NCBI RefSeq assembly: GCF_019059575.1
Contig: NW_024883104.1
Coordinates: forward strand, 62,001 to 126,000
Source of the DNA: Amphibalanus amphitrite
Taxonomy: Eukaryota > Arthropoda > Thecostraca > Balanomorpha > Balanidae
Reading direction: 5' to 3'
Length of the DNA: 64,000 nucleotides
Positions 1-64,000 of the stretch are shown piece by piece. Position numbers and translations under genes: made by a program. Each line of letters starts with the position of its first letter. Within the stretch, counting starts at the first letter, position 1. The notes beneath the pieces are model-generated. The model ran no database searches, was not told where the DNA came from, and saw nothing but the letters and a program-made list of their open reading frames with translations.

Positions 1-580
1 GACCCCACTTTTTTGCGATAATTTTTAAATGCGTGAACTCTGGTTGACGATATTCTGGCAATGTGTGTTTCAGAACCTGCCGAAACTTTTATTACTGAGG
101 TATTTTGACGCCAAACGATTATGAAAGGTACTTCTCATTCACTCGTAATGCTAAGGTCAATTCAGGCCCGGGCAGAGGCTTGCGTTCGGCCATACTCGAG
201 CCCCGCCACCAGCGCCATCTGCTCTTAATGTCATCTACCAGCGCCCGCTACCGCTACCAGCTACCGCCCAACATCAAGCCCATGGATGGAGCGCAAGACG
301 CGAGTGACCGGACGCCGGGCAAGGAGCGCCGGAGGGGTAGGGTGGAGCTTAGCACTGACGTCATTACGTGGCTCCGCCCCATGAGCGCGTAGCCTCTACC
401 CAAACAGCAGATTCGTTCCGTGAAATTTAACATTACGAGTGAATGAGAAGTACCTTTCATACTCGTTTGGCGTCAAAATACCCTAGTAATAAAAGTTTTG
501 GCAGGTTCTGAAACACACATTGCCAGAATATCGACAACGATAGCTAACGCATTTAAAAATTATCGCAAAAAAGTGGGGTC
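1..580. mobile_element. Foldback / long-TIR MITE
   Basis: The first ~155 bases (starting GACCCCACTTTTTTGCG) reappear as the reverse complement at about 428-580 (ending CGCAAAAAAGTGGGGTC) with a few mismatches and small gaps. The ~270-base centre is unique and has no convincing coding frame. This is the structure of a foldback element or long-arm MITE. The left end coincides with the window start, so the element could extend further left and its target duplication cannot be read. The superfamily is not assigned. Confidence 0.8.
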
Positions 581-603
581 TCAAGGGGTTTGACGTCCAT
601 AGT

Positions 604-690
604 AACCTAACCTGACCTAACCTAAGCTAACCCAACCTTGCTTAGCTAAATTTAATCAAACCAAACCTAATCAAACTTATCAAAACCTAA
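604..690. repeat. Degenerate CCTAA (TTAGG-type) repeats
   Basis: A run of imperfect pentamers, CCTAA, CCTGA, CCTAAG and CCAAA/CCTAAT variants, directly follows the foldback element. CCTAA is the complement of the arthropod telomere repeat TTAGG, so this may be a decayed interstitial telomere-like tract. It is short and impure, so chance or simple-repeat decay is possible. Confidence 0.45.
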
Positions 691-1202
691 TCTCACCTAC
701 TGTGCTGTTACAGTTACCAGTGATGTCATCAAATAGATGGACCAGATACCTCTGCACTCATTACCTTATGATTCAAAGCTCTGATTGCATGAGAGTGTAA
801 ACTACTTAATGAAAGGCAGCAGTGCTACTGGCAAAGCTTGATGTGTAGTCAATTAATGTAAGTTATATTGTAAATAATGATGGTATATTGTGCTTCACTG
901 ACTAAAAGAAGAGTGCTCCTTCATTATATGACTTTTCTAATTGTTGCAAGATTTGTAGGGCAATTAATATAGCTCCTGTGCTGAACTGCTGCGCAGGGTG
1001 TTGCATTGCCTGGCCAATGATTCATCTCAGCAGGGCTGGCCAGGGAAGATTTGAACTTTATTCACTGTTTTGTCCTCTCACTAGTGTAGATATATAGTTT
1101 TTGTAGTGATTTGATGATAGATGAGCATTGACATAAATTATTCATGTCATTGCAGAATATTTCACTCAAGCAGCTGACAAAAGAGGCAAAAGATAATCAG
1201 TC
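691..1202 (+). other. Upstream region of the TMEM104 homologue
   Basis: AT-rich sequence with no recognisable gene. A pyrimidine-rich stretch ending TTGCAG at about 1155, followed by about 45 bases before the ATG at 1203, looks like a splice acceptor. If real, the start codon lies in the second exon and a non-coding first exon lies upstream, possibly outside the window. No TATA box or initiator can be called with confidence. Confidence 0.35.
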
Positions 1203-4200
1203 ATGCCTGCACCTGTGGTGGATGATGAAAATGGCTATTCTCCTTTGGTGAGTGTCTTTTTGAAGCATTACTTGCATAACATAAACTGTTTCAATTACAA
1301 TAATTGTAATTTTTGCAAGCATTCATTATGAGCAGGGTGTTATTTCTGCTAGTGTAAAATGATAAGCAATTAGCAAGGTACAAATTAACTTCATGCCAGT
1401 GAATATAAGAAGACATTTAGTTTTGGCTCTAGTACATTAACCTAACTCCTAAGATGCCACTTACCATACCATGCTTGTGTCATATCATAGAGATTTCACA
1501 TATATTGATTTTGATTTTGTTTCTAGATGAACTGTGATAAAATTAAAAAAAGTGTGTTAACATTAGGATATTGGACAATGCATGCCTGTAGGTAATTAAG
1601 TAAGTGTAATATTTCAAGCTCACTGGAATATGTGAAGTCTGAAAAGTAAGCTCATATGCTTGTAGGTAATATGTAGGACCTCTTCTTATTCCTTTATGGA
1701 TACAAATACTATGTATTGGATCTAAGGACCTTGTTGATCTTTTTTCTTCGTCTCCAGATGGGCTTGGTGTATGTGTTCAATCTGATAGTGGGCACTGGTG
1801 CCCTGACTCTGCCTGCTGCCTTCCTGGAGGCTGGATGGGCACTCAGCCTCTGCCTGATCATCATGCTGTCCTTCATGAGGTATGTCTGATGAATTCATAA
1901 AATATTACCTGTCACATATCATCGAACCATGCTATTTGACTCATCATATTCTCAAATATTCTCAATGAGTGTGTAAACCTGTTGTTTCATGGCTGTTTGA
2001 TATATCTGAGACAGCTATCTTTGTGATAGTCACTAGTCATGTGCTCTCATGAGTGCTCTCAGCGTCTAACATCGCGCTCTTTCCACTGACAGCTACCTGA
2101 CGGTGACGTTTGTGATTGAGGCGATGGCAGCGGCCAACGCCATCATACACTGGCGCCGACAGCGGCAGCTGAAGCGGGTGAGTGCTGCGGAGTCCGCGCC
2201 GGCTCGGGCGCCAGTGCCGGTTTGAGGTGGGTGGCTGATCGTCGGCTATGAGCCGCCCGTCCTGTCAGTGGCTCAGTAATCACCGTTCTCTGCTCTGATG
2301 TGAAACTTTCAGCAGTGCTTATTTAACCGTGCTGGATACTGAAGTGATGTCCTTCAGTATCGCAAGCTGTGTGCAGTCCCTTCCCCTCTCGCTTCTGAGA
2401 TGGTCGCCGCACCGCACCACCTTACGAGCTCGGACCTAGGTGCCGGCTCACCACTGCACTGCGTTGCACAGTTCTGAGTCTTCTCTCACCGCGCCGCACC
2501 GTAGCGTCCACACCAGTGACCAGAGCGCCTATGACCGGGACTGACCCTTCGGCGGTCGTTCCGATCGTGTCCCTGACCCACCTTTGACCCTGCTGCCTTC
2601 CCCAGGCCGGCTCCCCTGAGTCGCCACGCAGACTCGTTCCTCTGGAAGCCATTGTATGTAGCCGACCGGCCGGCTGTCCCGTGATCTCTCTGTAGTAACG
2701 CTCGGGCGCACGAGACCCCTGTGAACCCGCACATTGCGTCATGTCTCATCCTCCTGCCTGACCGCATGGCTGAGTAGCTGGCTATTTAGCTGAGCGGGGC
2801 TGAGTACTGCCTGTTGATTCGGCTAGCAAGTAGCTAAGGCGATGAACTTATAACGCATGGGTATTGGGCCAGGGTTAATTACAGCATTATATGCCATACT
2901 TTTATCAGTTCAATTATCGGATCGCACTGGGTTTCGTCACGTGTGCCCTTTTTTTGATGCAAAGTGTGCATTCAGCCGTTACCATGCGAGCTCACTTTGT
3001 GCTTGCTAGCGGGCAGTGAGATTGATATTTCGGTTGCCGATTCGGTATGGAGTGGTGCTGAATATGCCAAACATTTACAACACGAAGCGAAGCGTGACTT
3101 TATCTACTATTATAAATCTTAAAAAGTCCGCCGCCGCCGCCGTCGGGGTTACGCAGTCGGTGTTACTCCCAAAAACGCTTATTGCGGCGCCGTCGATTGA
3201 CGCAGGAGGGTGAAATTTTCACGACTCGTGGGTCACGTAATTCAACAGGACGTATTAAATTTTGGGCACGATGCGGCCAGGGGTGCACCCGTGGCGCGTG
3301 CTCATGTGCGCCATAGGGTTAGCATTAGAATCGCGACCGGCACCGAGCAGAGGGCACGTGCTTTAGGCTCAGTTGTTCGCTTAAAAACTGAGTGAAAAGC
3401 ATCAGAGCCGGCAGGTCATTGACCTTTGACAACGAAGGCCAACACAGGGCACCGCTCGCCAAGGGGATTCGCCAGTAAATACAATTAATTTGCTTTTGCA
3501 ATATCTCAGCCGTTTCTGGGATGATTTAGCTGAAACTTGGACTGTCGGTGGTAGTATATGGTAGGGTAGGGTAGGGTAGGGTAGGGTAGGGTAGGGTAGG
3601 GGTAGGGGTAGGGGTAGGGTAGGGAAGGGTAGGGTAGTGTAGGGGTAGGGTAGGGTAGGGTAGGGTAGGGTAGGGTGGGGTGGGGTGGGGTAGGGTAGGG
3701 TAGGGTAGGGTAGGGTAGGGTAGGGACTAGGGTAGGGTAGGGTAGGGTAGGGTAGTGTAGGGGTAGGGTAGGGTAGGGTAGGTTAGGGTAGGTTAGGGTA
3801 GGGTAGGGTAAGGGTAGGGTAGGGTAGTGTAAGGGTAGGGTAGTGTAGGGTAGGTTAGGGTAGGGTAGGGTAGGGTAGGGTAGGGTAAGGTAGGGTAGTA
3901 TGGTAGGGTGTGGTAGGGTAGGGTAGGGTAGGGTAGGGTAGAGTTAGGTATGGTAGGGTAGGGTAGGGTAGTAGGGTAATAGGGTAGGGTAGGGTAGGGT
4001 AGGGTAGGGTAGGGTTGGGTAGGGTAGGGGTTGGGTAGGGTAGGTTAGGGTAGTAGGGTAGGGTAGGGTAAGGTAGGGTAGGGTAGGGTAGGGTAGGGTG
4101 GGGTAGGGTAGGGTAGGGTAGGGTAGGGTAGGGTAGGGTAGGAGTAGGGTAGGGTAGGGTAGGTAGGGTAGGGTAGGGTAGGTAGGGTAGGGTAGGGTAG

Positions 4201-7200
4201 GGTGGGGGTAGGGTAGGGTGGGGGTAGGGTAGGGTAGGGTAGGCTAGGGTAGGGTAGTGTAGGGGTAGGGTAGGGTAGGGTAGGGTAGGGTTGCGTTCAG
4301 TAACATATCCTAACTTACAAAGGGCTCGAACAACTCGTATGCATCACCATCATACTCTACAGTTCAATTACAAGCAGTTACCCAGTTCTACAAAAATCAT
4401 ACCAATAAAAATGCAAGTTTCTACACCCAAACTAATGCATCCGTTAATCATTACATATAAAAACATACAGTTATCGCGTAAACCTGTACCTCTAGTAAAT
4501 CTTAAAAAGTTCGCCGCCGCCGTCGGGGTTACTCCCTAAAAGGCTTATTGCGGCGCCGTCGATTGACGCAGGAGGGTGAAATTTTCACGACTCGTGGGTC
4601 ACGTCATTCAACAGGTCGTAATAAATTTTGGGCACGATGCGGCCGGGGGTGCGCCCGTGGCGCGTGCTCACGTGGTGTGCCATAGGGTTTACACTGGAAT
4701 CGGCAACAGGCTATTGCTCGGGAACGGTAAGGGCTACGGGGGTGAAATTTTCGCTGTAAGTCGGACGCGTGCACTAATTTGTCGTATTAAATTTTCGAGG
4801 GGGTGGGTTCAGCGGTGTGCACGTGTTAGGGCCGCGACCGGCGCCGAGCAGAAGGCACGTGCTTTAGGCTTAGTTTCTTCGTTTGCAAAACTGAGCGAAA
4901 TCAGAGCCGGGAGGTCGTTGACCTTTGGCAACGAATACCGACGCCGGGCACCGCTCGCCAAGAGGATTCGCCAGTAAATACAATTAATTTGTTCTTGCAA
5001 TATCTCAGCCGTTTCTGGGCCGATTTAACTGAAACTTGGACTGTCGGTGGTAGTGTAGGGTAGTGTAGGGTAGGGTAGGGTAGGGTAGGGTAGGGTAGGT
5101 TAGGGTAGTGTAGGGGTAGGGTAGGGTAGGGTAGGGTAGGGTAGGATAGGGTAGGGTAGGGTAGGGTAGGGTAAGGTAGGGTAGGGTAGGGTAGGGTAGG
5201 GTAGGGTAGGGTAGGGTATGGTAGGGTAGTTGGGTAGGGTATGGTAGGGTGGGGTAGGGTAGGGTAGAGTTAGGTAGGGTAGAGTTCAGTAGGGTAGGGT
5301 AGGGTAGTAGGGTAGGTTAGGGTAGTAGGGTAGGGTAGGGTAGGGTAGGGTAGGGTAGAGTAGGGTAGGGTAGTAGGGTAGGGTAGGGTAGTAGGGTAGG
5401 GTAGGGTAGGGTAGTAGGGTAGGGTAGGGTAGGGTAGGGTGGTAGAGTAGGGTAGGGTAGGGTAGGGTAGGGTAGGGTAGGGTAGGGTAGGGTAGGGTAG
5501 GATAGGGTAGGATAGGGTAGGGGTAGGGTAGGGGTAGGGTAGGGGTAGGGTTGAGTTCAAAAAGGGCCCAACATACAAAACACTTGAACACCCCGCAACT
5601 ATCACCATCCCTTACAGTTCAATTAAAAACAGCTACCCAAATCTACCCAAATAATACTGCTAAAAATACAAGTCAATGACCCAAAACTAATGCACCCGTA
5701 ACATAACATAAATCAAAACATACAGTTATCGCGTAAACCTGTACCTCTAGTCTACTATTTATAAATCCTAAAAAGTCCGCCGCCGGTTACTCCCAAAAAG
5801 GCTTATTGCGGCGCCGTCGATTGACGCACGGGGGTGAAATTTTCACGACTCGTGGGTCACGTCATTCAACAGGTCGTATCAAATTTTGGGCACGATGCGG
5901 CCGGGGGTGCGCCCGTGGCGCGTGCTCATGTGCGCCATAGGGTTAGCATTAGAATCGGCAAAAACAGGCTATTGCTCGGAAACGGTAAGGGCTACGGGGG
6001 TGAAATTTTCACGCCAAGTCGACCGCGTGCACTCATTTGTCGTATTAAATTTTCGACGGTGTCGGTTCAGCGGTGTGCACGTGGTGGGGCCGCGGTCGGC
6101 GCCGAGCAAAACGCTCGTGCTTTAGGCTCAGTTGTTCGCTTAAAAACCTGAGTGAAAATAATCAGACAACGAAGGCCGACACAAGGCACCGCTCGCCAAG
6201 GGGATTCGCCAGTAAATACAATAAATTTGTTTTTGCAATATCTCAGCCGTTTCTGGGCCGATTTAGCTGAAACTTGGACTGTCGGTGGTAGTTTAGGGTA
6301 GTGTAGTGTAGGGTAGTGTAGGGGTAGGGGTAGGGAAGGGTAGGGTAGGGTAGGGGTAGGGTAGGGTAGGGTAGTAGGGTAGGGTAGGGTAGGGACTAGG
6401 GTAGGGTAGGGTAGGGTAGGGTAGGGTAAGGTAGGGTAGGGTAGCGTAGGGTAGGGTAGAGTTAGGTAGGGTAGAATTAGGTAGGGTATGGTAGGGTAGG
6501 GTATAGTAGGGTAGGTTAGGGTAGTAGGGTAGGGTATGGTAGGGTATAAGGGTAGGGACTAGGGTAGGGTAAGGTAGGGTAGGGTAGCGTAGGGTAGGGT
6601 GGAGTTAGGTAGGGTAGAATTAGGTAGGGTAGGGTAGGGTAGGGTATAGTAGGGTAGGTTAGGGTAGTAGGGTAGGGTATGGTAGGGTAGGGTAGGGTAG
6701 GGTAGGGTAGGGTAGGGTAGGGTAGAGTAGGGTAGGGTAGTAGGGTAGGGTAGGGTAGGGTAGAGTAGGGTAGGGTAGTAAGGTAGGGTAGGGTAGGGTA
6801 AGGTAGTAGGGTAGGGTAGGGTAGGGTAGGGTAGTAGGGTAAGGTAGGGTAGGGTAGGGTAGGGGTAGGGTAGGGTAGGGGTAGGGTAGGGGTAGGGTTG
6901 AGTTCAAAAAGGGCCCAACATACAAAACACTTGAACACCCCGCAACCATCACCATCCCTTACAGTTCAATTAAAAACAGCTACCCAAATCCACCCAAATA
7001 ATACACCTAAAAATACAAGTCAATCACCCAAACTAATGCACCCGTAGCATAACATAAATCAAAACATACAGTTATCGCGTAAACCTGTACCTCTAGTCTA
7101 CTATTATAAATCTTAAAAAGTCCGCCGCCGCCGCCCACGCCGCCGTCGGGGTTACGCAGTCGGTGTTACTCCCAAAAACGCTTATTGAGGCGCCGTCGAT

Positions 7201-10200
7201 TGACGCAGGAGGGTGAAATTTTCACGACTCGTGGGTCACGTAATTCAACAGGTCGTATTAAATTTTGGGCACGATGCGGCCAGGGGTGCACCCGTGGCGC
7301 GTGCTCATGTGCGCCATAGGGTTAGCATTAGAATCGCGACCGGCGCCGAGCAGAGGGCACGTGCTTTAGGCTCAGTTGTTCGCTTAAAAAACTGAGTGAA
7401 AGCATCAGAGCCGGCAGGTCGTTGACCTTTGACAACGAAGGCCGACACAGGGCACCGCTCGCCATGGGGATTCGCCAGTAAATACAATTAATTTGTTTTT
7501 GCAATATCTCAGCCGTTTCTGGGCCGATTTAGCTGAAACTTGGACTGTCGGTGGTAGTATATGGTAGGGTAGGGTAGGGTAGGGTAGGGTAGGGTAGGGG
7601 TAGGGGTAGGGGTAGGGTAGGGAAGGGTAGGGTAGTGTAGGGGTAGGGGTAGGGTAGGGTAGGGTAGGGTAGGGTAGGGTAGGGTGGGGTGGGGTGGGGT
7701 AGGGTAGGGTAGGGTAGGGTAGGGTAGGGTAGGGTAGGGTAGGGTAGGGTAGGGACTAGGGTAGGGTAGGGTATAGTGTATGGGGTAGGGTAGGGTAGGG
7801 TAGGGTAGGGTAGGGTAGGTTAGGGTAGGGTAGGGTAAGGGTAGGGTAGGGTAGTGTAAGGGTAGGGTAGTGTAGGGTAGGGTAGGGTAGGGTAGGGTAG
7901 GGTAGGGACTAGGGTAGGGTAGGGTAGGGTAAGGTAGGGTAGGGTAGGGTAGGGTAGGGTAGGGTAGGGTAGGGTAGGGTAGGGTAAGGTAGTAGGGTAG
8001 AGTAGGGTATGGTAGGGTAGGGTAGGGTAGTAGGGTAGGGTAGTGTAAAGGTAGGGTAGGGTAGGGTAGGGTAGGGTAGGGTAGGGTAGTGTAGGAGTAG
8101 GGTAGGGTAGGGTAGGGTAAGTGTAGGTAGGGTAGGGTAGGGTAGGGTGGGGTAGGGTAGGGTAGGGTAGGATAGGGTAGGGTAGGGGATTGTAGGGTAG
8201 CGTAGGGTAGGGTAGGGTAGGGGTAGGGTAGGGTAGGGTAGTGTAGGGGTAGGGTAGTGTAGGGGTAGGGTAGTGTAGGGGTAGGGTAGGGTAGTGTAGG
8301 GGTAGGGTAGTGTAGGGGTAGGGTAGTGTAGGGGTAGGGTAGGGTAGGGTAGGGTAGGGTAGGGGATTGTAGGGTAGGGTAGGGTAGGGTAGGGTAGGGG
8401 ATTGTAGGGTAGGGTAGGGGATTGTAGGGTAGGGTAGGGTAGGGTAGGGTAGGGTAGTGTAGGTTAGGGAAGGGTAGGGTAGGGTAGTGTAGGGGTAGGG
8501 GTAGGGTAGGGTAGTGTAGGGTAGGGTAGGGTAGGGTAGGGTAGGGTAGGGTATGGTAGGGTAGGAGGGTAGGGTAATGTAGGGTAGTGTAGGGTAGGTT
8601 AGGGTAGGGTAGGGTAGGATAGGGTAGGGTAGGGTATGGTAGGGTAGGAGGGTAGGGTAATGTAGGGTAGTGTAGGGTAGGTTAGGGTAGGGTAGGGTAG
8701 GGTAGGGTAGGGTAGGGTAGGGTAGGGTACTACCATACAAAACACTTGAACACCCCGCACCTATCACCAACCCTTACAGTTTAATTAAAAACAGCTACCC
8801 AAATCTATCCAAATAATACATCTTAAAATACAAGTCAATCACCCAAACTAATGCACCCGTAGCATAACATAAATCAAAACATACAGTTATCGCGTTAACC
8901 TGTATCTCTAGTCTACTATTTATAAATCCTAAAAAGTCCGCCGCCGGTTACTCCCAAAAAGGCTTATTGCGGCGCCGTCGATTGACGCACGAGGGTGAAA
9001 TTTTCACGACTCGTGGGTCACGTCATTCAACAGGTCGTATTAAATTTTGGGCACGATGCGGCCGGGGGTGCGCCCGTGGCGCGTGCTCATGTGCGCCATA
9101 GGGTTAGCATTAGAATCGGCAAAAACAGGCTACTGCTCGGGAACGGTAAGGGCTACGGGGGTGAAATTTTCACGCCAAGTCGATCGCATGCACTCATTTG
9201 TCGTGTTAAATTTTCGACGGTGTGGGATCAGCGGTGTGCACGTGGTGGGGCCGCGGCCGGCGCCGAGCAAAACGCTCGTGCTTTAGGCTCAGTTGTTCGC
9301 TTAAAAACTGACTGGAAATAATCAGAGCCGGCAGGTCATTGACCTTTGACAACGAAGGCCGACACCAGGCAACCCTCGCCAAGGGGATTCGCCAGTAAAT
9401 ACGATAAATTTGTTTTTGCAATATATCAGCCGTTTCTGGGCCGATTTAGCTGAAACTTGGACTGTCGGTGATAGGGTAGGGTAGGGTATTGTAGGTTAGG
9501 GTAGTTTAGGGGTAGGGTAGGGTAGGGTAGGGTAGGGTAGGGTAGGGTAGGGGATTGTAGGGTAGGGTAGGGTAGAGTAGGGTAGGGTAGGGTAGTGTAG
9601 GGGTAGGGTAGGGTAGGGTAGGGTATGGTAGGGGATTATAGGGTAGGGTAGGGTAGGGTAGGGTAGGGTAGGGTAGTGTAGGGTAGGGTAGGGGATTGTA
9701 GGGTAGGGTAGAGTAGGGTAGGGTAGGGTAGTGTAGGGGTAGGGTAGGGTAGGGGTAGGGTAAGGTAGGGTAGGGTAGGTTAGGGGTAGGGTAGGGTAGG
9801 GTAGGGTAGGGTAGGGGTAGGGTAGGGTAGGGTAGGTTAGGGTAGTGTAGGGGTAGGGTAAGGTAGGGTAGGGTAGGGTACGGTAGGGTAGGGTAGGGTA
9901 GGGGGTAGGGGTAGGGGTAGGGTAGAGTAAGGTAGGGTAGTGTAGGGGTAGGGTAGGGTAGGTTAGTGTAGGAGTAGGGTAGAGTAGGGTAGGGTAGGGT
10001 AGGGTAGGTTAGTGTAGGAGTAGGGTATGTAGGGTGGGTAGGGTAGGGTAGGGGTAGGAGTAGGAGTAGGGTAGGGTAGAGTAGGGTAGGGTAGGGTAGG
10101 GTAGGGTAGGGTAGGGTAGGGTTGAATTGAGTAACATCCTAACTTACATAGGGCTCGAACAACTCGCATGCATCACCATCATACTTAACAGTTCAATTAA

Positions 10201-13200
10201 AAGCAGTTACCCAGTTCTACACAAATAATACCAATTAAAATGCAAGTTTCTACACCCAAACTAATGCATCCGTTAATCATACATATCAAAACATACAGTT
10301 ATCGCGTAAACCTGTACCTCTAGTCTACTATTATAAATCTTAAAAAGTCCGCCGCCGCCGCCGTCGGGGTTACGCAGTCGGTGTTACTCCCAAAAACGCT
10401 TATTGCGGCGCCGTCGATTGACGCAGGAGGGTGAAATTTTCACGACTCGTGGGTCACGTAATTCAACAGGTCGTATTAAATTTTGGGCACGATGCGGCCG
10501 AGGGTGCGCCCGTGGCGCGTGCTCATGTGCGCCATAGGGTTAGCATTAGAATCGGCAAAAACAGGCTATTGCTCGGAAACGGTAAGGGCTACGGGGGTGA
10601 AATTTTCACGCCAAGTCAAGCGCGTACACTCATTTGCCGTATTAAATTTTCGAGGGTGTGGGTTCGGCGGTGTGCACGTGGTGGGGCCGCGACCGGCGCC
10701 GAGCAAAAGGCTCGTGCTTTAGGCTCAGTTGTTCGCTTAAAAACTGACTGGAAATAATCAGAGCCGGGAGGTCGTTGACCTTTGGCAATGAATACCGACG
10801 CCGGGCACCGCTCGCCAAGAGGATTCGCCAGTAAATACAATTAATTTGTTTTTGCAATATCTCAGCCGTTTCTGGGCCGATTTAGCTGAAACTTGGACTG
10901 TCGGTGGTAGTGTAAGGTACTGGTAGGGTAGTGTATGGTAGGGTAGTGTATGGTAGGGTAGGGTAGGGTAGGGTAGGGTAGGGTAGTGTAAGGGTAGGGT
11001 AGGGTAGGGTAGGGTAGGGTAGTGTAGGGTAGTGTAGGGTAGGGTAGGGTAGGGTAGGGTAGGTTAGGGTAGTGTAGGGTAGAGTTCGGTAGGGTAGGGT
11101 AGGGTAGGGTAGGGTAGGGTAGGGTAGGGACTAGGGTAGGGTAGGGACTAGGGTAGGGTAGGGTAGGGTAGAGTTAGGTAGGGTAGAGTTAGGTAGGGTA
11201 GGGTAGGGTAGGTAGGGTAGGTAGGGTAGGGTAGGGTAGGGTAGGGGTAGGGGAAGGGGTAGGGTAGGGTAGGGTAGGGTAGGGTAGGGTAGGGAAGGGT
11301 AGGGTAGTGTAGGAGTAGGGTAGGGTAGGGTAGGGTAGGGTAGGGTAGTGTAGGGGTAGGGTAGGGTAGGGTAGGGTAGTGTAGGGGTAGGGTAGGGTAG
11401 GGTAGGGTAGGGTAGGGTAGTGTAAGGGTAGGGTAGGATAGGGTAGGGTAGGGTAGGGTAGGGTAGGGTAGGGAGTAGGGAGTAGGGTAGGGTAGGGTAG
11501 GGTAGGGTAGGGTAGTAGGGTAGGGTAGGGTAAGGTAGGGTAGTAGGGTAGGGAAGGGTAGGGTAGGGGTAGGGTAGGGGTAGGGTTGTGTTCAAAAAGG
11601 GCCCAACATACAAAACACTTGAACACTCCGCAACTATCACCATCCCTTACAGTGCAATTAAAAACAGCTACCCAAGTACAGCTAAAAATACAAGTCAATC
11701 ACCCAAACGAATGCACCCGTAACATAACATAACTCAAAACATACAGTTATCGCGTAAACCTGTACCTCTAGTCTACTATTATAAATCTTAAAAAGTCCGC
11801 CGCCGCCCACGCCCACGCCGCCGTCGGGGTTACTCCCAAAAAGGCTAGGCGGCGCCGTCGATTGACGCAGGACGGTGAAATTTTTACCAGTCGTGGGTCA
11901 CGTAAAAAAACAGGTCGTATCAAATTTTGGGCACGATGCGGCCGAGGGTGCGCCCGTGGCGCGTGCTCATGTGCGCCATAGGGTTAGCATTAGAATCGGC
12001 AAAAACAGGCTATTGCTCGGAAACGGTAAGTGCTACGGGCGTGAAATTTTCGCTGTAAGTCGATCGCGTGCACTCATTTGTCGTATTAAATTCTTGAGGG
12101 GGTGGGTTCAGCGGTCTGCACGTGATGGGGCCGCGACCGGCGCCGAGCAGAGGGCACGTGCTTTAGGCTCAGGTGTTCGCTTAAAAACTGACTGGAAATA
12201 ATCAGAGCCGGAAGGTCATTGACCTTTGACAACGAATACCGGCGCCGGGCACCCCTCGCCAAGGGATTCGCCAGTAAATACGATAAATTTGTTTTTGCAA
12301 TATATCAGCCGTTTCTGGGCCGATTTGGCTGAAACTTGGATTGTCGGTGGCAGTGTATAGGGTAGGGTAGGGTAGGGTAGGGTAGGGTAGGGCAGGGTAG
12401 GGTAGGGTAGGGGATTGTAGGGTAGGGTAGGGTAGGGTAGGGGATTGTAGGGTAGGGTAGGGTAGAGTAGGGTAGGGTAGGGTAGGGGGTAGGGTAGGGT
12501 AGGGTAGGGTAGTGTAGGGGTAGGGTAGGGTAGGGTAGGGTAGTGTAGGGGTAGGGTAGGGTAGTGTAGGGTAGGGTAGGGTAGGGTAGGGGCAGCGTAG
12601 GTTAGGGGTAGGGTAGGGTAGGGTAGGGTTGTGTAGGGTAGGGTAGGATAGGGTAGGGTAGGGTAGGGTAGGGTAGGGTAGGGGTAGGGTAGGGGTAGGG
12701 TAGGGTAGGGTAGTGTAAGGGTAGGGTAGGGTAGGGTAGGGTAGGGTAGGGTAGTGTAAGTGTAGGGTAGGGCAGGGTAGGGATTGTAGGGTAGGGTAGG
12801 GTAGGGGATTGTAGGGTAGGGTAGGGTAGGGTAGGGTAGGGTAGGGGTAGGGTAGGGTAGTGTAGGGGTAGGGTAGTGTAGGGTAGGCCTAGGGTAGGGT
12901 TGTGTAGGGTAGGTTAGGGTAGGATAGGTAGGGTAGGTTAGGGTAGTGTAGGGGAAGGGGTAGGGTAGGGTAGGGTAGGGTAGGGTAGGGTAGGGTAGGG
13001 TTGAATTGAGGAACATCCTAACTTACAAAGGGCTCGAACAACTCGCATGCATCACCATCATACTTTACAGTTCAATTAAAAACAACTACCCAAATCTACC
13101 CAAATAATACAGCTAAAAATACAAGTCAAACACCCAAACTAATGCACCCGTAACATAACATAAATCAAAACATACAGTTATCGAGTAAACCTGTACCTCT

Positions 13201-16200
13201 AGTTTGGATTAAATCATTGATCGTCGTAAGACCTGTGTTTTTAAAAGGTTATGAGCTAAATTTTCCTCTTCGGCTTAACAGTGTTATGACGAAATACAGG
13301 CAATGGTTTAGCTGAATTCAAATGGTGCTAAAAATGAAATTAAATAATCTTTGAGGTGGTAATTTAATTATATTTCTTATGTACATATATTAGGTGTTTG
13401 TTTAATTCTTGCACGGCAATGTCAAATCGGTTGAATTCCTGGAGTAAAAAATTAGCAATCTCTCAATACCGTTGCAACACTTACTGCATTTGCTGGATAA
13501 ATATAACTGTTACTTGTTGCGTCAAGCATCGCGAACAGTCGGCTGAAATCTTTAGGGGCTAAGTTATGCCTTATTCCATAAATTTCGTACGAAAGATCTC
13601 TCTGCGTACGAGGACTAGAAATAGTCGGGATCTGATTTTTCTTTTTTTTTCTTTTTTTATACGTGTTCTGGTAGTTCATGCACTCAGTACTTTGTTCATC
13701 GTTCGTATTTCTTCGACCTTTCTTATCATTCTTCGTTATCTTTGATCTACGCCTGCTCATGAAATATTCAGTAGCCTTCTTTGGCCGTCTTTGGTTTCTT
13801 TGGTCTTCGGTGATTTTCTTTTCTCAATATGAGTAAATGGCTTTGTATTTGAAACAGGGAAACATTTGATATTTCAAATGTTGAAGTTTTTTTGCGCTTT
13901 GATATCATTTAGTTCCGGTAGAGAAAATTAGCGTTTATTTGATAAACCACACACTTCTTTGAGCACTTCCTATAATGCATAATCGTTTGGCCATTAGTTT
14001 TTTGTCTTTCTTTTTGCTTCCATAAAGTTAACTTTATCTATGTCAATATCTTTCTCGCACTATCTGTCTCTATCCATCTTCTTCGGTGTCTTGTTCTAAT
14101 GTCCTGCATTGTAAAGGGATATTAAAAGTGATGTTTCATGAAGTAGCTAATTACCTACTTCTTCGACTGTTTTGTTTCAGTGGGATCTAGTTAACCAACG
14201 ATGCCTTGGGTTTGATATTAGTTGGTTCATAGCTATAAGCTTATGCTTCTATTGAACTATTGCAAGTTTGCTAACTCACGTCCCATGTATAATCTGAGCG
14301 CTGTTGGTACTAACGCCCCTGCACTCACCCCGGCGTGCCTTTGTGTAAGCGAGTGCCGTGGTGCCGGACAGCCGTGTGTATACCGTAGTGTGTCTGTTGT
14401 TCGCCCACAAGCAACTGGACTGCGTGTCGACGGAGGATGGCCCGTCGGACGCCCAGTTCGGCGTGGTCACGGTACCGGCGCGCAACCCCGCGCTCGCTCA
14501 GGTACGCTCCCCTCCATCCCTCTCTCCCTCCCTCCCTTCCCCTCCATGACTCTCTCCCGCCCTCCTGCACCTCGCCGGTTTCATTGCTCCGTCTTTCTCC
14601 CTCCCTTTCCTCCTTTCTCCTTCATTCATATGTTCTCTCCCAGCCCTTATTCTGACCCTGGGACTCCCTAACCCCATGCCGTGTTTTTTTTTGGGGGGGG
14701 GGGGGGATTCGCTCATCGATATGCCCCTGGTCGGTCCGTTTCATTGCTAGCTGTGCCGCCGACGCTGCCCCGGCCTTCTCCGTTCTGATTCTGTATCGGT
14801 TGCATACGAGACTACGGTATTGTCCGGCAGCCATCCACCAGCCCCTGCTGGGCAAGCTCACGGCCAATTGGCCATGAACCCGCCTGTCGTCTCCTTCATT
14901 TCAGCCCTCTGTTTGCTGTCATTTAATCCGTCTTCCACACGCTTACATAATATTTTACCCACTATTTCCTCTGTGCTAACTCTCAGTCCGCTATTTTTGT
15001 CATTTGACTCCGTCTCTCGTTTCAACCGATAGTCATTTCACCCTCTGTCAATGCATAATTAGCAGCCTACCTTAATCATCTCACCGTTTACCACGTCATG
15101 TCATCCGCATGTTACCTCTCATGCGTCCTCTCCCCATCCTCCCCCATTTTTTCCTCGCTGAACAGTCGTAATGCGGGTAATACCACACCGGCTAAAGCAT
15201 ACTGACAGCCGTCCGCTTGTAGCTGCGCTGGTGTATGTATGTACAGTCTGTCTTAAAAGTACCGCGCAAAGTGGCGGTGGATCCATCAAGCCTGACCGAG
15301 AAAGGGCCTGTTTTAATTTAAAAGTCACTGATCAATTTACCTAGGGAATGGACAAGGATGTCAATTGCTTCGGTGACCCAAATTTAGCAGGCCCTTGCTC
15401 AATCAGGCTCGATGGATCCACCGTCACTTTGCGCGGTACTTTTAAGACAGACTGTACAGTGGGTCTATTTAAGATCTCCAGAGCCACCACGTGGCGCTAC
15501 GGTCGGGGTAGGGCGAGTCCAAATCCCGAGGGAAGTGAGGTCACCGGTCATTGTGGGGGAAGGAGGGAGGGGGAGTGAAGCGGTATCACGGCGCATGGGG
15601 CGTGCGTAGCGCCGGGAGTGGGCCGCCCAGGGCCGCCCGCCACTGCGCCGAGGCTGAGGGGAGGGGATGATGGTTGCGGGTGCGTTCACTCCGGTATGGT
15701 GGTATCCTGTTCATGTGGAGCCGGCAAAAATGCGACTGAAGGGAATAATTATCTCAAACAAACGGGCAAGCCAGAGGCAGCGTTAGTTCCCTGTTTCAGC
15801 CTAAATGTTGGACAATGACAATTGAAATCTAGGACGTATTCACAGCATGCAACTATTCAGTCGATAGTTGCATGATGCTTTTCATGATGCATGATGAGGC
15901 TTTTCTGAACTGTTATTTGAGTTAGATATTTTTCATTTGGCACGTTCAGTTTTGGTGGGTTTTATCAGGTCGAAAAGAATCAGAAAAGAAAAAAGAGTTG
16001 AAATGGCTCCAGACAAATTACCAAAAATATTTTCTTAAAAAAATGAAACTTAGCTCAAAATTTATAACCCATAATTTTGACTTTTGGAGAGGATATTGGG
16101 GAAAGATGCCATCGTGCTTATCTGTGTTGCAGTAGAAGGAAAGGTTTTGGTTCGTGTCTAGATAAAACCAGACCCGGGAGTGGGGCTCGAACTCACGACA

Positions 16201-19200
16201 GATCGCTGATCGCATTCAGCTCAAGGTTACCCAACGTCAACGCTACGAGCACCTATCCGGCCCTGCGCAGCTTGCTCAGTGTTTCGGCTAAAGTTCGACC
16301 AAAGTGTATGTGTCTGACGTCTGTGAATGTCACGAGGCGAAACCCCAAGGTAAATGTCCGTTCCGGTAGCTCGGTCGGTAGAGCGTTGGACTCCATGTGA
16401 CATGGGGTGAGAGCGCACGTCCCGGTTGCAAAAGTCCGGGTTCGAAACGCGACGTGTGCTTGACGTTTTTGAGTCTCCTGACGGGTATGGCTGTGGTTGG
16501 TGGCAGGCCGCTGCCAGGCGAAGTCAGTGAGGGGACCGGCCGTGCGCGGCTATGTGCGCACGTTAAAATTTGGACTCTAAATTCTGCCATAAACCAGGAA
16601 TTGCTTGATCGGAGAGCAGAGAGCAGGGTCAACGCAACAAGCTAAGCTTAGCGGGGACTTTGTCCTTGTGAGTCCTTTCATTCAAAAGGTTCGGACCAAA
16701 ATTATATTAAAAAAGGGGGAGCCGAACCAGGTTGGGCCGGGTTGAACCCGGTTGGACCGGTGTCTTACACGCAATCATGGTCAGACAAAACAGAGGCTTA
16801 TTTCGGTTCAAATATTTTTACTAACTGATCTTATTGTTTTTAGCTTACACGTATAATAACTTTTAGCTTTTTTTAACTCGAGACTTCATGCAAAAAATGT
16901 GGCATTCGTCCACTTTTCCTCATCGTCTCTTAACGACAATTGATTTGACATCAAAGAATATGTGATGTCAAATCAACCTTACCAGCAAAAAAAAAAAAAA
17001 AATCACCTGCGTGATAATTATTTGCCTACGCAAGAAACGCCAGCCGGTCAAAAAACTGTCGAGCGATACGATCTTTTTATTGTTTGAATTATATTCAATG
17101 AAAATTTCAGGAGACAATAAATAATCTAAAATCTTAATCCTTATAGCTACTGGGCGCTGCGCCCGGAGCATTCGCTAGCATTCCATTGCTAGCTGCATTA
17201 CCAACATCACATTTGCATTACTTTGGGTTCATCATAATTGACAATCGACAATTGACAGTAGATAAACCGGCCACAGCAAACCCATGCCTCATTATCCTTT
17301 CCTTCCAAGCAGCCAACTGCCAAGCTAACCGGCCGCCCAGCCCACCACCGCGACATGGAACAACGCTGGAGTGCGCCATTTGCCTGCGGCAGTGCCCCAC
17401 CGCGCCGGGGCTGTTTGACAGGTCATCCGCACCGTGACCTCGCCACCCGCCCCCCCCCCCCGCCCCGCCCTCCTCCCCATCGGGCCCAGCTCGGTAGTGA
17501 CCTCTCCTTGAATCTCACATGGACTCGACTGAGGCTCAACGCCATCTAGTTACGTCTGGAGATCCTTACTAGATCCACTGTACGTACGCCAGTGTTGCCT
17601 CCGGAGTCGTCTGTGGGAATCCATTAATGGGGCAGACTGCTGCAAGGCGACGGCTGGCGATGCCCGTTGTATCCGCTGTATCCGAGTTGTGTCCGAGGCT
17701 GATCCGCTTGCATAGCTGCAGGCGCAGGCGCTTCTGAAGAGGGCGTTGCGGATTTTGTATTTGTCCGCAGTTCCGCGTGCTCGTTTATCGCCGATCTGTT
17801 GCGTCGTTCGCTTTTTCGCTACTGATTCGCATTCGCTTTTATTTGTTGTTTTAGTAACGCTTGCGAATGTATATCGATGATGTGCTACTTCTTTACCATT
17901 TTTTCGTAATCTGTTTTCATTCCGTCTTCCGCTCAGTTTCAGCTTTTAGTGTGGGATGCGTCAATTCACGGAAATTTTGAGTGCTTTTTAAGAAAGCCAA
18001 GAACAACGTACTCGTTGTTATGTTTTTGGTTTCGCCTTGGCAACAAATGATCTTCCCGATGATCCGTCCTGATATTTTGTTGTGTCTGCTTTATATCCAC
18101 ATTCCACGACACTGAAAATGTTTTTCCTTGTCTTGCAAATGTCATTTTCGTCTTACCGCTAATAATTTATGGAAATAGTGTTTTTAATTAGCTGTTTGAT
18201 TTTGCCCTATTATCGATAAGAATAAGATGAATAATAATGGCTGATATAGAACTCCGTTATTTTCTGCGTCATCGTTTTTGCTGCGTGGCTGTTATGATCT
18301 GACGTGTGACATTTGATATCCTTCCTTCGAGTAACGAGCGAGTTGTCATCTCGCCGGCTTACGCTCTTCATCAATTGCATCGTTCACGCCTGACTTTTGC
18401 AATCTTCGTCAGTGCATGACATTCAGTTCTTAGTTCCAAATCAAGTTCATGTGTCGGACACTGCCTCACCGATACCTGACCGTGAGGCGTGCTGACCTGA
18501 GCTGACCTGCTGCAGAGAGCAGAGACGCCGGACGGCAGCCTGGGTGGCTCGGCTCGGGGCTCGACTGACGGCGTCGCCGACTCGGACTCTCTGGCTGTCT
18601 CCGAGGAGGAGATGCGTCTTCTCGAGCCTGGTATGTGTTGGACACGGGTAATCAAATCGGAACACTGTTCGGTCACCGTTTTTTTTTTTATCAGCATGCT
18701 GAAAGTTTTGTCAGATATTGAAGCTTCTTGCTGGCGTTTCTCGGCTTGTTATAACCGAACCACGCACATCTACTTAGCAGGCTGGTAGCATATCGTTAGA
18801 TGGCGACCGAACATCGCTGGAGTATTAGTGGGCCACGAGACCTTCTCAGCCGTGGTATGTGCGGGTCACTGCCGGCGGGAGATGTGTGATGCGCACTTCG
18901 CACATCGCCATAATGCGCTAACGTAGTTCGTGTTTGGTTGTTTCAGATCCCGTCTCGCTGAACGAATACTACAATATCACCGAGACCGTCGAGATGGGCA
19001 AAATGGCCTCCTTTTTCTTCTCCAGATGTAAGTCGGACAAATCGTTAGCCCATCGCCTAATGTGACTGTTTTCGGCACCCAACCCGTATAACGTTGATTC
19101 ATTGATATCCGGAAATAATACAGTGAATCACGTAGCTTGGAATGCACCAGTGCTAACTAAGCGACCTTTGAGTGTCGCTCTTCCATACGAGCATCAGCAT

Positions 19201-22200
19201 TTTGGAACGGGCTCCCAATTCTGGTTACACGTGCCTGATGTCATGCTATTCCGCTTTCAGTCGGCGTCAACGTGTTCTACGTGATGATTGCGATGTACCT
19301 GTACGGCGATCTGGCCATCTACGCTGCCGCCGTGGCCAAGTCGCTGCGAGATGTCGGATGGTCAGTAGCAAGGACGGTCATGATTGGTAGGACTTGCTTT
19401 GAATAATCATCGGGTTCTCTCTGTCCGGCCCTTGATGTCGTTTCCGGTCCCGGTAGAGCTTCATGCGTTTGTACTTTTTTTATAAATTTTTGTCTGAACC
19501 TTTGGATATGATTCACAAGGACAGAGCCACCGCTAAGTGAAGCTTGTTGCGGTGACCCTGCCCTCTACCCTCCGATCGTGCAATTCCAGTTCTATGGCAG
19601 AATTTAAAGTCCAAAATTTAACGTGCGCACATAGCCGCGCACGGCTGGTCCCCTCACTGACTTCGCTGACTACGGCCTGCCACCAACTGCAATCTTTCCT
19701 GTCAGGAGGCCCATAAATGTCAAGCGCCCGTCGCGCTTCGAACTCGGTCTGTTATAACCGGGAACGCGTGCTGTCACTACGCGGAGTCCAACGCTCTACC
19801 GACTGAGCTACGGGACCGGATTTTAACCCGCGCCCCAGTGGCGGTCTCAGCCAACTTCGCCCTAGTGGGGGGGGGGGGGGGCATATGTTACCACCCACCT
19901 CTAACTCAAAAACTAAGAGGGCTAGAAAGACGCGGTAAAAAGCAATCGATAGCTCTCAATGCGTACGTTTGAAAGTATTTCGGTCATTTTTCATCTTAGA
20001 GCAATATTGGGGTCACTGGAGGTCATCAAAGGTCAAAATTTGCCAAATGTCTTTATATTTCTCAGAAAACATGCATCTATCTCAGGAACTATGATAGCTA
20101 GAAAAACGCATGCAAAAGCAATCGATAGCTTTTGAACTTTTGATAAGGTCATTATCAAAATTGACCTTAGGTCATCGGCTTAGCCTCCAGAGGGCAAGAA
20201 GTCCAAAATAGCTGTTTTTGCGAAATGTGTTTTTCGACAATAACTTTTGACTAAAAAAGCCACAACATTTCTATTGCTAGAATCGTGTTCCTCTCGCCGA
20301 GACGCGTCGAATGAACTATAATTTGACCTTGAAAGGTCAACTTGAAAATTTGACCTCAGGTCAAGGTCATGACCTGACCGGGAAAGGTCATGTTGCATAT
20401 CATTCGATGCGTCTCAACAAGACAAACACAATGAGACCATCACCAGCGTCCTATCTCTTTCCAATCGAGAGTTATCGTCAAAAATCTGTTTGTAGCCTCA
20501 AATGACCTCGGATGACCTTTCTACAGGCTATCAGCAAAAAAAGACACATTGGTCGTCACGGGTGGTCCAAATCATTGTGATGCTGAAATATTTAGACTGT
20601 TCCTTTGCGTACACATGGATCTAGAGGCATTTTCATTTTTGTCCATTGACTTATTATGGTAAGGTCACGCCACTGACCTGACCTTAGGTCACGGATATAA
20701 AAAATCAGAGATAAATTGTAGGCGCCAATAACATCATGCAATCCACCAAGTTTAAAACCTTTCTGACAAACACTGCAGGCTGGACATGATTGCAATATGT
20801 TAACGTGACCTGGTGACCTGACCTGACATGACCTGGGGTCAAAAATTTCACAATTGTCCAAAATTGATGTACAAAAAGCTACCCCAAGCGGCGCGGCGCT
20901 ACGCGCCCCGGTTTTTATTCACACGCAAAACAACGCGACAGGGTGGTAACATAGGTATGCCCCCCCCCCCCCCACTGGGGCGAAGGTTAAATTAAACCAA
21001 CGTGTGTGAGTGTATACTGTTAACTTAAACATTCAAACGTTGTGTTTCAGTACCTACGTGCCGGCTAACCACACGTGTAACGCCACCATTCCACTGTCGG
21101 ACCCGTGCTGGTCTGGTCTGGAGCTGACCAGATGGGACGCCTACCGCATCTTCCTGGTGAGTCAAATATAATACTTAGGTAGGCACTCCGTATTTCTGTT
21201 AAGTCAAATGGGACGCCTACCGCATATGAGTCTCAAATTGGAAACCTGTATACTCCTGGTGACTCTTAGATGGGAGGTCTGCCAAATCAAATTTCTACCG
21301 TATTTTTTCCTGATGAGTGTTAGACGGAATGGCTAACAACATTTTCCCGTGACTATATATTTCACAAATTCCAATATGTATGGGTGGCAAACCTAAGAAA
21401 GAGCGTATTTAAAGTGCAGCGGCCTGATTGATGCATGTGCATTTAATTATACTGGGAGAGCATATTTTCTCTCACAGCTTTTCACACGAATTTCTCCGAA
21501 CTATACATTTCAAGTGATCAGAACACGTGTTAAGTGATTCAGGAGCTTTAACTTCGTTCTTTCTTAGGCTTGCCACTTGCCAGACTATATAGCTCTCATC
21601 TCATTTGCATTGGCTTTTGCTTTTTCTTTTCCAGGTTCATAGGAACTGGCGTTGAGATTTTGGGCGATGGATTTTGCCCATATGCTTATCCACTTTCTGG
21701 TTACTTAACACCTCCATTTTCCCGCAGAGCATATTTGTGGCGACCCTGGGGTCGTTCGTGTTCTTCAACGTGCAGAAGACCAAGTATCTTCAGGTGCTTA
21801 CCACGCTGATGCGATGGGGAGGTGAGCGTTTGTTTTATTTGAAATAATTTATTCTTTTGATGGCGACCAGTTATGGTCCATAACATATTGTGCCGTCAAA
21901 CCGTGCTGCACCCATAGACTGAAACTGAACAAAGAAGAATCTTTTAAGAATCCAAGTATTCCCTGGCGACAGCTTTCGACCTAAGTACTGAAGTGGCCTG
22001 TTAAATGTATTTATCATTACGCTGAATCGGAAATAACCAATCCATTTATATCCGCGTTGGATGAATGCCAGTGTCAAGATGGCTTTGTATGGGATGGGTT
22101 TTGTCAGTGTGCATGTGTGACGGTCCCCTGGTAATTAATGTAACATCTGTGGGAAGCTTTGGGTCTGGTGTTTATGCTGTGGGTTAGCCTTCGAGCTGTT

Positions 22201-24289
22201 GGTGGCGCCGTCATCTTTTCTGTTTGTGTGTCCATGTGACCTCTCTGTTGTCAGCAGTCAGATCGGCAGGTAGTCCTGCCGTTGTCTCTTGTCCCGGTGT
22301 CTACGTAATTATAGCCTCCATTATCTGTGTATAACATTCGGCCCGATGGTGGTGTTGTCATTATCTGCCCTGTCACTGTCAGTAGGTATGTGACGGTCTC
22401 TGTTCTCTGTCGACAGCGTTCGGTCTGATGGTGGTGCTGCCACTTTATCGTTATCGCTGTCCCTGTGTCTATTGCCTCTGTCTCTGCCCTCTGTTTTTTT
22501 TTTCCTATGAAATAGCCTCCGTTCTCGCCCGGCAGCGTTTGGTTTGATGGTGGTGCTGGCTCTGCGCCGTCTGGTGGCCGCCGGCCGGCCGCTGGGCCAC
22601 CCTCCCGCGTTCCGCCCCGCCGGCCTGCCCACCCTGTTCGGCGTGTGCGTCTACTCGTTCATGTGCCACCACTCGCTACCCTCGCTCATAACGCCCATCT
22701 CCAACAAGAGTCGTATCACAGGTGAGCTGATCCGACTGGCCGGGCAGTGACGTGACGTTGACGACACTTTTCTGGTGTCCACGAGACTATGTGTTTACTT
22801 ATGCGGTATGTTTCCCACTATATAACTTAATATTAGATAGCTTCATTGTCATTAACAGCGCTTACATGTATGCCGTATTCAGCTGGGTCTACGTATTGTA
22901 AATGACCCAGAATAAGCCGACTATTCCAAACTGTCTACGGTTGCTGACATTGCTCGCTGCTGTAATTGTTTATGTTCGAAACTACGCCTTTCGTCTAATA
23001 TTACCCCGTCTGACCCGTTCTGCCGCTCGCTCCTACAGCGCTTCTGGCGGCTGACTACGTGCTGATCCTGGCGTTCTACCTGCTGCTGGCCTTCACTGGC
23101 ATCTTCGCCTTCCCGTCGCTGTACGACTTGTACACCCTGAACTTTGTCCCCTGCGACGAGGGTCAGAGCATCGGCTGGTTCGAGGTTCGTGCTTCTTACA
23201 ACACCAAGCATTATCGAAACCGCACTGATTGTTTTCATCTGAAGTAGAATTGATGTACGGTTTGTGCCCTCCCAATTGGAAATGCATTTAAGTGGCCATC
23301 ATTTACTGCGCATTTGATTGCTTTTCAATGAGATATTCTCATATACCATGAGTATTATTATTAGACGAACCCGCACTGCTTCAACGTTTTTTATCGCTCT
23401 TTGTCCGCGACTCTTGGTCATTTTGCAATTCGCTGTGCCTGACCCGGCAGCCCCTGACGTCAACCTGTTCGTCCGGTTACAGCAACTGCTGGACTACTTC
23501 CTGTCCATGTTTCCGGTGTTCACGCTGTCGACCAACTTCCCCATCATTGCCATCACGCTGCGTAACAACCTGCAGACACTGTGTCTGACCGAGGGCCGGC
23601 GGCACGGCGTGTTTGTGCGCCGCTTGCTGTTCCCTCTGCTGGCCCTGCTGCCGCCCGCCGTCGTGGCGCTCGGTAAGGACGGGGATCGGCCAGCACGGGG
23701 AGAGACGAGGGGAGATGTAGCGAGAGCTGTTAACTAACGTTCAGCATCGCGTCGTATTTTTATCAGCGCTGAAATCTGTTACGGTATCCGTCGTACCGCC
23801 GTGCTGTAGTTTGCCAGTCTGCAAATGTTTAACCCTGCCATCAGGTTCCCCCATTTGAGGATTGGGCCCTTACCCATGTCCTCTGTCTGTTTCTAGGCGC
23901 CCACCTGTGCCCCAACCCTACCCCCGCGGCTGTGCTGCAGTTTCCAGGACCTCCAGCTGCTGTGCCCTAGCCCCTAGCCCTGCCGTGCTTTAGCCATGGA
24001 CCTCTGTGCCCTAACCCATGTTCCCTACCACTCTGCAGTGTTCCAGGACCTGCAGATGCTGGTCGGTATCACGGGCAGCTACGCCGGCTCCGGCATCCAG
24101 TACGTGGTGCCAGCCCTGCTGGCGTTCTACTCGCGACGCACCACGCTCACCCTGATCGGAATGGGCGTGCGCAACAAGCACAGCAGCTGGTTCCAGCACA
24201 CGGGCTGGGTGGTGTTCGTGCTGCTCTGGGCCGCCGTCTGCGTCATCTTTGTCACCGTCAACCACCTCGAGGACTGGTTCGGGTTCTAG
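1203..24289 (+). CDS. TMEM104: TMEM104-like multi-pass membrane protein, 13 exons
   Basis: Exons: 1203-1247, 1758-1879, 2093-2177, 14412-14501, 18516-18630, 18947-19027, 19261-19360, 21051-21156, 21728-21821, 22536-22721, 23039-23184, 23483-23672, 24039-24289. All junctions keep frame and give 536 aa (human TMEM104 is about 496). The product matches TMEM104 along its length: an early FNLIVGTGAL segment, FVIEAMAAANA, EMGKMASFFF, YLYGDLAIYAAAV, FGVCVYSFMCHHSLPSLITP, FPVFTLSTNFPIIAITLRNN, and a closing LVGITGSYAGSGIQYV. The family resembles SLC38/amino-acid-transporter-like proteins of the APC superfamily with about ten membrane helices; its substrate is not established. Exon 4 (acidic, non-conserved loop) is the least certain, as is its acceptor. 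Intron 3 is 12.2 kb because of the TAGGG satellite. An AGTAAA poly(A)-like signal lies near 24361. Confidence 0.9.
2178..3102. other. Start of TMEM104 intron 3, no gene
   Basis: Opens with a GTGAGT donor. Moderately GC-rich at first, with several overlapping short frames on the minus strand (2422-2767) that look like chance frames in GC-rich DNA. I see no RNA gene, element ends or repeat before the satellite begins near 3103. Confidence 0.5.
3103..4495 (+). repeat. Satellite unit A
   Basis: TAGGG tract about 3557-4290. The core lacks the second GGTGAAATTTTC sub-repeat through a ~135-base deletion (junction GAATCG/CGACC near 3330). The tail after the tract is of the GTAACATATCC type, shared with units E and G. 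Confidence 0.9.
4496..5750 (+). repeat. Satellite unit B
   Basis: TAGGG tract about 5056-5551. Lacks the opening TCTACTATTA, so the junction with unit A has lost about ten bases. Full-length core with both GGTGAAATTTTC sub-repeats (4576 and 4741). Tail of the AAAAAGGGCCC type. Confidence 0.9.
5751..7096 (+). repeat. Satellite unit C
   Basis: TAGGG tract about 6293-6898, with an internal duplicated block around the AGAATTAGG variants (6470-6500 and 6610-6630). Full-length core; tail of the AAAAAGGGCCC type. Confidence 0.9.
7097..8911 (+). repeat. Satellite unit D
   Basis: Longest unit, with a ~1.17 kb TAGGG tract (about 7558-8728). Carries the same ~135-base core deletion as unit A, and its tract opens with the same series of variants (TATATGG, then three GGGGTA, then GGGAAGGG), so A and D share a recent common copy. 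Confidence 0.9.
8912..10323 (+). repeat. Satellite unit E
   Basis: TAGGG tract about 9471-10121 with several GGGGATTGTAGGG variants that also occur in the tracts of D and G. Full-length core; tail of the GTAACATCC type. Confidence 0.9.
10324..11771 (+). repeat. Satellite unit F
   Basis: TAGGG tract about 10909-11586. Full-length core; the segment from GAGCCGGGAGG to AAGAGGATTCGCC is almost identical to that of unit B. Tail of the AAAAAGGGCCC type. Confidence 0.9.
11772..13202 (+). repeat. Satellite unit G (last)
   Basis: TAGGG tract about 12356-13001. The core shares GCTGTAAGTCG with unit B and has unique changes (for example a run of A replacing TTCAAC near 11906). Tail of the GAACATCC type. 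The array stops right after GTACCTCTAG, where ordinary AT-rich intron resumes. Confidence 0.9.
13203..14411. other. TMEM104 intron 3, AT-rich end
   Basis: AT-rich intronic sequence with pyrimidine-rich stretches. No gene, RNA or element ends seen. A 102-codon minus-strand frame at 13452-13760 is lysine-rich low-complexity sequence without recognisable motifs; I do not call it a gene. Confidence 0.5.
14502..15241. other. TMEM104 intron 4, low complexity
   Basis: Begins with a CT-rich stretch (14510-14650) and a homopolymer block (eight T then thirteen G near 14687-14706). Nothing codes here as far as I can see. Confidence 0.5.
15244..15454. mobile_element. Tc1/mariner-like MITE (211 bp)
   Basis: The element starts CAGTCTGTCTTAAAAGTACC and ends with its reverse complement; about 55 bases at each end match with a few mismatches. 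It is flanked on both sides by TA (15242-15243 and 15455-15456), the target duplication of the Tc1/mariner superfamily. The ~100-base centre has no coding capacity, so it is a non-autonomous copy. Confidence 0.85.
16158..16262 (-). mobile_element. tRNA-like SINE head, second family
   Basis: Read on the minus strand it has a box-A-like start (GGATAGGTGCTCGTAGCG), GTTGACGTTGGG, and a box-B-like GAGTTCGAGCCCC followed by CCCGGG. This resembles a tRNA-derived SINE head. The A box is degenerate and no cloverleaf is convincing, so it is not called as a functional tRNA. Confidence 0.45.
16360..16697 (+). mobile_element. tRNA-derived SINE, copy 1
   Basis: Head with A box (TAGCTCGGTCGGTAGAGCG) and B box (GGGTTCGAAACGCGACG), then a body with GTTGGTGGCAGGCCG, GTGAGGGGACCGGCCGTGCG and AAATTCTGCCATAAACCAGG, ending TTGTGAGTCC...TTCAAAAGGTTCGGACC. 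Two further copies of the same ~335-base element occur in the window on the other strand. A TGACG/TTTTTGAGTC variant replaces the family's ATTTATGGGCC motif. Confidence 0.85.
16698..18515. other. TMEM104 intron 4, remainder
   Basis: AT-rich with scattered homopolymers (A18 near 16987, C13 near 17450). Starts with two short GGTTGGGCCGGGTTGAACCCGG-like direct repeats (16720-16760). No gene or element ends recognised. Just before exon 5 there is a short doublet of GCTGACCTG (18491-18510). Confidence 0.45.
19490..19820 (-). mobile_element. tRNA-derived SINE, copy 2
   Basis: Reverse-complement copy of the element at 16360. The head at 19780-19820 reads CCGGTCCCGTAGCTCAGTCGG on the minus strand, and the tail lies at 19490-19520. 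Its head end sits 2 bases from the TTAA of the adjacent MITE. It lies in the intron after TMEM104 exon 7, antisense to the gene. Confidence 0.85.
19823..20990. mobile_element. TTAA-flanked piggyBac-like MITE, copy 1
   Basis: TTAA at 19823-19826 is followed by CCCGCGCCCCAGTGG, and TTAA at 20987-20990 is preceded by CCCACTGGGGCGAAGG. The inner parts also pair: G15 then GCATATGTTACCACCC on the left, against GGGTGGTAACATAGGTATGC then C15 on the right. The left end seems to carry a partial duplication of the terminus (a second TTCGCCCTAGTGGGG at 19856). The body is full of GGTCA/TGACC motifs. TTAA target duplications and CCC termini are hallmarks of piggyBac. No transposase frame is present. Confidence 0.7.
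21132..21330 (+). repeat. Tandem copies of TMEM104 exon 8 donor edge
   Basis: The exon end ATGGGACGCCTACCGCATC (up to 21156) is repeated in the intron at 21208-21226, followed by a GAGTCTCAAAT like that after the true donor. A more worn third copy (ATGGGAGGTCTGCC ... CCTGATGAGTGTTAG) follows at about 21270-21330. Confidence 0.7.
22333..22565 (+). repeat. Tandem copies of TMEM104 exon 10 acceptor edge
   Basis: The true acceptor GGCAG/CGTTTGGTTTGATGGTGG (exon from 22536) has a near copy at 22411-22441 (CGACAG/CGTTCGGTCTGATGG) and an older one at 22334-22356 (CATTCGGCCCGATGGTGG). Blocks starting ATAGCCTCC precede the first and third copies, so the repeat unit runs about 80-120 bases across the intron-exon boundary. 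Confidence 0.75.
23930..24063 (+). repeat. Duplicated acceptor edge of TMEM104 last exon
   Basis: CTGCAGTTTCCAGGACCTCCAG (23934-23955) mirrors the true boundary CTGCAG/TGTTCCAGGACCTGCAG (24033-24055), with CTGTGCCCTA blocks between them. The upstream copy keeps the AG but is out of frame with the previous exon by one base. Confidence 0.7.
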
Positions 24290-26685
24290 ACCCGCCGCCG
24301 CCGCCGTCCGGAGGGTATAGTTGAGGAATCGGGCCGGCCGGCTCAACCCCGAGGAGCTTTCAGTAAACATGGTGACAATGTATGGGGTCCTGGTTGTATT
24401 CTGCCGGATTTAGGTCGTATCACAGGATGCAGTGTTTTCGCGGATTGGGCATGCCGGGGTGAATGTCCACACCAATACTCAAATTACAAGGGTTTAGGAG
24501 TTCTAAAATGATGCCAAGGTTGGGTAATGTTTGTCCTTTGGTGGGGACTGTAGTCCAGTGCCACTGGCAACCCCTGGGGAATTCGAGCTCCTATTTATAT
24601 TGGTGTTCCGGTAACGTATCTGTAGAGCGAGGCTGTTCGAGGTTAGTCACATTCCTCCTGAATACGCACGTCATGTTAACGTTCTTAGATGCCACCTGCG
24701 TCTGTTTTAATATGGCGTTATTAAGAACCGACCATAAGCGCTTTTCAAGCATAAAAGCAATGTACTGTTATACTCGTATACCTAAATGAGGCTTGCATGG
24801 GCCTCGCGTCTCATGCGCTTTATTCCATCTCTTGTGAGTTAATCAAACATTCGTTTATGCTTCCACGTATAGATGAAACTAGAATCTGTACACGAGCGTT
24901 GCATGACGTTATTGAGTTTAGTATGTGAACCAATTTGTCTGTGATGTCAACTGATTTGTCACATATTTTATGAGATTACCCTATGAGTGACGCGCTATGA
25001 AGCTACTTGCCACAATCGTTGAATACCAGCTGTTATACGAGCTAAAGGCGTGGCGTACTATTAATGTCACAGCCGCAATCTCAACTTTGTTCGTCGTACG
25101 GCATAGGACGTGCCAAGTCACACTAGTTACAAGGCTCTTAGCGTTGAATCGCCGTGCCCTGTCGTGGAACCCCTGGATGCCCGCTCCCCAGTGCTTCGCG
25201 ACAGGACCGAGCTAGCTGGGCCCTGTTTTAGCGCATGATGCTACCTGACGCTACCGGGTATTGACGCTCAGTTTTCTTGGGAAGGTACGCGGAATCACAT
25301 AGTTTTCCTACGTTTCCATGGAAACCGAGCGTCAATGCCTGGCATATAGCGTCAATTAGTAGCTTCATGCCGGCTGATTCAGGGCCCAGGACCACTTGGT
25401 GGTACGCGGTGCGTTGGGAGATGGCCACTAGTCATTCATGCGTGACACGGAGGGTTAGATGCCGCGGCCTTCGCTGCACAGTGCACAATTATCGGTTTGC
25501 CCCTGAACTACGGACGATATTACATTAGGTCGGAAGGCATTTGACCAAACTAGACGAACATGGGCTTAATGTGGTAGTGGATGTGGGGATGTTCTGTACA
25601 CACAGAGTCGGGCATAGCTCATGACATTGCCACCTACTTCGGACTGAGTTATAACGTTCCTGGGTGTCGGACATGAGGTTTGTGTGAGTGGGTTGGTGGG
25701 CTCTGACGCCAGACAGGCCGCACAGTGCCGCCCGGTTGTCTCTGTATGTCGTGTTTTGGGCAGTGTGAACGCACATTGGTGACATTGCTGAGGGGAACTT
25801 ATCCTATATCCTGTGAAGGGAGGCGAAGGAAAGGAGACCAACGGCCCTGTCTGATGTTGGATGTCCTTGCGTCACCGCCGCCGCCACTAACCAGCTCGTC
25901 GATACGCAGTGTTGTGTTGCCTCACAGGTTTTGTGCTGTTCTGCGATGGTTGAAGCGCCTGGTGACGTAAGAAATATATTGTACATGGATCTGATCGATT
26001 GTTTTGTTGAAAATGATCAGTGTAAGTGGATTTAGTTTCTCCTGAGAACCACTAGCTGCGTGCGACGCCAGAGTTAGGCGAAGCATAAACCAAGATAATA
26101 ACAGCAATTTACAGTATTACGACAACGCGTTTTTGCCCGTGAGAAAAAATCGTGTTAACATTTAAAAAAGGCGAACATTTGATCGTCGCGCTAGGTTCCA
26201 TTTCGGTGGGATGTGTGGTGTCGAAAGTGTTACAGACGCTAACGAGTGGAAGAGGTGCTTCTGCTTCAGTGTAAACGAACAGGTGGGCTTGGAACACTTG
26301 TTGAGCTACCATGAAACCCAACAAACAACAAAAACTGATAAATTTCATCTATTCAACTCTTCACACTCCGATCCTCGCTCACGGATAATATGTTAAACAC
26401 GATCTATTTACAAGTCGGCACATAGTGACGCCAGAAACAGATCTGGGAAGCGGGCGCCGCGTAAAATCGACCGAACAAAACACTCGCGTCTGCGCAGCCG
26501 ACCTTCAAACAAATTTGGTGAAACAAGAATACACATGCCGTCCTCGGCGGAAATTTCCCCATCGTTGACGCCCACACCGTTCGCGGTAGACACCTCGTGC
26601 CCCGGCCTTCGACAGCGTCTCGGGTTCGTCCGGCACCGCACCACGACACCACCAGGTCCCTCGCCCTGCTGCGAGCGCGCACCAC
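24290..26685. other. Spacer between TMEM104 and CUL3 3' ends
   Basis: The two genes converge on this 2.4 kb. It includes both 3' UTRs; an AGTAAA near 24361 could end TMEM104. I see no canonical minus-strand AATAAA close to the cullin stop. No further gene or clear mobile element recognised. Confidence 0.5.
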
Positions 26686-29004
26686 TTAGGCCACGTACGT
26701 GTACACTTTGCGGTCCTCCTGCGTGCGAGCCAGATACTCCTTTTCGATGAGCCCCTCGATGCGCTTCTTGATGACCACCGGCGACGGCAAGAAGCGGGAC
26801 TTGAGCTGCTCAGTGACCTCGGCCACGAGCACGTTGTGCTGCAGAGTGCGGCGGGCCTTCATGATACGCACCACGGCCGCCTCGATCTCGTATTTGCGGT
26901 CCTCGTCCACTTTGCTGCGTGTCTCGCGCCGCTCGGGCTCCGACTCGCCCTTCGCCACGCCCAGCTGGATCTTCACGCGATGCAGCTTTGATGTGAAGGC
27001 GTCGTTCACGCTGAAAGCATGGCTGGACTCGATCTCCTTCGTCTTGGGCTGCTTGACAAGGATGCGCTGTGTGGGCTTTCCGACAGCCAGCGACTGGAGG
27101 GCGCGCGTCAGGTCTTTTTCCGGTATGTTGGTCTCGTTACGGATCTCCTCGTAGGTCAGACGCTCACGGTTGTTGAAGAGCATGAGGATGCTCATCTGGA
27201 AGGTGGAGACCTGGATGATGTGCCGGCGGGGACTGCGCGTGCCGGCCGCCAGCAGTGCCGAGTTGGAGCCGCCAGCCACAGCCAGGTCGGTGGACGAGTC
27301 GTCCGACTTGAACGGACCGTAGAAGACGGCGTTCAGGTCCGCGGAGCCCAGCTGCGCCTGCAGCGTCAGCTGCCGCCCCGTGTGCTTGGCCAGGTAGAAC
27401 TTGCGGAAGGTCTCGAAGGCGGCCGCCGGCGCTCGCGGGATCTCCACCTTGATGTTTCCAGAGTGGGTGGGCCAGAAGCCGGTGGTCAGCACCCGGACTG
27501 TCAGGTCGACGCCGAACGGGTTGGCACCACCCGACTGGATGTGCTGCTTGAACTCCTCCATGATGGTGTTCGAGACTGTGATGTCCTTGAACATGCCTTC
27601 CAGCTTGGATGTGAACTGACATCCACATTCTGTCCTTAGCTTGGAGATCATGTTCTTCTCGTTGTCATCACTTGCTGACTTGTTGAGAAGCAGCCTCTTG
27701 GCCAGGTGCTGCTTGTAGTAGCGCTCGAAGACGTCTTTTTCCTGGAGGAACCGGAAGATGACCATGGTCTTGTCCAAAATGGCCTCAATCTCCTGTTCTG
27801 TGACACCCTTAGCCCCCTTCTTCAGCCTGTCATCAATGAACAGAGACAGGTACTCAGGGGACTTGTTGTTCAGGTTCAAGAAGTACTCAAAATCTGAGGC
27901 AATGCGCTGTTTGACCATCTTGTCCTTGTTGAAAGAGTTTTTCAGGAAGTGATCAAACACATCCCTTAGGTCTAGCAGGCTCTGCACATATGTGATGGCA
28001 TTCTTCCCACCATATGCAGGATCTTCTGCTACCAGTGCCCTGCCCTGTTCCCTCAGGTAGGTCGACACACAGTCAGCCAGAGTCTTCAGTCCATCTTGTA
28101 CCCTAGACAAGAGCTTGTACATGCATGCCAAGTCATCTGTTTTTTGTTGTTTCAGCATGTGGACCACACCAGAGTTTTCTATCTCGACGATCGTCTTCAT
28201 GTGCTTCTTGATCAGTTCCTCTTCCACCACCTCCACAATACGAGCCTCTGTTGACTCGTCAAGGTAGTGAGATGCTCGCTCTGCCTCTTCATTTATGCGT
28301 GCTTCCACTTTCCTGATGTATGCTGATGCAGAGTTTTCAGCCAGGAAGTTTTGACTCTCCATTCTGTAGAACTCAGCAGACTGCTGAAGGAATGGCCTCT
28401 CAAAGTCTTCCTCATACACAGCCCTGCTGTCCACACCAAGAACCATCAGCATGCTGCACGCATTCTTCACTGCCAACTTGTCAATCACCTCTCCACGCCT
28501 CTCTCTCATGACCATCTTAAGAAGTGTTTCCCTCAGGTGATCTCTGATGCCACCATATCTGACAATCTGGTCCCTGAACAGAATGAGTCCCAGGTTGAAC
28601 ACATTGTCCACATTGTTCTGCTGTACATATACTCTGTCCATGTACATGAGGATATCTCTGATCATGATCATTGATGTCTTGTGGTCATGCCACGCTTGAT
28701 TGAGGGTTGCCAGGAAGTTGTTGTTCAAAGATTTTAGCACATCCCCTCTTACTTTGGTCTCCAGATGCTGAGTTACAACATCTCTCAGTCCAGTGTACAA
28801 ACGCTCACCATGTTTGTGAAGAACCATGGTGTATGCATTTCTGTACAGCTCTTCAAAGCTCAACCCACTGTTGTTCTTTTTCTGGATTTCTTGGATGGCA
28901 TTCTTGAGGATATTCCAGATACCCTCCACATACCTTTCATCCATGGTCATCGGAAATGCTCTGATCCGCATCTTGGCGTCTTTCTTGGGTTGTGTCCGCT
29001 GCAT
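26686..29004 (-). CDS. CUL3: Cullin-3, intronless, complete
   Basis: A single uninterrupted 772-aa frame (human CUL3 is 768 aa) that aligns end to end with cullin-3: [19 protein letters not shown] near the N-terminus, [20 protein letters not shown] (the BTB-adaptor-binding first cullin repeat), [20 protein letters not shown], then the cullin homology domain ([30 protein letters not shown]) and the C-terminal winged helix ending RKVYTYVA. Lys716 in [12 protein letters not shown] is the NEDD8 site, 56 residues from the end as in human CUL3. Cullin-3 scaffolds CRL3 ubiquitin ligases: BTB proteins bind the N-terminus and RBX1 the C-terminus. I chose ATG at 29004; the codon before it is GTG. The lack of introns beside intron-rich neighbours suggests a retrocopy or intron loss; no poly(A) remnant or target duplication is visible. 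Confidence 0.96.
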
Positions 29005-29754
29005 CACAACTGGCTGTTTTTAGTATCAGTGAATGATAAAGCACACATACACTGCTACAGACGAATCTGCCTCCAGACTCAACGCTTCCTTTCACAGACT
29101 TCTAAATGCTCGCTGTAACTTCAGTTTCTGTTTCAGTCTCATAACGAGCGCATGATAACAAACGCAAGAAGTGGAGCAGAAACTTCAGCCTTCAATAGAT
29201 GAAAGTTATAAATTGTAGCTAACAAATCTAAAAAATAATATCGACTGTAACAACTCCACCTACACCACCAAATTATTACTTTTTTCGCGTTCCTCCTCCA
29301 AGGCAAGAGCGTTGTCAATTGTTAGTCGATTGTCATCCTCTGCTGGCATTGACCAAGGTTTTAACAAAACTGAAACCGCCTCTTGAAATGTAAATTACGA
29401 TTAATACAAATATGAAGCCATTATTTAATTTTTTGAATTTACTCATTAATTGCTAATTTTAACATTTGTCATGAAATGATGACATTTATTTAAAAGCATG
29501 AGTATTACTTTGTAATAAATGTTTTTGGAAATATACGTCATCAAAATCTGTCAAAATTGTCTCTTATGCGCCATCTGAGGAAAAATCGCATGGCTAAGCT
29601 CAAAACATTCAAAACATTTCGAGTGTTGAGTTCGCAATGTGTTCGCAATGTGCAATGTGTTGTACCTGATCTGGTGATCTCAAATTGATGAATTGTTATT
29701 ATTATTTACGATTGTGTTACAGGTACAAGACCCAGTTTCTCCTTATATTGAAAT
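29005..29754. other. Region 5' of cullin-3
   Basis: AT-rich, presumably the cullin-3 5' UTR and promoter; no core motif can be assigned. The 22 bases around TTGTACCTGATCTGGTGAT (29659-29680) recur at 30520-30540 inside the neighbouring element. Confidence 0.45.
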
Positions 29755-31018
29755 TCGAATAATAAATAATGAGTTAAGTGCATGGATCCGAGAAAATGGA
29801 TCTGGGATCTGTTCCTATGGATCCTGATCTTGGATCCGACAAGATCATAGATCCAAAAACATTCTGTTTTGGTGATTTTATGTGATCACACATCATATTC
29901 CATAGTGTTGTGGCACTTATTGACTTGGAAACAATTGGAAACCTGGTTTTAAATGTTGTGCATGTCATGTGATGTCAGGATCCACTCACGTAATAGATCA
30001 ATGTTCTTGCTTTATCATCAGATTGAGATCCTATGAAATCATAAATCCAGGGTAAATTTGTTGTACCCAGTGGCGTACCCAGGAATTTGCGAAGGACCAG
30101 GGCATTGGACGAGAGGGCGCCAATCAAGGAGGGCGCCAACAACAAGGAGGGCGCCACATATCTGAAACTTGAATGTGTCAGTTATGTTCGTACACGTGCG
30201 GAACGAACATAACTGACATACTGGACAGAGGGGCGCCACCCACCATCATCTAGGAGCGCGACGCTATCGATTGGAGGGGCGCCAATACTGGACAAAGGGG
30301 CGCCACCGGCCCACCATATCGTCTAGGAGGGCGCCACTATCACCAGAGGAGCGCCAATACTGGACAGAGGGGCTTCGCCATCAACTAGAAGCGCGCCGCT
30401 ATCGACTGGAGGAGCGCCAACACTGGACAGAGGGGCGCCAGTCACTGAGGGCGCCGGGGACGATGAGCCAAAGGGACAGGGCATGCACGGAATGTCCTGT
30501 ATGTGCGTACGCCACTGGTTGTACCTGATCTGGTGATATCATAGCTCCTAACCTGCAGTTTGCTCTGAGATTCACAGATCATAGAATATAGATCCATCGC
30601 TCAGATCCAAGAACATGTCTGAGCTTTACTACAGCCGTTCAAGTCAGTTGAGGAAACTATGAGGCGCCAAACTAAAATTGGATCAGCCAATCAACGGCTG
30701 GAGTGGGATGACCATATATGGTCATAAAATCAGAAAACTTAATCTTTTCCATGCATCCTAGCATTCAAATGAAAAAATAAGGCATAAAAATGTTTTTTAA
30801 CCACACAAGGCCTACACTCACTCGGTACACAATTAAGTGGCGGCTCTAAATCGCAGAGTTTCAATGCAAGGTCAAGCAGTGATTGGCAAGTATGGCGGAT
30901 TGAAACAGACACGCCAAAAAATGTAAGCAGCACCACAGTTTTAAAATGTCATTATTTCTATTATCCCAGATCCATTTTCTCGGATCCATGCACTTAACTC
31001 ATTATTTATTATTCGAAA
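29755..31018. mobile_element. Inverted-repeat DNA element, 1.26 kb
   Basis: Left end TTCGAATAATAAATAATGAG...GGATCCGAGAAAATGGATCT; the right end at 30963-31018 is the exact or near-exact reverse complement over about 55 bases. No transposase frame. A hAT MITE sits inside. The right end directly abuts the LINE reverse transcriptase frame. No target duplication stands out, so the superfamily is open. Confidence 0.8.
30068..30517. mobile_element. hAT MITE with perfect 8-bp TSD (450 bp)
   Basis: The element starts CAGTGGCGTA and ends TACGCCACTG, flanked on both sides by GTTGTACC (30060-30067 and 30518-30525). An 8-bp target duplication and CAGTGGCG ends are typical of hAT transposons. The interior (30105-30450) consists of about a dozen GGGCGCC/GGCGCCA blocks spaced by ACTGGACAGAGG-like stretches, plus a 20-bp-arm palindrome at 30177-30219 (GTCAGTTATGTTCG and its complement). 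It is nested in the larger inverted-repeat element. Confidence 0.92.
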
Positions 31019-32449
31019 GAGTTGGCCACCCCTCTCTGTCCAGTTTTCAAGATGATGTTCCAGCGCTCTATTGATACAGGAGTCCTGCCAGCCAAGTGGA
31101 AGGAGGGAAATGTGGTCCCGATTTTCAAGAAGGGAAACAGAGGTTTGCCTGGCAACTACAGACCAGTAAGCCTCACCTCCATTGCTTGTAAGCTGCTAGA
31201 ATCTTTTGTTCGAGATAGGCTACTGGAGCATTTCCTTGAAAACGACCTACTCACCAATGACCAGTTTGGGTTCCTGCCTGGAAGATCATGTGCCCTACAG
31301 TTACTGTTGGTGATTGAAGAGTGGCTCACCATCCTGGACAGGAGAGGTGCCGTGGATGTGGTATATCTGGACTTCCAGAAGGCATTTGATCGAGTGCCCC
31401 ACCAGAGACTTCTCAGGAAATTAGAAGCATATGGCATTGGAGGAAACCTGCTCCGCTGGGTATCTGCCTTCCTAGCAAACCGGAGGCAGAGAGTTGTGGT
31501 AGAGGGCGTTTGCTCGAGCTGGACGTGGGTCAGCAGTGGCATTCCCCAGGGCTCAGTACTGGGACCATTGTTGTTTCTAGTCTTCATTAATGATCTCCCA
31601 GATGCTGTCAGAAGCCGTTCTATGCTTTTTGCAGACGACACCAAGCTCTACCAGGAAGTGACCACCCTTCAGGACAAGGCTCTCATGCAGCAGGACATTG
31701 ATGCCTTGGGACGCTGGGCAGACAGGTGGCAGCTCCCCTTTAACCAAGATAAGTGTAAGCTGATGCACCTAGGGTCCTCTAACGAGCACTTCAGCTACCT
31801 GATGAACGGTTCCACTTTAGCTCAGGTGCATATGGAGAAGGACCTTGGACTCGTCATTGATGAAGACCTTAAGTTCCATGAACAGGTGGCGGCTGCCGTG
31901 GGTCGAGCGAACAGAGCTCTTGGACTGGTGAAGAGGGCTTTCAAAGCCCTAAACAGTCATTCTCTGCCTCTCCTCTACCGGACTCTGGTGCGTCCTCACC
32001 TTGAGTATGCAAATGTGGTGTGGGGACCTACATTCAGAGCGGACCAGGATGCCATTGAGAGGGTCCAAAGAAGAGCAACTAAGCTGGTTCGTCCATTGCG
32101 TCACCTTCAGTACCAGGATCGACTTCGAGCCTTGGACCTCCCCTCCATGTACTATAGAAGGATGAGAGGAGATATGATAATGGCGTACCAGATTCTGACA
32201 GGATGCCTGAGAGTGAAAGTAGCCGACCTTCTGCAGCTCGACACCTCAGATCGAACGCGTGGTCACCATCTGAAACTGAAGAAGAGACGAGTGAACTCCC
32301 ATCTTCGCCAGACCTCTTTCTGTCATCGCATAGTGGACAGCTGGAACAGTCTCCCTGCAGACGTCGTCGCGGCACCGAACTTGAACACATTCAAGAACCG
32401 TCTCGACAAGCTGTGGGTGAACAGGAAGTATACCCTGCGAACTGATTGA
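31019..32449 (+). CDS. LINE reverse transcriptase, 5'-truncated
   Basis: An uninterrupted ~475-codon frame that begins without ATG exactly at the end of the inverted-repeat element. It is a non-LTR reverse transcriptase: NYRPVSLTSIACKLLE, FGFLPGRSC, VDVVYLDFQKAFDRVPHQ, GIPQGSVLGPLLFLVFINDL and the catalytic FADDTKLY are all present, followed by the thumb-like WADRWQLPFNQDKC and a C-terminal region ending LDKLWVNRKY. The upstream endonuclease and ORF1 are missing. The frame is undamaged, so insertion is fairly recent. The short 3' tail of CTATT repeats fits the jockey/CR1 group, but I cannot fix the clade. Confidence 0.92.
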   Translation, partial: ELATPLCPVFKMMFQRSIDTGVLPAKWKEGNVVPIFKKGNRGLPGNYRPVSLTSIACKLLESFVRDRLLEHFLENDLLTNDQFGFLPGRSCALQLLLVIEEWLTILDRRGAVDVVYLDFQKAFDRVPHQRLLRKLEAYGIGGNLLRWVSAFLANRRQRVVVEGVCSSWTWVSSGIPQGSVLGPLLFLVFINDLPDAVRSRSMLFADDTKLYQEVTTLQDKALMQQDIDALGRWADRWQLPFNQDKCKLMHLGSSNEHFSYLMNGSTLAQVHMEKDLGLVIDEDLKFHEQVAAAVGRANRALGLVKRAFKALNSHSLPLLYRTLVRPHLEYANVVWGPTFRADQDAIERVQRRATKLVRPLRHLQYQDRLRALDLPSMYYRRMRGDMIMAYQILTGCLRVKVADLLQLDTSDRTRGHHLKLKKRRVNSHLRQTSFCHRIVDSWNSLPADVVAAPNLNTFKNRLDKLWVNRKYTLRTD

Positions 32450-32579
32450 GCATGTGGTGCCAGGATGAGCTAAAAGCTACATGGTTGGTGTAAGGGAGAA
32501 GCAAATGACCGGATTTCCTACAGGTCCTTTGTTGACCGTCCTAAAAATCCGTAACCACTATTCTATTCTATTCTATTCT
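31019..32579 (+). mobile_element. Non-LTR retrotransposon fragment
   Basis: Spans the reverse transcriptase frame, a ~110-base 3' UTR and a terminal (CTATT)n tail at 32558-32579. The microsatellite tail replaces poly(A), as in CR1/L2-type LINEs. Confidence 0.85.
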
Positions 32580-33951
32580 TTTGTATAGGTATGGCTTTTC
32601 TAATTGTGGTTCAATAATTATTTTAAATGTAAATATTTTTATTTATTGTAATGAAATTGAATCTTTTAACAATTTTCTTCCAAAATATCAATCCATTTAT
32701 GGAATGGCCAGCTGATTGTGATGCCCGGAACCTGCAGAAAAGTCGTTTTTCTATCGCCATTCTCGAGTGAATTTGCCGAATTTGATCAAATCATGACCAT
32801 GTTGATTCCTAGTGGAAAATGGAAGCCTTTTCTCTGTGATAAGTGGACGCGATACTGCAAGTACCAGCACGTTATACCGTTTTTCACCCTGGCCTTAGTA
32901 GTGAGGGCTGCATTTATGCCCATATATAGTCATCAAAAGTCTATTATTGACCAATCCATTTTTGGATCTTCGCCTTGTAGTTTCCCCAACTGTAGTGTCC
33001 ATTTCAATTTCAATCAAGAGCTCAAGCTGGGTTTGGAGAGTCATCTAGAAGAATGGGCAGCTAGACTGTGTTTCATGGTCTGCTGTTGGCCACAAATTGA
33101 ATGTTTTGTGAGCTAACAGCATGCCTGATGGGTTGTGGTCATAGGTTGTGTCATGAGACCAGTGTCTGGTCACAGCTTTTCATTAGCTCTTGAAGCACAG
33201 TAGTTTACAAAAGTGATTCATTGCTGTGAAACAGAGCTCAAGTCTTGCCCTAATTACTTTTCAGCAGTCTGGTTTTAAGATAGGGCCCCTGTCTCCAGAT
33301 ACATAAGTCATGGCTGAGCCCAGGCAAGGAGTTTAAAAAGTAGATTGAATGTTTTAATTTATGGATTGGCAGCTGGAGTCAAGAGTGCAGCACAGGCTGA
33401 GCAGCTGGGCTTGTTGTGCAGCATTGACTCAGCCTGTTCAATCAGAATATGGGAGTGCTGAGATGTCAATCTTAGCATTTTCATCAAATTTATATATATA
33501 TGTTACCTCTCCCACTCAACAGACTTAATTCTTCAACTCAGGCCATATATGAGACCTGATCTGGATGTGGCTGCTCAAACCACACTGTCATACTTCATAC
33601 TCAGAACTATGCTCAAACCAAGCTCAGACCATACTGATCCCTTTAATGATTCATTGTCTGATACTGCAGGGCACCAGAGCAGCCCAAGTCTTGGCTCTCA
33701 CCACCAAAAATTTGATTTCATTGCTGCACCTACCAGCTGAGCTATGCTAAAGGCTCATTTTCTTGCTGGCAGAGTCTCATCACCCGTACAGTGTACAATT
33801 CAGCATGATAGGTACCATGATCTTGCCACTTCTGATCAATGTTACCAAATACCAACACAGTGCTCTTTCATCGGTGTTGATATGGGTGCCGATGACCCTT
33901 GCAGTCTAGGCCCTGGGGACCTAAGAAAATTATTGTGTTTGGTACCGACAC
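32580..33951. other. Intergenic, no gene called
   Basis: AT-rich. The frame at 32718-33116 (132 codons) has no recognisable motif and no biased codon use; I do not call it. The region probably holds the promoter and non-coding first exon(s) of the downstream Tudor gene. Confidence 0.45.
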
Positions 33952-34860
33952 TTAACCCTCGCCCGTATAGGGGGGAGGGGGGGTCGAACGGACCCCCCAT
34001 GGTTTTTCGCGAATAACTCGCGTAAAAAGCGGCTGATCGCGACGAAACTTTCAGTACCCTCGCGTTCATCAATTTTACACCTACCCTGAAAATTTCATGA
34101 CCCTGACCCAAATGACCTTTGACCTGTGACCTACTTTTCGAGACCATGTTTGGCCGGAATCGCGATTCGGCGTATGTCGGCTCGCATTAGCCGCGCGTTT
34201 GCAGTCTTTTCGTGGTTTCAAGCGTTCAAACATGTGATATGATGTTGCCCCCATGCATTAGGGTGGGTGTCAAGGTCACCTGAAGGTCAGGTCAGGTCAT
34301 TGACCTTTGATAACCTCGGTTCACTTTTCCGAGTTTTACATGTTTCTAGGCCAGTTTTTTTTTAGCTGAATTCGAATTTAGCAACCATATGAACATTTAC
34401 GAAGTAGTTTTGGTGCCTTCGTAACATGTTACGAAGCTGTCAGAGGCGGTTGCCACCTACTTACTGGTTGACCTGACCTGACCTGACCCGACCTGGCCGA
34501 AATGCATGAAGACATCATCTGTGATCAAAACTAACATGATATTCGTGATCAGCACCCCGAAAAACGCCATAGCAGCCACACTTTACGACGTTCTAACAGG
34601 TCCCGATTTTCCCGACTTTTGAGTCGTTGACCTGACCTGCAAGGTCAGGTCAGGTCAACCAGGTCAACCAGGTCAACCAATGACCTAGGACCTTAAAATT
34701 GGGTATCATCGGCTTCCTCTCGTCACGGGCAACACGCTCGTTTTTTCCGCGAAGCTCTAGCTCGATCAGGGGCGAAACGGCAGGGGGGGGGGGGGGGTCC
34801 AACGGACCCCCCCCCTTATACGTTCGCGGCTGGAAAAACACCAATACGGGCGAGGGTTAA
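33952..34860. mobile_element. TTAA-flanked piggyBac-like MITE, copy 2
   Basis: TTAA/CCCTCGCCCGTAT on the left and ATACGGGCGAGGG/TTAA on the right match for 13 bases after the TTAA. Just inside each end is a hairpin: GGGGGTC-loop-GACCCCCC at 33976-33998 and its counterpart at 34790-34815. The body carries many TGACCT/AGGTCA motifs, including three AGGTCAACC in tandem (34650-34677). No transposase. It ends 58 bases before the start codon of the Tudor gene. Confidence 0.85.
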
Positions 34861-34917
34861 GACATAATGTCTACTTAATCTTGCTCCCGATGTTTCTTCA
34901 CAGGTGATGAAGTCAAG

Positions 34918-37900
34918 ATGGCTGGTAGTAAGATGCAGGCAGTTCTGCTCCAGCTCCCTCTGATTGAAAATGAGAGGGAGAGATTGAACACCTACTTGGA
35001 TAAAATAATTGAAAGAGTGAGGAGTCTCATATGTTGCATGTGGCTGTGCAAAATGTTTGTTAGCTGTATCCTTTGCAGCTCAATGTAGTTATGTGTGTTT
35101 GGCTGTAGGACGAACAAATTGTGTGCAGAGTAAGCATCCGTAAAACTCAATGTATTTGTGTATAGTCTTGTGGACTGCTGTTCTTTAGAGTGCTAGAGAG
35201 TGTTCCACCCGCTGATCATGCCCTGTCATCCACAGACAAAAAGGCTCAGCGCCAACCCAGCAGCAGCGAGAAGCCTGAAGCGCGAAAATGCTGAGCTGCT
35301 ATGCCAGCTCACAGAATGGGCTGACTTGCTCGAGGATCATATAGCCTCGCATCAGTCGCCGTCGCCCGCCGACCCGCCGCCGGGTCCCACGAGCGTCGCC
35401 CCCAGTCAGTCGAGGACGGCCCGCTCGACGACTGACCTGAATGCCACGCTGGAGTCTGCCGTATCGTTCCACACGGCGGCGGCAGGCGGCGGCTCGGTGG
35501 GGCCGGGCGGCGGCTCGATGGGACCGGGCGGCGGCTCGATGGGACTTGGCGGCGGCTCGGCGGGACTTGGCGGCGGCTCAGTGCGACCGCAGTCCCCTGT
35601 CAGTCGCGGCAGCACCACCGAGAGGCCCCAGCGGTGAGTGTCGACGGGCGCCCATCCGGCTGCTGGTGTTGAGCACGTGAAAGTTCGGTATAGATCATCA
35701 TTGGTGTCCTTGCAGTAAATTGCGGTAATTACCTCAAAATATTCCTTTTCAAGTCATTTATTATGTCTCGATGAGGCTATGGTAATCAGAGCTCAGACAA
35801 AGTTCCATGGCAACCAGTTTTGAGAGAAAAAAAAAGCGTAATACAGGCGTGTAAGTGTAATTCATTTTTCGTTGCAAGGCACACATGGGCTGGTATTAGC
35901 AATACTTCATTTTTTCACTACATTGACCTGAGGTTGAATGTCAATATTAACCTTACAGCATAAATTTTTGCATTGCTCGATGTGCCTTAACACGCGCGAG
36001 CACTGGCCATTTTAGCATCCTCGACTGTGGACGAGGAGGGTGGCTGCGGCCCCTTGTGCCTGTCCGTCAATTAAATTGGATCTTAGCAGAAGAGTAAATG
36101 TGATGCACTGCACTTCACAAATAAGAGAAAGCCAACGGCTTCCAATTTTAAATTTTCAGGTCATCTAATGATGTTATTCCGTGGCGAACAATTCACCGCA
36201 ATTATCCATGGCCTGATGATATACCTATTTGTGGTAAAATACGAGTAAAATACTCTCATATCTCAACTGTTTGTTTGTAAATGTGCTACTGTAAAGTAGT
36301 GTAGTGGTTATATAATATATAGTTAGCATACTAGTTAGTAATTATATAGTTAGTGAAGTAGTTAAAGTATATACATAAAGTAGCTTTAGATTCTTTGCTC
36401 ATTGTGCTGTGGTGCCTTCGCAGCACTCCCGATCCGCACAGTGATTGCACGCGGACTGCGACGCTGGAGACGCCGTCACCGCCGCCGCCGCACAAGACCT
36501 GCCCCTCCAAGATCTCCAACAGTGAGGTGTCCTCAATTATCAATCGCCACCTGCTCAAGAAAACTTTCGGTCATGAAAGTCCGAAAGAAGTGGTGCAAAG
36601 GTGAGCGATGTTGCGTTGTCTGCCAATTTGCTTCCTATTTCACTCAGTAAGCCGTATTTTGTGCGGTCACGGCCTCACTCTGTCACACGGGCTGTGCGTG
36701 TTCACCGTTCCCTGCTCCTGTGCCCGGCCACGACCTCTCACTCTGCCACGCTGGCAGCGCCTACTCGCCGTTCACGCTCCATGTCAAACCGCCCACTCTG
36801 CCGCGCCGGCTCTTCTGTCCACGGCTCACTCTGTCCCCGGTTTTGCCAGGCCGCCGCCGCTGGGTGTCGAGACCAGGGTTGTGTTTTCATTTCACGACGA
36901 GGACACCGGTTACACCTACCTGAACCTGTGGGAGGATACGGACTCGCTGACCAAGCTGGCAGGGGATCTGACGTAAGTACATGCCAGACGCTAATGCCTC
37001 GTAAACCTCGCCCGTAAGCCGCAATAAACGCCTCAAAAAGATGGCCTCATCGTACTCTTTTGTAGGTATGTGTCTTGTGGTCAGCGTCTTTTTTATTAGG
37101 TACGTTTAGTTGATAACAGCCGATGATTATGCCTTTGGACTGTTATAATATCAGGTTGTCTACCATAGTATTGCTCCAGTTTCGATGTGTCACCACGGTG
37201 AATCGTCAACTCTCTTCCTCCTGTGATGATGTCTTTTAGGGAGCTGGCGCTCCACCCGGCGCGGATGTCGCGTCTCCCCAAGCAGGGAGAGCTGGTGATC
37301 GCCGCCTGGAAGGGCGCCTGGTACCGCGCCAGGGTGACGGACGTGTTTGACAAGTGAGAACACAAGTATTTTATTTTATTTTAAAATGATCTTCATATAA
37401 TACGTCTTGCTTAAGCTTCACGGCTCAGTCCATTTATGTCATATAGCAACCATTTTTTTTAGCTGTATTGCGGAGTTAAATGTTTAGTAGACTTCCTACC
37501 TTTCGTTTTGTTTTCTAAGGACTCCGTAACCCCGTGCGGCACTGTTACATCGCCTTCCCTACTAACCGTCCCGCTCGCGTCCCGGCCGTAGGGGCGACAT
37601 GAACTCGATGGTGGCTCTGCAGTACATCGACTACGGTAACAGCGAGCACCAGCCGGTGGGACAGCTCCGCTTCCTGCCTGACAAGATGAAGGAGGCGCCC
37701 GCCGCCGCCTACAAGTGCAAACTGGTCAACGTGAGTACAGAGCTGTCTATTGATGATTCTAGCCGCTCGTTTTTTTTAACTCGGCAAAATGGGCGTTGTT
37801 TGAGCTTTGACCACTTCGCTGGTGTTTTCATTGAATTAGGATGTTTTATTTTGTTTTCGTACAAGCTCGCGTTCGGTGTTATTTATAAATTTATCAAGAC

Positions 37901-40900
37901 GCTTAACCTATATCTAGTCAACTGAATTTGATGCCTTAGCTGCGGAATCGTCAAACAGTCGATATCAAGCACGCTGCCCCCCCCCCCCCATCTCTGCCCG
38001 CCGCCCATGTCTGTTAGGGCCAAGTAAAGCTGCATATACCACGACACGGTGTATTGTGCTTCCAGCGACCGAAGACCAAGCACGGACACGGCGACCCGCC
38101 GACTGACCCAGTCCGGTCACGGTCGCGCCCTTATATAACCACGGCACAGAGCGCATGCGCGGTGACCGCGCGGCGGTCAGGCGGCTCGCCCGTCGCCGGC
38201 CGGCCGGCCGAGCCGCCGGCCCGGCCCGCGCCTCGGCCCCGCACGACCGGTCCGCGGTCACAATATCCCAACATGTCTACCCACTCTGGCCACCCTCCCC
38301 CTCTCTCCGCCCCACAGCTGAAGGTGGGCGGCGAGTCGCACTGGCCACTCCAGCGGCGCCTGCTGCTGGCGCTGGCCGACGGACCCGAGTGTCGTCTGAG
38401 GGCCGTGCTACGGCGCTCACAGCTGCCAGACCTGTACGAGGCGACCCTGATCTCGGGCGTCACGGTCGGTTCCGAGCCCATGCAGGTGGACGTGGTGGCT
38501 ACCCTGAACGCGGCGCTTCTGATCAACCCGGCCGCCGCTGCCACACAGGTTAGATGGTGGGGTAGTCTGAGGGAGATGGGGCAGGTTAGACGGTAAAGAA
38601 GCTGGGAGGTGGGGCAGGGTAGACGATGGGGCAGTTTGGGGGATATTGGGTGGGGCAGGTGGTGACGCGGCTCACGGCTGGAACGGTAACCTGAGAGAGA
38701 ATGTTAGGCTGTTTAGATGTTGGGATGGCTTGTGCTGCAATACAGGTGAGCCGGCGTTAGTTTTGACAATATTCGAGCGGCACCACCGACCTTAGATGGG
38801 ATGGGTCGGTCAGTGACTCAGATGCATGTAAACTGTGAACGACGTACTGTGTATGATGGAGGGAGGGAGGAACGATCACCGGCACCATTGAATGCTGCCA
38901 TTGTGATGGTGAAGATGTGTAAATGTTTCCTGGATAGAACCATCGCATAATGGCTGGACTAATGCAAAATAAGTTTTGAAATTGAAGCTACGAGTATAAC
39001 ATGCCTATATTCTCTGTGCTCGTAGCACTCAAAATCTAGTTTTTTTTTCTTAATACATTTAGTCCGAAACTTTTGAATGGAAGGATTCACAAGGACAGAG
39101 ACCCCGCTAAGCGAAGCTTGTTGCGTTGACCGTGCCCTCTACCCTCCGATTGCGCAATTCCAGTTCTATGGCAGAATTTGGAGTCCAAAGTTTAACGTGC
39201 GCACCTAGCCACGCACGGCCGGTCCCCTCACTGACTTCGTCTGGCTACGGCCTGCCACCAACCGCAACCATACCTGTCAGGAGGCCCATAAATGTCAAGC
39301 GCCCGTCGCGCTTCGAATCCGGGCTGTAATAACCGGGAACGCGTGCTCTCACTGCGTGGATTCCAATTTCCAACGCTCTACCGACTGAGCTACAGGACCG
39401 GCTAAAATCCCAATCATGAAACACATCCTGTCTTGGCGCTTATGCTCTATACTTTGCACCATCCCTTACCCAATAGCTCTCTGGGCCTTGTGTGCTGGAG
39501 ACGTGACCGTGGGGCAGTCATACCTCCCGGTAACCAGTTTGTCGTCCCCGCGGCCTGGCAGATCGAGTCGGAGGAGCTGCAGCTGCGGCCGCTGCTGGTC
39601 CCCTACCGGCGGCCTGCCGAGCTGTCCCCTCCGGTGTCGGTCAAACCCGAACAGCCGCCGGAGGAGAAGGTACTCAGCTGGCTGGCCGGCCAGACGGCCA
39701 GCGGAGCACGCGCTGACCGCCCAACGCCCACCAGCCGGCCGGCGACGGCGCGCGCCAACCGCGACACGGCGGAGCTGAACATCAGGTCAGTTCGCCGCGG
39801 AGGGAGGGCATGGTGCGTGCAGATTGGGTGGAGGGAGCTTTGGAAACGGCATTAAGTGTCCATCCGAGTGATAGGTTCATCGCGCCTTGTTTCTTTTTTT
39901 TGGGTTGCTGAAGTTAGAACCTAAATGCTTGGTAAGATGTTCGGTAAGATTATTTTAAATTAAAGTGACATTGCAGCGGATTTTTTACGCTTATGAATTT
40001 TCTCAGCCACCCGGCCTCAGCACCACATTCTCACCATTCACAATATTATGTCTCCATGTGTCCCGTTCGTCAGTTTCGCGTCCTCGGAGAGCCGGCCGTC
40101 GCGCCGCCACCGTGTGCGCGCTCCGCCCGAGTACAGCGGGCTGCAGCTGGTGTGGACAGCGCGTCCCATCGAACAGCAGCTGGTGGGCGACGGGCCGCAC
40201 AACGTGATCGTCATGCAGTTCAATAACCCGGCCGACTTCTACCTGGGCGTCCGCTCGGAGCAGTTCGATGAGTGAGTGGGGCTCGTCTAGGCACTGCTGG
40301 CTTTGTTTCTACGCTGACTGGGAGTTGGGGGTTTGACCAGTGTGCACCAGTAACCCTCTTGTTGTTTACATTATAATTTACTTTTGTTTTGCTTTTCATT
40401 TTCATCAATTAAGTTCTGACAATGATATCCCTCACTTAATTGGTCGATTCGTTGATACCTTACTAGTTACTGTTGACGTTGGGCTCAACATACGAGCCTG
40501 CTGCGTAAGTATGGCTCGTGGCGAGCCTGCGTAAGCAGGCTCGTATGAGCCTCCTGCGTAAGTATTATCTTTATAAATGCCTACATTTATGCCGAAGATG
40601 TTGCAGTCTCATGGAGCTGCATCTGTCCATCCTGCTTTTTACAGGCTATCGATGACCTTCCCCATCTGTTTTGTACAGGTTCGAGGAGCGGCTGTTTTCC
40701 GTGTACAGTCGGCTGCCGCTGCATCCGGAGCAGGCGGTGCGCGACGCGCTACTGCCCGGCTCCTACTGGGTGGCGCGCTGGGAGAGACCCGGCGAGAAGA
40801 CGCGCTGGTGCCGCTGCGTCGTACTGGAGGAGCACAACCAGAAAGGCGGAAAGGTGAGGGCGGAACGGTGGAAATGGGAGCTGTAACGGCCGAAAGGCGA

Positions 40901-43900
40901 GAAAAGAACGGCTGAAATGTGAGGACAGAACGGTGAAAATAGGAGCTGTAACGGCCGAAAGGCCAGGAAAGGAAGACCGAAAGGGGAGGAAAGAAAGGCC
41001 GAAAGGAAGGGAAGAACGGCGGAAGTTGAGGTGACGTCCGTTCTGTGGCCATTCTTATAAAGAAAAGAACGGAGGGACGCTCCGTCATTTCTGAGATTAG
41101 ACGGAATTTGGTTATCATAAAAGGACGAAGACGAAAGACGGAACCTGTTAAAAGAACGAAGCCAGATTGACGCTACCCCCACCCAAAAGGACGCGTTTCC
41201 GTATCATAAAGAGACAAAGACGCCTCTGGTGACGTAAGACTTTGCGTTGTTCGTGAAAAATAACGCACCAGAAATAGCGCTGCTCTTCAGCAGCGCTTTT
41301 TTACGGCATTGATACGATATTTAGCTGGTTGCGAGAGCAACTTGTGCGAAATGTGTTTCAGGCTGCATGCTAATCGATATGTGAGCTGTATGACATTGGT
41401 CGGGAGTTATTTCATACGAAAATTAGTCAATTTGACATGCAGACCAAGTACCTATAGACCGCCACCTTATCGTTCTGCAGCTATCGTTGTTTATCGGGCA
41501 TACACATTAACAGGCAGGATTGGACACCTTGAGATGCAATATCCAGTGAGTGGTAGGTGTTTACTGTTTGCAACTGCCTCCCAGTAGCTCCAACCTCACC
41601 TGGCCTGTGTCCTGTGTCCTCTGGCGCCTCGACTGGTATCACGGTTGGAGGTCTGAGTCACGTGGCACTACAACTTCTCGTTAGCACTGAAAGTTCTTGT
41701 TTGCACGCAGAGAAATTCGTATACACTCCGCCACGCTCAAGCGCTGTCGCTGGACTGTCCTCGCTGTCCCCACACAGAGAAGATCCACAGGCCATTTCTT
41801 CCCCCGCTCCCCCTCCCCCCTCTTTAGCGTGGCAGTTCGTCAAAACAACACCTGCGCCCCCCGTCTCTCTCTCTACCTACTCCTTCCCTCTCTCCCTCCC
41901 TTTCATCCCGAGCCGCCGCGCGCGTTCGCCGCGCGCCGCGTCGTCCCCTAGAACGATAAGATGCCCTATCAGTATCCCCTCCTCTTTTATCTCTACCGCC
42001 TGTCCCGAGCCGTCACGCTAACTCAGGGTGTCTGCGTTGTTCCCTTACCGCTTATTAGACACCATATCACTGAGTATGACATAGGCATTACCACATTTAT
42101 ACGCAAAAACAATCTTTGGTGGGTTTCAGCCTAGCAGGAAAGACTACAACATATTACATACTTCGCCTATCTATATTATCCTTCATCGTAGCCAATGCCG
42201 CCAAGGCTATGTATCGTAGCAGACAACAGCCCCCGGTCCCATAAAAATTCAAATATGATCCCAAATAATTGCAGGTTCTCATTTTATTATACCTATATAG
42301 CGATCACACAATATTTTCTTAGTCTTGTTGCATTCTTTGTGACGAAATTTGTAAGAAAATATTGCAGGAAATGATTCCTGTTTCATTTACTAAAGCTCTT
42401 GATCATTTAGACGAAAAACGCATCCTAGCAAAACAACGAAGGGGGAGGGGTAGAGGGACGGAACCTTTATGATAACCAATAAGGACGGAATCGTTTAATT
42501 CATTGAGTTCTTTTTTTCCTTCCGTCCCTCCGTCCTTTTCCTTTATAAGAATGGCCTCTGTCCTCACCATAAAGTTGAGGAAAGAACGGTGGAATGTTTG
42601 GCCATGATTATTTGTCGACCACTCTGAGCGATGAGCCGCCTGCGTGCCGATGCGATACCGATGCCAGTGGGTGATATGTAATTGTGCTCTGGCACCGACC
42701 TACCGATTGCGGCTGTCTACAGCCCTGTGGCTGTCGCCGCCGCCAGGAGCCTGCATCTAGTAACTATGCTGTGGGTGGGGTCTGTATAACCCTGCCACTG
42801 CCATTGCCGCCAGGAGCCTGCCTCGGCCAGCTACCCGGTGCTGTGGGTGGGGTCTGTATAGTGTACTGTATGTATAACCCTGCCACTGCCGCCAGGAGCC
42901 TGCCTCGGCCAGCTACCCGGTGCTGTGGGTGGACTATGGCGACACGGACCGCCTGCCGGCCGTCAGGTTCCGGCCGATGACTGAGGAGTTCGCCGCGGAG
43001 CCGGTGTTTGCTGTCCACGCCCGCTGCGCCGGGGTAGGTGTCAGTCCTCACGACAGCGGTCCGTTGAGGGGTGTCTAAAATCGCCCACCATCCGCTGAAT
43101 TCCAGATGACGGAGGATAAAAATAGGGAGAATACCAGCGGTGTGGGATTCTTACGGCTGACTCGAACTAATTTAAAGAAATACTGTTAAAGGACCGCCAA
43201 AGCTTTGAGCAAAACATGAACGATGGACAGTGCAGCTAACATAAACTGACCAACATGCTTTGTTAGCCGATGTTTTGCAATTTACATGCGGTGTAGGGTG
43301 AACGACAAGGCATATTAATTTATTGTATGGCAGCTGATGAAACCATATCAACTGTCTTAACCCGGCAGTTGCTGGGGTATTTCGCCACACCCACCGTTTG
43401 CTGGGGGGGGGGGGGGCGTTAAACGCCCCCAGCCGATAACTCGAGAACCAAAAGGCGCAGCGAAACGCACGAGGCGGCAAACGAAAGAACGCGACGAGAC
43501 GCTTCAGATGAGTATTTTAAAGTTGAATTTTGATGTCACAGGTCGGGTCAAGGTCAGGTCAAACACCTGAAATCGGGCTTTCAGTAGCATGGACTTCAGG
43601 GCTTCGCAATGGGCGCCTCTCGTCATAAACTCTGTCAAAACGGTGCACAATCCATCATATAAGGCCTACAAGAGTGTCAGCTCCATGTACATAGGGGTCA
43701 GTCAAGCATAGGTCAGGGTCAAGGTCAGGTCAACCGGGTAGGCACATATCCCCGAAAATCAAAACTGATATTCGCAGCTTGTGACACATGTTTAATGGGT
43801 AATTTGGGGCGTAGAACACGATGGTCACATTTATTTTATCATATGTGTACATGTTTGGCTCAACAAGTTTAATTTAAGAAAAAAAAAATGTATCATGGTC

Positions 43901-46900
43901 GTGAAGTAGTCACGAGAAATTGCCAAGATTCAGTTCAAGATTTTGGAAATTGCGGAACGATAATCAATAATCGAAGATAGCCATTTGATTTTTCATGGTA
44001 TTGGCAGTCTAATGGCGTTCACGGTATGTCTGTATGTCTATTCTGTGATTTTATATGATTTTTTGAACATATGCCGTTTTTGGTCGAAAACTCAGAAATC
44101 ATGACGTCACTAACACCTCGATATCTCAAAAAATTTCCGACCGATTTTTTTGAAATTTTGTCACAATAAACTTCAATCAATTCCCTACAGGTACCCAAAT
44201 TTTGGCGCGCCTGCGTCGCGCCATTTTTATGCTATGGCCCGGCGAAAAAAGTGGGGGCGTTTAACGCCCCCCCCCCCCCCCCCCCAGCAACTCGCGGGTT
44301 AAGTATTATTGCCGCAAATGCGTATGATTAAACACGATGTTAATTGAAACTGGTGCTGAATTAATTATGAATAAGCACGAAGTGGACTGTTACGTAAACA
44401 TAGACGTCTATTCTTAGCGGAGAATAATCTTGTTGCGTAAGTCTTCAATGTGCTGAATAACTATTTTGCTGTTGCGCTCTTTTTCCCTCTGACAAACTTC
44501 TGTGTACTGAACAGTTGAGCACCTGGGCGCCCGTACCAGGTGTAACTTTACTTGTGTGTGTTTTTTCAGGTGTACCCAGTGGACGAGCTGGGAGCCCAGC
44601 TGGACTCGTACTCGGCTGAGGCAGCCACCACGTTCCGTGAACTGCTCCAGGGGACAGTCTGTTTGGCGGTGCCGGTACCCAGCGAGAGCACTACGTGAGT
44701 GTGCCGGCCGTGGAGAGGGTACTGGCGGGCTAGCCGGCCCGACAGACCGGGGTTGGTGAGACCGTGAGTGGCGGGCTGGGAAAACCTGAGGGAATCAGAC
44801 TTAGAGTGGCGGGCTCGTAAGACGGTAAGACCTAATGTGGGGATCTGGTATGGTCAGACCTGGGGGACGAGGTGGTCAGACATATTGAGAGGACGTCATT
44901 GGATGAGAATTCACATCGGGAGTGACGTGGGGATAAAAACATTTTGTACGCCCTGTAAAGTGTTTCTGTGATGTAAATCGTGATATTCTGGGCTGTGGCC
45001 AATCATATGTTTGCCACGTCTACCGACTGGTTGTCACACCGCAGTAGTGAGGCTGTAGCGTGACCGCGTCTTTGGTGTGACCCGATTTGTCCCCGGGCAG
45101 CGGCTATTCAGTCGGAGGTCGCTGGTCTGACCCGATGCTTACCCCGGGCAGCGGCTATCCAGTCGGAGGTCGCTGGGTGACCTGGTGTCTACCTACCCCC
45201 CCCCCCCCCCGGGCAGCGGCCATCAGTCGAGGTCGCTGGCTTGACCCTATGCTTACCCCGGGCAGCGGCTATCCAGTCGGAGGTCGCCGGGTGATCTGAT
45301 GTTTACCTACCCCGGGCAGCGGCTATCCAGTCGGAGGTCGCTGGGTGACCTGGTGCCTCCCCCGCACCGGCCATCAGTCGGAGATCGCTGGTCTGACCCG
45401 ATGTTTCTCCCCCGCAGCGGGTGCCAGGCAGTGCTGCTGGAGGCAATCATAGATGGCTCGGACGATCTGATGTCGGTGACGCAGGCTCTTCTGGAGCTGG
45501 GAGTGGCGGCCATGCGCGATCCGGAGCTGGACCCGTCGTTCGCTGAGATTGAGGAGCAGCTGGCCAACGGACACACGGCCACCGTCCCCTCGGCGACCGC
45601 CAGCCAGGAGATCGCCAAGGTACGGACCTACTCGCCTCCACGGTAGTTGGAAAGGCAGGATCGCTGTATATGTATGTGGTCTCAGAACTTTGGAATGTCA
45701 CAATGTGTAAGTCCAAAATATCAGAGGGAGTGAAGCTACTCTCCGCTTATTGTTTGAAGTCTTGTGTACCATTAAATACGTTGGGATAGATTTTCTGATT
45801 GCATGAGTGCATTTCAAATTCTATTTTTCTTCTTTCGTTCATTACTGAAATGCGATTCGTGCGTGCTCATCTAAACTGCGTTAAATATATGGATGGGTGT
45901 TTTCACCAGCCATTGGCCTCATTGAACCACGTACGTTTTATACCGCGTCATCCCGGTCCCACAGAGCAAATACCCATGTAGTAATCTGCTCCCGTAAACC
46001 ATAATTTGTCAACCTCTTACCAGGCTGCTGTTAGCGCGGTAGTTCTCCACGTCGCGTGAGCTGTTACATACATGCCTCAACTCATTGTAGCACCTCCGTT
46101 ACATGTCTCCACCCCTCCGCAGTGGGACCCGATGGGTGAGGACTTCACGTCTCCCTTCAACCGTCCGGAGGAGGACGGAGAGGCGGAGGTGGCCGGCCTG
46201 ACGGGACGCCGGGACCCCGATGACCCGGGCGTGTGTCCCGTGTACGCGTCCGGCCGCCGCTGCTGGGACGGCATCGCCTGCCCCAAACGACACGTCCGAG
46301 GCGGTGAGTGACAGTCACGCCGCGGGGGGGGGGGGGGGGGGAGGTGACTGAAGGGGTTGTTGGTGGTGCTGCCTGAATGCTATGTTTGATGTGGAGATTG
46401 GGATTTGACTAGATATGGGATTTGATCCATGCCAGATTCCTTCAGATTTTCCTGCATACTGGTATGTTTTTAGTTTACCTTCTGCAATTCACAATTAGCA
46501 TATTAATAATGCTCGGTCCGTATGATTTTAGCAACTTTATGGTGTACCTGTAGTCCGTTTTAGTTCAGTTCGCCTCCTGAAGTTAGACACATGTTTTCAC
46601 CGAAAGAAGTTTTTCTCGCCTATTGCTGGCTGGCTGGCGATGAGACGTTTGTTGTGCTCGATATATCCCGCCTATGCTGATTTCTCCCGCTCCCTTGCCT
46701 CTTAGCGCGTCTCTTAGCGCCCCCCCCCCCCCCCCCGCCTCCAGGTGACCAGGAGCCGGTGACCGTCCTCATTCACTCGGCCAATCCGGAGCCGGTGGTG
46801 GTGCCGCGGATCGGCTCCACCGTCTACGTCAAGGTGTCGGCGGTGCTGAGCCCGGACAAGTTTTACGTGCAGCTGCCGTTCGGCGCCATACCCGCCCAGG

Positions 46901-49900
46901 AGGTCAACAGCGACCGTGAGTATTTGGGTAGGGTGGCAGCTGCGGCTGTCTCAATTTTGAGTAGTGGCCAGGCAGGCTGTGCCATACTTACCTACTGGAG
47001 GATGGAGAATCGAGTAATTGGTGTCTTAGGCAGGTTTTTTTTTTTTTTTTGCTGGTTCCATTGGTGGTTGTCGGCTGTCCTACCTGGGTGCTTGTGGAGA
47101 AAGTTACTTGTGTATGCGTGTTCTGTATTTATAGAGAAATTATGAATACGTGTCCTTAGCCTTGCATCACGGTGTCAGAATACCAGCAACATCGTTGTCA
47201 TGCACTGATTTAAAATGCAATCATACCATTTCACTATATCCGTTTTTAGACCTAACTCTCATAAAATTGTATCCTACAAACACAGAGACTCCGACATATG
47301 CCATCCACCCCGCCGCTATCGGCACCCTGCTCTGGCCACCGTGCCACCCGACATCGCGCCGTGCCGCTCCCTGCACCCGGCCCCGCCGCGGTCCTAGCAA
47401 CACCCGAGTCCTGCGAGCTGCTGCGTGCGCTGATACCGTATCGGATCCGCTCCCCGGAGCTTTATTTGAGAGTTTGGCGCTCAGTACGGGTGTCGTGGCA
47501 GCGCTATCGATAGTTCATTTGATAGGTCTTGTGTTATGAAACTGTTTGTGCCGGGTGGCGTTATCGCTGCTCGCGTGTCAACAGTGCGTTTCAATTACAT
47601 TGTTAAGGGACTGATATATAATTAAATATCATGCATCATACTCGGTCTTCGATAACGCAGTGTCATGACAACAGCTTGGCTTGATATTGTCGTCTGGCGC
47701 TCTGGCAATACCGCTTTGTGAATCATCTTGGAAATGGCTGACGTCCTATGCTTATCAATGTCCTTAAACGACTGTCAAAGCGCTAAGTCATGTGGCCGGC
47801 TTCTTTGTTCACATTTTGGTGCACACGATCGCTCGTACTTCTGACGATTTTCGTCGGATTTGTGTGCTAGTTGTCAGGTAGCTTCGTGGCATGTCCTTGT
47901 GGCTAGTCACTCCTCGTGTGACCTGTCACATTGTTCTTGTGACCAGAATAGTTCATGTATGTACCCGTCTCTGTGACCCATCCCTGTGACCTGCTCTGTG
48001 ACCTGTGACCTTTGTGACCTCTCTATTCTCGTGCTCAGACGCCGGGTACCGACGCCGACTGGACATGGACGAAACACTGGAGTCGCTGTCGGCGGCGATG
48101 GCCGCGGCGTATCGGAGCTGCGGCCGGCGCCACTACAATGCCGCCTGCCGGCCGGCGATCGGCGAGGTGCTGGTGGCGCCGTTCCAGAGCGGCTGGCAGC
48201 GAGCCATGGTCGTGGACCTGGCCGATGAACCCGAGACGGACCGGCTCTCTGTGGAGGTGAGTACCGAGTCGGACCTGCTCCCTGTCGTGGAGGTGAGCTA
48301 GAGTCGGACCGGTAAGTTAGAGCCGGACCGGCTCACTGTGGAGAGACAGTCCGACCCACGCACTGTGGAGAGTCGAACCGGCTCGGCGGCTCACTGTATA
48401 GAGTCGGACAGGCTCACTGTATAAAGTTGGGCCGGCCCTTAATGTGGAGTCGGGCCGGCTCACTGTGGAGAGACAGACCGGCTCACTGTATAGAGTCGGA
48501 CAGGCTCACTGTATAGAGTTGGGCCAGCTCACTATGTGGAGTCGGATAGGCTCACTGTGGAGGGAGAGACAGACCGGGTCATGTAATAACTGTGGGGAGT
48601 CGGACTGGCTCACTGTAGTGACTCTGGAGAGTGGAACCGGCTCACTTGGAAGTCGGACCAGTTCACCGTGAGGAGTCGGACCCGTTGAGTTAAGAGTCCG
48701 GAGTCGGACCGGCTCTTGTTGGAGGCGAGTTCGCCGAGTTGCACCGCGCGGGATCCCATACTGAGCCAGTTTATACTCTGGACTGTGGACGAGGGCTACG
48801 CTGAAGGCCGCAGGATGCGAGCTTCTGTTGCTGCAGCGTAGGTACCTACTTGACAATCATAATATGTCTAATATTTGTATTTGTAAACATAACCAATCGG
48901 TATGATCAGTCTGTTGAACATCACGTAAATTTCTGACACATTTAGATGTTTCGTTGGTGTGTCTAGTGGCTACTCAGTTTATTAACAAAATTATTTTCAA
49001 TTTGTTTGGATGTTGGCAATGCGCATTAATTGTCGTAAGCTGGTTGAAGCATGTGCCTTTTTTAAGTGCTTGTTTGCCGTTTTACTGCAACTGTTTTCAG
49101 TTCTAAAAATTTGATGCTTGCAAAAACACTTTGTAATGGTTTGTAAAACGAAAGAAACCATAAATTAAATTTTAGATTTAGCATTCCGTACAGTTAACAA
49201 AACCCGCATTCATTATGCCACCTCGCTCGTGCCCTGGCACATAATTCGAATAAAAAAGACGAACAATAAAGTAGCCACCTGAGAGGCGGGACACGTACTC
49301 GGGAATTTCCATCATTCACTTTATGGATATGACTGTCACAAACAACGAATGGCGTGTTAGAGGAAAACGCCAAAGAACACACGTCACACGCAAACCTGCG
49401 CGTGAATGGTGCTTGTGACTTGTTTCTTAGTTTACGTCCGTTCCATGTGATGCGGGTAAACACCAGGAACAAGTCTGTTACAAGCCCTTGATGAGTGTGT
49501 GGCTGCGTTGTGACAGGTGTTTCTGGTGGACCACGGTGTGACGATGGCCTGTGACGCCAGCGAACTGAGGGAGATGAAACAGGAGTTCAACCTGCTGCCG
49601 TACCAGGTAAGCGAGCCCCGCTGAGATCTATTGTGCCCTCTTTGGTCTCTCCATTCTCTCTGAATTATTCTCATAGTAACTGGCACACCCGAGTGGATTT
49701 GGTAGTGACAGGAAGCGGCAGTGCTGCCACGGAGACGGCCAGGCTGGCGTTCACAGTGCAGTCTCAGAGCTGTGACTGCCGACTAATGACTTTGACTATG
49801 ACTAATGACTGATTTGTGTTGACTGTGAGACTGATGGCACGGCACTCTCTGCCGGCAGGCGGTGTCGTGCTGGCTGAGCTGTGTGGCTCCGGCCAGCGGC

Positions 49901-50116
49901 AGCCACTGGTCTCCAAAGGCCATCAGTCGGTTCGTCAATCTGGTGAGTCGGCCCTGTCTGCTGGGCGCAGTGACGGGTCGCCGGCCGGACGGGCAGCTCG
50001 AGCTTGACCTGTACGACGAACACCGCCACCTGAGCGAGATTTTAGTCCGCGAGAGGCTGGCCGTACGCGTCCAGCGCGCACCCCAGCCGGTCGGTAGAAA
50101 GCTGCTGCCGGTGTAG
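34918..50116 (+). CDS. Three-Tudor, CCCH zinc-finger protein, 18 exons
   Basis: Exons: 34918-35016, 35236-35633, 36424-36600, 36850-36972, 37240-37353, 37592-37730, 38318-38548, 39538-39785, 40074-40271, 40679-40853, 42896-43033, 44570-44694, 45418-45619, 46123-46303, 46745-46915, 48039-48256, 49517-49606, 49859-50116. All phases agree; 1094 aa. Layout: a charged helical N-terminus (residues 5-33); a Gly/Ser-rich linker (~100-140); extended Tudor 1 with intact YIDYGN (315-320); Tudor 2 with VDYGD (646-650); a CCCH finger C827-X8-C836-X5-C842-X3-H846; and Tudor 3 with a degenerate VDHGV (983-987). Multi-Tudor proteins scaffold piRNA factors in germ granules by binding symmetrically dimethylated arginines of PIWI proteins; that role is inferred from the family. 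Tudor 1 keeps the ligand-binding signature and Tudor 3 has lost it. An acceptor at 34903 implies an upstream non-coding exon. The exon 8 acceptor is the least certain. Not assigned to a named TDRD. Confidence 0.88.
35485..35592 (+). repeat. In-frame Gly-Gly-Gly-Ser minisatellite in exon 2
   Basis: Five tandem units of GGCGGCGGCTCG followed by TGGGACCGG-like or CGGGACTTGG-like bases, 21-24 bases each. They encode repeated GGGS-x-GP/GL in the linker between the N-terminal helix and Tudor 1. Period in multiples of three keeps the frame. Confidence 0.85.
38054..38317 (+). other. Open GC-rich stretch before Tudor gene exon 7
   Basis: The frame of exon 7 stays open upstream to 38054, and CTTCCAG at 38059-38065 could act as an alternative acceptor in the same phase, adding an Arg/Pro-rich segment of about 84 residues. 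I prefer the acceptor at 38317 because residues encoded from 38318 continue the Tudor fold directly. Confidence 0.35.
38540..38665 (+). repeat. Donor-spanning minisatellite, Tudor gene exon 7
   Basis: The donor region CAG/GTTAGATGGTGGGG is followed by GCAGGTTAGACGG, GCAGGGTAGACGATGGGG and GGGGCAGGTGGTG copies. Each repeats the exon's last CAG and the GT. Confidence 0.65.
39062..39402 (-). mobile_element. tRNA-derived SINE, copy 3
   Basis: Third copy of the element at 16360, on the minus strand, in the intron before exon 8 of the Tudor gene. Minus-strand head GCCGGTCCTGTAGCTCAGTCGG, B box region CCGGATTCGAAGCGCGACG, tail ending CAAAAGTTTCGGAC. It is the least damaged of the three and the best guide to the family consensus. 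Confidence 0.88.
40842..41030 (+). repeat. Donor-spanning minisatellite, Tudor gene exon 10
   Basis: Exon 10 ends AGAAAGGCGGAAAG with donor GTGAGG. The motif CGAAAGGCGAG...TGTGAGGACAGAACGG...GGAGCTGTAACGG recurs two to three times over about 180 bases, each time carrying a GTGAGG-like or GGAGG-like site. A further isolated copy lies at 42572-42595 beyond the inserted foldback element. Confidence 0.75.
41036..42565. mobile_element. Foldback element in Tudor gene intron 10
   Basis: GGCCATTCTTATAAAG...GGACGGAGGGACG at 41047-41080 and TTGGTTATCATAAA (41107) have reverse-complement partners at 42525-42556 and 42467-42480. The arms are about 110-125 bases, imperfect. The centre (AT-rich to 42440, CT-rich around 41800-41930) has no transposase. 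Its outer edges lie within the exon 10 minisatellite, so it apparently inserted into that repeat. Confidence 0.7.
42728..42940 (+). repeat. Acceptor-spanning tandem repeat, Tudor gene exon 11
   Basis: Three head-to-tail units of about 70-85 bases contain GCCGCCAG/GAGCCTGCCTCGG and GCTGTGGGTGG: at 42737, 42808 and the real exon start at 42896. Units 1 and 2 keep a perfect AG acceptor and the first ~40 exon bases. Use of the second leads after 15 codons to a stop (GTATAG at 42855-42860). Confidence 0.9.
43357..44302. mobile_element. TTAA-flanked piggyBac-like MITE, copy 3
   Basis: TTAA/CCCGGCAGTTGCTGGGG on the left and CCCCAGCAACTCGCGGG/TTAA on the right. Each end has a G-run/C-run hairpin around GCGTTAAACGC (43403-43430 and 44253-44285); the two hairpins are mirror images. 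The body has AGGTCA clusters at 43540-43565 and 43700-43735, including TCAAGGTCA. No transposase. In Tudor gene intron 11. Confidence 0.88.
45090..45430 (+). repeat. Acceptor-spanning minisatellite, Tudor gene exon 13
   Basis: Six to seven units of about 45-55 bases read CCCCGGGCAGCGGCTATCCAG then TCGGAGGTCGCTGG and TGACCCGATG. The last ends in the true acceptor CCCCCGCAG/CGGGTGCCAGG at 45418. Nearly every unit keeps a pyrimidine tract plus GGCAG/CGG, so the intron carries a ladder of decoy acceptors. Confidence 0.9.
47925..48030 (+). repeat. GTGACC-rich tract before Tudor gene exon 16
   Basis: Eight to nine GTGACC motifs in about 100 bases, mostly as CTGTGACC or TTGTGACC, end right at the polypyrimidine tract of exon 16. 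It looks like a short degenerate minisatellite. Confidence 0.6.
48225..48720 (+). repeat. Donor-spanning minisatellite, Tudor gene exon 16
   Basis: The coding end GACGGACCGGCTCTCTGTGGAG with donor GTGAGT (48257) is the first unit of about fifteen 24-45-base units: GAGTCGGACCGGCTCACTG plus TGGAGAGACA or TATAGA. Several early units keep GGTGAG or GGTAAG donors (48290, 48311). The array runs 460 bases into the intron. Confidence 0.9.
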
Positions 50117-51059
50117 GCAGACCCCGGCCGAGTCGGCACTGCCGCTAGGCCAGTACAGGGGGACGTGATAATGGCTGTAAGATAGGTGAGAGACGCGTGA
50201 GAGAGGTCAGAAAGACGCGTGAGAGAGGTGAGAGGCAGTGTGAGACGTGCAGGGTGTTGATATTAGGACGCAGGAGCTGGGCCTGCCTGTTTTCGTGATA
50301 GCTGCCTTTGCCACTTGATATTACAGTGCCTTAGTGAAGAAGTAAGCGTCACCCTAGTCTGAAGGTGAGTTCAGTGCTCTTGCAGTGCCGTGATAACGAT
50401 ATAGACGCTCCCCAGCGCAGTCGTCAGCGCGTTGTCGGCAGGCTGTTTGCCAGCTCCGTTACTCAAGGACCAAGTGTGTGTTTCCAGTGAGAAGCCGCAT
50501 CTTCCTGCGGAGCTCTGAGTTCCCTTTCCACTGAATATCATGTTTTGTACATTATGAGGTTACGTCATAAGCACAGAGTTTTCATTTTTATATGAAATAC
50601 ACGTTTACCTTTACAAATATTCATTGCTATCGTGTCGTTCTCGGCTTCGGAAAATAATTTATATGGACTGAATACGATACAGAACAGTGATACCGTACCA
50701 GGCTATCGCACGGTGGCCGGTGCAGTAATCATTTTACCCTATAGCGTTGCTGGTACAATTTACGTGTGAAACAAACGCTGATCTCATGTTTGTAATACTT
50801 TTACGGAAAGAATCGAAGTTATCTTAATCAGTATTTTATAGGCGACAGCCGGATGTTTCGGGCTGGACGACCCAGTCTCAGTTTTTGATGCTGGTAAAAT
50901 AGTTGATTTGGACGAGCATTGAATCTCCGGTAACATATCCTGCCATTCTTGGTAACAGTGCCAACGCATCACACAGTAATTTAACGATCTTTAAAAATGC
51001 AGCTTGTCAATGTTTGCTTGTCAATGTCATTCGTGACTCGGTGCATAGTCATCATTGTT
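50117..51059. other. 3' flank of the Tudor gene
   Basis: Starts with a short GA-rich direct repeat (GACGCGTGAGAGAGGT twice near 50190-50230) in the presumed 3' UTR. No AATAAA is evident in the first 500 bases. The rest is AT-rich and empty as far as I can see. Confidence 0.45.
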
Positions 51060-51067
51060 GGCCCAAG

Positions 51068-51218
51068 CAGTAGCGGCGGAATACCTTCAATTAGGGGGGG
51101 GGGGCACTGCCGACTTTTGATCCCATTCTTTCCATGCAATGCCCATTGGGCTAATGTTAAAATGCCCAAGTCAAAGGGGGCACGGTGCCCCGGTGCCCTC
51201 CCCGTTCCGCCGCCTATG
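51068..51218. mobile_element. hAT MITE with perfect 8-bp TSD (151 bp)
   Basis: Starts CAGTAGCGGCGGAA and ends TTCCGCCGCCTATG, inverted copies with two mismatches, flanked by GGCCCAAG on both sides (51060-51067 and 51219-51226). It is unrelated in sequence to the hAT element at 30068. It lies about 620 bases upstream of the first AGMO gene. Confidence 0.9.
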
Positions 51219-51226
51219 GGCCCAAG

Positions 51227-51837
51227 GCCCTTGCTTGGTTGGGTGGAATGTGGATAGCATCAACGATTCCTCCTTTGCATTCGGCTATAGGCGGCACCTA
51301 CATCTACTGGCATCTTGCTTGCTTAGAAAATAGAGAAATCAAACATGGGTCATGACTCCCACTCCACATCTGGCTGAATTGAATGTCATTTGAGGGTGTA
51401 CCGTGCGTTTCATGATCAAGTGCACTCATGTCGGAGGTGTGTTCGACTCTTAGTCTTATCAGCACCATGTCTCAAAGGACATGTCCGACTTGTTATCAGC
51501 TGGCGGTCAGGAACCTGCTACGCACGCGCAGGGAGTGCAGTCGACCGTCGACGAGCGCGGTGGTGGCAGGGCAAGGACTGGGGACTACAGGCGTCTGAAG
51601 GTCGGAGCTGGAGGACTGTATTAAGTCGCCCCTTGGAGGTCAAAGGTCTGCAGTTGGTCGCCTTCTGAAGGTCGAAGGTTTGCAGTCGGTCGCCTTCTGA
51701 AGGTCGAAGGAAGGTTTGCAGTCGGTCCCCCTGCCGTCTGTCGCTGAGAAGGCTACACTTTGGCGCCGGTTGTCGTGTTAAAAGGTGTCAGGTGATGTGA
51801 CATCGAGGTCCACCAGCCCATCGAAGTCTCTTCAGCC
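51227..51837 (+). other. Upstream region of AGMO copy 1
   Basis: Contains a 32-33-base repeat at 51630-51735 with three units of GAAGGTCGAAGGTTTGCAGT plus CGGTCGCCTTCT. The first unit reads AGGTCAAAGGTCT (51637-51649), a near-perfect DR1 nuclear-receptor site about 190 bases before the ATG. No TATA box recognised. Confidence 0.5.
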
Positions 51838-53163
51838 ATGCAGCTGGACACCGGATACATGGTCGAGCAGGTGCTCGGCATGTTCTACATCAGGAACGTG
51901 ACGGCGACGTTCGTCCCGCCACTGGAGCGGCCGCCCAGCTATCTATCGCAGGCGCTGCCCTGGTTCCTCATGCTGGTGTTTCTGGAGGCGGTATTTCTGC
52001 GTCTGAAGGGGCGCCAGTGGGACCTCAGCGACGCCGCCGTCTCCTCCTCACAAGGTCTAGCTCAAGAGGCCGTGCGCTACACTCTCCGTGGCTGCGAGGG
52101 CTGGGCCTACGTCTACATTTGGCAGCACTATCGCTGGTTCGACGTGCCCTGGGACTCGCCCGTCAGCTTCTGGTTCACCATGCTGGCTGTCGACCTGGGC
52201 TACTACTGGTTCCACCGGGCCTCGCACGAAGTGAACCTGGTGTGGGCGTCTCACCAGGTGCACCACAGCTCCGAGTACTACAACCTGTCCACCGCGCTGC
52301 GACAGTCGGTGGTGCAGCACTACTTCAAGTGGATCGCCTACATCCCGCTGGCCATCATCGGCGTGGCGCCGTCCATGTTCTTCACCCACGTCCAGTTCAA
52401 TCTGGTGTATCAGTATTGGATCCACACCGAGATGGTCAAGAGCCTGGGACCGCTGGAGCACGTGCTCAACACGCCCTCCCATCACCGCGTCCACCACGGC
52501 TCTAACGTCAAGTACCTGGACAAGAACTACGCTGGCGTGCTCATCATCTGGGACCGGCTGTTCGGCACCTTCTGCTGGGAGGAGGAGACGCCCACCTACG
52601 GGCTCGTACACAACATCGAGTCGTACAACCTGTGGACCATCCAGCTGGCGCACTTCCGCTGGATCGCGTCCGACGTGCCTCAGCAGGTGGGCTGGCGGAA
52701 CAAGCTGCGCCGTCTGGTGTGCGGCCCCGGCTGGGTGCCCGGCACCGGCCGTCTGGGCGACCCAAGCACGTTCCCGGAGCCGGACCCGGCGCGGCGCCGG
52801 TTCGACACGGGCCGGCCGCTGTGGCTGCAGCTGTACGCCACGCTGCACCTGCTGCTGCTGCTGGCGCCGTCGGTGACGTTCGCGCAGCAGCACCTAGCGC
52901 TGCCGCCGCTGGGCGTGCTGCTGTACAGCGGCCAGCTGCTGCTGGCGCTCAGCTGCGTCGGCTGGCTGCTGGACGGCGCCGGCTGGGCGCCGCTGGCCGA
53001 GCTGGTGCGCTGCGCGCTGGCGCTGGTCAGCCTGGCCTGGCTGGGCGGCCAGTACCCGGCGGCGGCCGTCACCGCCGGCAGAGCCGTGCTCGCCGGATCC
53101 ATGCTGCTCTGGCTCGGAGCCGTCTCCCTCGGCGACGGAAAGGACAAGACCAAGGCGCAGTAA
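51838..53163 (+). CDS. AGMO: Alkylglycerol monooxygenase, copy 1, intronless
   Basis: 441 aa in one exon, near the human length of 445. AGMO is a membrane di-iron, tetrahydrobiopterin-dependent enzyme that cleaves the ether bond of alkylglycerols. The fatty-acid-hydroxylase histidine set is complete: H126-RAS-H130, H139-xx-H142-H143, H216-xx-H219-H220, with more at H184, H196 and H258. Hydrophobic helices precede the first motif (residues 38-55, 109-125) and three or more lie in the C-terminal third. The C-terminal 100 residues are strongly Ala/Leu-biased with very high GC. AATAAA lies 225 bases past the stop. Its paralogue faces it tail to tail; both lack introns although AGMO genes usually have many, which suggests that a retrocopy was duplicated. 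Confidence 0.95.
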   Translation: MQLDTGYMVEQVLGMFYIRNVTATFVPPLERPPSYLSQALPWFLMLVFLEAVFLRLKGRQWDLSDAAVSSSQGLAQEAVRYTLRGCEGWAYVYIWQHYRWFDVPWDSPVSFWFTMLAVDLGYYWFHRASHEVNLVWASHQVHHSSEYYNLSTALRQSVVQHYFKWIAYIPLAIIGVAPSMFFTHVQFNLVYQYWIHTEMVKSLGPLEHVLNTPSHHRVHHGSNVKYLDKNYAGVLIIWDRLFGTFCWEEETPTYGLVHNIESYNLWTIQLAHFRWIASDVPQQVGWRNKLRRLVCGPGWVPGTGRLGDPSTFPEPDPARRRFDTGRPLWLQLYATLHLLLLLAPSVTFAQQHLALPPLGVLLYSGQLLLALSCVGWLLDGAGWAPLAELVRCALALVSLAWLGGQYPAAAVTAGRAVLAGSMLLWLGAVSLGDGKDKTKAQ

Positions 53164-53387
53164 CGGCGCCTCGTGCTGAACAATGCTAACAACTGATGAA
53201 AACCGTGTTTCTGATTGTTACAAATATTAAAAATGAAATGAAACTAAATAAGTTATCATTAGAAGAAAAACTATGCGTTGGGAGGATTTTTGTCCATTAC
53301 CGAACGAGTATTTTTTTTTTGCATTTTTACGTTCCCATCTGCCCCCTCCCCCCACTAATAGCTTTTTTTACACACACTACACTCGTG

Positions 53388-53393
53388 AATAAA
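53388..53393 (+). terminator. Poly(A) signal of AGMO copy 1
   Basis: AATAAA in GTGAATAAAGATC, about 225 bases after the stop codon, with a GT/T-rich stretch (TGTGTTTTATT) about 25 bases further on. Confidence 0.65.
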
Positions 53394-53813
53394 GATCTTT
53401 CCCCACAAAAAAAAATGTGTTTTATTCCCAGTAGGCCCGCCTTTTTTTTCTAGTTAGGATTTTTTCTGGGGGAGGACACACACGACAGGTTACCTATTGG
53501 TTGGTGGATGGGAACACCATTGCGCCGCGCTGGGAACAGCAGCCCGATAGCAAGGCGATCTATTTAGAAACTTATTTAAATGGGTGCATGTTCTTGCCTT
53601 GTTGGTTTTGGGCTGAATATACTACTAGCCCCGGTTTGAACTGTTTGAACAGCTGCAGTATTTTCCCTAATTAGGGCTTGGAGCTCTAGAGTTCTCGAGA
53701 TTGGTTGTTTCTGCAGTCTGTTGAGACGTCCGATTTTTGCGTTTTTGGCAGACTCTATGGAGAAACAAAAAATATGGTTTCCTGCCGTGAAAATTTTATC
53801 TTCCGTAGTAACT

Positions 53814-53819
53814 TTTATT
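53814..53819 (-). terminator. Poly(A) signal of AGMO copy 2
   Basis: TTTATT on the plus strand (AATAAA on the minus strand), 213 bases past the stop of copy 2, nearly the same distance as in copy 1. Confidence 0.5.
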
Positions 53820-54031
53820 TTAGAAGGAAACTTGTACGACATTGATTTTCCCAGCATCGTATTTCTCTCGTCAAGACACGTCGAAGATTTCAGATAAGCG
53901 GACAGGCATTTACTTCACAGGAACGCGTCATAAGGCTATATAAACAAATATCCATGTTTGGTCTCTGGCTCGGCGGCAGTCTTGTATTTGTCTCTTCTCT
54001 CCCTTGCAATAGCGGGTAGCGAGTCGTTCTG

Positions 54032-55357
54032 CTACTGCGCCTTGGCCTTGGCCTTTCCGTCGCCGAGTGAGACGGCTCCGAGCCAGAGCAGCATGGATCC
54101 GGCGAGCACGGCTCTGCCGGCGGTGACGGCCGCCGCCGGGTACTGGCCGCCCACCCAGGCCAGGCTGACCAGCGCCAGCGCGCAGCGCACCAGCTCGGCC
54201 AGCGGCGCCCAGCCGGCGCCGTCCAGCAGCCAGCCGACGCAGCTGAGCGCCAGCAGCAGCTGGCCGCTGTACAGCAGCACGCCCAGCGGCGGCAGCGCCA
54301 GGTGCTGCTGCGCGAACGTCACCGACGGCGCCAGCAGCAGCAGCAGGTGCAGCGTGGCGTACAGCTGCAGCCACAGCGGCCGGCCCGTGTCGAACCGGCG
54401 CCGCGCCGGGTCCGGCTCTGGGAACGTGCTCGGGTCGCCCAGACGGCCGGTGCCGGGCACCCAGCCGGGGCCGCACACCAGACGGCGCAGCTTGTTCCGC
54501 CAGCCCACCTGCTGAGGCACGTCGGACGCGATCCAGCGGAAGTGCGCCAGCTGGATGGTCCACAGGTTGTACGACTCGATGTTGTGCACGAGCCCGTAGG
54601 TGGGCGTCTCCTCCTCCCAGCAGAAGGTGCCGAACAGCCGGTCCCAGATGATAAGCACGCCGGCGTAGTTCTTGTCCAGGTACTTGACGTTGGAGCCGTG
54701 GTGCACGCGGTGGTGGGAGGGCGTGTTGAGCACGTGCTCCAGCGGTCCCAGGCTCTTGACTACCTCGGTGTGGATCCAGAACTGGTACACCAAGTTGAAC
54801 TGGGAGTGCGTGAAGAACATGGAAGGTGCAACGCCAAGGAAGGCTAGCGGAAGGTAAACACACCAGCTGAAATATTGCTGCACGACTGACTGCCGCAGCG
54901 CCGTCGCCAAGTTGTAGTATTCAGAGCTGTGGTGCACCTGGTGAGATGCCCACACCAGATTCACTTCGTGCGAAGCCCGGTGGAACCAGTAGTAGCCAAG
55001 GTCGACAGCGAGCATGGTGAACCAGAAGCTGACGGGCGAGTCCCAGGGCACGTCGAACCAGCGATAGTGCTGCCAAATGTAGACGTAGGCCCAGCCCTCG
55101 CAGCCGCGGAGGGTGTAACGGACGACCTCTTGCGCCAAGCCTTGAGACGTAGACACTGAAGCGTCCGCGAGGTCCCACTTGCGCCCCTTCAGACGAATTA
55201 GCACCGCCTCAATGGCGATGAAAACGAAGAACCAGGGCAGCGCTTGCTCGATGTAATTCGGCGGCTCCTTCATCGGCGGGACGAACGACGCCGTCACGTT
55301 CCTGATGTAGAACATGCCGAGCACCTGCTCGACGTATTTGCCGACGTCCGGCCCCAT
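54032..55357 (-). CDS. AGMO: Alkylglycerol monooxygenase, copy 2, intronless
   Basis: 441 aa from the ATG at 55357, which aligns with the start of copy 1; the frame is open for another 62 codons upstream, but those residues are not family-like. All histidine motifs are at the same residues as in copy 1, so both copies should be active. From about residue 205 to the end only three residues differ (L/V once; DKT/AKA near the tail), and residues 80-150 are identical but one. Residues 1-79 and 151-204 differ at many sites (for example FLMLVFLEAVFL against FFVFIAIEAVLI). This patchwork points to gene conversion between the inverted copies. Which copy keeps the ancestral role is unknown. Confidence 0.95.
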   Translation of the reverse strand: MGPDVGKYVEQVLGMFYIRNVTASFVPPMKEPPNYIEQALPWFFVFIAIEAVLIRLKGRKWDLADASVSTSQGLAQEVVRYTLRGCEGWAYVYIWQHYRWFDVPWDSPVSFWFTMLAVDLGYYWFHRASHEVNLVWASHQVHHSSEYYNLATALRQSVVQQYFSWCVYLPLAFLGVAPSMFFTHSQFNLVYQFWIHTEVVKSLGPLEHVLNTPSHHRVHHGSNVKYLDKNYAGVLIIWDRLFGTFCWEEETPTYGLVHNIESYNLWTIQLAHFRWIASDVPQQVGWRNKLRRLVCGPGWVPGTGRLGDPSTFPEPDPARRRFDTGRPLWLQLYATLHLLLLLAPSVTFAQQHLALPPLGVLLYSGQLLLALSCVGWLLDGAGWAPLAELVRCALALVSLAWVGGQYPAAAVTAGRAVLAGSMLLWLGAVSLGDGKAKAKAQ

Positions 55358-56802
55358 GGCGAAGATGTGATCCCTGTCCCTGACTCTGGCACCGTCCCAC
55401 GTTCGCCTGCAATCACACCCACCGCCAGACGACGACTGGCTCCGGCCGCCTCGCTCAACGCCAGGCTCGCCCGCGCGATGACCTTGTGATAAACAGTTGA
55501 TAGAACAGAGCCCCGCCTCCCACTTCATAAACACTCCACTCATGAGCGAAAAAAGCCGATAAGACAGGACTCTGACCGATAGGAAGTTATTGCCTCACCT
55601 GAAGCCTGAAGCTCAGGTCCGATTGCCTCCCAATCGAATTCGGATATATTCGTGTATATTGTTGGTTATATTTGGATTAGCTTGTAAAAACACTGCTGCT
55701 TAGGTAGGTGCGGCTAACGCCGTCACGTGTCTCGAACAGCTTTAGCGGCGCAGGCTTAGTGGCGTTGCGTTATATATGAATGGTAATGGAGGTGTGTTAC
55801 ATAACGAGCTAAATGCAAATATGGCGCACGAATATTAGTTTTTTGCTACAAATATGTTTTTGGTTAAAGGATTCACTCATGACCCTCTAGGTCCTATGTT
55901 CATTTCGTCGTCGCATTGAAGAAATTGACTCCAAATGCTTTTGGTGTCCATCAAATGTTCAACTGTTGTCTGTTTGGGTCTTGTACGTACAGCGGGTCTA
56001 TTGCGTGCGTTAGATCTCGGCAAATAGGAATGTAGGTACTGCATGCTTTTTCAGGTTTGCATGTATTTGAATTCCAGATAAATATTGCTGGGTGGGTATT
56101 TAGGACTTAGGAGCTCTGCTATATTGAGCATTAGGTCCTTAAAATGCCTATGGGCAGGCTAGCCTGCTCATAAGAATAAGCACGTCTTAAAATTCAGAAT
56201 GTCTCTAATCTCTATGTGCAGTGTGACCCTCTCCTGAGTTGGCGAGATATCAGTCTGTGATATCACGGGACAGGGCATGGCATATGCAGCATTCCTTATC
56301 TCCGATTCATTTAGATAAATCAGGTGCAAAAGATTGCTTTCCAGGCATTCCTTGTACCTATGTGCCAATGGTCAACTATACGCCGAGGACAAATATGTTG
56401 GATCATGTCATGTATTACAAAGAATAAAATAATCGAAATAACTATTTATCATACTTTTCTGTGCAGCCTCTTTTCGGATGCCTTGTTATCATCGTTTGGT
56501 CACTCATCACTCATGTTCCGCTGAGCCGGCTGATCCCATACCCTGCAACCTTTATGGCAAGGCTGATGGCTTGTTATGAGCGTCTTTCTGCCCCGGTGAC
56601 AGCGGCCGCCCGGTGCGGGGCACTCATTTCATGGTACTGACGGCACACATGGCAGACGCGCAGCCGCGCCCGCAGGGGGGGGGGGGGGGTATCGGGTATG
56701 CTGCAGAGACATCGGGAAGGTTATAGAGCCGAGAGTGATCGTGAACAGCAGTTGTAGATGAATGGCTTACTATTATAAAAATCAATATATTCATAGATAA
56801 CA
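55358..56802. other. 5' flank of AGMO copy 2
   Basis: GC-rich for about 200 bases (probable 5' UTR or promoter), then AT-rich without recognised features. A G14 run lies at about 56676-56690. Confidence 0.45.
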
Positions 56803-57749
56803 TTAACCCTAGAACGCCTAGGGGGGGGTATCAACCCCCCCCTGAGGTTTTTTCGAAGTGCACGCTAAACGGCTTGTCGTAGCGGGCTGAAATTTTCAAT
56901 ACCCTCTGGGGCAACCTTTGCGCATCTTTTGCCGAAAAAAAATTGATCGGGTTATGTCAGGTCACGGAGTTATGACGTCATAAGAGGTACAGCCTCCGGC
57001 CGACAGTTACCAAACGTGTGCGCCGAATCCCTAGGTTTTCTGCCGGTGATACCCACATTGTTTGATGGATCATGATGAAACTTCCCATGCATGTTGGGGC
57101 AAGCATTGGCTATCGTGTGGTGCAAGAAAATTGACCGGGTCAGGTCAGGTCACGGAGCTATGACGTCACAAGAGGAACAGCGTCCGGTAGGTACTATTTT
57201 TGAAAAGCGCCCGAACCACTATTTTGCTAATTCTTGTCACCTCAATGGGAATATGCAGCAATATTAGCTTCTATAGGGAGCAAATGGACCTCCCAAATCC
57301 AAAAATACAATCAGATTTCAAAAATTTAAATTTTGATTTTTCGAATTTCTGCCGCCGACTGTGAGCTTGCCGACTTCCGGCGCTCCCAACGCGCCATTTT
57401 TAGAGCTAGGGAAACGAAATACATACCAAACGATAGAGAATTGATCAAGGAACACGATAGTGAAGGTTTCAAGTCGATATCTCCCACCGTTTTGCCGCAA
57501 TCGCCGCGGAAAGTCGAAAAAGTTTGATTTTTTCGGAAAATTTGACCTTTGACCGGTCATAAGTAGGTCAAATGTTGACCTAGGACCAAAAAATATACCA
57601 CCAATCGCGAGATCTCGTTGAGAGCAATCCGTTGGTTTTTTCCGCTAAGCTCTACGACCTTCCGTTTCGAAACGCCAGGGGGGTCGTAACAACCCCCCCC
57701 CCCCTGGTCGTTCGTGTTATGAGAAATGGCCTGGTCGTGCGAGGGTTAA
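56803..57749. mobile_element. TTAA-flanked piggyBac-like MITE, copy 4
   Basis: TTAA/CCCTAGAACG on the left, CGTGCGAGGG/TTAA on the right. Hairpins: GGGGGGGGT-ATCA-ACCCCCCCC at about 56821-56842, and CCAGGGGGGT ... AACCCCCCCCCCCCTGG at 57676-57706. Two ~180-base units inside repeat GGTCAGGTCACGGAG then TATGACGTCA (56955-56980 and 57137-57168). AGGTCA/TGACCT motifs also cluster at 57540-57590. No transposase. Confidence 0.85.
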
Positions 57750-58635
57750 CATCTTTTACGTTCTTTATGGTGCAATGTCTGTATCGGGTCTGTACCATAT
57801 TACCATGTGACATCGGAAGATTGTGGAAATGTTTGATTTACCTGTGCCACGCAGCGTAAATGTTTATTTACGTTTATCTATCCGTTTATGCATACTCTTG
57901 GTGGGGGCATAGAAGTTATTTTCCCCTTTCTCGTGAAGAATGGTACGCGATAGAGCGTCTACCACGTTCATCTGCACTTATAAAGTTATATAACGCTGGA
58001 AGACCCGTGAATGAGACCACAAACATTCAGCCCTGGCATTTGCCGCAGAGCCAATTGTGTTAGGTCACAGAAGCGGCCTTTTAAATGTATGTGATTTTTG
58101 GCATTTGATATTTATATCTGTATAACATTTTGATAAGTTCAGTTGGTAAACATCATCCAACGGAAGTTCCGAAGGACGGGAAGAGGAGTGGTGATCTCGT
58201 TTGTACAAATTATGACTTCTTTTCTTTTCCGACTCACTTATACTGGGCTCACTTTTGAATTAACGTGCAGCAAATGCTTTGCTTTGCTTTATCCAATTAG
58301 GCCACTGGCTCGAGAGTAACGATTGGCAGTGCTGACTAGCGTCAATTATTGCAGTAGGTACACTGAGTCTGGTGATCTAATTAAAGCTCTGACTTTTCAA
58401 GCATGTACTTAACGATTTTGTTTAGGAGTTTCTTTGCGGAGGATAAATTCTTTCTAATAAGCATGACCTAATTGTTCGCCCAACAATAAAAAAATGTCTG
58501 CCAAGACGTGAAAAGTTCAGTCTTCAAATAAATATAATGTCAGCCGCCCACATTAGTAAGCGAACAATATCCTTAAATACCAACATTTTTATTTCGTCGG
58601 TCGTGGTCGTGGGAGACGTGGTGTTGAGCGAGAAA
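57750..58635. other. No gene seen
   Basis: AT-rich unique sequence. Short frames are at chance level; no element ends recognised. Confidence 0.45.
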
Positions 58636-58768
58636 GAGGGGCAGCGGGTCGGCGCGGGAGCAGCAGGGCAGAGGGGCAGCTCGGGAGCGGCAGCGCAGAG
58701 GGGCAGCTCGGGAGCAGCAGGGCAGAGGGGCGGCTCGGGAGCGGCAGGGCAGAGGGGCGGCGCGCGGG
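58636..58768 (+). repeat. 33-base GC-rich minisatellite
   Basis: Four units of about 33 bases, GGCAGCTCGGGAGCGGCAGCG then CAGAGG with small changes. The unit length is a multiple of three, so the repeat reads as Ala/Gly/Gln/Arg-rich peptide in one frame. The frame has no recognisable protein and is not called as a gene. Confidence 0.85.
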
Positions 58769-61700
58769 GGCGGAGGCAGAGGATCGCTCCTCAGTGGACA
58801 GAGTGGCCGTCTCTCGGCCGGCGGCGCCACACTGCCGAGCTGATTTGTGGACGATCATACACGTTATTGCGGTCCGGCCGGCTGGTTAATACCGGCCCGT
58901 TCGTCTCAGCCGCGCCGTAATGTGAGCCGACGCAGCGCTGGTCGCGGCGCCGCACACAGCCGCCGGGCGCGGATACGACCGGGGCGCTTCCCGAGCGGGA
59001 TTCACTCTGTAGCAGCGGGTCTGTTGACATAATAGGCCCGGATGTTCTGCCATGTAGAGCCTGTTGACATAATGGGACCTGCGCCGCGTCCCAACTGGCC
59101 TCCAGGCTCCTTCATCATGCATGACACATTAGCCACGTCTGTCGAGCGGCAAAATGCTTCTGACTTTTGTGCAGATAGGGTACTTGACGGTCATTGCCGT
59201 CGTCGCCGTCATATGGTGGCTTGCCACGGCACATTTCTCGTGCACTTTGCCACCATGTCTGATTGCTTCCGCGCTGAAGCATACTGCATATGGCACTTCG
59301 GGTTCGATTGCCCAATTTCGCCGGCTGGAGCTAACTCTGCTCTACCTGTGGTGAGCGAATGACTGGATTATATTGGGTCATCTCGTTAGAGCCGGCAGTC
59401 AGCGAGGGTCTGGCACATGCTGAATGTTGGTGTTTTCTTTTGTTGGAAGAAAGCAGAGTGTTAGTTAAGTGTGGCGTAAATAAGAAGTTTGCTGCCAAAA
59501 TATTGGGCCTACGTAAACTCAGGTTTGGTAATACCTACCTTACCTATACCTTCAAGTAATGCTGACAAGGCAAACTGGAACGACGATAAACATTCTGGGT
59601 AACTACCTTAAGAATACCGGGGGAATTACGGTCGGAATATGACACGAGACAGGCTCTGGCCGGCAATCGTAGCCCGTAAATACTTTTATAATGTTTATTT
59701 TTCTGCCTATACCTATCGTGCTTCAATAAAACGCTTTCATCATTTTAACAAAGGGTGCTTAGGTACTGCTTGTGTCTTAAGTCTCGGTAAATAAAGATGA
59801 GCCACGCTACATAAAACAGAACTTATTACAGAGTACCGGGTAGGTATAGTCGGTTAGCTACAAGGCTAGTCGCCAGAAACAGTAAACGCAAGCAAACCTG
59901 TTCTAGGCAAAGAGTTTCATCAAAATTGTTATTATGCCTATCTACGAGAAGGTAGCGGATGGCAGCGGGATCCGTGTTATATTTCCGGGAGCTACCCGTC
60001 ATGATTTCCTGCATCATCACTGCTGCTGTGCGCTGCTAATCCCTGCCAGTACCAAGGCTGAGCAACATTATCTATCGCTGCAATAATGCACGGCCGTCTA
60101 TGTGGACGGGACGGCTGTCGACCCTGGGATTAGTTCTCGGCTCTCGCTTATCTTTACTGCGGGGACCATCATATCAGGCGACCTGGCCGGCCAGGCCACT
60201 TGTGCCCGTCGAACGAGGGCCGGTCCCAGCGCCGGGCCGGGTTGGCGGCGACCAAATGTCGACGGTGGAGGCCATATCGGCGCCGCTTTAGGGTCATCTC
60301 AGGTTGAGACAATCTCAGCTGCCACGACTGCTCGACGACCGACCGGCGTCGATCCGTGCGTCGGTCTGGTCAGAGGGGAGAGTCGCTCAGCTCGCAACTC
60401 GGCCGCTTCTGACGTCATGATGAGAGAGGCAATTTAGTGCAGCGGTACCGCGAGTCAGGCATGAGTTTCTCGCATTGAAGTTCATCATCTCGAGGTTTGC
60501 GATGGGGGGTAACTCTGTGATAAGCTCTGTTCATTGTATTTCCGCGGTAGTACGAAATGAAGGCCGGGAATGTTCCCCGGGCTCATTCATTTCTGGATTC
60601 TAAGGATGTGACCCCTTGATCCTCCTTTATCACACTGGACGACCTCGGCAGGCGGACTCGTCTAATTGCCTTTGGAGGGTGGCTGCCCTCACTGCCCGCC
60701 CATCATACCAAGGAGCTTTGCGCCCCTGACTCGCCTGGCCGCGCGCCGTCCTACCTCTGGAGAGTCTCCAGCCGAGGGCACTCCTAGAGTGCAACGCCGC
60801 AGACAAAACCGGCCTCAGCGGCCCTCTTCACCCGTGCGTGTAGCGTGCGGCTGCATTTTAATTGCTGCATTCCTCCAGGATTTCTTTTCCTGAATGTCCT
60901 GAAGCATGCAATAAAAAACACGGTGCGCAATAATACAACTCCAAATCTGGCCGACTTCCTCTGTGGGCGTAATTTGGTTGCAACATTGTCAAGGAGACAT
61001 GCTTGAGCTGGAATTTCAGACATAATTATGCGCCAACCAGAGAATGCCTAATTGCGGTGCCAGTGTTTTGTCGTTGGGATGCCGTTAGCCCGATGTGTTA
61101 ATAATTTGCAAAGTTTGAGTAAAATTTCACATATACGCGTAGGAATGCAATCCATCCATGTGCGCTTTCAACAGCCGAACAGCCTACTGGGTGCTCCTTC
61201 CAACAACCACAGCCGTCCGCAGTCGCACCCGTCTTAGCCCCTGGACAGGCGCGGCGATGGCCTGTCACTCGGCTCACCGCCGTCCGTGGGCGCGGCCCGG
61301 TCCAGAAGAGGAGTGGGAGTCTGCTCCGAGCTGTGGCAGCGGGTCACCGGGTCATTGATCGACAGCATCCGGCCAGCAAGACGGAGCGCCGTGAGACGCC
61401 CGACGCTCGGCTGACCAGAGGGGTAACGAGGAGCGCCGGTCTCCGCCCACCGGAGGCACAGACGGATGCGGTCAGTGTGGACCTAATGATATCGGCCGTC
61501 GGGGCGTGAGCAGGGAGCTGGGATGGGTCGGAAGGGGGATGGGGGATCGCTCAGCCACTCCCGGCTCTCGGTCCGACTGTCTAGTGTCTGCACATCGGCG
61601 AAGTTTTACGGAAACGAGAGGCGACGATGACATGGGGTTGTCCCATGAACAAAGGTGGCCTAAGTTTATCGAAGATCTGGCGGAGTGTCTATGTGTCCCG

Positions 61701-62352
61701 CGTCGCGCCGGTCTGCCTCAATAGTCAACCCGCGCCTGGGGATTCCCGAACCTGAATCATTTGATTTCGGTAGCACGGCGTCTGCCGGTTACCGGTCGTG
61801 GGTCATCTCGGTCAAATTGGATGATCTGACGAGTTTTATTGCACGGTCTCGGTCAGAGCAGACGGGATCAGCGGGCGGCGCCCACTCCCATCCAACTCGA
61901 CTGACTAATATAATGGAAACCCTACTCTGTTCAGTCGGTCGTTCGATCGCACGGAGGGCGGAAAACCCATACGGATATCATGCAAATGACTCCTGATTGA
62001 ATTGCGCTTCGTTGAAATGGGCTTTGTCGCGGTTGGATGGCAGCAGTGATATTACACATATTGATGAGTTCATATAAATGAATAAAATGAGTCACATAAG
62101 GAATCCTTCACTCCCAGGTCAATCACGCCTGAAGACATGTTCATTTTAAAAAATGTACATGGAACTTACGCTACGTGATACGCATTGGTATGATCGTGCA
62201 CATCGTGCTTGTTTATTCACTATTTCTTCTTAGCGGTTTTACTCAAAAGATAAAAAATGAATCAATATGTAATTGTATCAAAATGTATCGGAGTGTTAAT
62301 ACCACAGATTCACCGCACATAAATGCTCATTGAGCTGTGTTTTGTCGATTAG
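58769..62352. other. No gene confidently recognised
   Basis: Mixed GC-rich and AT-rich blocks. The frame at 59154-59354 begins with one hydrophobic helix and includes a GTGAGC that could be a donor, but nothing else supports an exon. Short frames at 60100-60437, 60666-60893 and 61506-61724 look like chance in GC-rich DNA. Confidence 0.4.
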
Positions 62353-62660
62353 CCTTCTTGTGTTGGCTGTCCAATGCAATGGCTTCTGAACGCGACTTAG
62401 GTGTACCTTCCCGAATAATGGCATGCACAGTGCATTTGCTTGCAGCATATATGGGTTATTCCCTTTAGTCAGTTCCCAGAGACCTGCCACATAACACCTT
62501 GCAGTGATTACGGTTACCAATAATCTTGTTATCCTAATCTGTATTACCGTGCGTTTGATAAAAGCTTGGGATCCGAGAAATGACACATGATCTCGAATTA
62601 AGGATCCCTTCACGCAATGGTGGAAATAGCACGACATTCAGCACATTCCGCGTACCTGAC
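62353..62660. repeat. Dispersed direct repeat, copy 1
   Basis: About 308 bases from CCTTCTTGTGTTGGCTGTCC to CCGCGTACCTGAC, repeated at 63139-63437 with few changes. Copy 1 has about 9 extra bases near 62535 (CTGTATTACCG). It may be a piece of an unclassified mobile element or a local duplication. Confidence 0.85.
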
Positions 62661-62797
62661 TTATGTGATTACCAGTTCTATGCTATGCGTATTCACCTGG
62701 ATCCCTTCACGCAATGGTGGAAATAGCACGACATTCAGCACATTCCGCGTACCTGACTTATGTGATTACCAGTTCTATGCTATGCGTATTCACCTGG
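62602..62797. repeat. Exact 97-base tandem duplication
   Basis: GGATCCCTTCACGCAATGG through GTATTCACCT is present twice head to tail (62602-62698, 62699-62795). The copies appear identical, so the duplication is recent, or it is an assembly artefact. Confidence 0.9.
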
Positions 62798-63138
62798 CAC
62801 ATTTTCTTCAATTAATCGACAGTATCTGTCTATATACGCCCGACACTGCACATCTACAGTAGGTATGCGTATTTGGACGTGGATCGTCTTATACGCTGTT
62901 TTTTTTTCGTACGATGAGCGCAAAATGAACTTAGTACGTAGTCTAAGCCCCAATTAACAAACAATTAGGTATTCTTACGACATTACGATCTTCTGATAAC
63001 GTCCCGCTTGACGTGAACACAAATCTGTCGCTTGTAGGTAGTCCTCCGGGCTCCGACACCCTCTGAACATCATAAAAATCGATCTGTAACAAGGTATAGA
63101 AAAAGTACACCACAATGTCAACAGTGCACTACTCACAT

Positions 63139-63437
63139 CCTTCTTGTGTTGGCTGTCCAATGCAATGGCTTCTGAAGGCGACTTAGGTGTACCTTCCCGA
63201 ATAATGGCATGCACAGTGCATTTGCTTGCAGCATATATGGGTTATTCCCTTTAGTCAGTTCCCAGAGACCTGCCACATAACACCTTGCAGTGATTACGGT
63301 TACCAATAATCTTGTTATCCTATGTATGCGTTTGATAAAAGCTTGGGATCCGAGATACGACACATGATCTCGAATTAAGGATCCCTTCACGCAATGGTGG
63401 AAATAGCACGACATTCAGCACATTCCGCGTACCTGAC
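63139..63437. repeat. Dispersed direct repeat, copy 2
   Basis: Second copy of the 62353-62660 repeat, 786 bases downstream in the same orientation. It lacks the 97-base tandem extension; its right edge is the same CCGCGTACCTGAC. Confidence 0.85.
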
Positions 63438-64000
63438 CTCTTGCCTGATGGAACTCTTGAGTCTCAGTATCCTACAATTCGTCACGTTTTTCCAGCTCTG
63501 GCAGACATTCGACGTCATAATCCTGACAGGTCTGTCAGCCACCTTTCAGCCACGGTCGCCGTGCGTCTGTTCTTCCGTTACTGGTTACCGGGTGCACTAA
63601 CCGACGGTGTGGTGCCGATTTCCAATAATGCACGGGACGCCTCCCCGGTTCGTGGTGGCCAGACCGGAGTCCCATGGATCTAGCTATGGGGGCGCGGGGC
63701 GTCTGCTCCGCCCGACACGCTGGCCCTGTATGGCGGGTTGGGTCGTGACTGACGGGCAAAGCCGGGATAGCTACAGCAATGGTGGTCATTACATCCATGC
63801 GCCAAGGACGGAGATCCCACAATATTTACGAACGGTCCACCGTCCAGTGACCACCATGTCGGGAGACACATACGGTTTGCGGTATGTTGGGAGATACGGT
63901 CAATACCGAGTCCCGTATTGTCAAGACTCTCGTCTTGATTTTTGTCTTGAAAACCCCCATGATGGCTAACTATGTAGAGCTGCTGACTGTTGCGGAACAT
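63438..64000. other. Window end, nothing called
   Basis: GC-richer sequence with overlapping frames on both strands and no recognisable protein. A gene could continue past the window end, but nothing here supports it. Confidence 0.4.

Follow-up and report, generated by a model that had tools for sequence, protein, structure and literature searches.

Why do tandem repeats lie across exon edges in two unrelated genes? The question is raised by a 64,000-nucleotide stretch of the Amphibalanus amphitrite genome (the window), in which a sequence-only reading had noticed at least eight exon edges inside repeats that run into the adjoining intron. We confirmed all eight by junction scoring, and they are probably mirages, the products of a general duplication process whose results are lost inside exons and tolerated across junctions. 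Mirages are known from lancelets as minisatellites in which the repeat unit crosses an exon-intron boundary (PMC3087553, PMC3902484); the lancelet literature, as far as cited, credits the original report to Canestro et al. (2002).

Eight exon edges lie in tandem repeats

Gene models were built for a TMEM104-like gene and a Tudor-domain gene (Table 1). The first exons of the former lie outside the model, and exons 8, 10 and 13 of the sequence-only reading are modelled exons 4, 6 and 9. Its partial translation, with the tail in the wrong frame, matches Aa_trans at E 8.3e-6 and 25.1 bits, just below the cut-off of 25.6; the gene is presumably TMEM104, the name given in the sequence-only reading.

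Each of the 52 window junctions was scored by comparing the 50 bases around it with 200 bases on each side. A score of at least 16 was reached by exactly the eight named junctions, four donors and four acceptors, and by no others. With base-shuffled flanks, only 1 of 372 intron points reached 16, and the named repeats are thus not due to chance. The copies had been described as including 10 to 40 exon bases. This applies to seven of the eight window edges (about 14-37 bases) and was borne out in a sample of kinase junctions from the same genome (7/7 at 40 or less), where both donors and acceptors are again affected; it does not apply to the 38548 donor, whose best copy lacks GT and carries about 3 exon bases.

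The copies differ in quality, with identities of 57/58 at the 42896 acceptor and 38/53 at the 45418 acceptor. Exon bases -28 to -7 of the 21156 donor recur at intron positions +48 to +69; at this junction and at 48256, the alignment of the best copy does not pass through the junction itself. Copies of the 22536 and 24039 acceptors, at lags of 119 and 98, both retain AG (PWM 7.0 vs 9.5 and 7.0 vs 5.2, respectively). For the 48256 array, TRF rows reach 48570, and more copies are visible by eye to about 48720.

Table 1. Modelled genes and boundary repeats (window coordinates; scores are junction scores)
Feature	Position	Strand	Evidence
TMEM104-like gene, 9 exons modelled	18516..24289	+	Pfam Aa_trans PF01490
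TMEM104-like exon, part of last 28 bases repeated in intron (donor 21156)	21051..21156	+	score 18
Intron portion of 21156 donor repeat	21157..21330 (end approximate)	+	copy alignments, haplotype comparison
Tandem copies of intron end + first 28 exon bases, acceptor 22536	22388..22563	+	score 28
TMEM104-like exon with repeated acceptor	22536..22721	+	gene model, junction score
Two copies of acceptor + 23 exon bases, true acceptor 24039	23933..24061	+	score 22
TMEM104-like last exon	24039..24289	+	gene model, junction score
Tudor-domain gene, 18 exons modelled	34904..50117	+	Pfam TUDOR PF00567 E 1.9e-38, three stretches; splice sites
Weak repeat, Tudor exon 7 donor (38548)	38546..38640 (end approximate)	+	score 16
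Tudor exon 10 (ends 40853): minisatellite from its last 14 bases into intron	40840..41024	+	TRF, score 25
Tudor exon 11 (starts 42896): copies of about 82 bp that end with its first 37 bases	42767..42932	+	TRF, score 43
Diverged acceptor copies, Tudor exon 13 (starts 45418)	45073..45440	+	TRF 45073-45391, score 19
Tudor exon 16 (ends 48256): minisatellite of donor + about 24 bases at the exon end	48231..48720	+	TRF, score 22

Exon edges are favoured over exon interiors, not over introns

The window had been chosen for its repeats, and kinase junctions served as an independent sample. Sixty kinase loci, which account for 74 of 140 kinase matches (hand-picked partial-domain matches, in most cases one from each haplotype pair), yielded 74 predicted exons with 148 ends. 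Of these ends, 120 were within our splice-score and position limits, and exclusion of 12 in six second-haplotype loci (L093-L098) left 108; L075 and L078 are both in the counts and were afterwards handled as a pair. Exons were also sought without homology in 22 non-redundant loci of L002-L038. The 26 obtained were discarded, as many of them fell within long single-exon frames and occurred on both strands. Edge copies occurred in 2 of the whole set of 70 junctions built at this step at score 16, and only 19 of the 70 (loci L039 onward) entered the first-copy and exon-length counts.

Base-shuffled sequence was dropped as the sole null because real introns lie far above it: 43 of 372 real intron points in the window (11.6%) reached score 16. 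Measured against this background, the window junctions are not enriched (8/52, 15.4%; Fisher P 0.49). In the kinase sample, tandem duplications covered 10 of 108 junctions (9.3%) and 138 of 1309 intron points (10.5%), as opposed to 2 of 323 exon-interior points (0.6%), and a GC-matched one-sided control predicted 6.85 kinase junctions where 7 were observed. Contrary to the premise of the sequence-only reading, the minisatellites do not prefer edges to introns, and the inference that exon edges are favoured mostly fails. Edges are strongly favoured over exon interiors, which supports a second proposal of the sequence-only reading, that selection removes repeats deeper in exons; interiors are not always clean, with 16 of 227 points in the window genes reaching score 16.

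That reading would have been contradicted by exon-edge copies no more frequent than copies of internal exon or random intron segments, and on our sampled junctions the comparison came out split. Exon-edge 30-mers were copied into the adjoining intron at 10 of 160 junctions at score 16, compared with 0 of 160 for the next 30 exon bases (P 0.0017); in the kinases, they were no commoner than one-sided intron 30-mers (5/108 vs 45/964, P 1.0). The best copy lay on the intron side at all 17 junctions scoring at least 17 among the 160. Short tandem duplications, their units measuring from tens of bases to about 120, occupied roughly one in ten sampled intron points and were rarer where GC was below 45%. 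Duplication thus keeps its intron rate as far as the junction and is eliminated within exons, and arrays cover about 6-9% of sampled junctions.

Scored copies carry no more than 40 exon bases

Exon ends might themselves trigger tandem duplication, through microhomology of splice motifs, the step in GC content or co-transcriptional structure. A stricter control, which counts a point only when an array's first copy contains it, gave an expectation of 2.94 kinase junctions, and 7 were observed (P 0.029), an excess over uniform duplication and survival that favours such a junction bias and counts against the general-duplication view. The exon-side part is also short. The edges of arrays are concentrated 13-40 bases into the exon, and for exon parts of 40 bases or less the kinase expectation was 0.74 vs 7 observed, a value reached in 0 of 4000 resamples. 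Among 179 junctions at score 17, no scored copy had more than 40 exon bases and 11 of 11 had 40 or less, where GC-matched first-copy intron anchors predict 1.47. When each array's own unit length is used, the 40-base limit has P 0.025 in the kinases by themselves and 0.0005 once the window is added, values that come from few arrays, unit lengths entered by hand and a window picked for repeats. If the exon copy decays more slowly, this could account for up to about twofold, not for the whole short-exon-part excess.

Against a junction bias, coverage has no peak at junctions, and the GC-matched and 30-mer comparisons above both place kinase edges at the intron level. In indel polymorphism, junctions stand halfway between exons and introns. 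Moreover, positive intron anchors come from a small number of loci (at score 19, 7 to 11), which makes the nominal P values too small. We therefore regard junction-biased duplication as weakly possible and rather improbable.

Copy numbers differ between haplotypes

The other haplotype in the assembly (contig C263) differs by a copy or part-copy at seven of the eight window arrays; at the 22536 array, the difference is a few bases only. It has additional copies at the 21156 donor, one with GTGAGT intact, and the upstream copy at 24039 is degenerate or missing. In the Tudor gene, it carries 33 bp extra adjoining the 38548 donor, gains of 67 bp and losses of about 44 bp at the 40853 array, about 236 bp more at the 42896 array, and 92 bp less within the 48256 array with 7 bp more at its donor; the array of about 320 bp at 45418 is missing, with the exon intact. 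Copy numbers thus differ between the two haplotypes while exons are intact.

Between haplotypes, indels of at least 6 bp numbered 4 in 5748 bp of exon, 7 in 1364 bp of junction and 185 in 19021 bp of intron (0.7, 5.1 and 9.7 per kb), in a comparison that left out 7 of 27 pairs as near identical and in which some pairs may be close paralogues. Arrays at score 18 were kept in 4 of 4 junction windows, 31 of 45 intron windows and 9 of 9 exon windows, counts too small to rely on.

Assembly errors are common at tandem repeats, and the arrays might be false local duplications. This is highly improbable here, given that the arrays are found again, with other copy numbers, on a separate haplotig, that copies are mostly 70-98% alike and not identical, and that the same class occurs in kinase loci on other contigs.

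Most copies retain a splice site

GT or AG was kept in 30 of 32 copies, slightly more than the 26.7 expected (P 0.08), at the 12 of 16 probed junctions that had copies (the other four had none using that probe). Among best copies that include the junction, 12 of 14 kept the dinucleotide, the exceptions being a kinase-sample junction in L052 and the 38548 donor, and many copies have position-weight scores near that of the true site. One kinase locus, L058, carries ten copies of a donor. Such spare sites could serve as regulated alternative exon ends, and a connection between minisatellites and splicing decisions has reportedly been made in C. elegans (PMC4039745). We consider a role in splicing very unlikely: the distance from the true site to the first copied site is a multiple of three in only 3 of 12 cases, the arrays vary or vanish between haplotypes, and RT-PCR in lancelets suggested regular splicing (PMC3087553).

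Under the general-duplication view, slippage or unequal exchange would create tandem copies throughout, and those inside exons would alter the protein and be lost. A duplication spanning a junction would be tolerated, since splicing would still use the outermost site, the one joined to the complete exon. Copies with a short exon tail (40 bases or less in those seen) would compete poorly; those with a longer tail may be used and subsequently lost.

Tandem duplication of AG/GT segments had also been raised as a route to intron gain, a proposal made from mirages in lancelet globin genes, according to the excerpt cited (PMC3087553). Its signature is absent. On the simple model, an exon-end segment should recur at the opposite end of the intron, and this was found in 0 of 72 tests on 36 complete introns (179-2042 bases long) at score 13, with a control that was also 0; the copies instead lie in tandem beside their own junction. 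We give this origin almost no credence.

Comparison with known systems

The literature search found no mirages outside lancelets, and what is new is this known kind in an arthropod. A lancelet source is excluded by the cuticle protein family PF00379, characteristic of arthropods, which was matched by 150 of 150 scored candidates. As in lancelets, the unit spans a donor or an acceptor, AG/GT is kept in many copies, haplotypes differ in copy number and several unrelated genes are affected; somatic instability has been reported, in the passage cited, for the mirage at lancelet Adh3. Apart from the host, the differences are that frequency is measured here against introns and exons, while the lancelet accounts, in the parts cited, describe single genes; that globin units there are 150-160 bp, and here the exon part stops at 40 bases; and that splicing was checked there by RT-PCR and is read here from sequence alone. 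Mirages in an arthropod with strongly diverged haplotypes suggest that such arrays accompany fast tandem duplication wherever it occurs.

Ordinary intronic minisatellites and VNTRs likewise consist of unstable tandem units of tens of bases, and here density is equal at junctions and in introns. The difference is that the unit described here holds a splice site and exon bases, which makes most copies decoy splice sites. Reported cases in which introns arose through tandem duplication (potato RdRp, PMC4974935; Drosophila, PMC2891723) share the duplication of splice motifs in tandem, but the introns studied here are not bounded by exon-end copies.

A sizeable share of real splice sites thus adjoin intact-looking decoys, and natural variation can show how splice sites are chosen and how the choice depends on exon length. 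It is possible, though we hold it only tentatively, that the arrays form a natural splice-choice experiment, in which a copy with up to about 40 exon bases loses to the true site and one with more exon competes and is selected away. If true, the cut-off would be an in vivo measure, at several percent of junctions, of the exon needed for splice-site recognition. In duplicated-splice-site constructs that Reed and Maniatis are said to have made in 1986, tandem splice-site copies with more or less exon attached reportedly competed with one another. The arrays share with those constructs the tandem splice-site copies with varying exon attached, and differ in being natural, many per genome, polymorphic and known through their sequence.

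Exon-Edge Repeats in the Window

Exons bounded by splice sites were modelled in the TMEM104-like gene (n = 9) and the Tudor gene (n = 18; PF00567, E 1.9e-38), and the 50 bases around each of their 52 junctions were aligned locally with 200 bases on either side. A score of at least 16 was reached at precisely the eight junctions that a sequence-only reading had placed in tandem repeats, and at 1 of 372 intron points with shuffled flanks, confirming that the eight repeats are real. Yet 43 of 372 points in real intron of the two genes reached the same score, and the window alone therefore holds no junction excess over intron (52 junctions against 372 intron points; Fisher P 0.49). The exon-interior figure for these genes, 16 of 227 points, may be inflated by a coding repeat.

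Features of the window and, for junctions, differences on the contig carrying its other haplotype (C263; sizes counted by hand from alignments)
Position	Feature	Difference or remark
near 603	CCTAA-type run	
3560-13001	Seven long GGTAG/TAGGG-type pentamer arrays	~500-1170 bases apiece
21156	TMEM104-like exon 8 donor	Extra copies, one with intact donor
22536	TMEM104-like exon 10 acceptor	Few-base differences only
24039	TMEM104-like exon 13 acceptor	Copy upstream degenerate or missing
30067-30520	~450-base stretch, overlapping tandem repeats of 18-63 bp	At least 39 other copies, 97-100% identity (40 of 1020 candidates scored)
31022-32449	475-aa open frame, reverse-transcriptase-like, between the two genes	Presumably a non-LTR retroelement, by look
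35485-35589	Coding repeat	
38548	Tudor exon 7 donor	+33 bp
40853	Tudor exon 10 donor	+67 bp and ~-44 bp
42896	Tudor exon 11 acceptor	~236 bp longer
45418	Tudor exon 13 acceptor	~320 bp array missing; acceptor clean, exon same
48256	Tudor exon 16 donor	-92 bp within array, +7 bp at donor
51838-53163 (+)	441-aa open frame	Taken to be alkylglycerol-monooxygenase-like (AGMO)
54032-55543 (-)	503-aa open frame, inverted relative to the 441-aa frame	Likewise taken to be AGMO-like
62602-62797	97-base perfect tandem duplication	Copies 100% identical

The repeat-rich stretch at 30067-30520 is a dispersed element with a recent burst, its copies being this similar though haplotypes differ by up to 13%. 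The AGMO-like frames, near-identical by eye for most of their length but with different N-termini, look as if they had been homogenised.

Kinase Junctions and Haplotypes Across the Genome

The window is C1607:62001-126000 in an assembly that comprises 807.55 Mb in 2644 contigs. In a profile search, all 150 scored candidates matched the cuticle-protein family PF00379, many of them clustered; this family and the CCTAA-type run we take to be arthropod marks, so the genome is that of an arthropod. A protein-kinase family search of the whole genome gave 140 exon-sized matches, found by homology irrespective of repeats, of which 74 were covered by 60 fetched loci. Genome-wide, kinase sites often occurred in near-equal pairs, and 27 aligned pairs were 87-100% alike, indicating that the assembly contains both haplotypes on separate contigs. 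Very high diversity and alleles on separate contigs have likewise been reported in the barnacle Balanus improvisus (PMC8270832).

Kinase exon ends were placed by a model of codons and splice sites for which the window and the kinase matches supplied the training data; 120 ends passed, and removal of six second-haplotype loci left 108 junctions. Tandem self-similarity of at least 16 was found at 10 of these (9.3%), at 138 of 1309 intron points 75-400 bases away (10.5%; P 0.87 against junctions) and at 2 of 323 exon-interior points (0.6%; P 3e-5). The frequency was about 8-14% throughout the intron and fell to 6 of 108 at 25 bases into the exon and 1 of 108 at 50. The comparison comes near the refuting condition set by the sequence-only reading, that edge copies be no commoner than copies of internal exon or random intron segments, and its outcome is split: copying was far commoner at exon edges than within exons, but not commoner than in introns.

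Indels of at least 6 bp were counted in 20 of the 27 kinase pairs, seven near-identical ones being skipped. There were 4 in 5748 exon bases (0.7 per kb), 7 in 1364 bases within 15 bases of a junction (5.1 per kb) and 185 in 19021 intron bases (9.7 per kb). The junction rate equals the mean of the exon and intron sides, which tells against junctions being mutational hotspots. At the 22536 acceptor (segments 22416-22445 and 22536-22565), two bases differ between the window exon and the exon start of the other haplotype such that the latter agrees with the copy in the intron; this could be decoy-exon conversion or plain substitution.

Length, Direction, and Splice Sites of the Copies

Exon-edge 30-mers were copied in the adjacent intron at 10 of 160 junctions (kinases 5/108, window 5/52) and the next 30 exon bases at none of the 160; one-sided intron 30-mers had a copy in 67 of 1400 and 61 of 1536 cases, one figure per side. 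Among 179 junctions (108 kinase, 52 window and 19 further ones from kinase flanks), the exon part of the copy was 13-40 bases long at all 15 junctions positive at score 14 and no longer than 40 bases at all 11 positive at score 17; comparable intron anchors had a part under 40 in 76 of 356 cases. GC-matched resampling for 127 kinase junctions, where 7 positives were seen, gave a one-sided expectation of 6.85 (P 0.53) and, under the stricter control of intron points lying in the first copy of an array, 2.94 (P 0.029). For a first copy with at most 40 bases the expectation was 0.74, and 7 was reached in 0 of 4000 resamples. The most cautious test, with each array's own unit length and a uniform start, gave 0.025 for kinases and 0.0005 when window arrays were added. 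Slower decay of the exon copy would account for only part of the surplus of short exon parts seen against the first-copy control. A 40-base limit on the exon part is likely, on the basis of about a dozen arrays.

With 60-base windows, the best copy lay on the intron side at all 17 of the 160 junctions scoring at least 17. Fourteen of the best copies span the junction, and 12 of these keep GT or AG. Probing 16 junctions for every copy within 330 bases yielded copies at 12; the dinucleotide was kept in 30 of 32 copies, where 91.3% identity over the remaining bases would predict 26.7 (P 0.08). The distance from true site to first copy, entered by hand, was a multiple of three in 3 of 12 cases. 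One kinase donor (L058) is followed downstream by ten copies of exon tail plus donor. At another (L087, from 1602 onward) the donor continues directly into a long GTGA microsatellite, as if seeded by the donor consensus.

Discussion

Tandem duplication is general in this genome and less frequent below 45% GC. Tandem duplications are nearly absent within sampled exons and present across junctions, on the intron side, and they are unstable. The outermost splice site, joined to the full exon, would be the site used, and copies with a short exon tail would be poor competitors. Splice-site competition experiments of the 1980s are reported to point the same way.

Minisatellites whose unit spans an exon-intron boundary are known from lancelets as mirages. 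In the lancelet reports, many copies retain AG/GT and length differs between haplotypes, with 6 and 3 units (PMC3087553, PMC3902484), and RT-PCR suggests regular splicing (PMC3087553). Our literature search, spanning titles and abstract openings and few subscription papers, found no mirages outside lancelets. The boundary repeats described here are thus of the lancelet-mirage kind, in a distant phylum, to which we add their frequency and a possible size limit.
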